Shown one piece after another: positions 1-64,000 of a stretch of DNA of 64,000 nt (position 1 is the first letter of the stretch; every line of letters begins with the position of its first letter). This DNA is from Puniceicoccaceae bacterium K14 (lineage in GTDB: Bacteria; Verrucomicrobiota; Verrucomicrobiia; Opitutales; Opitutaceae). A program made the translations under genes and the position numbers. The stretch lies in the NCBI GenBank assembly GCA_022538095.1, contig JAKYXN010000016.1, forward strand, positions 1 through 64,000, written 5' to 3'. The notes beneath the pieces were generated by a model. The model worked only from the letters and a program-made list of their open reading frames with translations, was not told the DNA's origin and searched no databases.

Positions 1-123
1 AAAACTGCCAAAGATTACAAACTTCGAAGCGGAACACCTCACTCCAAAGAACTGGAAGCAAAGCAAAGTCAACACGCCCTAAGACGGACGCTTACGCTGG
101 GAGTACTGTTTGTTGAGATGGAC
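1..123. other. Window edge, no assignable gene
   Basis: A plus-strand frame is open from base 2 to a TAA at 80-82 and could be the last 26 codons of a gene lying to the left, convergent with the TonB gene that ends at 124. Another plus frame stays open to about 222 but runs antisense through the conserved TonB C-terminus, so it is probably a shadow. I recognise no family in either stretch. Confidence 0.3.
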
Positions 124-783
124 TTATTGGCCGTTGAATATGACCGGGAGCTGCACGATCGTCGCCACATCGACTCCGTCGATCTGGCCGGGTTGCCATT
201 TGGATTTCATTACTGCCTCTAGTGCTGAGATATTGAATTCTCGGTGGGAGGTGCTAACAACTTTGGCCTGAGTTGGGCGTCCATTGGCTTGAATGATGAA
301 TTCGATGATGACTTTGCCATCTATGCGCTTCATGGAATAAGGGTAAACGGGAGAAATCGTTACAAGCGCTTTGGGCTTTCTGTCCAAATTCTTAAGGAGG
401 TGGGCAACTATGCCTGTGATGCTTTGAGGTACTTCTTTAAGGTCGTTGTAATTTACTTTTGGGCCAGTGCCAGGCTTTAGATTTAGGTAATCGAGATCGA
501 AAATAGGAACGTCGATGGGTGGAGTTTCTAGCTTTGGATCTTCAGTTTTTTGATCTACGGGTTTGGGAGGTTCGGGGAGGTCGAGTGGTTTTGGAGGGGC
601 GATCGTCGTATTGCCTGGATGAGTGGTGGGTCTCGTAATTACGGGCTTATTGATATAATGAAAGTAAGGAACGCCTGCAAAAATTAGGGCAGTGGCGAAA
701 ACGGAAAGGCTAAAAGATAGCGAGCGATTTTGTTTAGTGACGTCTACTTGGTAGGTTCTTGGGGTATTATTGATTGTATTCAT
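124..783 (-). CDS. TonB family protein (second of the ExbB-TonB-TonB set)
   Basis: Energy transducer of the TonB family, 219 aa, expected to span the periplasm and couple an inner-membrane proton channel to outer-membrane receptors. The N-terminus is cytoplasmic (about residues 1-22), followed by one membrane segment (about 23-43) and a Pro/Lys-rich spacer (about 45-95, with repeated PPK/EPPKP units). The C-terminal TonB domain (about 130-217) holds the typical VYPYSMKR...GKVIIEF...IQANG pattern and a late KSKWQPG motif. It lies 105 bases downstream of a second TonB gene, but a strong hairpin terminator separates the two, so it may be read through or expressed on its own. Its Pro spacer is much less regular than that of its neighbour, suggesting a different partner receptor. 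Confidence 0.85.
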   Translation of the reverse strand: MNTINNTPRTYQVDVTKQNRSLSFSLSVFATALIFAGVPYFHYINKPVITRPTTHPGNTTIAPPKPLDLPEPPKPVDQKTEDPKLETPPIDVPIFDLDYLNLKPGTGPKVNYNDLKEVPQSITGIVAHLLKNLDRKPKALVTISPVYPYSMKRIDGKVIIEFIIQANGRPTQAKVVSTSHREFNISALEAVMKSKWQPGQIDGVDVATIVQLPVIFNGQ

Positions 784-841
784 GGACTACGAGTGTAGTC
801 TGTTTGGACTATAATTCAAGCCACTGAAACGGATTTTAATC

Positions 842-874
842 AAAAAAAAGGCGAACGGAATGCCGTTCGCCTTT
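842..874 (-). terminator. Rho-independent terminator after the upstream TonB gene
   Basis: A 12-bp perfect stem (AAAGGCGAACGG / CCGTTCGCCTTT, loop AATG) spans 847-874. On the minus strand it is followed by a run of eight T (842-849 on the complement). It sits 15 bases beyond the stop codon at 889, so it would end the ExbB-TonB transcript before the second TonB gene. Confidence 0.85.
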
Positions 875-888
875 CGATGAAATTGCTC

Positions 889-1542
889 TTACTGAGTAAA
901 TGAAATTCTTTGACTTACTCTAGTTGCCACGTCTTTTGAATCTTTACGACCTGGCTTCCATTTCGATTTAATTATTGCATCGATGGCGGGCTGCTCGAAT
1001 TCCCTGTGGGAAGACTCAACCGCTCTTACTCGACTGCATTTTCCACTTGGCTCTATGACCCATTCGCACTTGACCCATCCTTTTACGGATGCCTGTTTCA
1101 TCGCGTATGGGTAGACTGGTTTAATCTGGTGAACTGCTCTTGGGTGTTGATCCAGTTCATTGAGGTTAAAGATCTCCATACTCGCTGCAGCATCGATTGA
1201 AGTATCGAAATCATTGAATCCGAAATCTCCCATTGCTCCCCCTTGGCCTGGGTTAAGCGCCATCTCCAATTGAGCTAGAGTCATTGGTGGAGGAGGTTCT
1301 TCCATTTCTGGTTCCTCAACTTCTTCCTGCTCTTCTGGTGGGGGTGGTAACTCTTCCGGTGGTGGTGGTGGTGGTGGGATGGCTGCTTCCTCAGCTAGGT
1401 TTGTGCTTTTATTGAGGTTGAATTGTCCAAGGATATGCATCGCTGGCAAAATCATGAATATAACCAGAGTCGCCAGTGCTCCGAAAAATCCGTTTGAGAA
1501 AATACTGCCGTTTTGGTCGGAAGGTTTATAATTTGTACTCAT
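889..1542 (-). CDS. tonB: TonB family protein
   Basis: TonB-type energy transducer of 217 aa. One membrane helix lies at about residues 18-40. A striking acidic/proline spacer follows (about 50-87: seven consecutive Pro, then alternating EELPPPPEEQEEVEEPE-type sequence). The C-terminal TonB domain (about 135-217) has the pattern IKPVYPYAMKQ...GWVKCEWVIEPSG, then KSKWKPGRKD. Its layout closely matches the TonB at 32028-32699, including a shared LAQLEMALNPG / LSQLEMAINPG motif just after the Pro spacer. It lies 29 bases downstream of the ExbB-like gene and is surely co-transcribed with it. The presumed role is to transmit proton-motive force from that ExbB to TonB-dependent receptors. Confidence 0.9.
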   Translation of the reverse strand: MSTNYKPSDQNGSIFSNGFFGALATLVIFMILPAMHILGQFNLNKSTNLAEEAAIPPPPPPPEELPPPPEEQEEVEEPEMEEPPPPMTLAQLEMALNPGQGGAMGDFGFNDFDTSIDAAASMEIFNLNELDQHPRAVHQIKPVYPYAMKQASVKGWVKCEWVIEPSGKCSRVRAVESSHREFEQPAIDAIIKSKWKPGRKDSKDVATRVSQRISFTQ

Positions 1543-1571
1543 TTCTATATGCTTTGAAGCTGGGGCTGAGT

Positions 1572-2174
1572 TTAGAATTGGTTGCGTTTAGCTTGTAGCG
1601 TGATGCTTTCAAGGCGCACAAGGAAACTTTCGAAGTCTATGACTTTTTGCTTGATGAAGTAAGTTACGAAGAAACCTGGAATTGCGAGACAGAGCCCCAT
1701 CTGAGTGGTGATTAGAGCTTCATGAATGCCATCGGCAACGATATTGGTCGTTTGCTCTGCGCCTCCAACTGATATACCTTGGAAAGTTGTTAGCATCCCG
1801 AGTACTGTCCCAAGGAGACCTAGTAGAGGAGCCACGTTGATCATTATTGTTAAAAGGACCAAGTTTTGGTTGAGGCGAGGGATCTCTGCAACTCTAACCT
1901 CGGCGAAGCGATCCTGTATCTCTTCGAGAGATCCTACGTTATCTTGCGAGTAGCGAATGATTTCTCCTACTTGGCCTTGCGCCTTGTTTGAATCCTTAAC
2001 CCAGTCTTCGCACTGGCTTACAGATGTCTTTCCGTAGTTGCCTCTGCGAAAATATAAAGCAAGGCGAGCAGCTATAAAAAATGCCGTACATCCTAAAAGG
2101 AATAGAGGGATCATCGTCCAGCCGCCCGACAATATAATTTCTTGGGCCTGTTCTATGTAGGTTTGATCTTTCAT
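1572..2174 (-). CDS. exbB: MotA/TolQ/ExbB proton channel family protein
   Basis: ExbB-like inner-membrane proton-channel subunit, 200 aa. Helix 1 is at about residues 17-38. A cytoplasmic loop follows, and the conserved pair of helices covers about 105-165. It contains the family signature APLLGLLGTVLGMLTTF and the following GIHEALITTQMGLCLAIP, which line the proton path. It is first in a minus-strand set with two TonB genes. Normally ExbB works with ExbD; no ExbD gene is visible in this cluster, so it may share the ExbD at 32714-33118 or one outside the window. It resembles ExbB2 at 33115-33729, including the conserved DWVKDSNKAQGQVGEIIRYSQ-type loop. The family is certain, the physiological partner is not. 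Confidence 0.9.
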   Translation of the reverse strand: MKDQTYIEQAQEIILSGGWTMIPLFLLGCTAFFIAARLALYFRRGNYGKTSVSQCEDWVKDSNKAQGQVGEIIRYSQDNVGSLEEIQDRFAEVRVAEIPRLNQNLVLLTIMINVAPLLGLLGTVLGMLTTFQGISVGGAEQTTNIVADGIHEALITTQMGLCLAIPGFFVTYFIKQKVIDFESFLVRLESITLQAKRNQF

Positions 2175-2622
2175 CGAGGTAATACGATTTTATTGAAATT
2201 GGCAAAGGATTCAAAAACTTGAGTCAGAAATAGGGAGTTTCTTTCGGTTTCGTTTTTTGGGCCTTAGCCGCTTGGTTATTTGTTTTGAAATAGTCGTTGA
2301 TTGTTTGAGTCAAGCGTATCCAACGCCTTTGACCTAATCGCAACATTTCGTCCGTGGGGCATTTGGGAATGGCTAAGAGTAAACAGATTTTGAATAACTA
2401 GATACATATCTGACTACTTTTGTAAGCATTAAAACGATTCCTGATCAAAATATATTTCTAAAACCAATTTTTATTAGTGTAAATACTTAGGTTATGCGTG
2501 TGGTTGGTATTTTGAAGGAACAGATTTTAATCAAACCAACAAAAATAAAGCCAATCCGAATGAATGGATTGGCTTTGCGTGGCAGTTGATGCGAGCTGCT
2601 TACATGGTCCTAGAGTAACCCT
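2175..2622. other. Intergenic region upstream of exbB
   Basis: This 448-base AT-rich stretch contains no convincing ORF. It should hold the promoter of the minus-strand ExbB-TonB genes and, at its left-hand coordinates 2541-2576, the terminator of the response-regulator gene. I see no clear -35/-10 pair, repeat or RNA motif apart from that hairpin. Confidence 0.5.
2541..2576 (-). terminator. Terminator of the NarL-type regulator gene
   Basis: An 11-bp perfect stem AAAGCCAATCC / GGATTGGCTTT (2547-2557 and 2566-2576, loop GAATGAAT) is followed on the minus strand by TTTATTTTTG. It lies 46 bases beyond the stop of the response-regulator gene at 2623. Confidence 0.8.
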
Positions 2623-3318
2623 TTAATTTACGGGCGCATCGGTTGTGCCGTATCGAGCTGGAAGTTCAATTATTCCTAACTCATATGCATAGCGTGTGAG
2701 CTCTACAGCGCTGCGGGCATCCAATTTTTTCATCAGATTTGCACGGTGAGCTTCTATTGTCTTAACGCTTACTTCTAACTTTTCTGCGATTTGTTTTGTG
2801 CTATAGCCCTCTGCTACAGCTTGAAGCACTTCTCTTTCACGGTTTGACAGTTTGCCTTTTCGCTTGGCTGCACCGTTGATTGTAAGATGAGATTCTCTTA
2901 ATAGCGAAGCAGATGCAGGGCAAAGGTAACCGCTGCCGTTGCGCACTTCTCGAATCCCTTCTTTCAATTTCGTAGCTGATGAACTTTTTGCGCAGATGCC
3001 ATGACATCCGAGTTCTAGTAACTCTCTGATAGAATCCGGTGTAAAGTTTGCGGATATCGCCATAAAGCGGGTCTTCGTATTCTTTGGCGCGAACTGACGG
3101 AGAATTTCCATGCCGTTGAGGCCTGGGAGGAATATGTCGAATACAACCAAATCAGGTTTCTCTTGCTCGCACATTGCTAAGCCTTCGCGGCCGTCAGACG
3201 CTTCTCCAACGACGACCATGCCTGGAATGGATATTGCCATGCTCGCGACAAGGTCACGCAGCATGATTTGATCTTCTATAACAACAACTCGTGTTTGTGA
3301 TGTGTTTACTGTGCTCAT
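2623..3318 (-). CDS. NarL/FixJ-type response regulator
   Basis: Two-domain response regulator of 231 aa. The receiver domain spans about residues 9-125: acidic pair E15/D16, phosphoacceptor D61 in [13 protein letters not shown]89 in the Thr/Ser switch position and K111. The LuxR-type helix-turn-helix spans about 157-218 ([20 protein letters not shown], then [15 protein letters not shown]). Phosphorylation should promote DNA binding and transcription control in the cytoplasm. It is divergent from the hybrid kinase-like protein at 3634-5562, whose HPt domain is an obvious candidate phosphodonor. The target genes cannot be read from the sequence. Confidence 0.92.
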
Positions 3319-3633
3319 GGTTTATAGGTTAAGGAACTTTGAGATTAAATGTAGCGTTTATGCTTATGTGTGTATCTCTTTTCCTAGAATCTAGGGGGGA
3401 GCATTGGCAAAATGCAAAGTTTGAGTACCAATCTAGAGAACAAAAATAAAATTACTAGGGTAAGTACTTATGTTGAAACGGAAATGAAGGTCAAATACGT
3501 AGGGAAATCGCAGGAAATTGATGAAATCTCAACTCTGTTTACGATATATTTACATTCGATCTAGCCAAAAAGACTTCCTTGAAACATTAAGGTCGCAGAG
3601 TTAGTTGTTCTGTTCACAATTGAGAGTGAAGTA
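3319..3633. promoter_or_regulatory. Divergent intergenic region between regulator and sensor genes
   Basis: This 315-base, AT-rich region separates two divergent two-component genes and must contain both promoters. I see no ORF and no well-spaced -35/-10 pair. TTGATG near 3518 with ATATA/TATATT about 20 bases later is the best, weak, plus-strand candidate. Confidence 0.4.
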
Positions 3634-5562
3634 ATGGAAATTCCCCAGCAATTTGAGTCTTACAGCCAGAGGTTTGCAGATCACGCCCCTTATCCTGTGT
3701 TTTTTGTTAACAGCCTGCAAAACGTATTCTGGCTCAATCAATGGGCGATGAAAAGAGAGAGCGTGAATGGTGAGGCTTTTTTAAATAAAGAAGTTGCAGA
3801 TATCCTATTTGATTGGGGAGTTCAGGCTGAGGAGGTGGGGCAGGTCTTATTATGCTTAGAGGGCGGTTATCCGCAGCGAGTAGAGTGTATGGGAGACTCG
3901 TGGTTGAGCGTAGATATTGATGTTGTCTATGGAGATGACCGAACGCGCGGGTACATTGTCTCGCTTTTGCCTCGCCGCTTGGGAGATTCTGTTTCTCGAG
4001 GTGATGAGAATGTGCACCGCCTAATTAGTTTGATGACTCATGAAGCACGCGGCCAATTACATGCTCTTGCGGGTTTTTGCGAATTGTTGAAAGTGAATTG
4101 CGATGAACTGGGTGAGGCCCCAGAGGAATTGGCGGGGATTGTTGGAGCGAAAGAACAGCTTTCTCACTTATGGAGCGATGCCGAAGCCTTGGTCGAGCTG
4201 TTTGGTAGTTTGAGCGAATCGAAAAAAGGTAGGTTTTCCTTAGGTAAAGTAATTAGGGAGATTCTTAACGATGCGAATGACGCCCTTTCTGGGGTAAGTA
4301 AAAGTGTTCGTTTGTCCTATTCGAATGATCTCCCTTCTGTATTAATAGGTAGTCCAGATGATTTTAAAAGCCTTTCTATTAGACTTCTATTGGGCTTATC
4401 GCGTGGGGTAAAAAATGATACAATAGGATTTGATGTCTCTTGGGCCAATTCATCTAGGCTTGAGAGAGCTGCTCTTAGGCTTGATGTTGTACTTTTGGGA
4501 GACGAGGGCTTGGAGTGGCGTGAAGTAAATGAAGGTGTAAATTCGCAAGAATTGTCAGGCTTAAGTATCACAATTGCTCAAAAGTTGGTAAGCCGGATTG
4601 GTGGCCGCATGTTTTATAAATCTTCGAACGGTATGTGTTGTCGGGTTATGGTCGACCTCATGTTTGATCCGTCATTTGAAAATGGAATTTTAGGTGAAGT
4701 AGAGTTGGAAGTCCCTGCTGAATCTAATTTGGAACATGCGATCGCACGAGATGAGCCTGCGTTTTCTAAGCTTAGGATGTTGGTTGTTGATGACAATGAA
4801 GTGACTACAGAGGTGAACCGCAAATTGCTCATGCAGTTGGGAGTGAAGCAGGTGGATGGAGCAAGCTCTGGAAATGAAGCTTTAGAGCTCTTTGGTGAAA
4901 ACAAATATCAGGTAGCTTTCTTGGATTTGAAAATGCCGGATATGGATGGGTTTGAATTAGGACGCCGATTGAAGAGAGAGTCAGAAAAAATGGGGGCTCC
5001 TTTGAAGATGGTGGCATTGACTGGAGGTTCGTCCCGCGACAGTAGGAAGCGAAGCTTGTCTGAAGGATTCGATTATTACTTGGTAAAGCCCGTGACTGTT
5101 ATTGCCCTCAGGGATGTGTGTCGCGGAATTGCGAAGGGCATTAATACAGTTTTGAGCAATCCAGGCGTATCTCAAAAAATTGTGGGACCTGACTATCAGA
5201 AGGGTAACGATTTAGAGACTGATAAGCCGTTTTTGTACATAGAGGAATGGGAAAATGATCCAGCTTTGCATAGGCGCATGCTAACGATGCTACTAGAAGA
5301 CGCCCCGCAAACCTTGAAGCGAATCGAAGAAGAGATCGCTAGCGAAAATTATATTTCTCTTAGGCAAATCGTTCACTATTTTAAAGGAAGCGTAGATGTT
5401 GTGAGAGCAGATAGACTTGCAGAATTGAGCAGCAAGGCATTCGACCTCTTGAATGAAAAGCAAATAGACGCGGCTTTACGCGTGTTAGAAAAATTGCCCA
5501 AAGAATATCAGCTATTTACTGAATATTTACAGAAAACGGGCTATATGAAGTCTGTGGATTGA
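3634..5562 (+). CDS. Hybrid histidine kinase-like protein with receiver and HPt domains
   Basis: Cytoplasmic signalling protein of 642 aa with no membrane segment. In order: an N-terminal PAS-like sensory region (about 10-115); a HisKA-like dimerisation helix with H136 in LMTHEARGQLHAL (about 126-195); a region in the place of the ATPase domain (about 200-345); a receiver domain (379-500; D386/D387, phosphoacceptor D431 in LDLKMPDMDG, T463, K485); and a C-terminal HPt domain (about 530-635) with H581 in VHYFKGS. The ATPase region looks degenerate: I see a GLSI (G2-like) remnant near 309 but no clear N-box Asn or DxGxG loop. It may therefore be a receiver/HPt phosphorelay hub rather than an autokinase. 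Divergent neighbour: the NarL-type regulator, its likely output. Confidence 0.8.
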   Translation: MEIPQQFESYSQRFADHAPYPVFFVNSLQNVFWLNQWAMKRESVNGEAFLNKEVADILFDWGVQAEEVGQVLLCLEGGYPQRVECMGDSWLSVDIDVVYGDDRTRGYIVSLLPRRLGDSVSRGDENVHRLISLMTHEARGQLHALAGFCELLKVNCDELGEAPEELAGIVGAKEQLSHLWSDAEALVELFGSLSESKKGRFSLGKVIREILNDANDALSGVSKSVRLSYSNDLPSVLIGSPDDFKSLSIRLLLGLSRGVKNDTIGFDVSWANSSRLERAALRLDVVLLGDEGLEWREVNEGVNSQELSGLSITIAQKLVSRIGGRMFYKSSNGMCCRVMVDLMFDPSFENGILGEVELEVPAESNLEHAIARDEPAFSKLRMLVVDDNEVTTEVNRKLLMQLGVKQVDGASSGNEALELFGENKYQVAFLDLKMPDMDGFELGRRLKRESEKMGAPLKMVALTGGSSRDSRKRSLSEGFDYYLVKPVTVIALRDVCRGIAKGINTVLSNPGVSQKIVGPDYQKGNDLETDKPFLYIEEWENDPALHRRMLTMLLEDAPQTLKRIEEEIASENYISLRQIVHYFKGSVDVVRADRLAELSSKAFDLLNEKQIDAALRVLEKLPKEYQLFTEYLQKTGYMKSVD

Positions 5563-5659
5563 GGGATTGTAGAAATTTTTTTGTGAATACAAAGAAACTG
5601 CGGTTTTGGGTCTCTTTTTATTTGATTTGGCCTCTAGTTAGCCTATCGAAGAGGGCTAT

Positions 5660-5935
5660 ATGGCTAAGACAACTACTACCAAAAAAGCGAACGCGGCTTT
5701 CATGAAACCGGTTAACCCTGATGCAGCTTTGTCAGCTGTCGTTGGATCTGATCCTTTACCGCGCACTGAAATTACAAAGAAACTTTGGGACTATATTAAG
5801 TCCAATGACCTGCAAAATCCGGAGAACAAGAGAGAGATTATTGCGGACGAGAAATTGAAGCCGATCTTTGATGGAGCTGATAAGGTGACAATGTTTGAAA
5901 TGACTAAGTTGGTATCAAACCACATCGTAAAATAA
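5660..5935 (+). CDS. SWIB/MDM2 domain protein
   Basis: Small basic protein of 91 aa made of a short Lys/Thr/Ala-rich N-terminus (residues 1-15) and one SWIB domain (about 16-90; PVNPDAALSAVVG, then LPRTEITKKLWDYIKSN, then LQNPENKREI and FEMTKLVSNHI). SWIB domains are typical of eukaryotic chromatin remodellers but also occur as stand-alone proteins in Chlamydiae and Verrucomicrobia, where a nucleoid role is suspected and not settled. It sits alone, 97 bases after the sensor gene, with its own strong terminator. The domain call is firm; the function is open. Confidence 0.92.
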   Translation: MAKTTTTKKANAAFMKPVNPDAALSAVVGSDPLPRTEITKKLWDYIKSNDLQNPENKREIIADEKLKPIFDGADKVTMFEMTKLVSNHIVK

Positions 5936-5964
5936 GGCGACTCGTTTCTTACAAATCGATTTTT

Positions 5965-5994
5965 AAGACTCACCGAACGGTGGGTCTTTTTTTT
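5965..5994 (+). terminator. Terminator of the SWIB gene
   Basis: The stem AAGACTCACCG / CGGTGGGTCTT (5965-5988, one G-U pair, tight loop) runs into eight T (5987-5994). It lies 29 bases after the stop codon and faces the end of the convergent minus-strand gene. Confidence 0.9.
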
Positions 5995-6003
5995 GCCGTC
6001 AAT

Positions 6004-6834
6004 TTAAGGGTTTGCTTCCTTTGTGTCACTGGATGGGTGGGTTGTGTAGGTTTCGTAATCTTGGTAGGAGAGGCTTATGTTTGCGATTACTGGGAGGTGG
6101 TCCGAGGCGTGACACCGAATGGCTTGGGAGGATTGGACTCGGAAGGGATTTGCGGAGAGTACGAAATCTAGGCCGCGAGCTGGAAAATGACTGGGAAACG
6201 TGAGTTCCTCTTTTGGGAAATAGTCGTAATCGCCATGAATAGCCGTGTGCTTGATCATTTGATGAAGAGCATCATGCGTCGCTTTTGAAGTCGTATTGAA
6301 GTCGCCACAAATAATTGGAGGCAGGTGGTGACGATCTATTTCTTTTCTTCTTTCTAGTTTTTCAATTATTCGTTCCGCTTGTTGGATGCGCGTTTTTCGA
6401 GAACGAAAGTCGAGATGGAGGTTTATGACATCAATTTTGATTCCATCTACTTCAACGATTACCTCCATAAACCCTTTTTCTCCCAGAGATTTTTCTCCGA
6501 AAGGCGTTACAATACTATCAACGATAGGATACTTGCTAAGAAACGCATTTCCATATGCGAGCGGCTTTCTTCCATCCCGAGTATTGTGGATTCCATGCGA
6601 AGAAAATTCATAGCCGGTGTTCTCTTTGAGAAAGGTTAGCAAATCGATGTGCTTATTCCAATGAGAGGATTCGTCGACTTCCTGCAGTGCTATGATGTCG
6701 GGTTGGTGAGTTTGAATGACTTCTGCAATCTTCATCAAGTTTTTCTTGATTCCTCGGCTGCTGTGAAACCCTTGATATAAAGATAGCCCACGTCCATGGG
6801 CTATGTTGAATGTCATCAGGCTGAGATTGATCAT
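6004..6834 (-). CDS. Endonuclease/exonuclease/phosphatase family protein
   Basis: Member of the EEP (DNase I/AP endonuclease/sphingomyelinase) superfamily, a metal-dependent phosphodiesterase of about 276 aa. All superfamily signatures are visible: MTFNIAHG near the N-terminus, a DIIALQEVD metal-binding Glu, the ICGDFNT Asp/Asn pair and a C-terminal SDHLPVIANI with the catalytic His. The frame is open further upstream to 6930, but that extra stretch has no family similarity and would abut the divergent helicase gene with no room for promoters. I therefore prefer the ATG at 6834 (MINLSLMTFN); the ATG at 6855 is also possible. There is no signal peptide from that start. The substrate (nucleic acid, phospholipid or inositol phosphate) is not determined. 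Confidence 0.87.
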   Translation of the reverse strand: MINLSLMTFNIAHGRGLSLYQGFHSSRGIKKNLMKIAEVIQTHQPDIIALQEVDESSHWNKHIDLLTFLKENTGYEFSSHGIHNTRDGRKPLAYGNAFLSKYPIVDSIVTPFGEKSLGEKGFMEVIVEVDGIKIDVINLHLDFRSRKTRIQQAERIIEKLERRKEIDRHHLPPIICGDFNTTSKATHDALHQMIKHTAIHGDYDYFPKEELTFPSHFPARGLDFVLSANPFRVQSSQAIRCHASDHLPVIANISLSYQDYETYTTHPSSDTKEANP

Positions 6835-6957
6835 TGATTTCGATGCTCTGAACATAAAGTATGTGGCTTCTCGAATTTGTAAAATGATGACGCTGCGATT
6901 GCACGTCAGATTGTCATCTTTACGAATCATTTGATTATTTTAGAGCCAGAGATTTCG

Positions 6958-9438
6958 ATGTTGGAGTTAGGTCAGTTTGAAGCTCGGTTGAAAATCCCTG
7001 ATATGTGGCAGCAGGAGGCCTTGAAGCTGGTGACTGCAGGAAAGGACGTAGTTGTTAATGCTCCAACGGGTGCGGGCAAAACCTATCTAGTGGAACTCCT
7101 TGCAGAGAAAAATAAGGTGGGGCAAATAATTCATAGCGTTCCGACACGGGCTTTGGCTAATGATAAAGCAAGAGAATGGTCGGCTAAAGGGTGGCGAGTG
7201 GGTATTGTGACGGGGGATGTCTCGAGTGATCCCAATGCGCCATTAGTTGTTGCAACATTGGAAACGCAAAAGGGTCGATTCATTCATGGAGAGGGGCCGA
7301 GCATTTTTGTTATCGATGAATATCAAATGCTCGGAGACTCAGTTCGCGGAGTGAATTATGAGGTGGCGATCGCAAGCGCTCCCATGGATACAAGGCTTTT
7401 GCTTTTGAGTGGAAGCGTATCTAACCCGGGTGAAGTGGTCGACTGGCTCAAGCGAATTGGGCGAGATGCTTCGCTCGTATCGACTGATGAGCGTCCTGTA
7501 CCTTTGGAAGAGGTTTTTGTTGATTCTCTCGCATCTGTTCCTCCGCGAAGCGTTAGAGGATTTTGGCCGCGAGTTGCAGCGAAGGTTTTGATGTCGGACC
7601 TCGGACCGCTCTTGATGTTTGCCCCCAGGCGAAAAGAGGCGGAACGATTGGCTCGGCAAATTGCGGGTGCGTTACCTTGTGAAAACCCGCTTGGACTGTC
7701 GCAGCAGCAAAAGAAGCTGGCTGGTGGAGAATTGAGTAAGTTGCTGAATAAGCGCATTGCTTTTCATCACAGTGGCTTGAGTTACCAGCAAAGAGCAGGT
7801 CTAGTTGAACCTTTAGCGAAATCCGGCCAATTGCGTATAGTTGTTTCTACTACTGGCCTCGCTGCTGGGGTTAATTTTTCAATGCGTTCAGTTGTCGTTA
7901 CGGAGGGTGAATATTGGTCGGGGCATGTTTTAAATCCACTTGGGTCCGATGAAATTTTGCAGATGTTTGGCAGGGCTGGGCGTAGAGGTTTGGATGATCG
8001 CGGTTTTGCTTTGTCTTTGTCTGATAAGCCGCGTTTGAGCGATGGTCGAAAGCTACCTGTGAAGCGTGTTGGCCTTTTGGATTGGCCGAGCCTAATTGGA
8101 GCCATGAGTCTATACGCTAAGCGGGGGATGGATCCTTTCAACGCTGCTCATTCTTTGTGTAGTCGTTTGTATCAACCAAACGACATACGCTTAGGAGTAG
8201 AATTTTCCCAAAGGAGTCCAGACGCTCCGTGTGGAATAGGAATCGATAAGCTGAGGCATGAATTTTCTAAACCGGTTCACGATCAAATGCTTAATTCGCT
8301 AGGAGAGTGGCAATCGGTCCCTGCCGAGTCGGTCAAACTCCCTCTTAGAAATGTTAAAGCCAATTCAGGTGGAAAATACGTCGACTTTTTGAGCGACCCG
8401 GAGTCGGTGAGACGTCTTGGGGAAGGAGGATTGCATAAATTCAAAAGTAAAAAGGGGAAACGGTTTGGGAAGAAATTTGTTATTGGTTATCCTCAAAAAG
8501 GAGAAAAAGAGCGATGGCGGTTAACTGGGTGGTTTAGCTCTAGGCTAGCGTGTGCATTGAACATAGAGTGTGAACTTTTACCTCGAACCTTTGAACAAGA
8601 AGACCTGAAGCGTTATGGCACTGATCTTTTGAGTTCAGTTTTGGGGCTTGGGCGATATTCGCGAATGTTGGTGGATCGTGGCAAATTGCTTATGGTTGTA
8701 GATTTGCGTGATCACGAAAGGGAATGCTATATCGGTACGGATGGTCTTGGGTATGTTAACCCCATTAGAAGGAAAGTGTATTCAGAAAGCTGTAAGGCAT
8801 GTTCGCATTTTTCTGAATGTTCGGATGATATTTATAACCGTTCCTCTCCTGCATTTTCATGGCGAAAACTGGGCCTAATTTCGGATTCGGGTAAACCAAC
8901 GTTGCGCGGTCAAATATTTAGTTTTTTTCAAAACGGAGAAGGATTGGCAATTGCGGCAGCGTTGGAGGATTTGAGTTACTCTGTGGATGCGATTGCCCAG
9001 GATTTAGCAAACGTGCGAGCTGGTTTTCGATTTGATGACTACACTGAGTACAGCCATCGCTTGGCTAGGGCGTGCCGTTCTAGTTTTGGCGATCAATCTT
9101 ATCCGGGCTATCTGGATCATGGATTACCTCCAAATTATGGTGACGGAGCTGCAGAAGTGGTCACAGCCTACTACCATGAAAAAAGCAAGGGAAAGCATTT
9201 GTTGAGTGACTTGCTTCGCCAAGGGGATTTGCAACGCGTTCGCCTAGAGTGGCTTAGTTTGTTGAAGCAAATTAGTCGTGCTCAGGATTTGGAATGGGAT
9301 CGATGGCGGGAGCTTAAAGAAACGGTCGATAAGATTTTACAGACTGACGATGTGAAACTGCATTTAAAAGAGTTACCAGGCTTAGAGCCTGGTCAAACCG
9401 GAAAGGTTAGCCACAAATTGTATTTTCCTAGGGTTTAG
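6958..9438 (+). CDS. Ski2-like superfamily 2 helicase with C-terminal cysteine cluster
   Basis: DExH-type helicase of about 826 aa. Walker A APTGAGKT ends at T42 (K41), motif II is DEYQ (120-123, an unusual last residue), motif III is SGS (151-153) and motif VI is QMFGRAGRRG (336-345), as in Ski2/Hel308-type enzymes. The roughly 480-residue C-terminal half is not familiar to me but holds a C-x2-C-x5-C cluster (C613, C616, C622), with C591 and H618 nearby, that may bind metal. The frame extends to a TTG at 6931, but the ATG at 6958 leaves space for a promoter from the divergent EEP gene. It overlaps the convergent phosphoesterase gene by four bases. Expected to unwind or remodel RNA or DNA; the substrate is unknown. 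Confidence 0.87.
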   Translation: MLELGQFEARLKIPDMWQQEALKLVTAGKDVVVNAPTGAGKTYLVELLAEKNKVGQIIHSVPTRALANDKAREWSAKGWRVGIVTGDVSSDPNAPLVVATLETQKGRFIHGEGPSIFVIDEYQMLGDSVRGVNYEVAIASAPMDTRLLLLSGSVSNPGEVVDWLKRIGRDASLVSTDERPVPLEEVFVDSLASVPPRSVRGFWPRVAAKVLMSDLGPLLMFAPRRKEAERLARQIAGALPCENPLGLSQQQKKLAGGELSKLLNKRIAFHHSGLSYQQRAGLVEPLAKSGQLRIVVSTTGLAAGVNFSMRSVVVTEGEYWSGHVLNPLGSDEILQMFGRAGRRGLDDRGFALSLSDKPRLSDGRKLPVKRVGLLDWPSLIGAMSLYAKRGMDPFNAAHSLCSRLYQPNDIRLGVEFSQRSPDAPCGIGIDKLRHEFSKPVHDQMLNSLGEWQSVPAESVKLPLRNVKANSGGKYVDFLSDPESVRRLGEGGLHKFKSKKGKRFGKKFVIGYPQKGEKERWRLTGWFSSRLACALNIECELLPRTFEQEDLKRYGTDLLSSVLGLGRYSRMLVDRGKLLMVVDLRDHERECYIGTDGLGYVNPIRRKVYSESCKACSHFSECSDDIYNRSSPAFSWRKLGLISDSGKPTLRGQIFSFFQNGEGLAIAAALEDLSYSVDAIAQDLANVRAGFRFDDYTEYSHRLARACRSSFGDQSYPGYLDHGLPPNYGDGAAEVVTAYYHEKSKGKHLLSDLLRQGDLQRVRLEWLSLLKQISRAQDLEWDRWRELKETVDKILQTDDVKLHLKELPGLEPGQTGKVSHKLYFPRV

Positions 9439-9914
9439 AAGTCGATTATTTCGCGAGACCAAGTCCAGGTTTTTTGATGGTTGAAGCGTATCCAGGCGAA
9501 ACCTGCAAGTGAGCCTTGTCTCGGGCCATTGATTGCTCCGGGACTTAAGATGCGGCCTCCCTCGAATCTCTCATCAATAGGTATGTGTAGGTGGCCGTGT
9601 AGAAAATTTCCTTTGCTGGTGCGTGAGAGAGAATGTGGGTAGTGTTGTAAGTAAAAATAGTGCCCATATCGATTGAGCATCAGCCTTGATGGCCATCTAT
9701 TTGCTGGATCGGTATTGCCTTGAACAATTTGTAATTGAGGGCCGAGCTCAGAAAGTTCTCGGTAAACTTGCTCATTACTAAGGTCGCCCAAGTGCCAAAT
9801 TTCATCTGCGTGCTTTATGCGTTCAGAGACGATCTCCGGAAGTGTATTGTGGGTATCCGATATTACGGCTATGGACAATGCGTGAGAATCGTTTGCTGGA
9901 GCTTCACTTGCCAT
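9435..9914 (-). CDS. YfcE/MJ0936-like metallophosphoesterase
   Basis: Calcineurin-like phosphoesterase of 159 aa. The binuclear metal site is complete: D20 and H22 in ISDTHN, D44 in HLGDLSN, N67 in VQGNTDP, then H92 and the final HGH (106-108). This small single-domain form matches YfcE/MJ0936 proteins, phosphodiesterases active in vitro on model substrates but of unclear natural role. There is no signal peptide. It ends inside the last codons of the convergent helicase gene. The CPBP protease gene is 7 bases upstream, so the two are probably co-transcribed. Confidence 0.9.
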   Translation of the reverse strand: MASEAPANDSHALSIAVISDTHNTLPEIVSERIKHADEIWHLGDLSNEQVYRELSELGPQLQIVQGNTDPANRWPSRLMLNRYGHYFYLQHYPHSLSRTSKGNFLHGHLHIPIDERFEGGRILSPGAINGPRQGSLAGFAWIRFNHQKTWTWSREIIDF

Positions 9915-9921
9915 GATTTTG

Positions 9922-10881
9922 CTATGCGGATAGTGGGTGCTTTTGGCTGATTTTTCGCTGTTTGGCTGCGAATACGAAAATGAATAATAGCATAACGACT
10001 CCTACCCAGTAACCGTCTAAGACACGTTCAGTTCCTGTAAAGTGATTGGCGTTGGGTGTTTCGTTGAAAGTCTTGCTCAATCCTAAAATTATGAATACCC
10101 ACCCCATGTGCATTCCAATGCACGACCAAAGGTTTTTGGTGATCATGAAGGATTGATGGAGGAGAATGCCAACGAGTGTTAGATTGATGAACTGCAGTGC
10201 GTTGAAACCGTCTGTAAAAGCGGTTAAGGTAAGCCAAGCTCCATGAAATCCATCGTCGATCCCGATTTTTTCTGGCGAAAGGCTACTCAAAGGTTCGTCG
10301 CCCATTTTGAAGTGGAGCATGGCAAAGAACATAGAAGATAGTAGAATGGCGAAGCGTGGTCGAACTGCGGAATAAAAGGCTCTAAAGACAAGGCCTCTGA
10401 AGAACGATTCTTCGATAAGCGCGATGACGAATGCTCCGAAAGCGGCGACCGCGAATTTTTCTATTTGCCGAGAAATCGTCCAATTTTCTTTTGGGGCAAT
10501 GGTATCGAGAATGAAGTACAGACCGTAGATAGCGGTCATCATTCCGATGCCGTAGAGTACCCAGGTGGCGAACACTTTGAAACCTGGCTTTTTGAAGCCG
10601 ATGGCGGTTTTAGTTGTTAGCCCACACTTCACAAATAAAATGGGAAGTAGGATCACGACAAATAGGAGTCTTGCTCGTTCGAAGTAGTCCGGGAATGGTT
10701 TGTTCGCGAGGTAGCTGCTCGTGTCTGGGTCTAGTGCGTGAACGAGCTGAAAAAATAAAGGGCTTAGGATTGCTGCAAAAACAAGAGAGCCGAAGTACAG
10801 GACGGCGATCAGAAATATCCCCTTGTTGGTAAATCTCTCTATGGGGGTGGAGTAAAGAATAAGCTCTTTGTCGCGGATCAT
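9922..10881 (-). CDS. CPBP family intramembrane glutamic endopeptidase
   Basis: Polytopic membrane protein of 319 aa with about eight hydrophobic segments (for instance 22-45, 70-86, 105-127, 145-156, 177-190, 229-247, 252-270, 290-310). It carries the CPBP/Rce1 motifs: EESFFRG (E157, E158, R162), H190 in MLHFKMG and H258 in GMHMGW. Rce1-type members cleave substrates within the membrane; bacterial members often act in bacteriocin processing or immunity, or have unknown roles. No peptide-maturation genes are nearby, so a specific role cannot be given. It ends the minus-strand run from argS and precedes the phosphoesterase. Confidence 0.9.
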   Translation of the reverse strand: MIRDKELILYSTPIERFTNKGIFLIAVLYFGSLVFAAILSPLFFQLVHALDPDTSSYLANKPFPDYFERARLLFVVILLPILFVKCGLTTKTAIGFKKPGFKVFATWVLYGIGMMTAIYGLYFILDTIAPKENWTISRQIEKFAVAAFGAFVIALIEESFFRGLVFRAFYSAVRPRFAILLSSMFFAMLHFKMGDEPLSSLSPEKIGIDDGFHGAWLTLTAFTDGFNALQFINLTLVGILLHQSFMITKNLWSCIGMHMGWVFIILGLSKTFNETPNANHFTGTERVLDGYWVGVVMLLFIFVFAAKQRKISQKHPLSA

Positions 10882-10930
10882 CGTAATGGGAACTACAACA
10901 CGGAATTATAGTTGTAGAGGCAAGGAGCGA

Positions 10931-11179
10931 TTATTGGGATTCGTATTCCCCTTTGCCGATCTTTTTTAGAACTTTGAACCCAGCAGCCTTCGCGTCTGAA
11001 ATCGAAGGCTTTTTTATTATTTTAGCCGGAGAGGCTGTTAGGTTTGGTGAGCTCTCGATCTCTTGACCGCATCGTGGACACTCGTTAGGCGTCTGTTCGG
11101 CTGCTGAAATGGAGAGCTCTAGGTTTCCCTGGCAAAGCTTACAACTTCCAGATTTTGGCCTGAAGCGTTGCAATGGCAT
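10931..11179 (-). CDS. Small zinc-ribbon protein
   Basis: Protein of 82 aa with two CxxC knuckles, CKLC near residue 13 and CPRC near residue 34, the classic arrangement for one structural zinc. A Lys-rich tail follows, ending in a short FKVLKKIGKGEYES segment. The start is 19 bases after the stop of the SurA_N-type gene, and the CPBP gene follows 49 bases later, so it is in the same transcript. It resembles the short zinc-ribbon proteins often left as hypothetical. Its role is unknown; no catalytic motif is visible. Confidence 0.75.
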   Translation of the reverse strand: MPLQRFRPKSGSCKLCQGNLELSISAAEQTPNECPRCGQEIESSPNLTASPAKIIKKPSISDAKAAGFKVLKKIGKGEYESQ

Positions 11180-11198
11180 GGTGTGCGAGAGTCTATCG

Positions 11199-12839
11199 TT
11201 ACCCGTTAGAGTTTATGATGCCAGATCGGATAAGCTCTTCGTTTGCCAGCTCGCTGATGTACTGCGATACGACGTAACGCTCGTAGTTTGCCATCAATGC
11301 CTGTTTACTTGTGTCGAACTCTTCCCCTTCGGTTGCTATCTCAGGAGTTTCCTTATTCATAACATATGTAAGCATGCCGTTATCGCCTTGGATAGTCATG
11401 GGGGTTACGTCACCAACAGAAAGTGATGAGAGACTGTATGCAATACTTGGAGATAGGCCTTCAGCTGGTTGCAAGCGAGTGAACTTTTCGAAGGTTTTCG
11501 TTTCTAATCCGGCTTCGGTGGCAGCGGCTTTGAAATCATCTAAAGTGGTTGAGGCTTCTGAAAGAGTAGCTTGTAGCTCTTCACCGTAACTGACTTGGAG
11601 GCGTCGAAGTTCTTCAAGGCGGTAGTCTCTACCAATATCGTCTTGAACTGAGTAGAAATCGGGAATTTCACTCTCTATTTCCGATTCGAGGAATAGTACG
11701 AGCGCGAGGTCACCTTCTAGAATCGGGTCAGAGTAGTAACGGGTTTCAGTTAATTCGAATGCAGTGCTCGCTGTTGTGGGGCTCCATGAAGTGCCGATTG
11801 GCGTTTCGGTTTGAGCGAAAGGAGCTGTTGTTTGGAGCTCAGCGTTAGAAACCGCCAAGATGGTTTTGAAGTCAGCTGAGTTATAACCAGCTTCCTTATC
11901 AATGATTGAAAGAATGATATCTTGTGCTTTTTCTTGAGCAACGGTCTTTCCTTGCTCCATCTTGTAGTCGAAGGTTACTTGCTCCTTCGCTTCTTCGAAG
12001 GTTTGTGGAAGTGTTTTTTCTTCCGCTTCCGCTTCCGTATCAGGATTAGGCTTGGTGTAATTGCTTTCGTTTTCTGAGAAGTAGACTTGTAGCGCCTCTG
12101 CAGGCACTTCGATTTCGTCGAGGTAGTTGCTTGGGTTGAACGCGGCGTAGGATATAATACGTCTTATAGGAGTGGCGTAGCGGAAGGAGTTAGTGTCGTA
12201 GTACTCTTGAAGTTTTTCTACAGACATGTCTATCTCTGGCTCGTAAGAAGCGAGGTCCAGCTCTGCTGTTGCAACGGACCATTCGGTCTTATCACTCTTG
12301 AGTAATTCGATCACTTCGTCAGCTTGTACGAAACTCGGGCCGCTCAGCGCATCGTAGACTTTTTGGATACGCCATTCTTCGCCTAAGACTTTTGAAATAT
12401 TGCTTTTGCTAAAGCCACCAGCCGATTCGACTTGATCAATAAAGAGGGAGTATTTGGTGGCAGAAAACTCTCCATTGGGTCCTTGAAACATTGGAAGGGT
12501 TTGAATGAAATCCTTTAATTGATCTTTTGTCGGAGTGGGGATCTTGTGCTCATTCGCAAGGTGTAGCGCAGTCGCTCGGTTGAACGCATACTGCTCCATG
12601 CTGTTTTGCGGCATACGCATGCCGTTGAGTTGAATGTAAGCGCTTAATTGAGCGCCATCGAAAAACTCGCTGCGGCTCGCTTGTGTGCTGAGATCGGTAT
12701 CGTAGAATTTGAGGTCGTTAGACTCACCGCCTGGTCCGCCAGCTGGCATAAAGACAAAAGCGACGATGGTAACAAATAATATTACGACAAAAAGGGCACG
12801 AAAGTGTTTTTGGAGATTGGTTTGAATCCAAGTAATCAT
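11199..12839 (-). CDS. SurA_N/PpiD-like membrane-anchored periplasmic chaperone
   Basis: Protein of 546 aa with a short cytoplasmic N-terminus, one membrane helix (about 13-33) and a large acidic periplasmic part. The N-terminal region (about 40-190) has the SurA_N chaperone helices, with the AFNRATALHLANEHKIPTPT segment near 85. The middle and C-terminal regions follow the PpiD/SurA layout. I do not see a clear parvulin (rotamase) signature, so it may be a chaperone without isomerase activity. In this family such proteins assist outer-membrane protein folding, which fits a genome rich in TonB-dependent receptors. It lies in the run argS-GYF-SurA_N-zinc ribbon. Confidence 0.8.
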   Translation of the reverse strand: MITWIQTNLQKHFRALFVVILFVTIVAFVFMPAGGPGGESNDLKFYDTDLSTQASRSEFFDGAQLSAYIQLNGMRMPQNSMEQYAFNRATALHLANEHKIPTPTKDQLKDFIQTLPMFQGPNGEFSATKYSLFIDQVESAGGFSKSNISKVLGEEWRIQKVYDALSGPSFVQADEVIELLKSDKTEWSVATAELDLASYEPEIDMSVEKLQEYYDTNSFRYATPIRRIISYAAFNPSNYLDEIEVPAEALQVYFSENESNYTKPNPDTEAEAEEKTLPQTFEEAKEQVTFDYKMEQGKTVAQEKAQDIILSIIDKEAGYNSADFKTILAVSNAELQTTAPFAQTETPIGTSWSPTTASTAFELTETRYYSDPILEGDLALVLFLESEIESEIPDFYSVQDDIGRDYRLEELRRLQVSYGEELQATLSEASTTLDDFKAAATEAGLETKTFEKFTRLQPAEGLSPSIAYSLSSLSVGDVTPMTIQGDNGMLTYVMNKETPEIATEGEEFDTSKQALMANYERYVVSQYISELANEELIRSGIINSNG

Positions 12840-13001
12840 AGTAGCTAGCGAACGATTTCAGTGAAAAAAGAGGGTAAGTTAGGGCCAAGTCTTAGCCTGT
12901 CAATTGGCAAAACGATTGCACCGTTGGTCTTTTGCAAGATTTGCAAACGAGAAGCTAGAATAATCGGCCTTATGAGGCCTATTGAGGCTAAATTTCCGTG
13001 C

Positions 13002-13946
13002 TTAGGCTCCAGTTATGAGCGGCAAGACGAACACATATGCGTAGGAAAGAATTCCCAATAGAGCGACGGCTAGTAGAATATATGCTTTTTTCAGCTCAAC
13101 AACAGCGGTGGCAAAGTAAATAGCTCCCATCATCAGGAGATTGCCGATCAGCAGGATCGGTTGTCCAATCGAAAAGAAAATCATCGTGAAGAACCCGATA
13201 CCTATCGCAGCCCGAAAACGAATGAGCGGATATAAAGCTGTGACTTGTAAAGATAGGAAAAGCCCTAGCAAAATATCAATTAGGGCCACGATTACAAATG
13301 GACTCTTTAGTATCTTAACCGCATCTGCAGACATAATATTGTCGAGATCCATGTAAATCATGGTAGCTGCTGATACGAAAAGGAGTACAATGCACTGTTG
13401 CATGCAAAGGTAGGCGACTTTGGCCTTTATTTCAGTAGGCGTTTTACCATGTGTGTCTTGAAGGTGTCTGCCTTCTGCTGCGGCTAACATGTCTACCACC
13501 GATAACTCTTTTTGAGGCTCCTCTTCCTTTTGAGCTAGAGTAGGTGTGCTTGTCGGAGACTCTGCTTCTGAATTTTCCTCAGGCGTGCTAGGCTCACCCG
13601 CTAGATCGTCTGATTGTTCGTTTTCTTCATCTTCGGGAGAAGGTGTTTCCGTAGGTTCTTCTGAGGGCGTTTCCACCTTGTCGCCGTTAGGAGCTTCTTC
13701 TTCCGGAGAGACGGGGACGTCCGCTTCGTCCGTTTTGCGAAGCGACAATTTTCGTTTAGTGGGGTAGAGAGAGCCCATCAACTCCTGGTTCGAACTGATT
13801 TTGAGCCACTTTTCAGACTCCATATCATAGTAGTACGCGTCACCATCGAGTTTTCCTGCATCCACTAGTGATGATAGTTGGTCGAAATTGTACGGGCCGA
13901 TTGCGTCTTCGTCGCCATCTCGGCGGATATAGAACTCCTCACTCAT
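13002..13946 (-). CDS. GYF_2-domain membrane protein
   Basis: Protein of 314 aa in three parts. Residues 1-60 form a GYF_2-type domain (YIRRDGDEDAIGPYNFDQL, then ESEKWLKI). Residues about 75-165 are a low-complexity, very acidic Ser/Pro/Thr/Glu linker. The C-terminus has about four membrane helices (about 180-200, 217-240, 245-275, 290-312). GYF_2 domains are found in many bacterial membrane proteins and are thought to bind proline-rich peptides; the function here is unknown. It lies between argS and the SurA_N gene with short gaps and is probably part of that transcript. Confidence 0.78.
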   Translation of the reverse strand: MSEEFYIRRDGDEDAIGPYNFDQLSSLVDAGKLDGDAYYYDMESEKWLKISSNQELMGSLYPTKRKLSLRKTDEADVPVSPEEEAPNGDKVETPSEEPTETPSPEDEENEQSDDLAGEPSTPEENSEAESPTSTPTLAQKEEEPQKELSVVDMLAAAEGRHLQDTHGKTPTEIKAKVAYLCMQQCIVLLFVSAATMIYMDLDNIMSADAVKILKSPFVIVALIDILLGLFLSLQVTALYPLIRFRAAIGIGFFTMIFFSIGQPILLIGNLLMMGAIYFATAVVELKKAYILLAVALLGILSYAYVFVLPLITGA

Positions 13947-14008
13947 ATAGTCATTGGATCGTGATGTTTATGAGTTTCTAAAATATTAAAAAAGTCAATC
14001 GCTCCCTT

Positions 14009-15781
14009 TTACATTCTTTCCAAGGTTGGAATACCTAAGAGAGAGAGGCCAGTTTTCAAAATTTCGAGGGTTCTCTTGCAGAGAAGTATGCGTCTGGCCT
14101 TTTGACCTTCGTCATCGACGATGACTGTGTTTGCTGCATAGAAAGCGCTAAAAGTGCCGGCGAGTTCGTACAAATAGGTACAAAGGAAGTGCGGTTTTAA
14201 CGTATCGACTGTCGTGTGCAGCGTTCCGACGAATCCAATTACTTTCTTGGCGAGAGCTAATTCTTCAGCGGTTTCATAGGGTGAGGCTTTCGATTCAAGG
14301 TCATTTTGGTCTCCAGCTTCTAATTTGCGAAAAATACTTTGTACACGAGTCGCAGCGTAAAGGAGGTAGGGAGCAGTGTTGCCGTCAAATGCGAGCAACT
14401 TATTCCATGAAAATTGATAGTCGCTCGTGCGATTCTGCGACAGATCGGCGTATTTGATAGCGCTGACGCCTACTACAGACGCGATATGCATTAGCTCCTC
14501 TTCGTCAATGGCGGCATTTCTTTCTTCAAATTTTTCCTTAACGATTACGTATGCGCGTTCAATCGATTCATTTAGCAGTTCGCGCAGGCGAATGGGATCC
14601 CCCGAGCGTGATTTAATCGGTTTACCGTCTTCGCCGTTTATCGAGCCGAACATTACATGGCTAAAATCCGGGAGATCGCGCTTGCTTGCTTGGAACCATT
14701 TTTGGCAGGTAAGATCGAGCTGCTCGAAATGGTCTTTTTGACGAGCGTCTGTGACGATAATAACATCCGTGGCTTCAAAATGCTCTTTTCGGTAGAGCAT
14801 TGTGGCGAGGTCCGTGGTAGCATAGTTGCTTGCTCCGTCAGATTTGCGTATGATGAAGGGTTGTTTACTGTAACGCTTGTGTTCTGGGTGAAAAACAACG
14901 AGGGCGCCTTTGCTTTCTTCGGCGATACCCGATTCGCATAACTCATTATAAACTTGCTCAACCTTGTCGCGGTAGAAGCTTTCGCCCAGATAGCAATCAT
15001 AGGTAACGTCTAGCACTTCGTAAATTGTTTTGAGGCCTTGGATGCTCAAGTCATTGACTCGTTCCCACAGTGCCATGCTTTGAGAATCTCCATTTTGCAG
15101 AGCTACAAGCTCTTGTCGGGATTCTTCCAATACTGATTCATCTTCGTTGGCGAGAGAGCTACCTAATTTGTAGAGCCTTTCGAGTTCTTCGAGCGGATCG
15201 TTTTCGAGTGCTTCTTGGTCTAACTCTCTTTTATAGGCGTAGAAAAGTTTTCCATACGGCGTGCCCCAATCTCCGATATGGTTGTCCCGGACTACTTTGG
15301 CTCCACAGAATTCGAGGAGGCGGCAAATTGTTTCGCCAATCACAATTGAGCGAATATGACCGACGTGCATCTGCTTGGCCGTATTGGGGGACCCGAAATC
15401 CACAACGACTTTTCGATTTGCTTTAAGCTGTCCCGCTGATTCTCGAAGAGCGGTTTCGCCTGAGAAGGTTTTTACCCACTCTAGAATAAAAGTTGGTTTG
15501 AGGGTGAAATTTATGAAGCCCGGACCTGCTATGCTAAGGGTCGCAACGCCTTTGACTTCGTCATCCTCCTCGAGTTTCGCTAGAATGGATTGGGCTAGTT
15601 GGCGTGGGTTGGTTTTATGTCTCTTTGCATATGGGAGGGCTCCATTTGCTTGCACGTCCCCAAACCTAGGGTCTGCAGGGCGTACGTCTGCGTCGAATAC
15701 AGCTAGATCTAAGCCGGCGGACTCTGCGGCAAGCAGCACCCGTGATTCTATCTTTTTAGCGACGTCAAACCAATCTTTCAT
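14009..15781 (-). CDS. argS: Arginine--tRNA ligase
   Basis: Class I aminoacyl-tRNA synthetase of 590 aa that charges tRNA-Arg in the cytoplasm. The N-terminal Add-1 domain covers about 1-110. The HIGH motif is seen as HVGH within KQMHVGHIRSIVIGE at about 137-151, and the KMSKS-equivalent loop is the ArgRS-typical degenerate form KSRSGDP at about 390. The C-terminal anticodon-binding domain ends in LCKRTLEILKTGLSLLGI followed by PTLERM, the normal ArgRS end. The length is normal and the domains complete. It appears to be the first gene of the minus-strand run down to 9435. Confidence 0.97.
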   Translation of the reverse strand: MKDWFDVAKKIESRVLLAAESAGLDLAVFDADVRPADPRFGDVQANGALPYAKRHKTNPRQLAQSILAKLEEDDEVKGVATLSIAGPGFINFTLKPTFILEWVKTFSGETALRESAGQLKANRKVVVDFGSPNTAKQMHVGHIRSIVIGETICRLLEFCGAKVVRDNHIGDWGTPYGKLFYAYKRELDQEALENDPLEELERLYKLGSSLANEDESVLEESRQELVALQNGDSQSMALWERVNDLSIQGLKTIYEVLDVTYDCYLGESFYRDKVEQVYNELCESGIAEESKGALVVFHPEHKRYSKQPFIIRKSDGASNYATTDLATMLYRKEHFEATDVIIVTDARQKDHFEQLDLTCQKWFQASKRDLPDFSHVMFGSINGEDGKPIKSRSGDPIRLRELLNESIERAYVIVKEKFEERNAAIDEEELMHIASVVGVSAIKYADLSQNRTSDYQFSWNKLLAFDGNTAPYLLYAATRVQSIFRKLEAGDQNDLESKASPYETAEELALAKKVIGFVGTLHTTVDTLKPHFLCTYLYELAGTFSAFYAANTVIVDDEGQKARRILLCKRTLEILKTGLSLLGIPTLERM

Positions 15782-16107
15782 AAAGTCGCCCTAGAAAACC
15801 TTGGATTGTTCTTCAAGCAAGCGTGTAATGCGAGAATCTGCTTGCTTATGCTGATATTCGCAAAAAATCAAGCAGTTGGAACGGTAGAAAGAGGGCTCTC
15901 ATTAGGGGGCTTGACAGGTGTGGCATAATGGCCGGCTCCCAATTCCTGAGGCCGCTTGGGGGATGCCTATAATTAGGTGGATTCAATGGCCTTAGAAGCG
16001 TTGGTTTTTCTGCTAGTGTCTTGTTGAATTTTCTCGACTTTTGATTTGTAATTTAGCATGGATCAACGTTTTGCATTCAGAGTTAACGTTTGTTTTACAA
16101 CATCCAA
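15782..16107. promoter_or_regulatory. Divergent intergenic region between argS and the nucleoside phosphorylase
   Basis: This 326-base region should hold both promoters. A perfect TTGACA hexamer occurs at 15911-15916 and a perfect TATAAT at 15968-15973, but they are about 51 bases apart and do not form one promoter. Each lacks a good partner at 16-18 bases. I see no ORF or RNA motif. Confidence 0.4.
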
Positions 16108-17448
16108 ATGGTTAGAAAAACCTTAAGTAGCCGTCGATTTATAAAGCCATCCTTCGCGTATTTGATTGAAAAGAAGCGTGATGGGCAAGAATTTACGAAA
16201 GAAGAAATTCGATACGTAATCGACTCGATTTTAGATGGAGATATGCCTGATTTTCAGATGGCTGCGATGGCCATGGCGATATTCTTCCAAGGAATGTCGG
16301 CCCAGGAGACTGCCACGTTGACTGAAGAGATGATGCTTTCAGGAGAGGTTATTGACCTTTCTCACATTGCGAAGCCGAAGATCGACAAATACTCTACAGG
16401 TGGAGTGGGTGATAAAACATCCCTCGTGCTTGTTCCACTAGCAGTTGCTAGCGGGATCGTTGTTCCGATGATGGGTGGCATTGACCAAGATTTTGCGATC
16501 AGCACGCTTGATAAATTGAGTGCTGTCCCAGGATTCAATGCGAACTTGGACATCGATGAATTCGTGAAAAAGCTAGAAGTTGTAGGAGGAGCAATGGTTC
16601 GGCAAAGTCCTGAATTGGCTCCCGCAGATGCGAAGCTCTTCGAAATGCGCAAGAAAACGGCAACGATTCCAAGTTTGCCTTTGATTACTGGAAGCGTCCT
16701 TTCCAAGAAATTGGCCGAAGGCGCTGAAGGCCTCGTTATCGATGTAAAATGGGGGAATGGTTCTTTCATTCGTGATCTTGAGCAGGCGAAGCAACTCGCT
16801 CGTTCTATGACACGTGTTGGGCGCTCAATGAAGCGTCGCTGTGTTGCCTTGGTTACTGATATGAATCAGCCACTTGGAGATACGGTAGGAACAGCCTTGG
16901 AACTCAAGGAAGCGATCCAATTGCTGAAGGGCGAAGGCCCAGAAGATCTACAGGAATTAGTTCTGAAATTGGGGATGGAAATTGTCCGCTTGGCTGGCGT
17001 TGCGGGATCTACTCTTTCTGCGAAGCAAACTGTCCAACGTCATATCGAAGACGGTACCGCTCTCGAGAGCCTCAAAAAGATAATTGCGGCTCAAGGGGGT
17101 GATACTTCTTACATTGATGATCCTGAAAAATTCCCACAAGCTAAGCATATCCGTAAGTTGCCTGCTCCAAAGCGTGGATACGTTCATACGATTAACGCCT
17201 CCCAAATTGCGAAGGGAGTGCATCTTCTCGGAGCTGGCCCAGATGAAGACGGAAATATTGACTACGCAGTGGGTGTTTCTGAGATCAAAAAAGTGGGTAC
17301 GCAGGTTAAGCAAGGCGAGCCGTTGATGATGATTCATTACAATGACGAAGCGAAGCTTGAGCAGGCGCTTGAGTACTTTAAAGCTGCTTACCGTTTAGCT
17401 CCAAAGCGTCCAACGCCTCCACCTCTTATAGTAGAGCGTGTTGCGTAG
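16108..17448 (+). CDS. deoA: Divergent pyrimidine-nucleoside (thymidine) phosphorylase
   Basis: Nucleoside phosphorylase family II protein of about 446 aa. Such enzymes split thymidine or uridine with phosphate into base and (deoxy)ribose 1-phosphate. The helical N-terminal domain, the phosphate loop KYSTGGVGDKTSL and the base-site stretch PLITGSVLSKKLAEG are clear. It differs from standard enzymes in three places: the loop His is Tyr (KHSTGG to KYSTGG); the glycine-rich GHTGGTLDKL is replaced by DQDFAISTLDKL; and DVKVGSGAFM is DVKWGNGSFI. The preferred start is the ATG at 16108; the upstream TTG at 16090 has no support. It is a single gene with its own terminator. A changed substrate or lower activity is possible. 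Confidence 0.85.
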   Translation: MVRKTLSSRRFIKPSFAYLIEKKRDGQEFTKEEIRYVIDSILDGDMPDFQMAAMAMAIFFQGMSAQETATLTEEMMLSGEVIDLSHIAKPKIDKYSTGGVGDKTSLVLVPLAVASGIVVPMMGGIDQDFAISTLDKLSAVPGFNANLDIDEFVKKLEVVGGAMVRQSPELAPADAKLFEMRKKTATIPSLPLITGSVLSKKLAEGAEGLVIDVKWGNGSFIRDLEQAKQLARSMTRVGRSMKRRCVALVTDMNQPLGDTVGTALELKEAIQLLKGEGPEDLQELVLKLGMEIVRLAGVAGSTLSAKQTVQRHIEDGTALESLKKIIAAQGGDTSYIDDPEKFPQAKHIRKLPAPKRGYVHTINASQIAKGVHLLGAGPDEDGNIDYAVGVSEIKKVGTQVKQGEPLMMIHYNDEAKLEQALEYFKAAYRLAPKRPTPPPLIVERVA

Positions 17449-17476
17449 TTGGTAATTTGGCTACAAATTTTCAAAG

Positions 17477-17505
17477 CTGATCGGATTTGTTCGATCAGTT
17501 TTTTT
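17477..17505 (+). terminator. Terminator of the nucleoside phosphorylase gene
   Basis: The 7-bp stem CTGATCG / CGATCAG (17477-17483, 17492-17498) is followed by seven T (17499-17505), 28 bases after the stop codon. It is back to back with a minus-strand terminator. Confidence 0.85.
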
Positions 17506-17511
17506 GTGGCC

Positions 17512-17547
17512 AAAAAAAAGCCCCAATTCGCAAATGCGAATTGAGGC
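17512..17547 (-). terminator. Terminator of the TorF-type porin gene
   Basis: The stem GCCCCAATTCGC / GCGAATTGAGGC (17520-17531, 17536-17547, one mismatch, loop AAAT) is followed on the minus strand by eight T (17512-17519 on the complement). It lies 29 bases beyond the porin stop. Confidence 0.88.
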
Positions 17548-17576
17548 TGAGGTTTTCAAATTAATTTAGAAAAGTC

Positions 17577-18320
17577 TTAGTAGCCCGCTTGGAAGCTGAA
17601 GCCACCCCAAATGTTGGCATCAGTACCGCCTAAGCCAAGGTTGCTGTCATTAGCAGAGGCACGAAGACCAAGGCTGATGGAAGCTGACTCGGAGAGTGTG
17701 TATACTATATCGGCTGACGCACCGTAGTACCAATAGGATGAGGAGTCATCTGGATCCGCATACCCAAGGTATCCACCAATCACGACTGTGTTTTTGTCAT
17801 CGAGTTCGATCTCGTGAGAGACCGATGTTTCGAGAGTGAGAACTTCTAAATCGAAATCGTAAAAAACATAAGCCGATGGCGCTAGGGCTGCATCTAGATT
17901 TGCACCAAAGTAAATTTCGGTGGTTTCTTTATCGATACTGTCAATTGTATGTTGAAACTCATCTGCAGTTTCGTCTCCTGTAGATTTAGCGATGCTACGA
18001 GCGTCTGGATACTGGTAAAAAGTAATACCAGTGTCAGCTGTGATCAGGTCCGTCAAAACGAATTGGTAGCCAGCATAATAGTCAAATTCGTTGGATGAAC
18101 CGTCGCTCGTAGGTTGATTTGTCCAGATTCCACCGTAGAAATCTCCGTAAGTGAGATCAATAGCAGCTTGTAGGCTGCTGTCTGCCAGTTGGATACCACG
18201 GAAGACGTACTCGCTTTCGTAGCCGAGTGATAGGTCTGCGGTGAGTTCTTCTGCATTTACCGCAGCAGTGCAAAAGGCACCCGCAGCGATAGAAAACAAT
18301 GCGATAGTTTCTTTTTTCAT
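17577..18320 (-). CDS. TorF family putative porin
   Basis: Outer-membrane beta-barrel protein of 247 aa. A Sec signal peptide covers about residues 1-23 (cleavage near VNA|EE). The mature N-terminus, LTADLSLGYESEYVFRGIQL, is the hallmark of the TorF/Gcw_chp family. The rest alternates short amphipathic strands with acidic loops and ends in GFSFQAGY, with a terminal aromatic residue suitable for BAM recognition. The solute is unknown. Monocistronic, with its own terminator and 165 bases of upstream sequence. Confidence 0.88.
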   Translation of the reverse strand: MKKETIALFSIAAGAFCTAAVNAEELTADLSLGYESEYVFRGIQLADSSLQAAIDLTYGDFYGGIWTNQPTSDGSSNEFDYYAGYQFVLTDLITADTGITFYQYPDARSIAKSTGDETADEFQHTIDSIDKETTEIYFGANLDAALAPSAYVFYDFDLEVLTLETSVSHEIELDDKNTVVIGGYLGYADPDDSSSYWYYGASADIVYTLSESASISLGLRASANDSNLGLGGTDANIWGGFSFQAGY

Positions 18321-18485
18321 GTTTGTAGTAGTTAGTTTTTTGTAGACGAGCCCTATTGGGCCGCGATCTTAGTAATATTCATTGGCTAAAAGTTCCAAAA
18401 AATATTATTGGCAAACATCAGTGTGTATTAGCGTTCTATAAATCAATAGCAAAGTTTGCTGATCGATTTCCAATACTAATATGAG

Positions 18486-18944
18486 TTATTGCTGACTCTT
18501 CTTCTTTTCTAGGTATCTGGTGACGCTGTAGCGACCTGGTTTGTATTGAGAAAGAAGTAAGCAAACTCCAAGCAAACACAGATTTTTGGCAAAATTACTC
18601 CGTTGAAGAATGCTCCAGATCCATTCGTTGTCTGGGGCGATAAAATCTGGAGTCGCGAAAAGGGCAGGTGCGTGTACCGCTGCAGTTACGCCTACTATAA
18701 AAAGCCCAAGAATAAGGGATGCTAATCGAATCTTGTATCCAATAACAATGAGTATTCCACCAATCATCAATAGTATGCCACATAATATGGATACGTATCC
18801 GGGGAAGGGTATCCAGGTGGGCATGAGTTTTTGAATGAGTTCATCGCTTAGGATATGCTCGCCTCCTAACCCAAGGAAAATAAAGCTAAATGAAGCCCGA
18901 AATAGAATGTCGATAATGTCTTTATTTATAAAACCGTGTTTCAT
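18486..18944 (-). CDS. DoxX family membrane protein
   Basis: Four-helix inner-membrane protein of 152 aa (about residues 12-28, 45-68, 72-92, 115-133) with the DoxX pattern: FRASFSFIFLGLGGEHIL near the start and a PFPGYVSILCGILLMIGGIL second helix. DoxX proteins are linked to quinone-dependent or oxidative-stress functions in some organisms, but no activity can be inferred here. The start codon directly follows the stop of the upstream SDR gene (TAAATG), implying translational coupling. Confidence 0.8.
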   Translation of the reverse strand: MKHGFINKDIIDILFRASFSFIFLGLGGEHILSDELIQKLMPTWIPFPGYVSILCGILLMIGGILIVIGYKIRLASLILGLFIVGVTAAVHAPALFATPDFIAPDNEWIWSILQRSNFAKNLCLLGVCLLLSQYKPGRYSVTRYLEKKKSQQ

Positions 18945-19811
18945 TTATTTTCCCCAACGTTTAATGCCTGGAAGAGACCTATAGAGTAAGATGTGGTAAA
19001 GGCGTCTAGGTATTAAGCGCCTAATGATATAGAAAATTCGAGCGTCAGGTGTTCCGGCGGTTCGTAGGGGAGGTCGCTTGCGTTGCGCAACTTGAAAAAT
19101 TCGTTTGGCTACTGTTTCGCTGGTGCAAGGAGTCCGTTTCATCATCTTACCTACGAATTTGGTCATATTTTGGTAATGTTCCTCGTAGGGGCTTGGTTCA
19201 GACTGGTTACTGGTTCGTTTACTGGAATAGTAAACTTTTTCAAAGGCCAGTGAATTAATAAAGCCCGGGCGGACAAGGGATACGTGGATATTCCACGGTT
19301 TCGTTTCGTACCAGAGTGACTCGGTTGCGCCTTCTAAGGCAAATTTGGATGCCGAGTAAGATGCCATTGTGGGCATGGCCATCATACCTCCGACGGATGA
19401 AATATTTATAATACGCCCCGAGCGCCTTTTTCGCATTGTCGGCAATACGCATCGAATTAGATGCATCGCTCCGAGGTAATTGACCGCCAATTGATTTTGC
19501 TCGTCCTCAGGGGTCATGTCTTCAACTACGGATCTGTAGGAGATTCCAGCGTTATTTATGAGAATGTCGATCTTGCCGAAACGTTGTTCTGTCTTGGTAA
19601 TTAGGGTGCTTGCGGCTTGAAAATCTTTAACATCTAGAGATTCGATCTGTATGTTATCAGCTTGGGCTATTGGATCCGCGGACAGGGCGTCTGAGGATTT
19701 GGGGAGAGCAGTGCCGACGACATTGTATTGGGCCGTGTTAAAGAGTTTTAACAGCTCGTAACCAATGCCCGAGCTACATCCTGTAATGAATACGACTTTT
19801 CTTTCAGCCAT
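18945..19811 (-). CDS. Short-chain dehydrogenase/reductase
   Basis: Classical SDR of 288 aa. The cofactor motif TGCSSGIG is near residue 11, NNAGIS near 86, the catalytic Ser is in INISSVGGM (about 137), and Tyr/Lys are in SYSASK (about 152-156). The C-terminal tail is long and basic (RTAGTPDARIFYIIRRLIPR), resembling SDRs that sit near membranes and act on lipids or steroids. The substrate is unknown. It is coupled to the DoxX gene through a TAAATG junction, so the two may act together on a membrane-associated substrate. Confidence 0.88.
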   Translation of the reverse strand: MAERKVVFITGCSSGIGYELLKLFNTAQYNVVGTALPKSSDALSADPIAQADNIQIESLDVKDFQAASTLITKTEQRFGKIDILINNAGISYRSVVEDMTPEDEQNQLAVNYLGAMHLIRCVLPTMRKRRSGRIINISSVGGMMAMPTMASYSASKFALEGATESLWYETKPWNIHVSLVRPGFINSLAFEKVYYSSKRTSNQSEPSPYEEHYQNMTKFVGKMMKRTPCTSETVAKRIFQVAQRKRPPLRTAGTPDARIFYIIRRLIPRRLYHILLYRSLPGIKRWGK

Positions 19812-19987
19812 GCGATAACAGCTAAGGTAAACCTAAACTCTGGTTTCGTAAAGCTTGTTTCTTATCTTGCTGCCGGAGTGCCTCATTCATTTTTATCAAT
19901 TTTCTATGAAAAAGGTTGGCAAGAATAGTTAGAGGAAAGACACTAAATTTGAGATTTATCGTCGAACGTTAATTCCAGTCCTAAATT

Positions 19988-20752
19988 ATGAAAAAGCTAA
20001 TCACTGTTTTCCTCGTATTTGCGGTTATCGCGGTCGCAATATTTTTAAGTTTCTCCAAAGTTCTTAGTAAAGGTATTGTTGCGGGTGTAGAGACCTATGG
20101 TCCTGATGTGACCCAGACCGAGGTAACTTTGGAGAGCGTAAATTTATCTGCATTTTCAGGCAAAGGAGCTATTACAGGGTTTGTAGTTGGCAACCCTGAA
20201 GGTTTTTCGACCGAGCATGCTATCAAATTGGACGATTTTCAAATCGACCTGAAGCCCGCGTCGGTGATTTCCGACAAGATTGTTATTAATGAGATTATAA
20301 TCGATGGGCCTCAAATTATCTACGAAACGAACTCGGAATTTAAGACGAATATAGGGACGATTCTTAAGAACGTAGAATCTTTCGCCGGTTCGTCTGATGC
20401 GTCTGAAGAGGCTGAAGAGCAAGACTCTGAAGGATCGGAGAAAAAGCTGGAGATTGGCTTATTTCGTTTGAGCAATGCTAAGGTACAAGTCGTTAACCCA
20501 CTTTTGGGCGGCGATGGGCTAAGCTTGGAGCTACCCGTCATCGAGCTAGAAGATTTGGGCAAAGGAGAAGAAGGAATGACGATCGCTGATGTCATGAAAA
20601 AAGTTTTGGCTTCTGTGAACCAAGAAACAATTACCGCAATGAGTAAGAATGGTGGAGACTTGGGCAATCAAGTTGAGGAAGTTGGAAAGAAGGCTAAGGA
20701 AAGCGTTGGGAATTTACTAAAAGGTTTTAAGAAATCCGTCGAGAGCGAGTAA
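19988..20752 (+). CDS. AsmA-like membrane-anchored periplasmic protein
   Basis: Protein of 254 aa with an N-terminal helix (about residues 4-24) and an exported body. The region about 30-110 (GPDVTQTEVTLESVNLSAFSG, then GNPEGFSTEHAIKLDDFQID, then INEIIIDGPQIIYE) has the repeated beta pattern of the AsmA/DUF748 group, which links membranes or moves lipids in better-studied members. An acidic linker (about 133-150) and a Lys-rich amphipathic C-terminus follow. A weak hairpin overlaps the stop codon. It may be transcribed together with the type II secretion genes 67 bases downstream, but the relation is not evident. Confidence 0.65.
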   Translation: MKKLITVFLVFAVIAVAIFLSFSKVLSKGIVAGVETYGPDVTQTEVTLESVNLSAFSGKGAITGFVVGNPEGFSTEHAIKLDDFQIDLKPASVISDKIVINEIIIDGPQIIYETNSEFKTNIGTILKNVESFAGSSDASEEAEEQDSEGSEKKLEIGLFRLSNAKVQVVNPLLGGDGLSLELPVIELEDLGKGEEGMTIADVMKKVLASVNQETITAMSKNGGDLGNQVEEVGKKAKESVGNLLKGFKKSVESE

Positions 20753-20765
20753 CGCTCGCTTGTTT
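20743..20765 (+). terminator. Weak hairpin at the end of the AsmA-like gene
   Basis: A short stem GAGCG / CGCTC (20743-20747, 20753-20757) straddles the stop codon and is followed by GCTTGTTTT. It is too weak to call a firm terminator. Confidence 0.3.
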
Positions 20766-20819
20766 TAAGGAGTCGGGTGGGGCTGAAGTCATTCCTGTTC
20801 GACATTCGTAACAAAATAA

Positions 20820-22508
20820 ATGTTCGAGGCCCGCAACGAGTCTATATTTGAAATTGCCTTAAAACAACTTGGTATCGAGGAGGCAATGCTAGAGGAGTTG
20901 CGTCCGAGTTGGGCAGGGGCAGGGAAGTCGATGGCATCTTTGCTTGTTGAGCGTGGATTTGTTGAGAAAGACGAGTTGCTTGATTCCGTAGCCGTATTTC
21001 TTGGATTAAGACGATGCCTTAATATTCCGCCAGAAATTCCGAGGGGAATTATTGATTTAATTGATACGTCTACTGCGAGGATGTACGGAGTTATCCCAGT
21101 TGGAGAAAGCGGACCTTTTATAGAAGTCATCGCAATTGACCCTTTCAATCCTCAGTTGGTTGATGATTTGGATTTTATTGTAGGTCGAAGTACTCGGATT
21201 TTGGTGGCAGACCCGAAGGATGTCGAAGATTTGTTAGACGTTTACTATCGAACAAGTGATAGGGACTACGTTGGGATTTTAGAAGAAGTTGATTATCGAA
21301 ATGTTGATTTGGATACAAATCTTTCGGTGGATGATTTGCTCTCGATGGCAGGGGAAACTCCGATTATTCGTTTTGTAAATTTGGTGCTCGCTCAGGCAAT
21401 AAATGACAAAGCATCGGATATACATTTCGAGCCTTTTGAGAAGGATTTCAAAATTCGCTATCGTATTGACGGAGCTCTCTACGAAATGTCGCCGCCTCCT
21501 AAAGAGCTTACTATACCGATTACATCCAGAATCAAAGTTATCGGAAATTTAAACATATCCGAGCGTCGAATACCGCAAGATGGGAAAGTGCGGCTAACGG
21601 TTTCCGGAAGGCCCGTTGATCTGCGAATATCAACACTGCCAACCCAATTTGGAGAAAGCGTTGTTCTGCGCGTACTCGACCAATCTGCTACTTCATTGGA
21701 CTTGAACAATGTTGGTATGCCAGAAGACGTTTTGGAGACAGTGAGAGAAGCGATAACGAAGCCTAATGGGATATTTATCGTAACGGGACCCACAGGCTCC
21801 GGAAAAACGACGACATTGTACAGTTGCCTGAAGGAATTGAACGTAGTCGGTTCCAAATTAATGACAGTTGAGGATCCGATCGAGTACGAGATCGATGGCA
21901 TAATGCAAGTGGCGGTAAACCACGCGGTAGGCTTAGGGTTCGCCAATGCTCTTAAAGCGTTTTTGCGACAAGATCCAGATATAATCATGGTAGGCGAAAT
22001 TCGCGATATTGAGACTGCGCAAATCGCGATTCAGTCGTCGCTTACAGGGCACCTCGTTTTATCGACTCTACACACCAACGACGCTCCGGGAGCGATCACT
22101 CGCTTACGAGATATGGGAGTGGAACCGTTCTTGATCGCTTCCTCATTGGAAGCCGTACTGGCTCAACGATTGCTGCGTAGAGTTTGTAATGATTGTAGGC
22201 GATCCTATATGCCGAGTCTCGGGATGCTTACTCAATTGGACCTTGATCCAGGCACACTCGCGGAAAATGAATTCTATAATGGCAAAGGATGCGCTTCTTG
22301 TGCGAATACTGGCTACCGAGGACGCCTCGGGATATTCGAAATGTTGGAGATTTCTGAATCCTTGAGAGAAAAAATAAATGAAGGTGTACCGACAATCACA
22401 ATACGAGATATGGCATTGCAGCAAGGGATGCGAATGTTGCGCGAGGATGGCATACGAAATATTTTTACCGGAACCACGACAATAGAAGAGGTACTTCGTT
22501 ATACTTGA
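20820..22508 (+). CDS. gspE: GspE/PilB-type secretion or pilus ATPase
   Basis: Traffic ATPase of 562 aa that powers type II secretion or type IV pilus assembly from the cytoplasm. The N-terminal GspE_N-like domain covers about 15-145. The ATPase core has Walker A GPTGSGKT (323-330), the Asp box, Walker B ending in GEIRD (392-396) and the His box HLVLSTLHTND (411-421). Four cysteines (456, 459, 491, 494) form the usual zinc knuckle, followed by GYRGRLGIFEML. The frame begins at ATG 20820 with no evident Shine-Dalgarno. The GspF/PilC partner follows 35 bases later. Secretin, pseudopilin and peptidase genes are not in the window. Confidence 0.93.
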   Translation: MFEARNESIFEIALKQLGIEEAMLEELRPSWAGAGKSMASLLVERGFVEKDELLDSVAVFLGLRRCLNIPPEIPRGIIDLIDTSTARMYGVIPVGESGPFIEVIAIDPFNPQLVDDLDFIVGRSTRILVADPKDVEDLLDVYYRTSDRDYVGILEEVDYRNVDLDTNLSVDDLLSMAGETPIIRFVNLVLAQAINDKASDIHFEPFEKDFKIRYRIDGALYEMSPPPKELTIPITSRIKVIGNLNISERRIPQDGKVRLTVSGRPVDLRISTLPTQFGESVVLRVLDQSATSLDLNNVGMPEDVLETVREAITKPNGIFIVTGPTGSGKTTTLYSCLKELNVVGSKLMTVEDPIEYEIDGIMQVAVNHAVGLGFANALKAFLRQDPDIIMVGEIRDIETAQIAIQSSLTGHLVLSTLHTNDAPGAITRLRDMGVEPFLIASSLEAVLAQRLLRRVCNDCRRSYMPSLGMLTQLDLDPGTLAENEFYNGKGCASCANTGYRGRLGIFEMLEISESLREKINEGVPTITIRDMALQQGMRMLREDGIRNIFTGTTTIEEVLRYT

Positions 22509-22543
22509 CTCTTTTCAAATGGGAGTAACTCTAGGGAAAATCC

Positions 22544-23812
22544 ATGCCTAAATTTCAGTTCACAGCTAAAGAGCCTAGCGGCAAGGAACGGCGAGGCATT
22601 ATTGATGCTAGCACCCGTGAAGCAGCGGCTGTACAGATAAAAGGCTATGGATTGACCCCTGTTCGAGTAATGCCGGCAAATAGTAAAGCTGCTAAAGCGG
22701 CAAAAAAGGTTTCTCGCTCAGATGCTAATAAGGCGGACGCGGTTAAAAAGCCTTCGTACTTTGGTCCAGCGGCGAAACCGAAAGCGATCATGGCATTCAC
22801 GCGTCAGGTTTCTACTTTGCTAAATTCCGGGATGCCGCTTTTGCGTTGTCTTGAGGTACTCGTTTTGCAGGAACGCAATCCCGCATTTAAGTGGGTAGTG
22901 AGCCAGCTAGCGCACACAATTCGTTCTGGTAATTCTTTGTCGGAAGGCATGGCGTTGTTTCCTAAGGAATTTGATCACTTGTATGTGAACCTTGTGCGAG
23001 CAGGAGAAGCGGGAGGAACGTTGGGCTTGGCTCTTAAACGGCTGGCAAATTATTTAGAAAAACTGCATAAGATGAAGACGAAATTGATAGCAGCGATGGC
23101 TTATCCGGTCGTGGTTGCATCCATGTCTTTGATCATTGTTGCTGTCCTGATGGTGTTTGTTGTTCCAAAATTTGAGGACATTTTTAAAGAGCAATTACAG
23201 GGCGAGCAATTGCCCCAAATTACACAGTATGTATTAGCTATTAGCTCCTTCGTAATAAACTATTGGTATTATGGGATCGGGGCGATGTTTTTACTCTTTT
23301 TATTGGGGAAATTAATTTTGAATACAAAAATTGGGCGTCGGACTGTTGATTGGTTTAAGTTAAAAACTCCAAAAATTGGTGATCTTTATACCAAAATCTA
23401 TATTTCGCGATTTTCTCGTACTTTGGGGACTTTGTTAAGTAGTGGAGTTCCTATTTTGGACGGTTTGCAAATGACTAGAGATGTTTGTCACAATATTTTG
23501 GTTATGCAAGCTGTGGAAAAAGTAAGAAGTCGTGTGAAGGACGGGGAGACAATATCTAAACCACTAAGTGCGACTCGAATTTTTCCCCCGATGGTTACTA
23601 GCATGATAGAGGTCGGAGAAGAAACGGGACAAGTCTCGGAAATGCTCGACCAATTGTCTGAAATTTATGAGGAAGAAGTAGAAAACTCGGTAATTGGTCT
23701 GACGTCTGTTGTTGAACCTTTGCTTATTGTAATGCTCGCAATAGTAATTGTATTTATCTTACTAGCATTATTCCTGCCGTTCATAAAAATAATGCAAGGC
23801 TTCGCTGGATAG
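22544..23812 (+). CDS. gspF: GspF/PilC-type inner-membrane platform protein
   Basis: Type II secretion system F family protein of 422 aa. A short N-terminal domain (about 1-45, FQFTAKEPSGKERRGIIDA) is followed by a Lys/Ala-rich linker (45-75). Two T2SSF repeats follow: the first at about 85-208 (FTRQVSTLLNSGMPLLRCLE), the second at about 287-410 (FSRTLGTLLSSGVPILDGLQ). Membrane helices are at about 183-208, 235-257 and 388-412. It anchors the GspE/PilB ATPase and drives pseudopilus or pilus assembly. It is paired with the ATPase gene 35 bases upstream. The stop is only 4 bases from that of the convergent menB. Confidence 0.93.
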   Translation: MPKFQFTAKEPSGKERRGIIDASTREAAAVQIKGYGLTPVRVMPANSKAAKAAKKVSRSDANKADAVKKPSYFGPAAKPKAIMAFTRQVSTLLNSGMPLLRCLEVLVLQERNPAFKWVVSQLAHTIRSGNSLSEGMALFPKEFDHLYVNLVRAGEAGGTLGLALKRLANYLEKLHKMKTKLIAAMAYPVVVASMSLIIVAVLMVFVVPKFEDIFKEQLQGEQLPQITQYVLAISSFVINYWYYGIGAMFLLFLLGKLILNTKIGRRTVDWFKLKTPKIGDLYTKIYISRFSRTLGTLLSSGVPILDGLQMTRDVCHNILVMQAVEKVRSRVKDGETISKPLSATRIFPPMVTSMIEVGEETGQVSEMLDQLSEIYEEEVENSVIGLTSVVEPLLIVMLAIVIVFILLALFLPFIKIMQGFAG

Positions 23813-23816
23813 AGAT

Positions 23817-24707
23817 TCAATATTGTCTCGGAAATTTCGAGAAGTCTGCTTTTCTTTTCTCAACAAATGCTGACCGCCCTTCGACGGCTTCATCGGTACC
23901 GTATGCAAGTCGGGTCGCCTCTCCGGCAAAAATTTGCTGACCGACCATACCATCATCAGCCAAATTAAATGCGTATTTAAGCATTTTTTGCGCTGTGGGA
24001 GATTTTTCATTTATGATGCATGCCCATTCTAATGCTTTGCTTTCCAGTTCAGCGTGAGGAACAACTTTGTTTACCATGCCCATTTCGTAAGCGTCTTGAG
24101 CAGTGTATCGCAAACCTAAGAAAAAGATTTCACGAGCTCGCTTTTGGCCAATTTGCTTCGCTAAATACGCGGATCCGTAGCCTCCGTCGAAGCTCGCGAC
24201 GTCCGCATCCTTTTGTTGAAAAACTGCGTGCTCTTTTGATGCTAGAGTGAGGTCGCAAATGGCATGAAGCGAATGGCCGCCGCCTACGGCGTAGCCTGGT
24301 ACTACCGCGATGACGACTTTCGGCATGAAGCGTATTAGCCTTTGAACTTCAAGGATATGGAGTCGACCCATTTTCGCTCCAGTGGCATCCTCGGTCCCTT
24401 CGTATTTGTAGCCATCTTTTCCTCGCACTCTTTGATCGCCACCTGAGCAAAAAGCCCATCCACCATCCTTCGGTGAAGGACCATTACCGGTGAGCAAAAC
24501 GACCCCAACAGTTTCATTGGTGTGAGCGTGCTCGAGAGCGGTGTGGAGTTCGTCAACAGTCTTGGGGCGAAATGCATTGCGACACTCAGGACGATTGAAT
24601 GCGATTCGAACCGTTCCACCGACAAGGGCTTCGTGATAAGTTATGTCTTCAAATTCGAAGCCTTCGACTGCTTTCCAGTCTTTTGTATTAAATATTTCGG
24701 ATACCAT
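23817..24707 (-). CDS. menB: 1,4-dihydroxy-2-naphthoyl-CoA synthase
   Basis: Crotonase-fold enzyme of 296 aa. It closes the second ring in menaquinone synthesis, converting o-succinylbenzoyl-CoA to 1,4-dihydroxy-2-naphthoyl-CoA. MenB-specific features are visible: FNRPECRNAFRPKTVDEL near 38-55, the GDQRVRGKDGY loop at about 90-100, PGYAVGGGHSLH forming the oxyanion hole, and DADVASFDGGYGSAYLA carrying the catalytic Asp. The C-terminal FVEKRKADFSKFPR is also MenB-like. It implies that the host respires with menaquinone. It is 31 bases downstream of the dihydroorotase gene and probably co-transcribed; no other men genes are in the window. Confidence 0.95.
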   Translation of the reverse strand: MVSEIFNTKDWKAVEGFEFEDITYHEALVGGTVRIAFNRPECRNAFRPKTVDELHTALEHAHTNETVGVVLLTGNGPSPKDGGWAFCSGGDQRVRGKDGYKYEGTEDATGAKMGRLHILEVQRLIRFMPKVVIAVVPGYAVGGGHSLHAICDLTLASKEHAVFQQKDADVASFDGGYGSAYLAKQIGQKRAREIFFLGLRYTAQDAYEMGMVNKVVPHAELESKALEWACIINEKSPTAQKMLKYAFNLADDGMVGQQIFAGEATRLAYGTDEAVEGRSAFVEKRKADFSKFPRQY

Positions 24708-24738
24708 TTTGTGCGAGTGTCGTTAAGGGGCTGGAGGG

Positions 24739-26166
24739 CTAGTTAAGTTTGGAAATCTTTTCACCAATTTCCCAAACGGTGCCGTTTGATACTGTAAAGA
24801 GCGTTTTCCCCCTTAAACCAGATTCACCGATGAGGGCACTGTGATAGTAGGGGTCTTCTAGTGAGGTTTTTAAACTACCTTCTTTGACAGTGTATTCGAC
24901 ATTTGGATTGAAAATTGTGAGATTGGCCATCGCTCCAGATTGCATGGTGCCTACTTCGAGAGAAAATTCGAAGAATTGGGCCATGTGCTTGGCTGGATTA
25001 ATCGAAGCCAATTTGTCGATGTCGAACCAGCTGTATCCGTAATTTTCAACAAGCTCTAAATAAAACTGCAAGCTGTGCTCGATGTTCCGCGTGCCGGGGC
25101 TTCCGGGCAGGCCGTCTTTGAAGGCTTTGGCCTCGATTGGGTGAGGCGCATGATCTGTGCCGAAGAAAACAGCGTAATCTGACCTTACGAGATCTCTAGT
25201 TAGTTCGATAAGGCTTTGCTGGTCTGCTTTGGTTGGGTGGGCAGGGCGGCGGTAATTGATAAGCGCAATTTCTTTCTTTTGAGTGAGGAGCCTCTCTTGG
25301 TTCCAATAGACGTAATCCAGTCCAATCTCGGCTGGCAGTTTGTACGGCATCTCTTTCGCTGCATCTGCAATTTGTTGGAGTGCAGGTCCTGTTGATATGT
25401 GGCGGGCTAGGAGGCTGGACAGTCCGGCTTCCTTAGCGATTTCCATGGTTTCCTTTTGGCAAGCGAGCACGGTATCGCCATTAAAGTACTGGTGGTGTAA
25501 TAGTCTTTGATCTGGATTTTCGCGGTCTTTGAAATCCTGAAGCGTTTCATCCGAGCGAGCTTGATCGTTGTGGTAAGACACTGCTTGTCCTCGCCAAAGC
25601 TTATACATGTCAGCCCTCGCTTTTCCAGTGAGTCCTGAACCGCCAAATGTAGATCCAAAGTCTTTGCCTTCGTGTCCGGCTATACTTGGCGCATCTGGTT
25701 CCATTCGCGGCCACACGACGATAGGGATGTCACCGTGCTTGCTGTAATGGGATTGAGTGAGTTTGTGACGTTTTTCGCCAACAGGTCCCCAAGGGGTGTT
25801 CCCCATTGCTCCAACAGCGGTAACACCACCGTGAAGTGCGGCTAGACAACCAGAACGTATGGAGTAGAGACCGTTTGCCTTCTTAATGTTGTTTACGACG
25901 TCTTCATAGGAACCGCTAGCATAGCCGCATTCCTCGTATTGCTCTTTGCTTGGAATGACCGCTTCGCGAAAGTGAACATGTGGATCAAACCGCCCGAGAG
26001 CGATATGCGCATCTGTTGGGAGCTTGACGCTGTCGGACGTTTTTTGCCCTAGGGAAACGACTAGTGGTTCATTTGGCGCGCAGGCAATTTCGCCTGCCGC
26101 CATGGTTCCATCGTCCAGATGAATGTTCTCGCAGTGAAAGGAAATCGATTTTTTAGAAACGCTCAC
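24739..26166 (-). CDS. pyrC: Dihydroorotase-type amidohydrolase
   Basis: Cytoplasmic metal-dependent amidohydrolase of 475 aa, most likely dihydroorotase (carbamoyl-aspartate to dihydroorotate in pyrimidine synthesis). The first metal motif is D61-P-H-V-H-F-R-E (61-68); H256 (ARHIS) and D338 in GTDHAPHP complete the site, and LPGSPGTRNIEH is the usual substrate loop. An insertion at about 165-215 (GKARADMYKLWRGQA and following) is longer than in E. coli PyrC. The start is GTG at 26166; the next ATG in frame would remove the first beta strands. It is upstream of menB in the same run. Another cyclic amidase (hydantoinase-like) is the alternative. Confidence 0.8.
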   Translation of the reverse strand: MSVSKKSISFHCENIHLDDGTMAAGEIACAPNEPLVVSLGQKTSDSVKLPTDAHIALGRFDPHVHFREAVIPSKEQYEECGYASGSYEDVVNNIKKANGLYSIRSGCLAALHGGVTAVGAMGNTPWGPVGEKRHKLTQSHYSKHGDIPIVVWPRMEPDAPSIAGHEGKDFGSTFGGSGLTGKARADMYKLWRGQAVSYHNDQARSDETLQDFKDRENPDQRLLHHQYFNGDTVLACQKETMEIAKEAGLSSLLARHISTGPALQQIADAAKEMPYKLPAEIGLDYVYWNQERLLTQKKEIALINYRRPAHPTKADQQSLIELTRDLVRSDYAVFFGTDHAPHPIEAKAFKDGLPGSPGTRNIEHSLQFYLELVENYGYSWFDIDKLASINPAKHMAQFFEFSLEVGTMQSGAMANLTIFNPNVEYTVKEGSLKTSLEDPYYHSALIGESGLRGKTLFTVSNGTVWEIGEKISKLN

Positions 26167-26259
26167 TCATGAGATCCAATGACGATTCACCACTTGAGCA
26201 AGCGCTAATGGGATTTTTGATTTAGCGATTTGACCTGAGGCCTCAGATTTACTGTTCGT

Positions 26260-27558
26260 TCAGGTCTTGTCCTCGTTTTGGTCATCCTCTTTTGGAGCCA
26301 TTTCGAGAGCGACTTTTTCACACTCGTTCAGCACTCTCATAACGTTACCACCCCAAAACTTCTTCATATCGTCAGCCGAGTAGCCACGACGAAGCATCTC
26401 GATCGTAATATTCATCATTTCTCCTACATCATTCGCGCCTTTGACACCTCCTCCGCCATCAAAGTCTCCACTAATACCGATATGATCGATTCCCATCACA
26501 TCCACCATATGGTCGATGTGATCGACTGCGGCTTCCAGTGTGGTCAATTGTTTGGGGTGATTCTTTTCGATTGCAATCCGCTCTTCGACTGATTGCAGTT
26601 TTTCGCCATCGGTAAGTTCTTTGCCATTACGATAATTTTCAAACCAAGCCTTGAAAGCCTTAGATCGCTCTTCGTTGGGTTCGGTTTTCATCATATAGCT
26701 ACTAAAGAGATTCATTTGCACTACGCCTCCTCTGGCTGCGATTTCTTTCAACAAAGAATCGTTCAAACTTCGTGGGTGAGGGTGACAGCTATGGCATCCA
26801 CTGTGAGAAGCGATCACCGGGGCTTTTGAATATTTTAGGATATCCCAGGTCGTTTTATCTGAAGAATGCGAAATGTCGATCATCATGCCCAAGCGATTGC
26901 ATTCGTCGATTGCGGCCTTGCCTAGATCTGAAAGGCCCATGTGAAGATTGCCTTTCGAGTCCGTTGAAGAGTCTGCTAAATCGTTATTTTTGCTATGAGT
27001 TACGCCAAAGTAGCGGACTCCCATATCATAGTAAGTCTTTAGCAAATCCAAATTTCTGCCGATCGTGTACCCATTTTCTATACCCATGAATACCGTGATT
27101 TTGCCTTCTTTTCTGAGTGCTTCGGCCTCGGCTTCAGTCGTTGCCAAGCCGCTCTCATCGGAATTTTTGGCAACCGTATCGAGAATTAGCTGGGTGATTT
27201 TTTTCCCTTCGCTAATTGCGTGCTTTCTTCCTTCGTAAGTCAGTTCCCCTTGAGGAACGTAAACAACAAAAAATCCCCCATCTAAGCCGCCTTTTCGAAG
27301 CCTTGGAAAGTCAACTTGGCTAGCGTGACCGTACCAAGAGTGTTCTTTGGATATATCAAAGCCAGGTCGTCTCAACACTATGGGTACGTCCATGTGCGTG
27401 TCGATTGTTAGGGAATTGTCGTGGATTTTCCAAGCAAGTTCTTTTAGAGCGACTTCGGTGCAGTCCGTCCGCGGTGTCTTTGGATGTGGGTCGGCAAAAG
27501 TAACGTTTATGCTCGCGAAAACGAAGCCCGCTAGTAGCGTTTTAGAAAGAGAGTTCAT
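26260..27558 (-). CDS. Exported membrane-dipeptidase (renal dipeptidase, M19)
   Basis: Zinc dipeptidase of the M19 family, 432 aa, with a signal peptide (about 1-22) that places it in the periplasm. Metal ligands: HMD in IDTHMDVP (H55, D57), Glu in VFMGIENGY (about 150), and His residues in ISHSSDKTTWD and VIASHSGCHSCHPHPR. Conserved GISGDFDGGGG lies near 360. M19 enzymes hydrolyse dipeptides such as Cys-Gly. It begins 12 bases after the gamma-glutamyltransferase gene, which releases Cys-Gly from glutathione, so the pair looks like a periplasmic glutathione or gamma-glutamyl-peptide degradation unit. The acidic C-terminal tail is dispensable-looking. Confidence 0.92.
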   Translation of the reverse strand: MNSLSKTLLAGFVFASINVTFADPHPKTPRTDCTEVALKELAWKIHDNSLTIDTHMDVPIVLRRPGFDISKEHSWYGHASQVDFPRLRKGGLDGGFFVVYVPQGELTYEGRKHAISEGKKITQLILDTVAKNSDESGLATTEAEAEALRKEGKITVFMGIENGYTIGRNLDLLKTYYDMGVRYFGVTHSKNNDLADSSTDSKGNLHMGLSDLGKAAIDECNRLGMMIDISHSSDKTTWDILKYSKAPVIASHSGCHSCHPHPRSLNDSLLKEIAARGGVVQMNLFSSYMMKTEPNEERSKAFKAWFENYRNGKELTDGEKLQSVEERIAIEKNHPKQLTTLEAAVDHIDHMVDVMGIDHIGISGDFDGGGGVKGANDVGEMMNITIEMLRRGYSADDMKKFWGGNVMRVLNECEKVALEMAPKEDDQNEDKT

Positions 27559-27570
27559 CTAATTATATAT

Positions 27571-29301
27571 CTAGTATCCTTCTGCTAGGCCGCTAGGAAG
27601 CCTTGGGTCGCTTGCACCGTAAAAGAAGCCGTCCTCGAACATTGCCGCATTTGTGTATCCTGTGGCGAAACCGGCTTTAAGTTCGTAACCCATGGATTCG
27701 AGAATAGACTTCGTATCCGTGTTGATCGTTTTTTCGATGCGAAGTTGATCTGGGAGCCATTGGTGGTGCACTCGCGGTGCGGCGACGGCTTCGGATACGT
27801 TCATATCGAATTCGAGAACATTGAGAACGACTTGAAGCACTGCTGTGATTATCCGGCTTCCTCCGCGTCCACCGCAAAGTAGGTACGGGGCGCCTTCTTT
27901 GAACACTATTGTGGGTGTCATTGAGCTTAGCATACGTTTTTCAGATTCGATTGAATTGAATTCTCCGCCAATAAGACCATAGGCATTTGGTACATTTGGC
28001 TTAGCGGAAAAATCGTCCATCTCGTTGTTCAGAAAAAATCCAGCTCCAGGTACTAATATTTTGGATCCGAAAGAAAAATTAATTGTGTAGGTGTTGGCTA
28101 CAGCATTGCCAAACTTGTCGATTACATTGTAGTGTGTTGTATCCGGGCCTTCAATTGGCGGCGTCCCTGGCATGATTGACTCACTGTCCGTGGCGGCATC
28201 CATGTTCATTTTATCCCGGAGCGAATCTGCATATTCTTTTGATACTAACCAATCGACTGGGACTGGATTGAAGTCGCTATCTCCTAAATGCTTTGAGCGA
28301 TCCGCGTATGCGTACTTCATTGTTTCAGCCATTAGGTGAATCGCCTTCGCACTGTTGTGTCCATATTCTGAAAGGTCTAGGGGCTCTAGCATATTCAGCA
28401 TTTGAACAATGTGTACGCCGCCTGAACTAGGAGGAGGCATTGAAGCAATTTGGTACCCATTGAAATCACCTGTCACTGGTTCTCGGAGGGCGGGACGATA
28501 AAGGGCTAGATCTTTTTGGGTGATCAGGCCACCATTGGTTTCCATGTCCCTGGCAATAAGTTTTGCAATTGATCCTTTGTAGAATGCATCAGAGCCTTTG
28601 CTTGCAATCGCTTTTAGTGTTTTTGCCAGATCTGGGAGTTTCAAAATTTCTCCTGGATAATAAGGGCGACCGTCTTTGTGATAGTAGATCGAATACGCTT
28701 CAGGAGATAATTTTTGGATATTCTCTTTTCCTCTTTTTAGAGAAGTGTAGAGGTCGTAGTCGACCGGAAATCCATTCTCAGCTAGGTTGATCGAAGGTTG
28801 GATAACTTCAGCAAGCGTTAAGGTTCCAAATTTTTCTAAGGCCATCGCGAGTCCTGCGACGGTGCCCGGAACACCTGCTCCCATTCGGCTGTATCTCGAT
28901 TTGTTGGGGTCTACATTGCCTTCTTCGTCCAAGTACATATCCCGCGTGGCTCCTAGGGGCGCTTTTTCACGGTAATCGATGGCGATCGTCGTATCCGTCT
29001 CTGCATGATGTACCAACATGAAGCCACCACCGCCCAAGTTTCCCGCTTGTGGAGTGGTAACTGCCATGGCAAAGCCGACTGCGACGGCTGCATCTATTGC
29101 ATTGCCGCCAGCTTTTAAAATATCCAAACCAATCTTGGTAGATAATTCGTCTCGGCTGGAAACGATGCCAGACCTTCCTACGACAGGATGAGAGCTATCG
29201 CCACTTCCATATATGGGCGGTTCTTGAGCAATTTGCGATAGAAGCGATGGGTTACTTGCTAGTAAGCAAAAAATAGAGACAATGCCAATTTGCTTTTTCA
29301 T
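27571..29301 (-). CDS. ggt: Gamma-glutamyltransferase
   Basis: Exported Ntn-hydrolase of 576 aa that removes or transfers gamma-glutamyl groups from glutathione and related peptides. A signal peptide covers about 1-22. Family motifs: NLGGGGFMLVHHA (88-100), DYREKAP, PPPSSGG (290-294), the autoprocessing site before T388 (TTHYNVIDKFGNAVA) giving the catalytic N-terminal Thr, NNEMDDFS (425-432) and the GGRGGSRIITAVLQ oxyanion region. The length is normal. It forms an operon with the dipeptidase 12 bases downstream, and follows the exported aminotransferase gene 138 bases upstream. Released glutamate, cysteine and glycine would be available in the periplasm. Confidence 0.96.
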   Translation of the reverse strand: MKKQIGIVSIFCLLASNPSLLSQIAQEPPIYGSGDSSHPVVGRSGIVSSRDELSTKIGLDILKAGGNAIDAAVAVGFAMAVTTPQAGNLGGGGFMLVHHAETDTTIAIDYREKAPLGATRDMYLDEEGNVDPNKSRYSRMGAGVPGTVAGLAMALEKFGTLTLAEVIQPSINLAENGFPVDYDLYTSLKRGKENIQKLSPEAYSIYYHKDGRPYYPGEILKLPDLAKTLKAIASKGSDAFYKGSIAKLIARDMETNGGLITQKDLALYRPALREPVTGDFNGYQIASMPPPSSGGVHIVQMLNMLEPLDLSEYGHNSAKAIHLMAETMKYAYADRSKHLGDSDFNPVPVDWLVSKEYADSLRDKMNMDAATDSESIMPGTPPIEGPDTTHYNVIDKFGNAVANTYTINFSFGSKILVPGAGFFLNNEMDDFSAKPNVPNAYGLIGGEFNSIESEKRMLSSMTPTIVFKEGAPYLLCGGRGGSRIITAVLQVVLNVLEFDMNVSEAVAAPRVHHQWLPDQLRIEKTINTDTKSILESMGYELKAGFATGYTNAAMFEDGFFYGASDPRLPSGLAEGY

Positions 29302-29439
29302 GATACAAATAGAGAACGCGTCACTGATGTGAATTGATGATATTATGGATTTTTCTAGACGCGTTAAGTTCAGAAAAATCTAACTACTCTCCGCTCAAAT
29401 TACAGAGCTAAGGTTAACGTTTTGGAAAAATGCAAAAAC

Positions 29440-30573
29440 TTATCCTTTGACCATTAGTTGGGACAGGGTGTCTAGGAAAAGGTCCATTTGCGTTTGAGTC
29501 CCAATGCTTACTCGTGCCCATGCTTGATATTTTCCAGGGATTACGCCCGACTCTCGAGACCCACTTATTAGAATTCCTTTTTCCTTCATTGAATCGCGGA
29601 GTTCTTGTTGATCAATCCCCGTTTTGAAGTAAATAAATGCTCCTTGAGGTTTCGCATATGTTATGCCCATTGCATCAAATTTATCACATACGTATGCTCT
29701 AGTTTTTTGATAGGCTTCTACATTATAAATCATGTGATCCATATCTTTGACGGCTTCTTGAGCTGCAATCGCTGCTATGAAGCTAGGAGGCCCCATGTAA
29801 TATGGCTTGATCGTATCTATAATTTTAGGACTTGCCACTGCGTATCCTACGCGGAATCCGGCTAGACCGTAGGCTTTGGAGAACGTTCTAGTTACGATAA
29901 CGTTGTCCAAGCTTTTTGCCATTGGAGCTATTGTAAGCATCCCAAAATTCTTGTCGGTCAATTCGAGGTAAGCCTCATCAACGAAGACGAGTATGTCTTT
30001 AGGGACGGACAATATGAATTTTTTCAATTCGATTGGATCCGCTAATACGCCTGTTGGGTTGTTCGGGTTGCAAATATAGACGATCACGGTGTTTTCGTCT
30101 ATGGCATCGCTCATGGCTTCAAAGTCATACCCCATATCCTCCGACAGGCTAGCGTACTTAATTTGCCCGCCCATTTCATCATACTTGCGAATGAGCTGGG
30201 TATAGCCCATTTCGGTTGTTACAACGTTCTTTTCAGGATCAGCATAGGCGATCGCTGTCATCATTAATAGAGGCCCAGAGCCTGCAGTCGTAAGTATGTG
30301 ATCACTGGGTACTCCTTCTTTTTCAGCGAGCAATTCGACTAGATCAGCAACGTCGTTTCGGTTGTAGTAGCTTCCTCCATCGAGTGCTTCAACTATTGCA
30401 GCCTGAGCTTTGGGAGAGTAGCCGAATGCGTTTTCATTACTGCTAAGCCGAATCAGACTATCTTTTAGCGTAGGAGCTGGTTCTGCTGAAAGTGAAAAGG
30501 AGAGAGCGATCCCTCCTAGGACGCTCATTAACCCGGAGCGCATCGATTTTTGATAGATTGAGATTTTGGACAT
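29440..30573 (-). CDS. Exported HisC-like PLP aminotransferase (copy 1)
   Basis: Class I/II aminotransferase of 377 aa related to histidinol-phosphate aminotransferase but with an N-terminal signal sequence: Lys-rich start, hydrophobic SVLGGIALSFSLSAEP (17-32), then the catalytic fold. PLP residues are intact: NPNNPTG (169-175), D200 and Y202 in VDEAYLEL, the Schiff-base lysine K233 in TFSKAYGLAGFRVGY, and R241. Export is unusual for this family. It has no twin-arginine motif, so Sec is suggested and PLP loading would be outside the cytoplasm. The start context AAAAAGATGTCC is shared with genes at 38758, 45447 and 45693. It lies between the TPR gene and ggt. Substrate unknown; the ARVSIG C-terminal Arg binds a carboxylate. 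Confidence 0.87.
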   Translation of the reverse strand: MSKISIYQKSMRSGLMSVLGGIALSFSLSAEPAPTLKDSLIRLSSNENAFGYSPKAQAAIVEALDGGSYYNRNDVADLVELLAEKEGVPSDHILTTAGSGPLLMMTAIAYADPEKNVVTTEMGYTQLIRKYDEMGGQIKYASLSEDMGYDFEAMSDAIDENTVIVYICNPNNPTGVLADPIELKKFILSVPKDILVFVDEAYLELTDKNFGMLTIAPMAKSLDNVIVTRTFSKAYGLAGFRVGYAVASPKIIDTIKPYYMGPPSFIAAIAAQEAVKDMDHMIYNVEAYQKTRAYVCDKFDAMGITYAKPQGAFIYFKTGIDQQELRDSMKEKGILISGSRESGVIPGKYQAWARVSIGTQTQMDLFLDTLSQLMVKG

Positions 30574-30599
30574 CTTTTTGTTATTTTGCTCAAATTGCG

Positions 30600-30628
30600 A
30601 AGTGGCTCACTAAATAGGCGAGCCACTT
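30600..30628 (-). terminator. Hairpin between TPR and aminotransferase genes
   Basis: The 9-bp stem AAGTGGCTC / GAGCCACTT (30600-30608, 30620-30628) lies between the TPR stop at 30658 and the aminotransferase start at 30573. It has no T tract on either strand, so it may be a transcript-stability or partial-termination element rather than a full terminator. Confidence 0.45.
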
Positions 30629-30657
30629 GGTGCAAGGAGAGAGGTGATAGAGGAAAT

Positions 30658-32028
30658 TTAAAGGGTTCGCTGAGCGGCGCTCTCGACTTTAACTAAATAG
30701 TCTGCCACGTAGTCTTGGAATTTGATGCCTTGGGCTTGCCTTAAATACGTCGCTGCGTCCTGGTATTCACGTTCCTTAACTTTTATCTGTGCCATTTTTA
30801 GTAATGCGCCGTGCTCGAATTCTGATATCTTGGCCGCATTTTCGGCATAGAAAAACGCTTTGGATAATTCGCCTTCTCTTACGAAATAGTCGCTAAGAAG
30901 CATTAAAGCTCGACCATTCATTGGATCCTTATCCACAACTTGCTCGAGTATTTCCGCGGCCTCTTTGTTTTCATCGAGGCCAAGCGCGACTTGGGCTTCC
31001 AGATTTAGAACATCCAGTTCCTCTTCTTCAGAAAATTCAGAACTGTATGCCGCTTTAAGTTTTCCGACAAATTCTTTGCATTCATCGAAGTTACCTAAGT
31101 TAGAGAGCGAAGTTGCTATTTTGATGGCTTTTGAGATATCAATCCCTTTGTCGAGGGACATGCTGTAGATTCTCAAAGCTTGCTCTGGCATTTCCATGTT
31201 TATGTAAATGTCCCCAAGCAGTGATAGGCTACTCGAGTTCGACGCGTCCATTTCGCTTATGATTTCCAAATTTGCAGCAGCGAGATCTAGTTGATCCGTA
31301 TTGAGAAATTGGTTAGCTTGTAATTGCCACAGCTCTGCATTGTTAGGAGCATCTTTTAGCATTTCGTATAATAAGGCAATCGCCTCGTTGCTTTCTCCCA
31401 ATGAGATGAGGCAGTTGAGTTTGCCCATCTTCCAGTCCTTGTTCTTTACATCGAGCATGATCGCTTGACGATAGGCATCTAAGGAACTGGCATATGAATC
31501 TTCATTCATGTAGCAATAACCAATTAAACCGTACAAATTTCCATCGCCTGGCTTTATGGCTAGGGCTTTTAAAAGATGCGGTAAAGCTTCTTCAAATTTG
31601 CTAGAATTGACATATGAACGGCCCAAATTGAGGTAAGCTCTATAATAGTTTGGGAACTTTTTTATGGCCGTCTCATAATACTGAATAGCCGTTTCCATTT
31701 CACCTGTTTGATAGTGAAGATTGGCGTAGATAAAATCGAAAGCTGCGTTCGTCTGCTCTGTTATATAGCCATCCAAGCGGGAAATAGCTGCTTCGGTTTG
31801 ATCGTTGTTCAACATCGGTATCATTTCATCGAAGACCTTTTTCTCTTCGCTCGTTATACTTGGGTTGACTTCTGTATCTATGTTATAGCTGCCGCGGAAT
31901 CGCTCTTGGAATTCAGGGTTGCTCCAATCGTTTGAGCTCAATGGGAAAGTGGCCCCTAGAGCAATGGGGGCGACGCATACGCAAATTGCCGCAGTTAGCT
32001 TCTTTAAGATGTATAATCTATTGTTCAT
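30658..32028 (-). CDS. Exported TPR protein of the TonB2 cluster
   Basis: Protein of 456 aa with a signal peptide (about 1-25) and about ten tetratricopeptide repeats across residues 60-450 (for example AIQYYETAIKKFPNYYRAYL, then FEEALPHLLKALAIKPGDG). The start codon overlaps the stop of tonB2 by one base (TAATG), so translation is coupled. TPR proteins occupy this position in TonB2 operons of Vibrio and Shewanella and are thought to assist energy transduction or complex assembly in the periplasm. The operon context gives the role; no catalytic motif is present. Confidence 0.85.
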   Translation of the reverse strand: MNNRLYILKKLTAAICVCVAPIALGATFPLSSNDWSNPEFQERFRGSYNIDTEVNPSITSEEKKVFDEMIPMLNNDQTEAAISRLDGYITEQTNAAFDFIYANLHYQTGEMETAIQYYETAIKKFPNYYRAYLNLGRSYVNSSKFEEALPHLLKALAIKPGDGNLYGLIGYCYMNEDSYASSLDAYRQAIMLDVKNKDWKMGKLNCLISLGESNEAIALLYEMLKDAPNNAELWQLQANQFLNTDQLDLAAANLEIISEMDASNSSSLSLLGDIYINMEMPEQALRIYSMSLDKGIDISKAIKIATSLSNLGNFDECKEFVGKLKAAYSSEFSEEEELDVLNLEAQVALGLDENKEAAEILEQVVDKDPMNGRALMLLSDYFVREGELSKAFFYAENAAKISEFEHGALLKMAQIKVKEREYQDAATYLRQAQGIKFQDYVADYLVKVESAAQRTL

Positions 32029-32699
32029 TATTTGTATGAGATTGGAACTTTGTATCTAATTCTAGCTTCTACAGGCTCGCCATTGCGCTTTGGTGTGCTG
32101 TATCGAAATGTTTTCATAAAATCTTTTATCATTTGCTCGTATTCGCGATGTGTAGCATCGACAGTTTTTTCGAATCGAACTGTACCGTCTTTTTGGATTA
32201 TACCGTATATGTCGACGTAGCCTTCAACTTTTTGAGCGCTCAGGCTTATTGGGTAGACCATTTTCCCCTGTCTGATTCTCCGTGGCATTTCGTCTAAGTC
32301 GCTTATTTCGAAGAGGCTGATATCTTCCATCGTGTCACTGGCATCCATTCCAACATTACCTAAGCCGAAATCGCCAGCTAATGCATCTCCAACTCCCGGA
32401 TTGATCGCCATTTCCAATTGGCTGAGCGACAATTGTTGAGGAGGTGGTTCCATCTCAGGAGTATCCTCAGTCTCTTCTGGTTCTGGAGGTGGCGGTGGCT
32501 CCGGTGGCGGTGGCGGCGGAGGTGGAAGTGATACGTCGAAACTACGGACGGATACATCTGGCTTCTTTATTCCGGCTAAGAATTGAGTGAAAGGAAGCAT
32601 GAGAAACATGCCGAACATCAATATTATGGAAATGATGACGCCTTTTGTTACGTTTTCACTAATCTGTGGCTCCCGATAGCCTGTCTTTGTCTTAGGCAT
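32028..32699 (-). CDS. tonB: TonB2-type energy transducer
   Basis: TonB family protein of 223 aa. The membrane helix is at about residues 20-44. A Pro/Glu spacer (about 55-85, PPPPPPPEPPPPPEPEE) and a conserved LSQLEMAINPG element follow. The C-terminal TonB domain covers about 135-222 (RRIRQGKMVYPISLSAQKVEGY, then FMKTFRYSTPKRNGEPV). It delivers proton-motive energy from the ExbB2-ExbD2 complex encoded directly upstream to outer-membrane receptors, likely including that at 36095-38758. It starts 14 bases after exbD. It closely resembles the TonB at 889-1542, so the two clusters are probably duplicates. Confidence 0.92.
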   Translation of the reverse strand: MPKTKTGYREPQISENVTKGVIISIILMFGMFLMLPFTQFLAGIKKPDVSVRSFDVSLPPPPPPPPEPPPPPEPEETEDTPEMEPPPQQLSLSQLEMAINPGVGDALAGDFGLGNVGMDASDTMEDISLFEISDLDEMPRRIRQGKMVYPISLSAQKVEGYVDIYGIIQKDGTVRFEKTVDATHREYEQMIKDFMKTFRYSTPKRNGEPVEARIRYKVPISYK

Positions 32700-32713
32700 A
32701 GTATCTTGATCGA

Positions 32714-33118
32714 TTAGGTGTCTGTAGAAACGTTTACAGTTTCTGCTCCAGCAAGTTTTGCTTCGTCTATGACTCGTATCAATAACTCAGTTGTTACAGA
32801 TTTATCTGCCTGGACGATTACAGGCATTTTCTCTTTGGCGCTCAGTTGTCTTACAATTGTTCGAACACCAGTGAGCCCTACTTCTCGTCCGCCATAAACG
32901 ACTTTCCCTTTGTCCGTAATTGCAATCAAAATACTGTTTTTTTCTAAGTCTACAGAGGATGCCGCCTGAGGCTTGTTAACATCCACACCTGTTTCTTCGA
33001 CGAAAACTGTAGTAACGATAAAGAATATCAGGAGTATAAATACCATGTCTATTAGAGGCGAAATATTGATTTCGTCGCTCTCTGCTTCGGCTGCTAAAGC
33101 TGATCTGCGTGTTTTCAT
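32714..33118 (-). CDS. exbD: ExbD biopolymer transport protein
   Basis: ExbD/TolR family protein of 134 aa. A short cytoplasmic N-terminus (to about 20) leads into one helix (about 22-42) with the proton-carrying Asp in [19 protein letters not shown], then a periplasmic domain (about 60-134). It forms the proton channel with ExbB2, whose gene overlaps its start by four bases, and precedes tonB2 by 14 bases. It is the only ExbD gene in the window, although there are two ExbB/TonB loci. Confidence 0.95.
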
Positions 33119-33729
33119 GCAAGGATAAGGTTTTGATTTCCTTTTTCGTGTTTGATAATTGTGAAAATTTCGAGTCGCGTGAAGAATACGTCTAGCTCGA
33201 CGGCCTGTTTCTTCAGGTTTGAAATGATAACGTAGGCTGGAATTGCTAGCACGAGTCCTGTTTGAGTCGTAATGAGAGCTTCGGAAATACCGCCTGCGAC
33301 AAGATCAATTGTGTCTCCTCCACTACCAGTCGACATACCAAAGAATGTATTCAACATCCCCATAACAGTTCCGAGTAGGCCAGCGAGTGGAGCAGTGCCT
33401 ATGAGGATGTTCGCAAAGTTGATTCGCCCTTCAATCCTTGGAATATGAGCAGATCTTAGTTCGGAAATCCGACTTCGAATCTCAAAACTGTTTTTGCAAT
33501 CCTCCTGACTGTATTTTATGATATCACCAATCTCGCCCTGCGCTTCGTTTGGAGAGTCGATCCAGTGTCGCCACTCGTTTTCGTCATGCTTGAGGTAGTT
33601 GTGTTTTCTCAGGTAAAGATACAGTTCGAATACCCCCAGGTAAATAAAACATCCCAGGGCGAACAGTGGAATCATCAATGCTCCTCCGGCCGTCCAGATT
33701 TCGAGTACTTGATCAATCAAGTTTTCCAT
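33115..33729 (-). CDS. exbB: ExbB2 proton-channel subunit
   Basis: MotA/TolQ/ExbB family protein of 204 aa with three membrane segments (about 17-35, 108-132, 148-172). The signature [21 protein letters not shown] and [18 protein letters not shown] are intact. The cytoplasmic loop [23 protein letters not shown] matches the ExbB at 1572-2174. It overlaps exbD by four bases and starts 20 bases after the TtpC-like gene. With ExbD and TonB2 it forms the energy-coupling complex. Confidence 0.94.
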
Positions 33730-33749
33730 TACTCTTTGCTAATTTTGGG

Positions 33750-35156
33750 TTATGCGCTGGCTTGCTTTGATTTGTTTATAGCTTTCAACCCGTTAAGAAA
33801 GCTCATTGAAATTCGCTCCATTTTGGAAATGTCGCCTTTTGCTTTCCTAGATAAAATGGCATAAAGGATTAGACTTGGTATTGCCACCACCAGACCAAAT
33901 TCAGTGGTTATGAGCGCTTCTGAAATACCTCCTGAGAGAGACTTTGCATCTCCTGTGCCAAAAATTTTGATGCGGTTGAATGTATTTATCATACCGGTTA
34001 CCGTACCCAAAAGTCCGAGTAGGGGAGCGACAGCTGCTGTGACTGAAATAAAGGGAAGCAACCTCATTTTAGAAGGCTGAGTTTCTACGATTCGTTCGTA
34101 CATCATTTCATCCAATAGTTCGGTATCAAAGTGAGAGTATTTCACCCCCACTTGTAGCATTTCTCCCACCGGACCTTTGGTTTCGGTTGCTGTTTCCATA
34201 GCTTGGTCCTTCTTGCCTTCGTTTAAAAATACTAAGAGGTCCTGGGTTATGCCTGATTTCGGAGCAGGTGAAGTGTAAAGTTCAACTGCTTTAAATGCGG
34301 CCACTATAAGCGAAACTATTGCGAAGCCTAGAATTGGATACACCCACAACCCACCTTTTTGAATATGCTCAACAAGGCTTTCCTTGGTTGAGGCGATGGC
34401 GATCGCGTTAGTGAGCGAAGAATCAAGTGGCGTAAATGATACTTCGCCCTTTACCACCTGAGCGATTTCGTCATCGAACGAACCTTCTGCGATTGTTTCG
34501 ACTGTTGGTTGCAGGGATTGGCCGCGTAGGGTGATCCCGGCCGAACTCCCGTCATCACTAGCGAAAAAGGAAACAGGACCCACAAGTCCAAAAGTTCCCT
34601 GTTCGACAGTTCCAGCTTGAGTAACTGCCATACCCGGAAAGGTCATTCCTCCAATTAGCCCTTTGACTCGATCAATTCCTGTATCGATTACTGATAGTTG
34701 CGCTAAGAGTTTCTCTTTTTCGGAAGCGCCTGGATTGTCTACGATTTCAGTAGCTTCAGTAATGTTATCGGTGTAAAGAGGTAGCTCTGCGATGTCCAAA
34801 CGAGATTCGAGCATTCGAATGTATTCAGATGACAAATTCGAAACGTAGTCTATCTCTTCTTTTTGAAGGTCTACTCGTTCAGATAAGGAAGTTAGGTCGC
34901 TACTAGCGTTGTCTCGAACCCTTGCGGCCTTGTCGCTATCACGACGAACTGTCTTTAGATCAGCCAGAAGAGCTTGTCTTTCTTTTGAAAGCGGAATTTT
35001 CTCGTCGCGGATTATAGATCTTGTATCCGCGAGCTTAGCAAGCGAGTCTTCGAGTTTTTGATCAATGGATGCTTGAGCTCCGGAAAACGATTGCCCTGAC
35101 ATTAGGACGGGTATTGCTGTCAAGCAGGTGATTGAAAGGAGTTTAAATGCGTTCAT
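33750..35156 (-). CDS. TtpC-like ExbB family protein with periplasmic coiled-coil extension
   Basis: Long MotA/TolQ/ExbB family protein of about 468 aa. A signal peptide (MNAFKLLSITCLTAIPVLMSG) is followed by a coiled-coil/periplasmic domain (about 30-270), then three membrane helices. The proton-channel signature APLLGLLGTVTGMINTFNRI and [19 protein letters not shown] lie in the last 100 residues. This layout is that of TtpC in Vibrio and Shewanella TonB2 systems, an extra subunit required for TonB2 but not TonB1 function. The frame is open to a TTG at 35186, but the ATG at 35156 starts a clean signal peptide and leaves a 19-base gap from the DUF3450 stop. Confidence 0.9.
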   Translation of the reverse strand: MNAFKLLSITCLTAIPVLMSGQSFSGAQASIDQKLEDSLAKLADTRSIIRDEKIPLSKERQALLADLKTVRRDSDKAARVRDNASSDLTSLSERVDLQKEEIDYVSNLSSEYIRMLESRLDIAELPLYTDNITEATEIVDNPGASEKEKLLAQLSVIDTGIDRVKGLIGGMTFPGMAVTQAGTVEQGTFGLVGPVSFFASDDGSSAGITLRGQSLQPTVETIAEGSFDDEIAQVVKGEVSFTPLDSSLTNAIAIASTKESLVEHIQKGGLWVYPILGFAIVSLIVAAFKAVELYTSPAPKSGITQDLLVFLNEGKKDQAMETATETKGPVGEMLQVGVKYSHFDTELLDEMMYERIVETQPSKMRLLPFISVTAAVAPLLGLLGTVTGMINTFNRIKIFGTGDAKSLSGGISEALITTEFGLVVAIPSLILYAILSRKAKGDISKMERISMSFLNGLKAINKSKQASA

Positions 35157-35175
35157 GCGTCTTAAATTTGGTATC

Positions 35176-35949
35176 TTATTTATCAAGTTTAACAGGTACT
35201 GCGATGAAGCTGGCTTCTTGGGTGCCCTCGTAAACTCCTACGAGCCCTTTTACTGAATCAGAAATATCGTTATCTACTGTCCAATCCCATCCTTCAGTTC
35301 CAGGCCTGCCGTATCCTGCATAAATTCCACTGGCATCTACGAAATAGGCGGATGCTAGACCGAAATAGAGTTTTGTTACTTCAGCTGTGTTGCCATCGCC
35401 GATGTCTTGTATCCCGGTATCTTTTGTGACGACACCGTTGAATTTGTCGATGGCCGTTAATATTCCTACGACGTTTTGCAGTCGAGAAGAGATCGGAATA
35501 TCGGTATCCAAACTATCCTCAGGCATACGTGATGTGAGGGGCTTGATTTGGCTGATTAATGGGGCGGGAAATAGGGGAAATAAAGATCTTAATGACGTTT
35601 CATATTTCGACAGTAATGCCTTAACTTCGTCGGAAATTTCACTATAAATTTCTTTTTGTTCGTTAAGTTCCGCTTTTTTGGTTTCTGTTGTGGAAGCGGA
35701 CTCTTCATATTCTTCTATCTGCTTTTGCAGTCCTTCGATCTCGCCCTTCATTAGAGATATGGAATCTGCCATTATTTCCTTCTCCATAGCCCAGCGGTGT
35801 TTGTCCTCAGAGATTTGCTTCTCGATGGATATCCATTCAGACAATTTCATTTGAGAATCCTTAATCGGCTCCTCTGATTTTAGGGCAGGGACGCCGATCA
35901 AAGTCAGGCTTGCAGCTGTGATAGTAATAAATCGATTACTGAGTATCAT
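35176..35949 (-). CDS. DUF3450 protein of the TonB2 cluster
   Basis: Protein of about 257 aa with a signal peptide (MILSNRFITITAASLTLIGV, about 1-22), a coiled-coil rod (about 35-120) and a C-terminal beta domain with LYFGLASAYFVDASGIYAGYG and WDWTVDNDISDSVKGLV. It matches DUF3450, which always accompanies TtpC-type ExbB genes in TonB2 operons and probably pairs its coiled coil with TtpC in the periplasm. I chose the ATG at 35949; the open frame to 35985 begins with TTG and would mask the signal peptide. It is the first gene of the six-gene operon to 30658. Confidence 0.87.
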   Translation of the reverse strand: MILSNRFITITAASLTLIGVPALKSEEPIKDSQMKLSEWISIEKQISEDKHRWAMEKEIMADSISLMKGEIEGLQKQIEEYEESASTTETKKAELNEQKEIYSEISDEVKALLSKYETSLRSLFPLFPAPLISQIKPLTSRMPEDSLDTDIPISSRLQNVVGILTAIDKFNGVVTKDTGIQDIGDGNTAEVTKLYFGLASAYFVDASGIYAGYGRPGTEGWDWTVDNDISDSVKGLVGVYEGTQEASFIAVPVKLDK

Positions 35950-36032
35950 TTGTAGTAGATGAATGTATTGACAGAATAATTGCAAAATAGCTTTGCGGGT
36001 GAAAGGTCGTTTGAGATGAGAGATTTTTTAAA

Positions 36033-36069
36033 GCCCAGCGTAACGGAAACTATCAAAGTTACGCTGGGC
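36033..36069 (-). terminator. Hairpin after the TonB-dependent receptor gene
   Basis: The 12-bp perfect stem GCCCAGCGTAAC / GTTACGCTGGGC (36033-36044, 36058-36069) is followed on the minus strand by TTTAAAAAATC. It probably separates the highly expressed receptor transcript from the TonB2 operon; the T tract is short, so read-through is likely. Confidence 0.65.
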
Positions 36070-36094
36070 CAATTATGTGCTACAGCATGCTCGA

Positions 36095-38758
36095 TTAAAA
36101 TTCAGTCTTAAGTGTAAGTGTGAATTGTCGACCACGGTCCGCTAGGACTTGGCCATTATCATCGTTGTAAGAACGTGCTAGCCAAAAGTACTGATCAAAT
36201 AGGTTGTAAACGCTCAATGACGCGGTCCAACCTTCAAGAGACGTTCCTGCTTTTCCTGAGTAAGTGACTCCCGCTTCGAAGACCGAGTATGAGTCTACAG
36301 GTTGTGTATTCAAAGTATTGACATAGACATCGTCGAAATACTTTCCTCCGAGATTGAAGCGGAACTGGCCTTTCGTGTAGATGGCATCGAGATTAATGGT
36401 AGTAAAAGGTGTATTACCTAGGTCATTGCCTTCTATGTCTTCGAAAACTGCAAATCCTCCACCACTTAATTCTTCGTATCTAAATCCTTCTGGAATGATT
36501 TCGTTGCCTTCTTCGTCCGTTGGGATTGCGGTTATTGTACCGACACGTAAGTCTTGTTGGAAAGTCGTTTCTTGGAATGCGACAGAACCTACCAGTTTCA
36601 AACCTTCGATAGGCGTATTCCAAACTCCAGATAGCTCTGCTCCAATTGAATCGACACCGCCAACATTCTGGAAAACGCTGTTCCCAGCTGCTCCAGCATC
36701 GGCCGAATCAACGGGTACTGCGGAAGATAAAATTCTATCAGTGTATTCTATCATGTAAGCTTGGGCTGTATAGCTAAAGTCGCCAATCGTGCCACGGAAG
36801 CCAATATCGATGTTGTCGGAGTATTCTGGTTTTAGAATGTCTGCGTCGAATCCGTCGCCAGCAGTTGTGATGGTTCCGTTGTCAGGAGTCGCCATGTTCT
36901 CAGAGTAGTTCAAGAATAACTCGGAGCTATCTGATACTTTATAGACGATTCCCAACTGCGGAAGAAAGTAGTCATCGTATGATACAGATCGCTCTACTTC
37001 CTCGTTAGCTATCCAATCAGAAAATGCGAGAAAGCCGTGTGCGTCTCTATCCATTTGAATGGCCTTGATACCGAAGATGATATCGAGTTTGCCATCAACC
37101 GCTTTGAATGTATCTTGTACCCACATTTGAGTGACGGTTTGATCGATATAGCGAGTATAGTTCAGGAAGTTGAATTGGTCGTAAAGAAAGGCGCCTGTAA
37201 TGCTGCCGCCTTCAAGATTGTAATTCGGACGCTCTGTACCATGGTGATCAACTTCATGCCATCCACCGAAAAGTATTTTATGTTTTTCGGTTTCGTATTC
37301 AAATGAAGCGGTGATACCCCAGCGATGTCCACCGAAGTTTTCGTCTCGTCCCGTACGTCCGGGAACACCTGCAACAAAAGGATCGTCGTCTTCGGATCCT
37401 GATGGGGGTGCGACAGTGGGTGCAGATATTGCGTGGTCGGAACTGTATTCTTCTACGGGTTCACCGGCCTCATTGAGAGGATTGCCATTGACGTCGTAGT
37501 ACAATATTCCCCAAATGTCAGTTCTGTCTGGATCGGCTTTGTACGCCGCCCGAATTTGTCCCTCAGCATAGGAAGTTTGACGGCCAAATAAGCCGTAGTT
37601 TTCCTTGTCTTGATAGTATGGTGTAACATTGACTGAGAAATTATCGGAAAACTCGTAGTCTAGGTTGACGCTGTATAGTGTATCCATTCTTCCGTTTCTC
37701 CAGAGGTTGTAGTATTGAGCGTTTACGCCTTCTCCTGCTTCTTCTGAAGGGTCTATATATGTAGGAGGTCCAATATTTCGTCCCTCATCAGACATATCTG
37801 CATAGTTGAATGATCCTAGATCCGGAAAATCCCATGGTGTGAATTCAATATAACCTTCGCCTGTGCCTCTATAGTTACCTGCTTCTAGGTCTTGCCATTC
37901 CTGCCAGTCTAGGCCAGCTGTATCATAATCGTCTCGATCGTTGAAGACGAACGAGAAAGTAAGGTCCCCCTTTCCGGAAGGCAGTTCGTATTTTGACTTG
38001 AACTCGTAGCGCTTGTTTTCGCCTTTTGCCAAACCGACAAGTCCACGTGGAGAAAACTCAAAATGGTAAGCACTGAAGTATGACGTTAGCCCTGGTAGAA
38101 TTTCTCCAGTGTTGAAACGTCCAAAAAGGCTTATGTGATCGAAGTCTCCGTACGAGGCTTCTAAATAGACGCCTTGTTCATCTGTAGGATCGATAGAAGT
38201 GTATTGTATTGATCCGCCTAGAGCTTGATAAGCAGGTGTTGTTACATCTCCGGCACCTTGAGATACCTTAATATTCGCTATGTTGGGACCGGATATAATT
38301 CTCCCGATAGGTGTACCATATCTCGCGTCACTATTGCCAACTGGGACTCCATCTAAACTTACTCCCAGGTTATCTATATCGAACGCACGAATACGTATGT
38401 CGTTTCCAAATTCGTAAAACCCGAATGGATCTCGGGTGACAACGTTTACTCCCGGCACTTTATCGATCATTTTTTCCGGCTGTATGCCAGGGAACGAAAT
38501 GTCAATGGACTCGAGGTCAAGTGAGTTTGTTGCCCTACTTTCACCCTGTCCAATAGCTTCGAACGATTCTACGATTTCCATCATATCGTCGTCTTGAGCT
38601 ATTAGTAAGGTTGTAGAACCGATTAGACAACTTGCCACGGCAAGCTTGATAAATGGAAGGCTTGATAAGTGTGAGCTGTTAAGCTCAAGCTTTCCATGCA
38701 TACGCGAACGATCGCATTGAATCCCATTGCTTTGGGAAGCAGCATTTAGTTTGGACAT
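36095..38758 (-). CDS. TonB-dependent outer-membrane receptor
   Basis: Receptor of 887 aa. The N-terminus is long (about 55 residues to TTLLIAQ|DD), with the hydrophobic signal core at about 36-54. The plug domain (about 75-200) shows IDKVPGVNVVTRDPFGFYEFG, then IRIRAFDIDNLGVSLDGVP and GALGGSIQYTS-like sequence. The 22-strand barrel fills the rest and ends in FTLTLKTEF with the terminal Phe used for BAM insertion. It lies directly upstream of the TonB2 operon and is its likely client. The ligand cannot be read from sequence; there is no siderophore or cobalamin context. Its start context, AAAAAAGATGTCC, matches that of the exported aminotransferases and flavoprotein. Confidence 0.93.
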   Translation of the reverse strand: MSKLNAASQSNGIQCDRSRMHGKLELNSSHLSSLPFIKLAVASCLIGSTTLLIAQDDDMMEIVESFEAIGQGESRATNSLDLESIDISFPGIQPEKMIDKVPGVNVVTRDPFGFYEFGNDIRIRAFDIDNLGVSLDGVPVGNSDARYGTPIGRIISGPNIANIKVSQGAGDVTTPAYQALGGSIQYTSIDPTDEQGVYLEASYGDFDHISLFGRFNTGEILPGLTSYFSAYHFEFSPRGLVGLAKGENKRYEFKSKYELPSGKGDLTFSFVFNDRDDYDTAGLDWQEWQDLEAGNYRGTGEGYIEFTPWDFPDLGSFNYADMSDEGRNIGPPTYIDPSEEAGEGVNAQYYNLWRNGRMDTLYSVNLDYEFSDNFSVNVTPYYQDKENYGLFGRQTSYAEGQIRAAYKADPDRTDIWGILYYDVNGNPLNEAGEPVEEYSSDHAISAPTVAPPSGSEDDDPFVAGVPGRTGRDENFGGHRWGITASFEYETEKHKILFGGWHEVDHHGTERPNYNLEGGSITGAFLYDQFNFLNYTRYIDQTVTQMWVQDTFKAVDGKLDIIFGIKAIQMDRDAHGFLAFSDWIANEEVERSVSYDDYFLPQLGIVYKVSDSSELFLNYSENMATPDNGTITTAGDGFDADILKPEYSDNIDIGFRGTIGDFSYTAQAYMIEYTDRILSSAVPVDSADAGAAGNSVFQNVGGVDSIGAELSGVWNTPIEGLKLVGSVAFQETTFQQDLRVGTITAIPTDEEGNEIIPEGFRYEELSGGGFAVFEDIEGNDLGNTPFTTINLDAIYTKGQFRFNLGGKYFDDVYVNTLNTQPVDSYSVFEAGVTYSGKAGTSLEGWTASLSVYNLFDQYFWLARSYNDDNGQVLADRGRQFTLTLKTEF

Positions 38759-39151
38759 CTTTTTTAGTATTGGTTAAGGATTAAAAATCTTAACGAGGCT
38801 CGCTTAGCATAGAAGATGCCAATAGGTTCTAAGTCTTGTTTGCTTGTTAGTTGGGTCAAATAACATGGTTAATTGAATACGTATTCTCAGTGTTCTTGTT
38901 TGTTCGATTCTTTCTATTATAAAAGGGAGGTGTCTAAGTGTAGCGTCTAAGTTGTATTGTTTTTCATACAGAGTTGCTGTTGTATGAATGAGATTTGATT
39001 AAGTTATGAATATGTTTAAATTTGAGCTCCTAGATTCATTTTGAAACATTTTGCCGGAGTGTCATTCGGTTCATGTCATAAAGCGAATCTTGGCATTTCT
39101 AGTGCTATTAGGCGTCTTTTGATTTCCCAAAATGGGAAAAAAAGATGTCCT
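38759..39151. promoter_or_regulatory. Divergent intergenic region between two receptor genes
   Basis: This 393-base AT-rich region contains promoters for both outer-membrane genes. A plus-strand TTGTTT...TATAAA pair near 38900-38925 is possible. At 39124-39140 a small hairpin TTTCCC-AAAAT-GGGAAA precedes AAAAAAAGATGTCC, in which the ATG (39145) is out of frame with the downstream barrel gene and opens a 27-codon reading frame ending at 39228. The frame of the barrel gene itself is open to a TTG at 39041, but the ATG at 39152 begins a clear signal peptide. Confidence 0.45.
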
Positions 39152-41545
39152 ATGAATTCCCTTACAAGCAACATACCTGTTGTCGTTTTTGTATTACTGC
39201 TTGTCCCACTTTATGGTCAGAGCAGTGACAACTCAAATGAGAAAAAGAGTCCGGATGAGACTACTCAAAGTCCGAGAGAGCGCGGGAGAGTATTACAGAA
39301 ATTGAACCCAATAGCATCTGAACACCAGGTGTTTGGGGCACTCGGGAGCATTCCGGGTAGCGATGCTGATGGAGAGGGAGTTGACTACCGTTCGTTCTTT
39401 TCAAATGGGGAGCCTTTTTCTGGTCCAAGCAAGTATTTGAATTTTTCTCTCTCTGGAAATTATAATGAACTTTCAGCGAATTCAGAATTTGGTGGGGCGT
39501 TTGATTACGGGTTTGAATTCGGACAGGATGGAGATTGGTATTTAAAATTAGGTGCTCGATCAAGTGCCTCAGATCGGATTGTCGAACACTACAACTCAGC
39601 GTGGAAACAGTTTGGAGATTCTGAAGGAGTCTATTTCCTCGATCGACCCCGTTTCTCTGAGGACTTTATTTATACGAGAAACAATGTGTATGCCTTGGAG
39701 TTGCATCATCGCCTGAATGATAGGCATAGAGTTTACTATAAAGCTTCCTATCAGGATTATTTCGATAATTTTTATCGGAATAGGCTGGAGCTCCAATATG
39801 GTAGTGGCTCGATTGATGACCAATCTATAGTAATCGGAGGGGACGGAGAGTCTATAGTGGCAGCTATCTCATCTGGCGCGTCCACACGTAGATATTTTGG
39901 CAATACGGATACCCAACGCGATAGGCAACACCATGTTGTAGGAGGTTCGTATGAAGGAGAAGCCTGGTCACTAGACTATTCGGTTTATTATCACAATTGG
40001 GAAATTGAACAGGAATGGTACAATTGGAATTTTAATGATTTTAACTTAGATATTTCATATGACATCGAGGATCGCTATTTTCCTGATTACGAAGTTGTTA
40101 GCGGTGAAGATTTGCTTGAAACAAGTAGTACTCGATTTTCCAGTTTGCGAATACACGATACCTCGACAAAAGACGAAGACTTAGCGGCGCGCCTTGATGC
40201 AGAGAGAAGGGTGCTTGTATCAGATACTGAGGTTTGGCTGCAGTTGGGAGCCTTATACCGTGAAAAGAATAGAACCAATGAAGAGATTCGAGATGTGTTT
40301 GGCTTTGATAGCGACGATCCGTTCTATTTATCGGATGTAGATAAAAAACGGTCTCCAGGTGATCTAATTGTAGACTCAACATTCCAAAAACCTACCGGAC
40401 TCGACCCCCTGTTGGCAGAGAATTTCTTTTTTAGTTCGAGTGATGAATTTGTATTCAATGATTACAATAGTATCGTTGAGTCGGCTGCTCAACTTTATGA
40501 AGCGTTCGAATCTGTTGCAGGTGGGTACGGTCTTGCTGTTTGGGAAAATGGAGATTGGGCATTTGAAGTAGGAGCTCGATATGAGAAGTCGAATACAGAT
40601 AGTGTCGGGCGAATTGTAATTCCCGAAGAGGTTAACGATCCAAGTGAGGGTTTGGAGATCCTTCGAGTAAGAGCGAACGAAGGGGCTGCCTATAGCATAA
40701 TAAAGGATCTTTCCGCATCGAACACTTATGATAATCTTATTCCTTCTGCAGAATTTGAATACAAAATAGGCGATCGACTTAAATTGCGTGGCGGTTGGTT
40801 TAATCGTTTGATGCGGCCTCAGTATTACAATATTGTAAATTATCGTCGCATAAGTTTCACTACGAAAACTGTATCTGAAGGAAATCCTCTTTTGAGTCCG
40901 ACTAAAATTGAGAAATCGAGATTAGCTTTAATTACTGAATTGGATGCGTTGGGATCCTTTGCGTTCGAGGTATACAGCATCGATATTGAGGATTTTTTTT
41001 ACGACGCGGTTTCTCAGGAAAATATATTCGTAAATGGTGTGCCTGAAGAGTACACTGTGACCAGGGTTGAAAACGGTAAATCTGGAAGTATTAAGGGATT
41101 CGAAATACAATGGAGGCGAGGCCTTGATTTTATAGGATTGGGTGAGGAGGCTTCTATTCAAATTTCGTATACCTATTCTGATTCCGAAGCAGAGGTTGTA
41201 ACTCGTCCGAATGAAAGCTTCCTTTTACCGGAGAGATCCGAGCATCTGCTCAAAGTTGATTTGAGGAAGAAAATTGGAAATGCGACAGTTTCCTTTAATG
41301 CCGGGTATCAAAGTGAGGCATTGGATAATTTGGGAGCTTCTGTATACCGAGACAGATACAGGGAAGATGTCATTTCATTAGCGTTTACGGGAAGTTATAA
41401 ACTAAATAGGCGTTCGAATATTGGCTTGGCCATCAGCGGTATTTTGGATCACCCGGAACGTTCTTACGATGGATCTAATATACGCGTTCAAAATAATCAA
41501 TACAGCTCTTGGCTGGCGCAATTGAGGTACGACTTCAAAATTTAG
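39152..41545 (+). CDS. TonB-dependent-receptor-like outer-membrane barrel, apparently plugless
   Basis: Outer-membrane protein of about 797 aa. A signal peptide (SNIPVVVFVLLLVPLYGQ) is followed by a polar stretch of about 50 residues and then at once by barrel-like strands (YLNFSLSGNYNELSANSEFG, DWYLKLGARSS). The later part follows TonB-dependent receptor barrels: LIPSAEFEYKIGDRLKLRGGW with RPQYYNIVNYR, and SGSIKGFEIQWRRGLDFI near the end. It terminates in SSWLAQLRYDFKI. I find no plug: the usual 120-150 residues with a VDGVP-like motif and GGxINxVTK exit are absent. The ending Ile is also atypical. The MFS transporter gene begins 20 bases after its stop, so the two likely act on one substrate. 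Confidence 0.8.
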   Translation: MNSLTSNIPVVVFVLLLVPLYGQSSDNSNEKKSPDETTQSPRERGRVLQKLNPIASEHQVFGALGSIPGSDADGEGVDYRSFFSNGEPFSGPSKYLNFSLSGNYNELSANSEFGGAFDYGFEFGQDGDWYLKLGARSSASDRIVEHYNSAWKQFGDSEGVYFLDRPRFSEDFIYTRNNVYALELHHRLNDRHRVYYKASYQDYFDNFYRNRLELQYGSGSIDDQSIVIGGDGESIVAAISSGASTRRYFGNTDTQRDRQHHVVGGSYEGEAWSLDYSVYYHNWEIEQEWYNWNFNDFNLDISYDIEDRYFPDYEVVSGEDLLETSSTRFSSLRIHDTSTKDEDLAARLDAERRVLVSDTEVWLQLGALYREKNRTNEEIRDVFGFDSDDPFYLSDVDKKRSPGDLIVDSTFQKPTGLDPLLAENFFFSSSDEFVFNDYNSIVESAAQLYEAFESVAGGYGLAVWENGDWAFEVGARYEKSNTDSVGRIVIPEEVNDPSEGLEILRVRANEGAAYSIIKDLSASNTYDNLIPSAEFEYKIGDRLKLRGGWFNRLMRPQYYNIVNYRRISFTTKTVSEGNPLLSPTKIEKSRLALITELDALGSFAFEVYSIDIEDFFYDAVSQENIFVNGVPEEYTVTRVENGKSGSIKGFEIQWRRGLDFIGLGEEASIQISYTYSDSEAEVVTRPNESFLLPERSEHLLKVDLRKKIGNATVSFNAGYQSEALDNLGASVYRDRYREDVISLAFTGSYKLNRRSNIGLAISGILDHPERSYDGSNIRVQNNQYSSWLAQLRYDFKI

Positions 41546-41565
41546 ATTACGTTTTTTTACAATTA

Positions 41566-42780
41566 ATGAGTGATACTTGTCTAGCAAATAATGATAGGGC
41601 TTCATCTGCTTTTGTAAGCGGGTTAATGCCTTTTTGTAATTTTGCACTTTCATGGCAAAATTCTATTCAGTTGCTGGTTCTGCCTTGGGTTGTGGGACAA
41701 TTAGGTGGGGGAACAGGTGATGTCGGGTGGTTGATTGGAGTTACTGCCATCGCAATTGGGCTGGGGACCTCATTTTCAGGAGCGGTATCGGATATTTGGG
41801 GTCGCGGACGATTACTTGTATTAGGTCTTTCGATTATTTGCATTGCTTTGTTATTGCATGCATGGGTGGACTCGGTGCGCATGCTTATGGTGTTGCGGCT
41901 TCTTTGTGGTTTTGGAACGGGCCTCTCTATTGGTTTGCCTGTGACCATTCTTAGCGATTTTTCCAGTGGGGAGCAATTGCGGTGTAAGACGAGTGACAAT
42001 GTAATTGCTTATATGATTGGGCAAACCTTTGCCACTCCGGTTGGTCTGATCGCTGTAAAATTGTATGGTTACAAATTCGTTTTCATTGGAATTGGAATTT
42101 TTATAACGACCTTAGTTGCTTTTTTGATATTAAATCTAGACAGGATAACGAAAAATAAAACACGAAGAGTACGTTTATCAAAATTCCTTTGGTTTCAGTT
42201 GAATCGTCAAATTTGGAAGGTTAATAGTGGAGCTCTACTTGTTTTTTATGTTCTTAGTTTCGCAGGGTCCTCACTGTTTTTGTGCTATTTTCCATCTTGG
42301 TTTAAATTTGAACACGACTATTCACTTTCAACTATCTCAGTGTTTTATTTTTTGAGCGGTGTCTTTCAAATTCTTATTGTCTATGTATCTAGAAAACAAC
42401 TATTAGGTATGTCTGTCGAGCAATGCGTTCTTGTTTCATTGCTGACGCAGGGGGTGATGATTTTGTTGCTCTATTTTTTCGCCAATAGTCCTAATTTGAG
42501 CTTGGCCATATTTTCGCTTATCATGTCTGCTCTTTCGGTTCGTGTACTGCCTCTCCAGTTATTTGCTCTAAGTGTGGGGAGTTCTAATGAAAAAGGTATT
42601 CGAATTGGGATGATGAATACAGGATATCAAGCAGGACGGGCAATTGGAGGTACTCTGGCTGGCTTGCTATTAATGAGCGATTCGCCTTCTTACTTTGTTT
42701 TGATCTTATCCGTTTTATTACTCTTGTCTGGAGCGAAGATCGTTAGTCGAAGTGCTGTATTCAGTATTAGCTCAAATTAG
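41566..42780 (+). CDS. MFS transporter
   Basis: Inner-membrane transporter of about 404 aa with 12 predicted helices. The first half has the MFS motif GAVSDIWGRGRLLVLGLSI between helices 2 and 3 and RLLCGFGTGLSIGLPVTI in helix 4; the second half includes GNQ-like YQAGRAIGGTLAGLLL in helix 11. The ATG at 41566 (MSDTCLANN) is preferred to an upstream frame that overlaps the barrel gene. It starts 20 bases after that gene and is surely co-transcribed. The substrate may be an amino acid, keto acid or peptide given the neighbouring genes, but nothing in the sequence proves it. Confidence 0.85.
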   Translation: MSDTCLANNDRASSAFVSGLMPFCNFALSWQNSIQLLVLPWVVGQLGGGTGDVGWLIGVTAIAIGLGTSFSGAVSDIWGRGRLLVLGLSIICIALLLHAWVDSVRMLMVLRLLCGFGTGLSIGLPVTILSDFSSGEQLRCKTSDNVIAYMIGQTFATPVGLIAVKLYGYKFVFIGIGIFITTLVAFLILNLDRITKNKTRRVRLSKFLWFQLNRQIWKVNSGALLVFYVLSFAGSSLFLCYFPSWFKFEHDYSLSTISVFYFLSGVFQILIVYVSRKQLLGMSVEQCVLVSLLTQGVMILLLYFFANSPNLSLAIFSLIMSALSVRVLPLQLFALSVGSSNEKGIRIGMMNTGYQAGRAIGGTLAGLLLMSDSPSYFVLILSVLLLLSGAKIVSRSAVFSISSN

Positions 42781-42799
42781 TACGGTAAAATGATAAGAA

Positions 42800-42820
42800 A
42801 ATACCTGTTTTTTAGGTATT
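42800..42820 (+). terminator. Possible terminator after the MFS gene
   Basis: The 7-bp stem AATACCT / AGGTATT flanks a loop of G and six T (42800-42820), 20 bases after the MFS stop. It is AT-rich and lacks a T tract behind it, so the call is tentative. Confidence 0.4.
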
Positions 42821-43011
42821 AATAATAATTATCAAATAAAGCATTTGAGAGGTCAGCTCTGGCACAAGCAATGCTGAATTGAAGATGTCCAGTAAACAAA
42901 TCAACACACTCGCAACCAAAACTGACGGTGCGAGACAATGTTGATGCTTTTCATAAAATCAACTTATTTTGTAATTTTACTAAAGTATGAGTAATCTTTT
43001 TCTAGGGATAT

Positions 43012-43052
43012 ACGCGGAGCCAATCCTCTAAATAGGATTGGCTTATCCGCGT
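43012..43052 (-). terminator. Long hairpin at the 3' end of the Tat-aminotransferase gene
   Basis: The inverted repeat ACGCGGA-GCCAATCCT, loop CTAAAT, then AGGATTGGC-TTA-TCCGCGT spans 43012-43052 with a three-base bulge. It includes the stop codon of the aminotransferase gene. No T tract follows, but the stem is long enough to cap a transcript or stop polymerase. Confidence 0.55.
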
Positions 43053-44191
43053 TTACCCTTGAACACTTGGAGCATCGCGGAGCTATAAAGCTCCATTTCT
43101 TTAGGGCTGCCAATGCTAATACGGCACCACAAATCGTAGGGCGGAAAGGGCCTTCCGACTAAGAAATTTCTTTCTTTCATTTTCTTTTGGAAGGCTTCTA
43201 TGGGGATGCCAGTGTAGTGAAAAACGAAATTTCCGTGAGATGGAGTATAGCTGAGGTTCAATTCTTGAAGTAATCCGCAAAACTTGTTTCTTCCTTCTGT
43301 TATTTTACGAACAGAGAGTTTGTGAAATTCGGAGTCTCGTAAGCTTGCCGTGGCGGCTATGACTCCTAGGTAGTTGAGGCTTGAATTTTTTTCGTGTTCT
43401 AAGCTCTCGGAAATCTCTTTTGGGGCGATTGTGTACCCAATTCTATGGCCTGCTAAGCCGTGCATTTTTGAGAAGGATCGCCCAATAATTATGGGAAGAC
43501 CTTCTCTCACGAGGTTAACTTGTGTTTCGTTTTCGAAGTTCTCTAGGAATTCCAAATAGACTTCGTCTAGGAATACAGTGGTTTTTTTTCCAGCAGTTTC
43601 GCAGAATGACTTTATGGATTCAAAGGAACGCATCGTTCCTGTAGGAGTGTCGGGGTTACAGATATAGACCAAACTTGTATTTGAATCGATCGCCTCTTGC
43701 ATCGATTCGAGGTCGTGTTTCATTTCAGCTGTGTGCGGAATCCAATTAACAGTAGCCCCTTGGTGTTCCGCTTTTTCCATTAGCTGAAGGTAAGTGGGTT
43801 TTGTGGCGACAATGTTAGATCCTTCTTTGCCGTAAATTCTTCCAGCAGCAGATAGGAGTTCATCACAACCATTGCCTAGGACAATGTTCTCGGGTTGAAC
43901 ACCTTCTTTTCGGGCAATCATTTCTTTGAGAATTTTTTCCTCCCGAAAGGGGTAGCGGCAACTGTTCGATACCTCTTTCATGATTGCTAGGCTCACATTT
44001 CTGGAAGGTCCGAATGGGTTCTCATTGCCAGCAAGGTTTATGAATTTGAGCTCTGGATGGACTGGGGCGATATTGGAGACATTTTGCGAGAAGCCCTTGG
44101 GGAAGGTGGGGAGGAGTGTCGCTCCAACAGCAGCTAAGGTCGAGCGTCGTATCCAGTCTCTGCGAGTTATTCCTGTATTGGCTTTTGTCAT
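43043..44191 (-). CDS. Tat-exported HisC-like PLP aminotransferase (copy 2)
   Basis: Aminotransferase of 382 aa of the histidinol-phosphate type. The N-terminus is a twin-arginine signal: TRRDWIRR at 9-16 followed by STLAAVGATLLPTFP, so it is exported folded and can carry its PLP with it. The catalytic fold follows: GNENPFG (55-61), CNPDTPTG (178-185, with the second Asn replaced by Asp), D209 and Y212 in LDEVYLEF, Schiff-base K242 in RSFSKMHGLAGHRIGY. It has the IPIEAFQKKMKERNFLVGRPFPPYDLWCRISIG ending shared in pattern with copy 3. A terminator-like hairpin lies 7 bases before its start, so expression depends on read-through from copy 3. It probably transaminates an amino acid in the periplasm. 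Confidence 0.88.
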   Translation of the reverse strand: MTKANTGITRRDWIRRSTLAAVGATLLPTFPKGFSQNVSNIAPVHPELKFINLAGNENPFGPSRNVSLAIMKEVSNSCRYPFREEKILKEMIARKEGVQPENIVLGNGCDELLSAAGRIYGKEGSNIVATKPTYLQLMEKAEHQGATVNWIPHTAEMKHDLESMQEAIDSNTSLVYICNPDTPTGTMRSFESIKSFCETAGKKTTVFLDEVYLEFLENFENETQVNLVREGLPIIIGRSFSKMHGLAGHRIGYTIAPKEISESLEHEKNSSLNYLGVIAATASLRDSEFHKLSVRKITEGRNKFCGLLQELNLSYTPSHGNFVFHYTGIPIEAFQKKMKERNFLVGRPFPPYDLWCRISIGSPKEMELYSSAMLQVFKGKRG

Positions 44192-44197
44192 TGTTGT

Positions 44198-44226
44198 AAA
44201 AAGGCGGTTGCTTCACAGCAACCGCC
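44198..44226 (-). terminator. Strong terminator between the two aminotransferase genes
   Basis: A 10-bp perfect stem (GGCGGTTGCT / AGCAACCGCC, loop TCAC; 44203-44226) is followed on the minus strand by five T (44198-44202 on the complement). It lies after the copy 3 gene and only 7 bases before the ATG of copy 2, which leaves no space for another promoter. Confidence 0.85.
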
Positions 44227-44280
44227 CATATTCTTCAAACTTACTATATAAACGTATGAACTAAAACTAAATAAGGTAGG

Positions 44281-45447
44281 TTAGTTGGCTGCCAATTTGC
44301 CTTGAGCGATCATGACATTCTCAAATTCTTCTAAGAAAATTGCCATTTCCTCTTCGGTCCCTATGCTCACTCTGCACCAGTCCAAGTAAGGAGGGAATGG
44401 GCGACCAACAAGTAAATTTTTGTCTTCCATTAAGCTTTGGAAAAACTTGATTGGTATACCCGTTTTTATGAATACAAAGCTTCCTTGAGCATCTGCGTAT
44501 TCGATTTCGAGTTCATCCAGTTTGTCGGTTACCATTTTGCGAACGGCTCGGTATTTCATGACGCTATCATCGAAAAAAGCCGTGTCTGCAAGAGAGGCAA
44601 CTGCAGCCGCAATTCCTAGGCGATTAGGGCCTCCCATGTGGTAGAGTCTCAGTTTTTTGACCATTTCTGGATCCATGATTCCGTAGCCAACACGAATACC
44701 AGCCATGCCGTATACCTTGGAAAAGGTACGTGCAATTATGATATTCTCGCCTGCTTTCAGGAGATCGATCATACTGTTTTCTTCTAGGCCTCCGTCAGCT
44801 AGTTCGAGATATGCTTCGTCGACGAAAGCTACGATTGATTCTGGAAGCTCTGTTATAAAAGCTTTCAAAGCAGTTGGATCAATCTTAGTACCCGTCGGGT
44901 TGTTAGGATTGCACAGGTATACAAGCACTGTGTTTTCGTCGATGGCAGCTTTTATCGCTTCTAAGTCGTACCCGAGCTTATCATTGACAGGAATTGTTTT
45001 CACCTCTCCACCCGCTGCTTCGAATGTTCGCGTTAGCTGCATGTATCCAGGAGCCACTGTAATCATGTTTTTTCCAGGTTCAGCGATTGCGAGAGCTGCC
45101 ATTTGCAGGATTGGACCAGAGCCACCTGTAGCTATAATGTAATCTGTGGGGACTCCTTCTCGAGCGGCAAGCGCTTCCCGAAGGACTTGACCTTCTGTGA
45201 ATGCGTAACGATTCACATTTGGAAGATCTTCCATGATGGCCATCATTGCCATTTGAGAGTAGCCGAACGCATTTTCGTTTCCACTAATGCGAATGGGAGC
45301 CATGTCGGCTGCATCGTCATCGACTTCGTGTTGAGCTACAAGTGAGCTAGCCGAAGTTAACAATGCCCCGATTCCGAAGGCAGCTAGTTTCCAAATACTC
45401 GGCGACGCTGAGGATGAGGTAATGCTATAAGGTGATTTTTTAGACAT
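44281..45447 (-). CDS. Exported HisC-like PLP aminotransferase (copy 3)
   Basis: Aminotransferase of 388 aa, closest in pattern to copy 1 (shared GNENAFGYS, YLCNPNNPTG and VDEAYLEL stretches). Its signal sequence is SIWKLAAFGIGALLTSASSLVAQ (about 18-39), ending in an AQ cleavage site; there is no RR, so Sec is suggested. PLP residues: NPNNPTG (180-186), D210, Y213, Schiff-base K244 in TFSKVYGMAGIRVGY, R252. The C-terminus has RPFPPYLDWCRVSIG as in copy 2. The start context CAAAAAGATGTCT is shared with three other genes here. It is divergent from the flavin oxidase operon. Together they suggest amino-group exchange and oxidation outside the cytoplasm. Confidence 0.88.
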   Translation of the reverse strand: MSKKSPYSITSSSASPSIWKLAAFGIGALLTSASSLVAQHEVDDDAADMAPIRISGNENAFGYSQMAMMAIMEDLPNVNRYAFTEGQVLREALAAREGVPTDYIIATGGSGPILQMAALAIAEPGKNMITVAPGYMQLTRTFEAAGGEVKTIPVNDKLGYDLEAIKAAIDENTVLVYLCNPNNPTGTKIDPTALKAFITELPESIVAFVDEAYLELADGGLEENSMIDLLKAGENIIIARTFSKVYGMAGIRVGYGIMDPEMVKKLRLYHMGGPNRLGIAAAVASLADTAFFDDSVMKYRAVRKMVTDKLDELEIEYADAQGSFVFIKTGIPIKFFQSLMEDKNLLVGRPFPPYLDWCRVSIGTEEEMAIFLEEFENVMIAQGKLAAN

Positions 45448-45692
45448 CTTTTTGTATTTAATAGGTTAGTGATTAAACTTAACGGGGAAGTACTAGCATG
45501 CTGTGTACCGAAAAAACCGATATGACAAAAAAACAAGAATGATTGCGCTTCGATGGCATCGGTTACTTCAAAAAAGCTTTTATGCCAAGCTTGTGTCATA
45601 ACGATATCTACAGTGAGCATTGTAGAATTTCAGGCATGCTCCTTGCTAAGATGAGCAGTGATCACTTCTGTGATCTTTATTAAGCAAAAAAG
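45448..45692. promoter_or_regulatory. Divergent control region: aminotransferases / flavin oxidase operon
   Basis: This 245-base region lies between divergent genes of one presumed pathway. Candidate operators: an inverted repeat CTACA-N8-TGTAG at 45608-45625, and a direct repeat GTGATC at 45658-45663 and 45670-45675, the first within the palindrome GTGATCAC. On the minus strand AAGCTT-N7-AAGCTT followed by TTTTT (45569-45592) could form a leader hairpin. Both genes begin with A5G-ATG-TCY. No -10/-35 pair stands out. Confidence 0.45.
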
Positions 45693-47267
45693 ATGTCCGA
45701 TACAAATAACCTTACTCGCCGTAAGTTTGTTAAGTCTTTCAGTGCCTATGGAGGCTGCGCATATGCAGCTCTGATGGGCTTGGGCTTGATGAGCAAGTCA
45801 ACAGGTCATGGTGCCGTCCTTTCGGGCCTCCCACGTGTTGATGGAAAAGATAAAACGAAAGTTGTCATAATGGGAGCTGGCATCGCTGGCCTCACAGTCG
45901 CTTATGAATTGGGAAAACTAGGCTTTTCTTGTACAATTCTAGAGCCTCGTAGTAAGGCTGGAGGACGTTGTATGACTATCAGAAAGGGCGATGTTTTGGA
46001 GGAAACGAATGGTTTCAAACAGACTTGCACGTTTGATGATGGACACTATTTCAATCCAGGACCTTCTCGTTTCCCTCAATGGCATGTGACAATGGACTAT
46101 TGTCGTGAATTGGGTGTGCCAATACAGCCTTTTGTGAACTTAAATGAAAATGCCTTTTATTATTCGGAAGGCGATAAAGGAGAGTTATCTAATAAGCGGA
46201 TACGCATTCGGGAGGCTAAAACAGATTTGCGTGGGTACACAGCTGAGATGTTGGCCAAGGTAATTGACCAAGGTCAATTAGACGAGCCTCTAGGTAGTGA
46301 CGATAAGGAAAAGCTCATTGATTTTCTGAAGTATGAAGGAGGTCTGAGTTCGCGCTTCAAATACAACGGACATGATCGAAGAGGGTACGAAGAATGGCCA
46401 GCAGGCGGCCTTAATGGAGGGAAATTGGGTGCCCCCCATTCTATGAAATCTCTTCTAGATGCAGAAGTCGGTATGCTATTCCATCGAGCGAATGAGACAT
46501 TTTATCAGTCTCAAATGTTCACTCCGAAAGGGGGGATGGATAAAATTGCGGATGCTCTCGCAAGTAAGGTTGAAGAGAATATTATTCTTGGGGCTGAAGT
46601 TAAAGAGTTTCGCAAAACGTCTCCTGGTGTCCGTGTTGTGTACGTTCAAGATGGAGAAGAGAAGGAAATAACAGCGAATTTTGGCATTTGCACAATCCCA
46701 CCGACAATTTTGCGTCGTATACCGAATGACCTTTCGCCGATGGTCAAAAATACGCTCAACATTGTGCCTTTCCAAAACTCTTCCAAAGTTGGTATGCAAT
46801 TCAAGCGTAGGTTTTGGGAAGAGGACGACCGGATTTTTGGAGGTCTTAGTTGGACGAATATGCCCATTGGTGAAGTATGGTATCCAACAGATGGATTTTT
46901 TGACCAAAAAGGAATCCTGGGAGGGTACTATATTTTTGGACCTATGTCTGATCAATTAACAAAAATGTCTCCGAAGGAACGAATTGAGTTTGCATTGTCG
47001 CACGGGGAAAAAATTCACCCTCAGTATCGAAAGGAATTTGAAAATGGATTTGCTGTGAATTGGTCTTCCATTCCGCATATAGAAGGGTGCTTGGCTCATT
47101 TCCCCAAAGCCATGATGAAGACTTTCTATCCCTTGTTAGTAAAGCCAGACGGCGATTATTACCTTACAGCAAGTTGGGCGAGCCATCTAGGTGGATGGCA
47201 AGCAGGCGCTTTTGAGGCCGCTCGCTTGGCTGTTGAAGATATTCATAAAAGGTCTATGGCGTCATGA
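45693..47267 (+). CDS. Tat-exported flavin amine oxidase/dehydrogenase
   Basis: FAD-dependent amine oxidoreductase of 524 aa (monoamine oxidase/L-amino-acid oxidase superfamily). A Tat signal opens it: LTRRKFVKSFSAYGG (R9, R10) and a hydrophobic stretch to about residue 33. The FAD-binding fold follows: VVIMGAGIAGLTVAYELGK (GxGxxG at 61-66, E84) and AGGRCMT (89-95). The C-terminal flavin motif is SWASHLGGWQAGAFEAARLA (about 494-513). It would oxidise an amine or amino acid in the periplasm to an imine. The cytochrome c gene overlaps its stop (ATGA), so electrons probably go to cytochrome c rather than O2, as in the nicotine oxidoreductase NicA2. The substrate is unknown. Confidence 0.9.
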   Translation: MSDTNNLTRRKFVKSFSAYGGCAYAALMGLGLMSKSTGHGAVLSGLPRVDGKDKTKVVIMGAGIAGLTVAYELGKLGFSCTILEPRSKAGGRCMTIRKGDVLEETNGFKQTCTFDDGHYFNPGPSRFPQWHVTMDYCRELGVPIQPFVNLNENAFYYSEGDKGELSNKRIRIREAKTDLRGYTAEMLAKVIDQGQLDEPLGSDDKEKLIDFLKYEGGLSSRFKYNGHDRRGYEEWPAGGLNGGKLGAPHSMKSLLDAEVGMLFHRANETFYQSQMFTPKGGMDKIADALASKVEENIILGAEVKEFRKTSPGVRVVYVQDGEEKEITANFGICTIPPTILRRIPNDLSPMVKNTLNIVPFQNSSKVGMQFKRRFWEEDDRIFGGLSWTNMPIGEVWYPTDGFFDQKGILGGYYIFGPMSDQLTKMSPKERIEFALSHGEKIHPQYRKEFENGFAVNWSSIPHIEGCLAHFPKAMMKTFYPLLVKPDGDYYLTASWASHLGGWQAGAFEAARLAVEDIHKRSMAS

Positions 47268-47632
47268 AATTGAGTTATGCTATCTGCGCCTTGCTAGGGG
47301 GGGCTATGGTTGCCTGTATCAGTAGTACAGCGACTGAAGAAAGTGAGCGAGACTTGTATCTGAAAGAGAAGGCCACTGATTCTGTTGTAGTGGAGAAAGG
47401 CAAGGAATCTTATCAAGCCTTTTGCCTCGCTTGTCATGGAGAAGAGTCTGTGACGGTGGAATCCGTTTCAAATCTTTTCGATGATAAATGGTATAGAGGG
47501 GGAACCCCTGAAAAAATCGAATCTAGTATACTTAAAGGATACTTGGATACCGGAATGCCACCATGGGAAGGGATGCTTCCTGAGGAGGACATCGTGTCGA
47601 TTGTTGCTTACTTGTTGAGCTTTGAATCTTAA
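47264..47632 (+). CDS. Class I c-type cytochrome, lipoprotein-like
   Basis: Monohaem cytochrome c of 122 aa. The N-terminal signal ends in AMVAC (C18), a relaxed lipobox, so it is probably a lipid-anchored periplasmic protein. The haem site is C54-L-A-C57-H58, and M98 in DTGMPPW is the likely sixth ligand; a C-terminal helix IVAYLLSF is typical. It overlaps the flavin amine oxidase gene by four bases, indicating coupled, near-equimolar synthesis. It probably accepts electrons from that flavoprotein and passes them to the respiratory chain. Confidence 0.92.
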   Translation: MKLSYAICALLGGAMVACISSTATEESERDLYLKEKATDSVVVEKGKESYQAFCLACHGEESVTVESVSNLFDDKWYRGGTPEKIESSILKGYLDTGMPPWEGMLPEEDIVSIVAYLLSFES

Positions 47633-47648
47633 ATTTGAGTCAATTTAT

Positions 47649-49007
47649 ATGAATTTATTAAATACAAATAGTAGAACCTTCGTGAGCAAAATTTTCTTGG
47701 CTATTCTCGCGGTTGGATTGTTGAGTGTTAGCTTAAATGGCCAGCATTTAGTAACTGAAAAAACGTATGATGACTATATCGATACCATCGTTTCGGAAGA
47801 GTCATTTTTCACGATTAGCAATTTGTGGATTATTATATGCGCCGCGATGGTTTTTGTTATGCACCTTGGCTTTGCTTCACTCGAGGCGGGGCTTACTCAG
47901 TCAAAAAATACGGTAAATATCCTGTACAAAAATGTGTTCGTTATAACGTCAGGTTTAGTGCTCTTTTCACTTTTCGGTTTTCGCACGATGTTTCCTGGTC
48001 CTGAGTTTAATGGATTCTTTCGTTTTGGGTTTGGTATCAATGTGCTCGCAGAGGATTACCTGGATTTGATGACCGCTAAGTTTGGCAATTACAGTTGGTG
48101 GACTTACTTCATCTTTCAGGCGATGTTCGCTGCTACTGCTGCGACGATTGTATCTGGAGCGGTTGCGGAGCGAGTCAAACTATCGGCGTTCATGATTTTT
48201 ACGGTCGTCATCGTTGGGCTGATATATCCAATTGCGGGATCATGGACTTGGGGAGGCGGTTGGTTGTCTCGAAATGGTTTCTATGATTTTGCCGGCTCGT
48301 CGGTCGTGCATGCTTTTGGCGGATTTGCTGCTTTGGCAGCAGTGCTTTTGCTTGGGCCTAGGAAGGGAAAATACTCTGAAGAGGGCAAGGTGCAGCCAAT
48401 TATCGGGCACAGCATACCGCTGGCGACTTTGGGGGCCTTCTTGCTTTGGTTTGGATGGTTTGGCTTTAATGGCGGATCTGTACTGAGCGCTCATCCGGAG
48501 GTGATAGGTTTGGTTATTGTGAACACATCATTGGCGGGAGCGTTTGGTGCCTTAGTCTGTATGATAGTAACGCAAATCTTGTTGAAGAAACAAGATCTGT
48601 CTATGGTTCTCAATGGCATATTGGCGGGATTGGTCGGTATCACCGCAGGTGCAGACTCGATGCTTCCAGCGGATGCGATGATTGTGGGAGGCATTTCGGG
48701 AGCCCTTGTTGTATTATCGATCTTATTCTTCGATAAAATTAAGGTGGATGACCCAGTAGGAGCAATATCGGTACACGGTATCTGTGGGGCTTGGGGAACG
48801 ATTGCCGTTGGTATATTCGGAGGCGGAAAACTACTCTGGCAATTTATCGGCGTCATGAGCTATGGCCTAGTGGCGTTTGCGCTGAGCTTTGTTGTCTTTT
48901 TATTACTGAAGATTACAATCGGAATACGCGTGTCCGCTGAGGAAGAGTATGAAGGACTGGACATCGCTGAGCATGGCCAAGAAGCATACTCATTAAGGGC
49001 TAAGTAG
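47649..49007 (+). CDS. amt: Ammonium transporter (Amt)
   Basis: Amt/MEP/Rh family channel of about 452 aa with a signal-like first segment and 11 membrane helices. The twin histidines of the pore are present in SVVHAFGG (H221) and SVHGICGAW (H376), along with D213 in YDFAGSS and the FGFRTMFPG vestibule loop. The cytoplasmic tail GLDIAEHGQEAY is standard. The ATG at 47649 is preferred; the frame extends to a TTG within the cytochrome gene. Amt genes normally sit beside glnK, but here it lies 16 bases after the cytochrome gene in an amine-oxidising operon. It would bring ammonium released in the periplasm into the cell. Confidence 0.95.
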   Translation: MNLLNTNSRTFVSKIFLAILAVGLLSVSLNGQHLVTEKTYDDYIDTIVSEESFFTISNLWIIICAAMVFVMHLGFASLEAGLTQSKNTVNILYKNVFVITSGLVLFSLFGFRTMFPGPEFNGFFRFGFGINVLAEDYLDLMTAKFGNYSWWTYFIFQAMFAATAATIVSGAVAERVKLSAFMIFTVVIVGLIYPIAGSWTWGGGWLSRNGFYDFAGSSVVHAFGGFAALAAVLLLGPRKGKYSEEGKVQPIIGHSIPLATLGAFLLWFGWFGFNGGSVLSAHPEVIGLVIVNTSLAGAFGALVCMIVTQILLKKQDLSMVLNGILAGLVGITAGADSMLPADAMIVGGISGALVVLSILFFDKIKVDDPVGAISVHGICGAWGTIAVGIFGGGKLLWQFIGVMSYGLVAFALSFVVFLLLKITIGIRVSAEEEYEGLDIAEHGQEAYSLRAK

Positions 49008-49025
49008 CTTGAAATTTCATTTAAG

Positions 49026-50474
49026 ATGAAGCTACTTCCCAATCACAAACTCAGCAAAGTCATAATATTTTATGCCTTGGCTGTTGTTGCGTATCTAATT
49101 ATCAGTTACGTAGGTCGAACTCCTAATGGGAATCTTGAGTCTATTCAGGAATCACCCGCTTTGTACGCAGATTTGGTATCGGTTGAAGCTGGGACCGAAT
49201 ATTTCTACACTTGGGGTGTAACTGCTAGTCCACGGGTAATGGAGATCGCTCGCACAGGTACCAAGGATCGTTACGGGGATACGTACCAGCAAGCGTACGG
49301 CGTACTGACTCAATTGTCACAGGACCTATCTGAAGTTGGACTTACACTGAAAGATGTCGTCAATGTCCGAGCTTATGTTGTGGCAGATCCAGAACCCGAT
49401 TTTGAGGCTTGGGATAGGGCTTTTAGCGAGTTTTTTGGAACTGCGAATAATCCCCATAAACCTGCGAGGACAAGTATCGGAATTTCTCGTTTGTTTCATT
49501 CTGACTATCGGATTGAGGTCGAATTCGTGGCGGTCTTTCCAAGTGGAAGAGGACCGCATGAAATGGATACGAGACACAATGAACGATATGAGAGGTTAGG
49601 TCGTGTCGAAACAAGTGATCTTTGGCGATCGTATGGACGTCCAGCGTGGCCGATGAGCACAGGGAAAGCAACAGAGAAGGGGCTGGATTATTTCTATTCA
49701 TCATTGGTACGGCCAGCTTCGATGATGCCGAATGCTCCACCAACATTTCATATGTATGGCGACATAACGAAACAGGCAGATTCGATTTTTAAGCAAATGG
49801 GAGCTCAGTTGAAAGAAGCCGGTTTGGGGTATGAGGACGTCTACTTCATCCGCACTTGCGTGTATCCTGGAAAACAATCGATCAGCAGAAGCTTCTCTTC
49901 GTTTAACAAGGTGTACAATAAATATTTTAACAATAGCAAGAACCCAAATCGCCCAACTCGTACGGTGATGTCGGCCCCAGGCTTTGATTATAAAAAGCAA
50001 AGCATTGCGGTCGAATACTATGCTGCGTATCCAGATGGGCATGAGTTCGAGGACGGAGTTGTCTTGCAATCATTTGGAGAGAGCACATCACCCGTTGACC
50101 GGAAACAGGTCGCTGCAGGAGGAGTAGCCGTATCTCGAGAGGCTACAATGCTCTGGATTTCTGGAAATATTTCAAAAGTTGAGGGCGATATGGAAATTCA
50201 AGCAAAGTCTGCAATCAGTGGGCTGTTGGAGCGTTTATCACTTAAAGATGCTGATTTGAGTGATTTGGTGCACCTTCGAGTTTACCTATCAACGAAAGCC
50301 GGCCCTCTTTTGGACAATGATATTAAAGCCTTCGAAAAGGTCTTCGAGAGTACTTATGAAGATCTGGACGTTGCACGAAAACCCGCACTCACCATTTTGC
50401 CTATAGTCTCTCTTCCTGGAGGCAGTAGTGTTGAGCTAGAAGCCTTGGCTGCCATCGGAGGAATGAGGGGTTAG
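49026..50474 (+). CDS. Membrane-anchored protein with three RidA (YjgF) domains
   Basis: Protein of 482 aa. A basic N-terminus (KLLPNHKLSK) and one helix (12-29) predict an inner-membrane anchor with the rest outside. Three RidA-like domains follow, at about 45-172, 195-336 and 345-477. RidA hydrolyses reactive 2-imino/enamino acids to keto acids and ammonium through a conserved Arg. Domain 1 keeps it (R148 in PARTS, E166) and domain 2 keeps it (R312 in PTRTV, E330). Domain 3 has Leu (L455 in PALTI), so it may be structural: one RidA trimer could be built within a single chain. It starts 18 bases after amt. The location fits removal of imines made by the flavin amine oxidase. Confidence 0.85.
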   Translation: MKLLPNHKLSKVIIFYALAVVAYLIISYVGRTPNGNLESIQESPALYADLVSVEAGTEYFYTWGVTASPRVMEIARTGTKDRYGDTYQQAYGVLTQLSQDLSEVGLTLKDVVNVRAYVVADPEPDFEAWDRAFSEFFGTANNPHKPARTSIGISRLFHSDYRIEVEFVAVFPSGRGPHEMDTRHNERYERLGRVETSDLWRSYGRPAWPMSTGKATEKGLDYFYSSLVRPASMMPNAPPTFHMYGDITKQADSIFKQMGAQLKEAGLGYEDVYFIRTCVYPGKQSISRSFSSFNKVYNKYFNNSKNPNRPTRTVMSAPGFDYKKQSIAVEYYAAYPDGHEFEDGVVLQSFGESTSPVDRKQVAAGGVAVSREATMLWISGNISKVEGDMEIQAKSAISGLLERLSLKDADLSDLVHLRVYLSTKAGPLLDNDIKAFEKVFESTYEDLDVARKPALTILPIVSLPGGSSVELEALAAIGGMRG

Positions 50475-50563
50475 AATTTTTTGGAATTTGTAGAACGGGA
50501 TGTTGTTTTTGTTTTTTGATAGTTTAGGCAATGACGACATCCCCGACTACATTTCCTATCGAT

Positions 50564-51961
50564 CTATTTGATCGCGATTGTTTTTACGTTAGCAAATTCA
50601 GACAAGCCGTGAGGGCCTAGTTCCCGCCCGTATCCACTTTCTCCGATGCCCCCGAATGGAAGTTTTGGGTGGCTCTTTACTGTGCTGTTTATGAAAACGG
50701 AACCAGCGTGTATCGAATCGTTAGCAAGTTTTTCAGCCTTTTCGAGGTCTCGTGTGAAGAGGCTCGCTCCTAAACCAAATCGCCCTTGATTGGCAAATTC
50801 AAGAGCATCCGCTTCGTTTTTTGAAGTGTAGAGGTAAAGTGCAGGGCCGAATACCTCATCGTTTACCATGTCGGGATCTCTCGGCAAATTTGTGAATAGC
50901 GTGGGTTCATGCCAAAAACCATTGCTGTCGATTGCATTTCCGCCAAAGAGGCACCTGGCTCCCTTTGCTCGTGCTTGATTTAACTTCGTTTGAAAAGAAT
51001 GAAGAATATCGGCTCTCGCCATAGGACCAAGTTTACAGTCTACGTGCCTGGGGTCTGATGCTTTGTATTTGGAAATTTCATTCAATAGCAAGGATGTGAA
51101 TTCATCGTGGATGCTACGGTCGACGATGATTCTCTTGGGAGAAATACAGGTTTGTCCGCAATTGGTCATTCTCGCTGCCACAGTTTTTTCTGCTGCGAGT
51201 TGGAGGTCTGCATCCTTTAACACGATTAGAGGGTCATTCCCTCCAAGCTCCATGACGCTTTTGATCAATCTTTTGCCGGCGAGGGCTGCCACGCTTTTCC
51301 CCGCATTGACGCTTCCGGTTAAGGATACGCCTTTAATGGTGGGGTGATTTATCGCTTGTCGAGTTAATGTCTCCTCAATTGGCAAGTTAACAAAGATTCC
51401 TTCGGGAATTCCAGCGTCGTCTAAAAGGGTCTCGATTTTTTTTGCGCAAAGCTGAACATTTCCTGCGTGTTTTAGAGCGACCACGTTACCTAGAGCGAGG
51501 GCGGGAACCATTGTTCGGAAAACCTGCCAGATCGGATAGTTCCAGGGCATTATAAGAAGCACTGTTCCAAGTGGCTTTAATGTGTAGTAGCTTTTCTCAA
51601 ATGGTGTATCAACCGTTGTGGGCTCAAGAATAGAATGGCTCGTATTTATATAATAATCACATAGATCAACGCATTTTCTGATTTCAGCTAGAGACTGCGC
51701 TATTGGTTTTCCCGTTTCGAGTGTAACAGTATCCGCTAAGCTGCTTTCATTGTTCCGAAGTGACGATTTTATGGATTTCAGTGCTTCGAGGCGTTCACTT
51801 AAAGGAATGGATCGCCATTTTTGAAATCCTTGTGCTAAGGATTCGAGCCGGTTCTCAAGGTTTGATTCCGTGAGTTCGCTATGTTTCTCTATAGATGTCC
51901 CGTTGGCTGGGTTTATTGAATGTAGCCGAAAGGAATAAATTTTATCTGCTGTTTGGTTCAT
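50564..51961 (-). CDS. NAD(P)-dependent aldehyde dehydrogenase (succinate-semialdehyde type)
   Basis: Cytoplasmic aldehyde dehydrogenase of 465 aa. Catalytic residues are clear: N141 in PWNYP, E238 in MELGGNDP and C272 in NCGQTCISPKR. The cofactor site is VALKHAGN with the SLTGSVNAGKS loop. The short form and PFGGIGESGYGRELGPHGL ending resemble the Sad/GabD-like succinate-semialdehyde dehydrogenases, but the substrate could be another aldehyde. It is convergent with the flavin oxidase operon and could oxidise aldehydes formed from amines if they enter the cell. That link is inference. Confidence 0.88.
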   Translation of the reverse strand: MNQTADKIYSFRLHSINPANGTSIEKHSELTESNLENRLESLAQGFQKWRSIPLSERLEALKSIKSSLRNNESSLADTVTLETGKPIAQSLAEIRKCVDLCDYYINTSHSILEPTTVDTPFEKSYYTLKPLGTVLLIMPWNYPIWQVFRTMVPALALGNVVALKHAGNVQLCAKKIETLLDDAGIPEGIFVNLPIEETLTRQAINHPTIKGVSLTGSVNAGKSVAALAGKRLIKSVMELGGNDPLIVLKDADLQLAAEKTVAARMTNCGQTCISPKRIIVDRSIHDEFTSLLLNEISKYKASDPRHVDCKLGPMARADILHSFQTKLNQARAKGARCLFGGNAIDSNGFWHEPTLFTNLPRDPDMVNDEVFGPALYLYTSKNEADALEFANQGRFGLGASLFTRDLEKAEKLANDSIHAGSVFINSTVKSHPKLPFGGIGESGYGRELGPHGLSEFANVKTIAIK

Positions 51962-52057
51962 TGCCTAGTGAAATTGAGGCACTTTGCGGAATTCTGAAGA
52001 TTCTGGGTTGGAATTCCTACTTGCAAAGCGATAAATGCGCCACGTAATGCGCTTTCT

Positions 52058-53158
52058 ATGTCTGATTTGAAACGCACCCCTCTTTATTCATTTAACGTGG
52101 CTCAAGGTGGCCGAATGGTAGACTTCGCTGGTTGGGAAATGCCAGTACAATTTGGCGGAATTTTGGATGAGCATAAGACTACTCGGGCAGCTGCTGGCTT
52201 GTTTGATGTGAGTCATATGGGAGAAGCTATAGTAAGTGGCGAGCAAGCTACTGAATTTTTGGATTACGTTTTGACTAACGATATTTCAAGTATGGAAGTT
52301 GGGCGCGTTGTTTATAGTTTGATGTGCTATGAAAATGGAGGCGTTGTCGATGATTTGTTGGTTTATCGACAAGGCGCTGACTCCTATCTACTTTGTTTAA
52401 ATGCTTCGAATGTCGATAAAGATGTGGATTGGCTTATGTCTCACATGGATGGCTTCGCTGTAAAAGTCAAAGATGTGTCATCGGACTATGGGTTGATAGC
52501 TTTACAAGGCAAAGAGGCGTTTCCAATTTTGGAGATTTTGTGCGATAGTGATCTTAAGACACTTAAGTATTATCACTTTGTGGATGCGAAGGTTGCAGGG
52601 GTGGACTGTATTGTAAGTCGTACTGGATACACCGGCGAAAAAGGGGTAGAACTTTTCGTACGTTCTGAGGATGCCGCGAGCCTAGCTGAGGCATTGTTCG
52701 AGGTAGGGAAGCCCAAAGGGTTGGTTTTAGCAGGGTTAGGAGCTCGAGATAGTCTTCGCTTGGAGGCCTCTTATTCGCTTTATGGGCATGAAATTTCGGA
52801 AGAGATCACACCGGTCCAGGCGAATTTGATGTGGACAGTAAAGCTTTCGAAAAAATCGGATTTTGTGGGTAAGGCCGCTTTGGTTGCGGAAAAGGAAAAG
52901 GGACCTGAAAAGAAAATTGTATTTTTCAAGACAGGAACTCGTCGGATCATACGTGCGGGAACAGCTTTAATGTGCGGGCCTGAGGTTGCGGGGATGGTGG
53001 TTTCTGGGACCTTTTCTCCTGTGCTCAACGAAGGAATCGGTTCAGCCTTAGTTGACGCAAAATTCTTAAAGCAAGAATTATCGGTGGACAACCGAGGCAA
53101 GGCTATGGCAATTTATGCAACGAAGCCGCCATTCATCGAGTTGAACCCGCAGGCTTAA
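52058..53158 (+). CDS. gcvT: Aminomethyltransferase (glycine cleavage T protein)
   Basis: T protein of the glycine cleavage system, 366 aa. It takes the aminomethyl group from the H protein, gives methylene-tetrahydrofolate and frees ammonia. Signatures: MVDFAGWEMPVQFGGI at about 20-35, FDVSHMGE (50-57), SRTGYTGEKGVELF (about 190) and GLGARDSLRLEASYSLYGH with the catalytic Asp (about 227). The length is normal. gcvH follows 23 bases later; gcvP is not present in this window. No glycine riboswitch could be recognised in the 96 bases upstream. Confidence 0.95.
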   Translation: MSDLKRTPLYSFNVAQGGRMVDFAGWEMPVQFGGILDEHKTTRAAAGLFDVSHMGEAIVSGEQATEFLDYVLTNDISSMEVGRVVYSLMCYENGGVVDDLLVYRQGADSYLLCLNASNVDKDVDWLMSHMDGFAVKVKDVSSDYGLIALQGKEAFPILEILCDSDLKTLKYYHFVDAKVAGVDCIVSRTGYTGEKGVELFVRSEDAASLAEALFEVGKPKGLVLAGLGARDSLRLEASYSLYGHEISEEITPVQANLMWTVKLSKKSDFVGKAALVAEKEKGPEKKIVFFKTGTRRIIRAGTALMCGPEVAGMVVSGTFSPVLNEGIGSALVDAKFLKQELSVDNRGKAMAIYATKPPFIELNPQA

Positions 53159-53181
53159 TTTTACCAAAAATATCCTTTAAA

Positions 53182-53565
53182 ATGAATATTCCCGAAACTC
53201 TGAAATACACTAAAGACCATGAATGGTTGAAAATCCTAGAGAACGATGAAGCTCTTGTCGGAATTACGGATTTTGCCCAAAGTAGTTTGGGAGACATAAC
53301 GTACGTTGAATTGCCGGAAGAAGGTGAAGAATTCTCAGAGGGCGATACATTCGGCGTGGTAGAATCTGTAAAAGCGGCGTCCGATTTGTATATGCCGGTG
53401 GATGCTGAAGTGATTGAAGGTAACGCAGTTTTGGAAGAATCGCCCGAGAAAGTGAATAGTTCTGCCTTCGAAGAAGGCTGGATCGTGAAAATAAAGATCA
53501 CAGATCCAAGTCAGTTAGAATTGTTGCTAGATGCCGCAGCGTATGCGGAGATCGCCAAAGATTGA
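53182..53565 (+). CDS. gcvH: Glycine cleavage system H protein
   Basis: Lipoyl carrier of 127 aa that shuttles the aminomethyl group between P and T proteins. It shows the H-protein order YTKDHEWLK (10-17), VGITDFAQSSLGDITYVELP (26-45) and the lipoyl-lysine K64 in ESVKAASDLY, then NSSAFEEGWIVKIKI. Full length. It is 23 bases after gcvT and followed by a terminator. Confidence 0.96.
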   Translation: MNIPETLKYTKDHEWLKILENDEALVGITDFAQSSLGDITYVELPEEGEEFSEGDTFGVVESVKAASDLYMPVDAEVIEGNAVLEESPEKVNSSAFEEGWIVKIKITDPSQLELLLDAAAYAEIAKD

Positions 53566-53599
53566 TTTTTTCTGTATCCGATAAAATTTTACACAAAAT

Positions 53600-53634
53600 A
53601 TGTCGATCTAAGCAGTCGGCATTTTTTGTTTTTG
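53600..53634 (+). terminator. Terminator after gcvH
   Basis: The short stem ATGTCG / CGGCAT (53600-53605, 53617-53622; one G-U pair) is followed by TTTTTTGTTTTTG. It lies 35 bases after the gcvH stop. Confidence 0.6.
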
Positions 53635-53665
53635 TTAGTCAGGGAATGTTTTTCCGATTCATATT

Positions 53666-54664
53666 ATGAAAATCGCAGTATTTAGCTCTAAGCCCTATGA
53701 TTCGCAGTTCTTGGATGCAGCGAATACTCGTTATGGGTATGAGCTCGTCTACATCGAGTCTCATTTAAATGAGATCACTGCTTCTTTGACTAAAGGGTTC
53801 GATGCTGTTTGCGTTTTTGTGAATGATGACCTTGGCTCAGAGACCCTTGAGGTTCTGCATTCGGCTGGAGTTCGATGGGTGGCTCTTCGTTGCGCCGGGT
53901 TTAACAACGTGGATTTAGAGGGTGCAGAACGCCTAGGAATAGGAGTAGTCAGGGTTCCGGAATATTCTCCCTATGCGGTCGCGGAGCACGCAGTGGCCTT
54001 AATGCTATCTTTGAATCGTAAGATCCACAGGGCTCATAATCGAATACGTGAAGGGAATTTTTCTCTGAATGGGTTATTGGGATTTGATTTACATGGAAAA
54101 ACTGTTGGGGTCATCGGAACAGGAAAAATTGGGCAGGTGTTTGCTCAAATAATGAAAGGATTTGGTTGCCCGACATTAGCTTTTGATCCGTATCCGAATG
54201 ATAGGTGCAAGGAGTTGGGTGTGAAATACGTTGGCTTAGATGAGCTGCTCGGTGAGTCTGATATTATTAGCTTACATTGTCCTTTGAACAAAGATACAAA
54301 GCATGTGGTTAATGCATCTGCCATTTCGAAAATGAGAGACGGAGTGATGTTGGTAAACACAAGCCGCGGTGGGCTTATAGATAGCTTGGCTTTGATCAAC
54401 GGGCTTAAGAGTGGTCGAATTGGCTCCGTTGGGTTAGACGTTTATGAAGAAGAGGAAGACTTATTCTTTGAAGACTTATCAAACACTGTGATACAGGATG
54501 ATGTATTCGCTCGCTTGATGACTTTTCCTAACGTGCTTATATCAAGCCATCAGGCTTTCTTTACCAGCAACGCAATGGAGAAGATTGCGAATGTGACTTT
54601 CGCCAATCTCGAGCAACTGGCAAAGGGCATGGACTGCCCCAATAAAGTTACGATTCAGCGTTAG
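53666..54664 (+). CDS. D-isomer-specific 2-hydroxyacid dehydrogenase
   Basis: NAD-dependent D-2-hydroxyacid dehydrogenase of 332 aa, D-lactate-dehydrogenase-like. The N-terminal catalytic part includes LRCAGFNNVDL (about 73-83) and VPEYSPYAVAEHAVALML. The NAD fold has GVIGTGKIGQVFA (GxGxxG at about 150) followed by a D in FDPYP. Active-site residues are in NTSRGGLID (Arg), DVYEEE (Glu) and SSHQAF (His). It converts a 2-keto acid, typically pyruvate, to the D-hydroxy acid. It stands alone after the gcvH terminator and ends 7 bases from the convergent receptor gene. Confidence 0.9.
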   Translation: MKIAVFSSKPYDSQFLDAANTRYGYELVYIESHLNEITASLTKGFDAVCVFVNDDLGSETLEVLHSAGVRWVALRCAGFNNVDLEGAERLGIGVVRVPEYSPYAVAEHAVALMLSLNRKIHRAHNRIREGNFSLNGLLGFDLHGKTVGVIGTGKIGQVFAQIMKGFGCPTLAFDPYPNDRCKELGVKYVGLDELLGESDIISLHCPLNKDTKHVVNASAISKMRDGVMLVNTSRGGLIDSLALINGLKSGRIGSVGLDVYEEEEDLFFEDLSNTVIQDDVFARLMTFPNVLISSHQAFFTSNAMEKIANVTFANLEQLAKGMDCPNKVTIQR

Positions 54665-54671
54665 TCGCTCC

Positions 54672-56879
54672 TCAGTTTCTAACTCTGACAGTGAAGCCGA
54701 ATTGTCTCTGCTCTGGCAAATTTAGGCCAATTCCTGGGCTGAAATTGACTAAATCTGGCAAACTTACAGCTGACTCTATGGCTTGGTCGTCGTTAAGCTG
54801 TTTAGCCCATAAGGAAACGCTCCAATTGTCGTTTCGAATTCCAACGGTTAGGCCGAGTTTTTCGGAGCTCTCGATGATAGCAAGGTTTTGTTCGCCCATA
54901 AAACGCTCGTCTTCGTATGTAAAGGAAGTGGAGGAAAAAAACTGTAGCTCCGAATTAATATCGCGTTGGTAATCCAAGATAATATTACCGTTAAAAGTGG
55001 GCCAATTGGGAGTCTCCATGCCATCAATATAGCCGTTGCCTATGAGTTCATTGGTAGCTTTGGCCAAAATCGATTTAGCATAGCCAAGGCCACAACGAAG
55101 GGTGAGTAATTGGCTTATTTCCCAGTTTAGTTCTATTTCGCCCCCATAGGAATAGGCTTTTACACCATTGATGACGGCACTCGTGCGCTCTGTACCCAGT
55201 GTTGACTCAAACGATAGGTGTCTTGTTAGTTGTAGGTCCTGCCAATCGTTGTAAAACAGGCTACTGTCTAGCCAAGCGTTGTTATTGAAAATTTCGTTAC
55301 GGTATCCAATTTCGTAACTATTTAGAATTTCTTCGTCGTAATGCAGGAACTCCAAGGCACGAGATGCTTCTGTTTCGTCTATGAAATCTAGCCCTTCAAG
55401 TCTTCCGTTAAAACCACCTGGCTTCTGGCTACTTGATAGAGATGTATAAATGATCGCTGGAGAGTGATCGAATGTGCGGCTAACGGTCAATTTGGGAGAA
55501 ATCCAATCCCAATCGTTTGATCCACTAACAGTATTATGATGCCCACTCCTCCCGTAGGAAACATCGTCTTTTGAATACCGTATATCGATCGTCGCGTTAG
55601 TGTTTTTTGCTATGGGTAAATCATACCCTAAAAAGAAAGAGACATTTTCGATGTGACGAAAGTGTATTAGGCTTCGTCTGATAGGACTCTGCGGGTCTCT
55701 ATGTATGAATTGATCGCCAATTTCTTGCGTATCCAAATGATAACGAGATGTGCCGATGATGATCCTATGCCCGTTGTTTGTTTTCATTCGACCAATCAGC
55801 TCGATTGTATCGGTTTCGTATTCCTTGTTAATTTGATCTGTTTGAATATGGTTCTCGCTGAAATCGCTATCGAAAGAAGCAAGCATATCGGAGTTGCTTT
55901 TGCTGTAAGTCAGTTGAATATTGCGGTTATCTTGTCCCCACTTGACTCTATAATTCTCGACGATGCTGCTATAGTTTGTGCCTAATGAGAAGAGGTCAGA
56001 TTCGTTGTATCCAAAGTCATCGGGAGCTTGTATGGTTCCACAGTACGTCGAGTGGGCACCCTCCAAAGAGCAGTTATTTAGGTCGCTGCTTTGTAGATAG
56101 ACTGGGACATGCCCATCTTCGTCAGACTGACTCGCTATTCTGAAGTAGAATTCCCAATACTTGTTAGGGATCCAAAGCGCTGACAGTGCCACTGACGAAG
56201 ACTCTTCCTTACCGTACCCAGACTCTGTATTCCCCAAACTGTTTTCGATATTATTATCAGTTTTGTAACTTCGTGCTGATACAAGCGCTGCGAGCTTGCT
56301 GCTTAGTTTAACATTTGAAATCACGTGAGCGTCTACTTCGCCGTGTTGAGCAACACTTATGGCCGCTTCAGTGTAAGGGGAAAAAGTAGGCTTGATCGGA
56401 ACGAAATTGATGGCTCCTGCAAACGTTGAGCGCCCATAATAAGCAACTTCCGGGCTTTTCATAACTTCAATTTGCTCCATGTCGAACAACGGTAGGCGAG
56501 TTGACAAGCCGCTATGAGCTTGGCCGTCTATTAATATGCCCACTACAGGGTCTCCGTGCAGGTTGGATATTCCGCGAGCAGTGGGATTTTCGCGCTGCCG
56601 ACCAAAGCTTTTGCGAAACGACAAATTCGGTACGAATTCGGATAGCTCGTGTACGCTATTGATATTATGCTTAGCTATCTTGTTTTTGGAGACAAGGCTG
56701 TAGGATTTAGGCACTTCTTTGTGCAACTCATCAAACTTTCGCGTGTTCACGGTAAGTCCGAGTAATTCCTCAAGAGACAGATCGAATAAAGCTTCATTAA
56801 CTTTATTGGCGATTGATTGGGTAGGGAGGAAAACTGAGCTGAGAATTAATGCAATTACTGGGTAGGATAATCTCCGCAT
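54672..56879 (-). CDS. TonB-dependent outer-membrane receptor
   Basis: Receptor of about 735 aa. The ATG at 56879 gives a clean signal peptide (MRRLSYPVIALILSSVFLPT, to about 25); the open frame continues only to a TTG at 56891. The plug is complete: FDELHKEVPKSYSLVSKNKI, then VHELSEFVPNLSFRKSF, NPTARGISNLHGDPVVGILI and EQIEVMKSPEVAYYGRSTFA. Then the barrel, ending in QFGFTVRVRN. The overall style is that of iron-siderophore/sucrose-type receptors of Proteobacteria (FecA/CirA class). A complete plug makes a useful contrast with the barrel protein at 39152-41545. The ligand is unknown. Confidence 0.92.
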   Translation of the reverse strand: MRRLSYPVIALILSSVFLPTQSIANKVNEALFDLSLEELLGLTVNTRKFDELHKEVPKSYSLVSKNKIAKHNINSVHELSEFVPNLSFRKSFGRQRENPTARGISNLHGDPVVGILIDGQAHSGLSTRLPLFDMEQIEVMKSPEVAYYGRSTFAGAINFVPIKPTFSPYTEAAISVAQHGEVDAHVISNVKLSSKLAALVSARSYKTDNNIENSLGNTESGYGKEESSSVALSALWIPNKYWEFYFRIASQSDEDGHVPVYLQSSDLNNCSLEGAHSTYCGTIQAPDDFGYNESDLFSLGTNYSSIVENYRVKWGQDNRNIQLTYSKSNSDMLASFDSDFSENHIQTDQINKEYETDTIELIGRMKTNNGHRIIIGTSRYHLDTQEIGDQFIHRDPQSPIRRSLIHFRHIENVSFFLGYDLPIAKNTNATIDIRYSKDDVSYGRSGHHNTVSGSNDWDWISPKLTVSRTFDHSPAIIYTSLSSSQKPGGFNGRLEGLDFIDETEASRALEFLHYDEEILNSYEIGYRNEIFNNNAWLDSSLFYNDWQDLQLTRHLSFESTLGTERTSAVINGVKAYSYGGEIELNWEISQLLTLRCGLGYAKSILAKATNELIGNGYIDGMETPNWPTFNGNIILDYQRDINSELQFFSSTSFTYEDERFMGEQNLAIIESSEKLGLTVGIRNDNWSVSLWAKQLNDDQAIESAVSLPDLVNFSPGIGLNLPEQRQFGFTVRVRN

Positions 56880-57061
56880 TACCACAATCAATGTAACAGA
56901 AATTAGAAAATCTCAAATGAATTGATCAACGAAATCTAATAAAGCACTACTCCGGACTATCTTTTATCGATGTTGTGGTTGAGTACCCTTATAAATGGGT
57001 TGCAGCAAAACAAATTATTTCTTGGCAAAAAATTGGGTCCTGCGATGGTGGGAAGATGCTT

Positions 57062-58573
57062 ATGGAACAGTCGAAGTTTTCTACCTTACTCCTAAACTTA
57101 AAATTGACGTTGTTAGCCATTGCTCTCGGCTTTACGACGGGATGCGTCACTGAACCCAGCGCTCTCACGGGAAAGTCTACCAGTTATGGTTACAGCTGGC
57201 AGCAAGAGTTGCAGCTAGGACAGACTTCGGATCAGCAAATCATCCAGGAAATGGGCCTTTACCAAAATGACGATCTAGCAAGGTACGTTGTTGAAGTGGG
57301 AGAGCGTGTTTTGGAAGAGTGTGATCTCAACTCAACCGACACTCCTGAGATTTATCGAGAATTGGATTTTAAATTCAGGGTAATGGACAGTTCTGTGGTC
57401 AACGCTTTTGCACTTCCTGGTGGATACGTGTATGTTACACGTGGCTTGCTTTCCCATCTGAATAACGAAGCCCAGTTAGCGGTGGTTTTGGGACACGAAA
57501 TAACTCACGTTTTGGGGAGGCATGCATCTAAGCAAGCGCTTAAGCAACAGTTTGGTCAGATCGGTTTGGTGGCTGGCGCAGTAATTAGCTCGGAGTTGTT
57601 GGAGAATCCAGAAATTGGAAACAATATCATGCAACTCGGAGGAAACTTATTTCAGTTGTTGACCTTGAAATATGGAAGAGATGCTGAGCGAGAGTCTGAT
57701 TCTTATGGCGTTGATTACGCAGCCTTAGCTGGCTACGATGTCGCTGAAGCGGCCGCTTTTTTTGAGAGTTTGAAACGTATTTCCAATCGATCTGCATCGC
57801 AAATTCCTAGTTGGATGTCGTCACACCCAGACCCAGGTGAGCGAAGTAAGACTATCATCGCGTTGGCGGAAGAGAAGAGAGCTAATGGGGTAAATATTTC
57901 TAAAAAAGGAGAAGCGGAGTATTATGCGAAGATCGATGGCCTCGTTGTAGGGGAAGATCCGAGGCAGGGTTATCTCAGTGATGGAATTTTTTATCACCCT
58001 GAAATGGAATTTCAGTTTCAATTGTTAGAGGGATGGCAATTGCAAAACGATGCGACTGCAGTCAATATGGCGGATGTAGGCGGGAAGTCCTTCTTGATTT
58101 TTAGCACTTCGGTAGGAGAATCTGCTCAGTCAGCTGGACAAAAATTTGCTTTGGATAGTGGAGGGAGCGTTATCGCTGATTCTAGCAAGAGAATTAACGG
58201 TTCTTCTGCATTTGTAGTGGAAATACTGTTATCAGACGGAGTTGAGCCAACCAACGCCTATTGCACATTTATAGAGCATGGCGACCGAATTTTCAGTTTT
58301 GTGGGGCTAACGAAGGACGTTGATTACGAATCTCTACGTCCGTCTTTTGCTAAAATATCGAACAGTTTCCAAAAAATGGATAGTGGAGCTGCTTCAAGAG
58401 TCTCAGCTGCACGCCTACAGGTTGTTACTGCAAATCGTACAGCTGAATTCGAGTCATTTATCCCGCAAGATCTGCCATCTGGAATTGATGCTCTTGGGTT
58501 GGCCATCATGAATCAAGTTGAATTGAATACGGTGATTCGAAGTGGTTCAAAAATAAAACTTCCTACGTTGTAA
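57062..58573 (+). CDS. M48 family metalloprotease, lipoprotein
   Basis: Zinc metalloprotease of about 503 aa. The signal peptide ends in FTTGC (C28), a relaxed lipobox, so it is probably anchored in the periplasm like BepA/LoiP. The active site is HEITHVLGRH (H145, E146, H149), and the third ligand is E209 in AERESD. The second half is an unknown beta domain, and the last 40 residues (ALGLAIMNQVELNTVIRSGS and following) resemble an M48-associated LysM-like tail. I prefer the ATG at 57062 because GGGAAG lies 6 bases upstream; the frame is open to a GTG at 56975. Likely function: outer-membrane protein quality control. Confidence 0.9.
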   Translation: MEQSKFSTLLLNLKLTLLAIALGFTTGCVTEPSALTGKSTSYGYSWQQELQLGQTSDQQIIQEMGLYQNDDLARYVVEVGERVLEECDLNSTDTPEIYRELDFKFRVMDSSVVNAFALPGGYVYVTRGLLSHLNNEAQLAVVLGHEITHVLGRHASKQALKQQFGQIGLVAGAVISSELLENPEIGNNIMQLGGNLFQLLTLKYGRDAERESDSYGVDYAALAGYDVAEAAAFFESLKRISNRSASQIPSWMSSHPDPGERSKTIIALAEEKRANGVNISKKGEAEYYAKIDGLVVGEDPRQGYLSDGIFYHPEMEFQFQLLEGWQLQNDATAVNMADVGGKSFLIFSTSVGESAQSAGQKFALDSGGSVIADSSKRINGSSAFVVEILLSDGVEPTNAYCTFIEHGDRIFSFVGLTKDVDYESLRPSFAKISNSFQKMDSGAASRVSAARLQVVTANRTAEFESFIPQDLPSGIDALGLAIMNQVELNTVIRSGSKIKLPTL

Positions 58574-58608
58574 TCAACGATTTCGAGAAAATTTGTTAAA
58601 AACAGGAA

Positions 58609-61224
58609 ATGATGTCTGAAGTGAGTGAAGTATTTAGAAAAGACTATAAGCCGTCAGATTTTTTGATAAGTGATGTCTATTTGGAATTTGATCTAGAGGA
58701 AGACGTTACTCGGGTTTCGGCGTCTTTGAAGGTTGAGAAGCAAGCTTCATCCGCAGCGGATCTAACTCTGCATGGGGAAAATCTCTCTTTGGTAGATGTG
58801 AAAATTGATGGCCAGGTTTTGGATGCGGAATTGTATTCGGTCTCTGAGGATAGTTTAGTGATTTTGAATGCACCAGATTCTTTTGAGCTAGCGACAGTAG
58901 TAGAAATTAAGCCTCAAGAGAACTTTGAATTATCCGGCCTTTACAAGTCTACGGGCAATTATTGCACTCAGTGCGAGGCCGAAGGATTTCGTCGTATAAC
59001 TTATTTCTTAGATCGGCCGGATGTAATGGCTCGATACCGCACAAAGATCATAGCGGACAAAGCTAATTATCCTGTGTTGCTTTCGAATGGGAACCGAGTT
59101 GATGAAGGTGATTTAGAAGGCGGACGCCACTGGGCTTTGTGGGAGGATCCCTACAGGAAACCGAGTTACTTGTTCGCTATGGTCGCGGCCAATTTGGTAT
59201 GTAAGCGAGATGAATTTGTTACTCTATCTGGTCGGAAGGTATCGCTCGAGGTGTGGGTGAATGATTTCGATCTGAATAAGACAGACCATGCTATGGCTGC
59301 GTTAAAGAAATCCATGAAGTGGGATGAGCAGAGGTATGGCCTGGAATACGATTTGGATATTTACATGATCGTGGCAGTTCCTGATTTCAATATGGGAGCG
59401 ATGGAGAATAAAGGACTCAATATTTTTAATACAAAATATGTCTTGGCCAATCCAGAGACCGCGACAGATGATGATTATGAAGGGGTCGATGAAGTAATCG
59501 CTCATGAGTACTTTCACAACTGGACAGGAAACCGAGTGACTTGCCGCGATTGGTTCCAACTAACATTGAAGGAAGGCCTAACTGTATTTCGCGACCAGCA
59601 GTTTACGGCTGATCAAACATCTGAGGCTGTAAAACGAATCAAGGATGTTCGAGGATTGCGAGCGGGTCAATTTCCTGAAGACGCTGGGCCTATGTCGCAT
59701 TCGATCCGGCCTGAGTCTTACGTCATAATGGACAATTTCTATACAGCGACGGTTTACCGAAAAGGGGCTGAAGTGATTCGTATGTACCATACATTGTTAG
59801 GTGAAGAAGGGTTCCGAAAAGGTATGGATTTGTATTTTGAAAGGCATGACGGTGATGCTGTTACCTGTGATGATTTTCGAAAGGCGATGTCTGATGCCAA
59901 CGGATTCGATCTCACTCAGTTCGAACGTTGGTATGATCAAAATGGTACTCCCGAACTTTTTGTTAAAGAGCAGTATGACCCCGGCAGCCAAACATTAACT
60001 TTAGAGCTAAAGCAAGCGAGTGGAGCAAGCAGCGACCATAATCCTTTTCACATGCCAATCCGCATTGCCTTGTTAGGCCCTAGTGGGGTAGAGCTTGAAA
60101 GTAAGCTCGGAAACGAATGCAAGGCAGAGCACTTGTATGAATTGAAGGAGGAATCCGTTCGGTTAGTTTTCGAAAATTTAATAGAGCGTCCTGTTGTTTC
60201 TTTGTTACGAGGTTTTAGCGCTCCGGTGAAAATGAGGTGGGAACGCAGTTTAGGCGATTTGGCCTTTTTGTCCAAGTACGACAAGGACGCGTTCAATCGT
60301 TGGGATGCAGGACAGAATTTCAGCAAAGAAATTTTGTTGGCTGATTCGAATCGCACTCTTGATGGAGGAGATTGTCGTATCAATTCCGAATTGTTGGACA
60401 ATGTGTGTACAATTTTACGAGATGATTCTAGTGATCAGATGTTCAAAGCGTTTGCATTGCAGTTACCATCGCTTAACGAGTTGATCTACGAATTGCCAGT
60501 CGCCGACCCGGATGCTGTGCACAAGGTCTTGAAGCAATACCGAAAGGCCATCGCGGAAGTCTACCGTGACGAATTATTAGATACATATAGGTCGCTTGAG
60601 AAATATCCGGCGTACAATTACACCACGAGTGAAGTTAATCGGCGTGCGTTCAAGAATGCACTGTTGAGTTACATTGTAGAGTTGGGTGATCAAGAGGCGA
60701 TTGAGATAGCGTTTGCGCAATTTGCTAATGCGAACAATATGACTGACCAATATGCAGCCTTGGGGGCTTTGTGCAATATAGAGTGTCAAGAACGTGAAGA
60801 CGCTCTCGCTGCGTTTTATGAGCAATGGCAAAGGGAAGCATTGGTGGTTGATAAATGGTTTTTCATTCAAGCGAAAGACATGGCGAGTGATGCTCTTAAT
60901 CGTATCCAAAGGCTGACGAAACATCCAGATTTTAATATAAAGAACCCCAATCGGGTTCGTTCGCTTTTGGGAGTCTTCTCAAGGTTGAATTTGGTCAACT
61001 TCCACCGTGAAGATGGTGCAGGATACCGATTGCTGGCGGACTTCGTTCTTCAAGTTGATGGGAGCAACGGTCAGCTGGCAGCGAACCTCGTTTCAGGGTT
61101 TAACCCATGGAAACGGTTCTCTATGGTTCGACAGAATTTGATGAAAAGCGAACTTGAGCGAATCGTAGCAAAACCAGGGCTTTCAGGGGATGTGAATGAA
61201 GTTGTTTCGCGAGCGTTGAAGTAA
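58609..61224 (+). CDS. pepN: Aminopeptidase N
   Basis: M1 family zinc aminopeptidase of 871 aa that removes N-terminal residues from peptides in the cytoplasm. GAMEN substrate motif at 263-267; zinc site H299-E300-x2-H303 with E322 (HEYFHNWTGNRVTC, then LKEGLTVF). The length and C-terminal helical domain match the E. coli PepN class. Two ATGs in a row (58609 and 58612) follow an ACAGGAA ribosome site. It is 35 bases after the M48 gene and probably co-transcribed with it. Confidence 0.96.
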   Translation: MMSEVSEVFRKDYKPSDFLISDVYLEFDLEEDVTRVSASLKVEKQASSAADLTLHGENLSLVDVKIDGQVLDAELYSVSEDSLVILNAPDSFELATVVEIKPQENFELSGLYKSTGNYCTQCEAEGFRRITYFLDRPDVMARYRTKIIADKANYPVLLSNGNRVDEGDLEGGRHWALWEDPYRKPSYLFAMVAANLVCKRDEFVTLSGRKVSLEVWVNDFDLNKTDHAMAALKKSMKWDEQRYGLEYDLDIYMIVAVPDFNMGAMENKGLNIFNTKYVLANPETATDDDYEGVDEVIAHEYFHNWTGNRVTCRDWFQLTLKEGLTVFRDQQFTADQTSEAVKRIKDVRGLRAGQFPEDAGPMSHSIRPESYVIMDNFYTATVYRKGAEVIRMYHTLLGEEGFRKGMDLYFERHDGDAVTCDDFRKAMSDANGFDLTQFERWYDQNGTPELFVKEQYDPGSQTLTLELKQASGASSDHNPFHMPIRIALLGPSGVELESKLGNECKAEHLYELKEESVRLVFENLIERPVVSLLRGFSAPVKMRWERSLGDLAFLSKYDKDAFNRWDAGQNFSKEILLADSNRTLDGGDCRINSELLDNVCTILRDDSSDQMFKAFALQLPSLNELIYELPVADPDAVHKVLKQYRKAIAEVYRDELLDTYRSLEKYPAYNYTTSEVNRRAFKNALLSYIVELGDQEAIEIAFAQFANANNMTDQYAALGALCNIECQEREDALAAFYEQWQREALVVDKWFFIQAKDMASDALNRIQRLTKHPDFNIKNPNRVRSLLGVFSRLNLVNFHREDGAGYRLLADFVLQVDGSNGQLAANLVSGFNPWKRFSMVRQNLMKSELERIVAKPGLSGDVNEVVSRALK

Positions 61225-61235
61225 TTAGTCAAAAT

Positions 61236-61387
61236 AGGCCAAAGCAGGGTCCGGTAAGATTATAAATCAACCTGATGAACAAGTTTTGTTGCAATTTGAG
61301 GATTGGGACCCAGGAAGCAATTATGAATTGCGTGATTTTGAGATCCAAAACTTTGGATACACGGAAGTGGTATTCGAGCTGGAGTGA
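61236..61387 (+). pseudogene. Short protein-like open frame, possible small gene or remnant
   Basis: A frame open from after a TAG at 61235 to TGA at 61385-61387 encodes protein-like, acidic sequence including QFEDWDPGSNYELRDFEIQ and ending VVFELE. There is no ATG or GTG in the proper place; TTG codons at 61286 and 61289 could start a peptide of about 33 aa. Its stop directly abuts the stop of the convergent gene at 61388, as in real gene pairs. It may be a small gene with a rare start, or the tail of a decayed gene. Confidence 0.35.
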
Positions 61388-61903
61388 CTAGCTTGCGTCA
61401 AAGATAGGTTCGCCGCTAGATGCGAAATATTTGCTTCGGATGGTTTCGTGAAGGATTTGGTTTTGGAGGTCCGTTTCGGATATTTCCAAGGCATCCATTT
61501 CTTGGATAAGAAAATCGAATATTTTGGCGTCGATTTCTCCGTCTACGATTTCGCCAATAGTCTTTTCGTCTTTTCCGGAAGGGTAGCCAACGATCCAAAT
61601 GAATTCGTGTTCTTTGCTGAGTGCTGTTAAGAATTCGATTGTTTTCCAATAGTCCACCATACTCATGATGACATCGTCGCGATAATCCACATTGCGTTGC
61701 TGTCCGTTTCCGTCTTCGAGCACGCGCCGAAGCATGACTGTTCTTCCATTGATGAGCTCCGGTTCTTGGGGAATATCTATAAACTCCAGGGGTTGGTTCC
61801 ACCAAAGGTGGGATGCGACCAGCTCATTTATTTGTTCGATGATAAGGCCTTTGTAGTCAGGTTCGAATTCGTCGTAGGAAGTAAAGGTGAGGGTGCCTGT
61901 CAT
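61388..61903 (-). CDS. Uncharacterised protein
   Basis: Protein of about 171 aa that I cannot assign. It is acidic, predicted soluble, with a central stretch NGRTVMLRRVLEDGNGQQRN, a DYRDDVIMSMVDYWKTIEFL helix and a C-terminal helical part ending LHETIRSKYFASSGE. There is no signal peptide or membrane helix. The ATG at 61903 is preceded closely by AGGA; the frame also runs on to a TTG at 61939. It stands alone between pepN and ilvC. It could be an immunity- or regulator-like single-domain protein, but nothing supports a specific role. Confidence 0.65.
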   Translation of the reverse strand: MTGTLTFTSYDEFEPDYKGLIIEQINELVASHLWWNQPLEFIDIPQEPELINGRTVMLRRVLEDGNGQQRNVDYRDDVIMSMVDYWKTIEFLTALSKEHEFIWIVGYPSGKDEKTIGEIVDGEIDAKIFDFLIQEMDALEISETDLQNQILHETIRSKYFASSGEPIFDAS

Positions 61904-62097
61904 TCCTAGGGATGCTTCAAGGGCTAGCTCGCTCGTCAATTAAAATTGTTTTAGCGGACGATTTGGCGTGCCGGGTGATGAAATTGGGCCATTTTGCAGG
62001 AAAATTGTTATCACGCGCGATAAGTCGAAAAATGCCCTTTACCCAAGGCGAAAGCTACTCATAGTGCCCGTTTCTAATTTTTAAACAAGACCCTCAA

Positions 62098-63582
62098 ATG
62101 AGCAGAAAAAACTACTTCAACACACTGACACTAGCGCAAAAACTAGAGCAACTAGGCCGTTGCCGCTTTATGGATAAATCGGAATTCAATGGCGTGGAAG
62201 CTCTCAAGGGTAAGAAAGTCGTTGTAGTTGGGTGTGGCGCTCAAGGATTGAATCAAGGCCTTAACCTTCGCGATTCAGGCTTGGACGTAAGCTATGCATT
62301 GCGTGACGCGGCGATTGCTGAAAAACGTCAATCGTGGAAAAATGCTGTAGACAATGGGTTTCAAGTGGGAACTTACCAAGAGCTGCTTCCGACAGCGGAT
62401 TTGGTTTTGAACCTGACCCCTGACAAGCAACACAGTTCAGTTGTAGCGGCAGTTCAGCCGTTGATGAAAGAAGGAGCTTGCTTGGCTTACAGTCACGGTT
62501 TCAACATTGTAGAAGAAGGCACGGAAATTCGCAAAGACCTTACCGTAGTGATGGTAGCTCCGAAAAGCCCTGGAACTGAGGTTCGCGAAGAATACAAACG
62601 TGGTTTTGGTGTTCCGACTTTGTTAGCTGTTCACACAGAAAATGATCCGAAGGGCGAAGGTTGGGATATCGCGAAGGCGTACGCAGCGGGAACCGGAGGC
62701 GACCGAGCGGGCTGCTTGGAGTCTAGCTTTATCGCTGAAGTTAAGTCTGATTTGATGGGTGAGCAAACGATACTTTGTGGTCTTTTGCAGGCGGGTTCAT
62801 TGCTTGCTTATGACAAGATGATCGAAGATGGAATGGACGCTGGTTGGGCGAGTAAGTTCGTACAACACAGCTTCGACACCATTTGCGAAGGCCTCAAGCA
62901 CGGTGGCATCACCAACATGATGGACCGTTTGAGCAACCCTGCGAAGATCAAAGCCTTCGAATTGTCAGAGCAACTCAAGGACATCATGCGTGATTTGTTC
63001 GACAAGCACCAAGAGGACATCATGAGCGGAGCGTTTTCTTCTGGAATGATGGCTGACTGGGATGCGGGAGACAAAGATTTGTTAGCATGGCGTGAAGCAA
63101 CCAATGAAACTGCGTTTGAAAAATCAGTAGCTTCGGATGCTGAAATCGATGAGCAAGAGTACTACGACAAGGGAGTTCTCATGGTCGCTTTCATCCGAGC
63201 GGGTGTGGAGTTGGCTTTTGAGTCGATGACAAACGCTGGAATAAAGGCGGAGTCTGCTTATTACGAGTCCCTTCACGAGGCGCCACTGATCGCTAATACG
63301 ATCGCTCGTAAGAAGCTCTATGAAATGAACAAGGTAATTTCCGACACTGCTGAATATGGCTGCTATCTTTTCTCAAACGCTTGTATTCCACTGCTCGGAG
63401 ATTTCATGAAAACCGTTAAGACAGACGTTATTGGCGGAGAACTCGGTTGTGCGAGCGGCAAGGTGGACAACCAGAAGCTTATTGAGGTGAATGCTACTAT
63501 CCGTAATCACCCAGTTGAAGTGGTTGGTAGCACATTGCGTGGTTACATGACTGCAATGAAGACTATTGCGGTAGGCGGTTAG
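62098..63582 (+). CDS. ilvC: Ketol-acid reductoisomerase (class II)
   Basis: Long-form (class II, E. coli type) ketol-acid reductoisomerase of 494 aa. It converts acetolactate or acetohydroxybutyrate to the dihydroxy acid with NADPH in valine and isoleucine synthesis. The nucleotide fold begins [20 protein letters not shown] (41-60; GxGxxG at 45-50). Conserved [20 protein letters not shown] (about 154-173), [12 protein letters not shown] and the duplicated knotted domain complete the enzyme. A monocistronic gene with a strong terminator. No leader peptide rich in Val/Leu/Ile or T-box was recognised in the 158 bases upstream. Confidence 0.96.
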
Positions 63583-63613
63583 TCTTTCTTCAATCTTTGC
63601 GAATAGAATTTTC

Positions 63614-63645
63614 AAGCCCCGCCGGTTTCGGCGGGGCTTTTCATT
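63614..63645 (+). terminator. Terminator of ilvC
   Basis: The 10-bp GC-rich stem AAGCCCCGCC / GGCGGGGCTT (63614-63623, 63630-63639; loop GGTTTC) is followed by TTTCATTTT. It is 31 bases after the ilvC stop. Confidence 0.88.
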
Positions 63646-63826
63646 TTGGGGCGTACATGGGTGGTTTGACTTGGAAAGGAAATCATTCTTTGGGTAGGTT
63701 TACTCAGTCTCCGAGTATCTTAACGCTAAAAGTATTTGAAAACCTAAGACTCGTAATCATGACTTTAGAAGTTAAGTACTTGTGCCGTAGTTATTAGAAC
63801 AAATACCTGGTTTATTAAACGGAAGT

Positions 63827-64000
63827 ATGACCAAGGTTTGTGAAACCAAAACTTCAACTACTTTAATGCTTAAGGACTCACATTTGCTAATCATTAGCCC
63901 TGACAAAGAGCTTCCGAGTATTGTAGAGAAACAAGTTCAGGTTAAACTCACGACTGCTGAAGGATTTCAGGAAATTATGGAGTGCTTGGGGTCCGAGGTT
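63827..64000 (+). CDS. 5' part of an unidentified gene (runs off the window)
   Basis: A reading frame starts at ATG 63827, two bases after GGAAG, and stays open for 58 codons to the window end. The peptide includes MLKDSHLLIISPDKELPSI and VQVKLTTAEGFQEIM. The LLIISPDKE segment could be the first strand of a receiver-like domain, but this is too little to assign. It follows about 180 bases of non-coding DNA after the ilvC terminator, in which I see no clear promoter. Confidence 0.45.
   Translation, partial: MTKVCETKTSTTLMLKDSHLLIISPDKELPSIVEKQVQVKLTTAEGFQEIMECLGSEV

Follow-up and report, generated by a model that had tools for sequence, protein, structure and literature searches.

Three HisC-like aminotransferases with predicted export signals lie beside an L-amino acid oxidase-like operon in Puniceicoccaceae bacterium K14

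RESULTS

The three HisC-like aminotransferases (AT1, AT2, and AT3; copies 1 to 3) encoded in the analyzed window, a 64,000-nucleotide stretch of Puniceicoccaceae bacterium K14 (GCA_022538095.1, contig JAKYXN010000016.1, positions 1 to 64,000), are all predicted to lie outside the inner membrane, and, judged by their N-terminal regions, the proteins of the clade that unites AT1 and AT3 have largely lost the twin-arginine motif. Copies 1 and 3 seem to have moved to a different route of export, one by which PLP should be left behind. The best explanation for the cluster around them, a tentative one that we rate slightly short of evenly balanced, is periplasmic transdeamination for nitrogen scavenging, in which Sec-exported transaminases would load PLP outside.

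All three genes lie on the minus strand and were recovered where the initial annotation had placed them: AT1 at 29440..30573 (377 aa), AT2 at 43043..44191 (382 aa), and AT3 at 44281..45447 (388 aa). The Pfam model PF00155 (Aminotran_1_2) matched them at 141-166 bits against a cut-off of 19.7, and the alignment columns of the Schiff-base Lys and of the Asp, Tyr, Ser, and Arg residues are retained in each; scores above the gathering threshold, together with the Schiff-base Lys, PLP Asp, and Tyr, place them in the class I/II aminotransferases. Their initial designation as histidinol-phosphate aminotransferases was not sustained, as TIGR01141 (HisC) gave 221.5, 226.8, and 222.6 bits for the three copies against a curated cut-off of 276.55. 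The other top NCBIfam model, NF006580 (PRK09105, a PLP-dependent aminotransferase; PDB 3ly1), was the best or second-best for each copy, with scores (221, 227, and 243 bits) below its cut-off of 444. The scores for NF051461 (PtaA) were lower (167, 186, and 204 bits against a cut-off of 500), and no score reached the curated cut-off of its model. The predicted structure of AT3 had a mean pLDDT of 87.1, with high confidence from approximately residue 50 and values below 50 for residues 1-48, and its nearest solved structure, by sequence as well as by fold, was 3ly1.

Elsewhere in the same genome (358 contigs, 97.36% complete), two hisC genes score above the TIGR01141 cut-off, on contigs C221 and C315, so the possibility raised initially that one copy is the only HisC of this organism was rejected. 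The neighbors of the C315 gene resemble hisD, hisB, and hisH by eye. A cytosolic reading of the copies was also rejected, on the grounds of their N-terminal signals, the Tat-rule counts, and the phylogeny described below. By these score comparisons, AT1, AT2, and AT3 do not classify as HisC and belong to a widespread and known kind of protein, the exported HisC-like aminotransferases. Export had initially been considered odd for such enzymes; however, Tat-type relatives were found in Bacteroidota, Pseudomonadota, Fidelibacterota, and Verrucomicrobiota, among the best 80 named loci and the genomes searched, and PtaA is a characterized example, according to the accessible text of its description (PMC6206403). 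A fourth exported relative, carrying the motif MKRRDWIK, is encoded on contig C307 of the same genome. Next to it are a signal-bearing RidA and a Tat-type class V aminotransferase.

Consistent with the signal sequences noted initially, a hydrophobic N-terminal segment is present in all three copies and absent from the two HisC proteins of the genome. AT2 alone bears a Tat-type signal (TRRDWIR), whereas AT1 and AT3 have Sec-type signals without RR, the latter with a predicted cleavage between LVA and QHEVD. For copies 1 and 3, an RR overlooked further upstream is ruled out by in-frame stops that precede the start codons by no more than approximately 11 codons. To score Tat signals we used a rule of our own, written after the sequences had been seen (RR, a hydrophobic residue two positions further on, and then a hydrophobic stretch), and it recognized 10 of 10 AT2 proteins, 94 of 98 other relatives, 2 of 12 AT1 proteins, and none of 11 AT3 proteins. 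The four misses among the 98 comprised a protein with RRDWIK and a weak hydrophobic segment (L006), one with RRRDLLK further upstream (L094), a cytosolic HisC of the genome itself (L002), and a protein truncated at a contig end (L077). By this sequence rule, a Tat-type motif of the kind expected for PtaA-like export is found, among the three copies of the window, on AT2 only. QHE[VFI]D is preceded in each of the 11 AT3 proteins by residues that resemble a signal-peptidase site (small at -1, small or aliphatic at -3), and QHE occurs in none of the 159 other rows. The signal region reached a higher maximum hydrophobicity in the 23 proteins of the AT1+AT3 clade than in 105 other exported rows (Mann-Whitney p 1.5e-10, with relatedness ignored). 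An RR remnant near the hydrophobic segment persists in eight of these 23 (seven AT1, one AT3); six of the eight (five AT1, one AT3) fail the Tat rule and two AT1 proteins satisfy it, which suggests that the switch from Tat to Sec was less clean in AT1 than in AT3. These patterns are most simply read as Tat targeting having been lost once, at the base of AT1+AT3. TatC was found in all five genomes checked. Enzymes with cofactors are thought to use the Tat route on account of cofactor insertion in the cytoplasm; the accessible portions of PMC6206403 report this for PvdN and PtaA, both of which pass through Tat carrying PLP. For a Sec-exported PLP racemase as a precedent, we found nothing usable in the literature, insofar as its text was available.

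Relatives were gathered from Verrucomicrobiota genomes, from the best 80 of 572 confirmed named loci in a public genome collection, and from further individual genomes. Identical cores, cores shorter than 250 aa, and cores starting late in the model were left out before counting, and 39 cytosolic-type rows were set apart by the pattern Y-x-P-G-x-P; the careful tree held 69 rows chosen from the 142 of a wider fast tree. AT1 and AT3 formed a single clade of 23 rows with a support of 100/100, which bears out the duplication proposed earlier, and AT2 formed a separate clade (100/100). AT1 was one clade (100/100) inside AT3, with two forks (100/97 and 100/96) placing AT3 proteins outside it. No PtaA member above the cut-off emerged from searches of six individual genomes and of 115 genomes in the order to which G423 belongs, and PtaA itself is therefore missing from the tree.

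The claim that the PLP motifs are intact stood for the catalytic columns, which are kept in all copies, but not for the PLP site of copy 2, which reads NPDTPTG instead of NPNNPTG. NPNNPTG is kept in 12 of 12 AT1 and 11 of 11 AT3 proteins, whereas all 10 AT2 orthologues carry NPDTP[ST]G and lack the Asn before PTG, a residue that presumably contacts PLP. Of the stretch described as common to copies 1 and 3, NENAFGYS is shared, but its preceding Gly is not (copy 1 reads SNENAFGYS). A GRPF-like motif, present in every AT2 (10/10) and AT3 (11/11) protein, is absent from AT1 (0/12). These motif differences, NPDTP in AT2 and the missing GRPF in AT1, point to a probable difference in substrate among the three copies, and the PLP chemistry of AT2 may be altered.

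Divergently from AT3, across an intergenic region at 45448..45692, runs a plus-strand operon that begins with an L-amino acid oxidase-like gene (LAAO; 45693..47267). Related genomes have the same arrangement, with an intergenic region of 232-260 bp in the six measured, and an alignment of six revealed no conserved operator, with little shared apart from the ends and a GGCA block. LAAO has a Tat-type signal (TRRKFVK), matched PF01593 (Amino_oxidase) at 152 bits, and had as its best PDB match, and nearest solved structure, the Rhodococcus L-amino acid oxidase 2jae (E 5.7e-99, full-length). The PF01593 match and a substrate-binding Arg and neighboring Tyr pair that align with 2jae place it among RoLAAO-type oxidases; we take Arg84/Tyr371 to be the carboxylate-binding residues of this type. 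The gene is followed by those for a small c-type cytochrome (CLACH; 47264..47632), with a possible lipoprotein signal by eye, an ammonium transporter (AMT; 47622..49007; 388.2 bits against the TIGR00836 cut-off of 343.3), and RID3 (49026..50474), a protein that bears three Rid (L-PSP) stretches as well as, by eye, an N-terminal hydrophobic anchor. An aldehyde dehydrogenase gene (50564-51961) was excluded from the system because it lies on the strand opposite to RID3 and its product is 28-37% identical to the aldehyde dehydrogenases in related clusters.

On the other side of the aminotransferases, minus-strand genes encode an M19 membrane-dipeptidase-type peptidase (26260..27558) and a gamma-glutamyltransferase (GGT; 27571..29301; above the TIGR00066 cut-off), both with Sec-type signals by eye. 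Next to AT1, a TonB2-type operon on the same strand comprises, in gene order, a DUF3450 protein (TtpB-like; 35176..35985), a TtpC-like long MotA/ExbB protein (33750..35186), an ExbB/TolQ-like protein (33115..33729), an ExbD-like protein (32714..33118), a TonB-like protein (32028..32699), and a TPR protein (TtpD-like; 30658..32028). In this TonB2/TtpC order, DUF3450, MotA_ExbB, and TPR were identified by Pfam. ExbB was recognized through a TolQ match below its cut-off, whereas the assignments of ExbD and TonB were made by eye and from the conserved gene order; the TonB-like protein had no NCBIfam match at 1e-15. Upstream lie a TonB-dependent receptor (receptor 1; 36095..38758, minus strand) and, on the plus strand, a putative outer-membrane receptor (receptor 2; 39041..41545), which has no Pfam match and was recognized by its size, look, and conserved place, as well as a poorly conserved MFS transporter (41509..42780). 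Neither receptor matched a PDB sequence at E 0.01.

We read the neighbors of the cluster, and of four distant LAAO loci, by tblastn; the genomes include several metagenome assemblies whose contigs are short, and the lengths of the stretches read vary. The order LAAO-cytC-AMT-RID3 was the same in all nine genomes whose locus was read, namely, the window and G018, Pelagicoccus sp. SDUM812005, P. mobilis, Puniceicoccaceae bacterium 5H, G202, G334, G056, and G038; Pelagicoccus and Puniceicoccaceae belong to the order Puniceicoccales, class Opitutia (NCBI taxonomy). AT2 adjoins an AT3 copy in eight of the nine, and AT3 and LAAO are adjacent and divergent in seven, with the oxidase operon and AT3 of G038 on different contigs. 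AT1 lies on a contig other than that of AT3 in four genomes (G056, G202, G334, and G038), was not found in 5H, and follows the TonB2-type operon in the window, G018, and Pelagicoccus sp. SDUM812002. This last, tenth genome, whose locus (L069) covers only the AT1 side, has its RID3 on the contig of its AT2 and AT3. GGT and the M19 peptidase were found with the cluster in the stretches read for only four of the nine genomes (the window, G018, and two Pelagicoccus). The recurrence of the whole or partial arrangement in related genomes, together with the fourth exported relative on another contig, indicates that the three-copy arrangement is more than chance. In a comparison of 387 Verrucomicrobiota genomes, the six that gave the strongest AT3 matches (E <= 5e-161) also gave the six strongest LAAO matches (at least 59% identity), with the best few candidates per genome scored and the cut-offs placed at wide score gaps after the search. 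RID3 orthologues (at least 44% identity, E 1e-105 or better) were present in 10 of 10 AT3 genomes and in neither of two controls.

Outside this group, we read the neighbors of 69 distant exported-aminotransferase loci from other phyla. RidA occurred in seven, next door in six of them (five mutually related Fidelibacterota, for one of which the reading spans a masked stretch, plus a single gammaproteobacterium), and LAAO occurred in two, next door in both (Bacteroidota); neither gene was found in the stretch read at 60 of the 69. Four further Verrucomicrobiota LAAO-like genes (G300, G399, G317, and G003; 38-42% identical) had no aminotransferase match by tblastn within 16.6-20 kb, and RidA directly adjoins three of the four. 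Distant loci that hold LAAO and RidA without an aminotransferase suggest that LAAO-RidA may be the older and wider pairing, to which the transaminases would have been added in this clade.

DISCUSSION

Periplasmic transdeamination would proceed as follows. Receptors energized by TonB2 would carry amino-compounds or peptides across the outer membrane, where exported GGT and dipeptidase, if present, would release amino acids. The aminotransferases would move amino groups from a range of amino acids onto a keto acid, and the amino acid thus formed would be re-oxidized by the Tat-exported LAAO, with cytochrome c as the putative electron acceptor. The anchored triple RidA would then hydrolyze the imine, the ammonium transporter would import the ammonium, and the keto acid would go back as acceptor. 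AT2 would leave the cell folded with its cofactor via Tat, and AT1 and AT3 would cross unfolded via Sec and pick up PLP in the periplasm. The absence of RidA and LAAO from the stretches read at 60 of the 69 distant loci implies that a coupling between transaminase and oxidase would not be general for the family. The complete version, full extracytoplasmic transdeamination together with one lineage that switched from Tat to Sec around its duplication and took up PLP in the periplasm, seems to us possible and rather unlikely.

An oxidase alone could yield ammonium without transaminases, and the oxidase operon might scavenge nitrogen, or make keto acids or auxin-like signals, by itself, as in Gluconacetobacter and Chlamydomonas, with the aminotransferases merely neighboring and engaged in another periplasmic reaction. 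The four distant LAAO genes with no nearby aminotransferase of this kind, three of them adjoined by RidA, are consistent with such independence, as are the 60 distant aminotransferase loci mentioned above and the Gluconacetobacter lao cluster, the available part of whose description mentions no exported aminotransferase (PMC5053998). However, the adjacent and divergent arrangement of AT3 and LAAO in seven of nine genomes, the co-occurrence of their strongest forms in six of six, and the renewed adjacency in two Bacteroidota loci argue against it, and we regard an oxidase acting alone as unlikely.

A further possibility, to which we give low probability, is that the exported enzymes tailor or recycle a peptide metallophore in the periplasm, as PtaA and PvdN do with pyoverdine, after the receptors and TonB2 have imported its ferric form. 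According to the accessible text of the sources, PtaA, the nearest characterized relative, acts on periplasmic pyoverdine (PMC6206403), and Vibrio TonB2 is an iron-uptake system (PMC6957404). An NRPS condensation domain is present in the genome of the window, G018, and G038, but none was detected at E 1e-10 in three of six cluster genomes (G334, G056, and P. mobilis), which makes this reading less likely. The M19 peptidase in the window is of the kind to which we take PvdM to belong; yet no PvdN- or tyrosinase-like gene was seen among the annotated window genes, part of which were scanned, and the ammonium transporter within the oxidase operon points to nitrogen. It is also quite improbable, in our view, that AT1 and AT3 still use Tat via degenerate signals, or stay uncleaved and anchored in the inner membrane, so that the cofactor would travel along or no periplasmic PLP would be needed. 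The RR near the hydrophobic segment in 8 of 23 clade proteins, two of which satisfy the Tat rule, would fit this alternative, whereas the failure of all 11 AT3 proteins under the same rule, their cleavage-type residues before QHE[VFI]D, and the more hydrophobic signal regions of the clade speak against it.

If the transdeamination reading is true, the loading of PLP after Sec export would imply a periplasmic supply of PLP. A clade that has kept its PLP site without the Tat motif provides a naturally occurring test of whether PLP can load outside, with AT2, the Tat-type relative next door, as a built-in control. The cluster suggests a route by which some Verrucomicrobiota may mine amino-acid nitrogen without importing amino acids. 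In the open-licence PMC literature, insofar as its text was available, we found no description of an exported aminotransferase, oxidase, RidA, and transporter together.

Several known systems share parts of this arrangement. PtaA of Pseudomonas is, like the copies, a HisC-like aminotransferase, and a periplasmic one; it is Tat-exported, by the accessible account (PMC6206403), and AT2 has a Tat-type signal alike, whereas AT1 and AT3 have none. Its context is pyoverdine, whereas here it is an amino acid oxidase cluster. The lao-cccA-ridA cluster of Gluconacetobacter diazotrophicus, with a Tat LAAO as described in the available text (PMC5053998), has the Tat-type L-amino acid oxidase, cytochrome c, and RidA genes in common with the window; unlike that cluster, the present one has AMT inside the operon, a triple and anchored RidA, and adjoining aminotransferases with export signals and TonB2. 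In Chlamydomonas, a periplasmic LAO1 with RidA (LAO2) releases ammonium, and the accessible text mentions no transaminases (PMC10805672); this eukaryotic system, likened here by function, shares periplasmic amino acid deamination and a RidA partner. The Vibrio TonB2 system comprises TtpB2, TtpC2, and TtpD2, by the portion available (PMC6957404), and likewise has consecutive genes for DUF3450, long MotA/ExbB, ExbB, ExbD, TonB, and TPR proteins, whereas the TonB2-type operon of the window stands beside aminotransferases. At 32 of the 69 distant loci, the gene next to the aminotransferase belongs to one membrane-protein family, of which one of two members scanned gave a Mem_trans match below the cut-off.

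Variation at the catalytic site and in copy number

In AT2 (43043-44191), the second of the three HisC-like aminotransferases with export-type signals in the window, the PLP-site motif reads NPDTP rather than NPNNP. This replacement is shared by the nine orthologues examined, and it may signify a change of reaction. A single genome, G334, has three copies of the AT1 clade, distributed over contigs C19, C37, and C59 (loci L188, L190, and L187), and one of these copies is adjoined by a divergent AT2. Two of these three copies are the two AT1 proteins that still conform to our Tat rule (RR, a hydrophobic residue two positions further on, then a hydrophobic stretch), which was written after the sequences had been seen. 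Puniceicoccaceae bacterium 5H (L058/L177) encodes two AT3 copies in tandem and one AT2, and AT1 was not found in its genome.

Rid proteins and neighboring genes

Rid proteins usually occur as single-domain trimers. The window encodes, at 49026-50474 (+), one protein in which three Rid stretches are fused behind an N-terminal hydrophobic anchor judged by eye. The window's genome has a second PLP island on contig C307 (10271-16359; locus L050), which comprises a Tat-type class V aminotransferase, a single RidA with a signal, and AT4, a HisC-like aminotransferase of the Tat type, together with a TonB-dependent receptor. In four Fidelibacterota loci (L070, L073, L074, and L078), a RidA gene directly precedes a Tat-type aminotransferase, and the next gene in L074 encodes a DUF885 protein. 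One membrane-protein family follows the exported aminotransferase in 32 of the 69 distant loci compared, these 32 being Bacteroidota loci between L076 and L135; one of the two members scanned gave a weak Mem_trans match.

Elsewhere in the window, a second TonB-like and ExbB-like gene pair lies at 889-2174, recognized by its similarity to the window's TonB2-type genes. Large NRPS genes are located on two other contigs of the genome, C220 and C292, with 12 condensation-domain matches in total.
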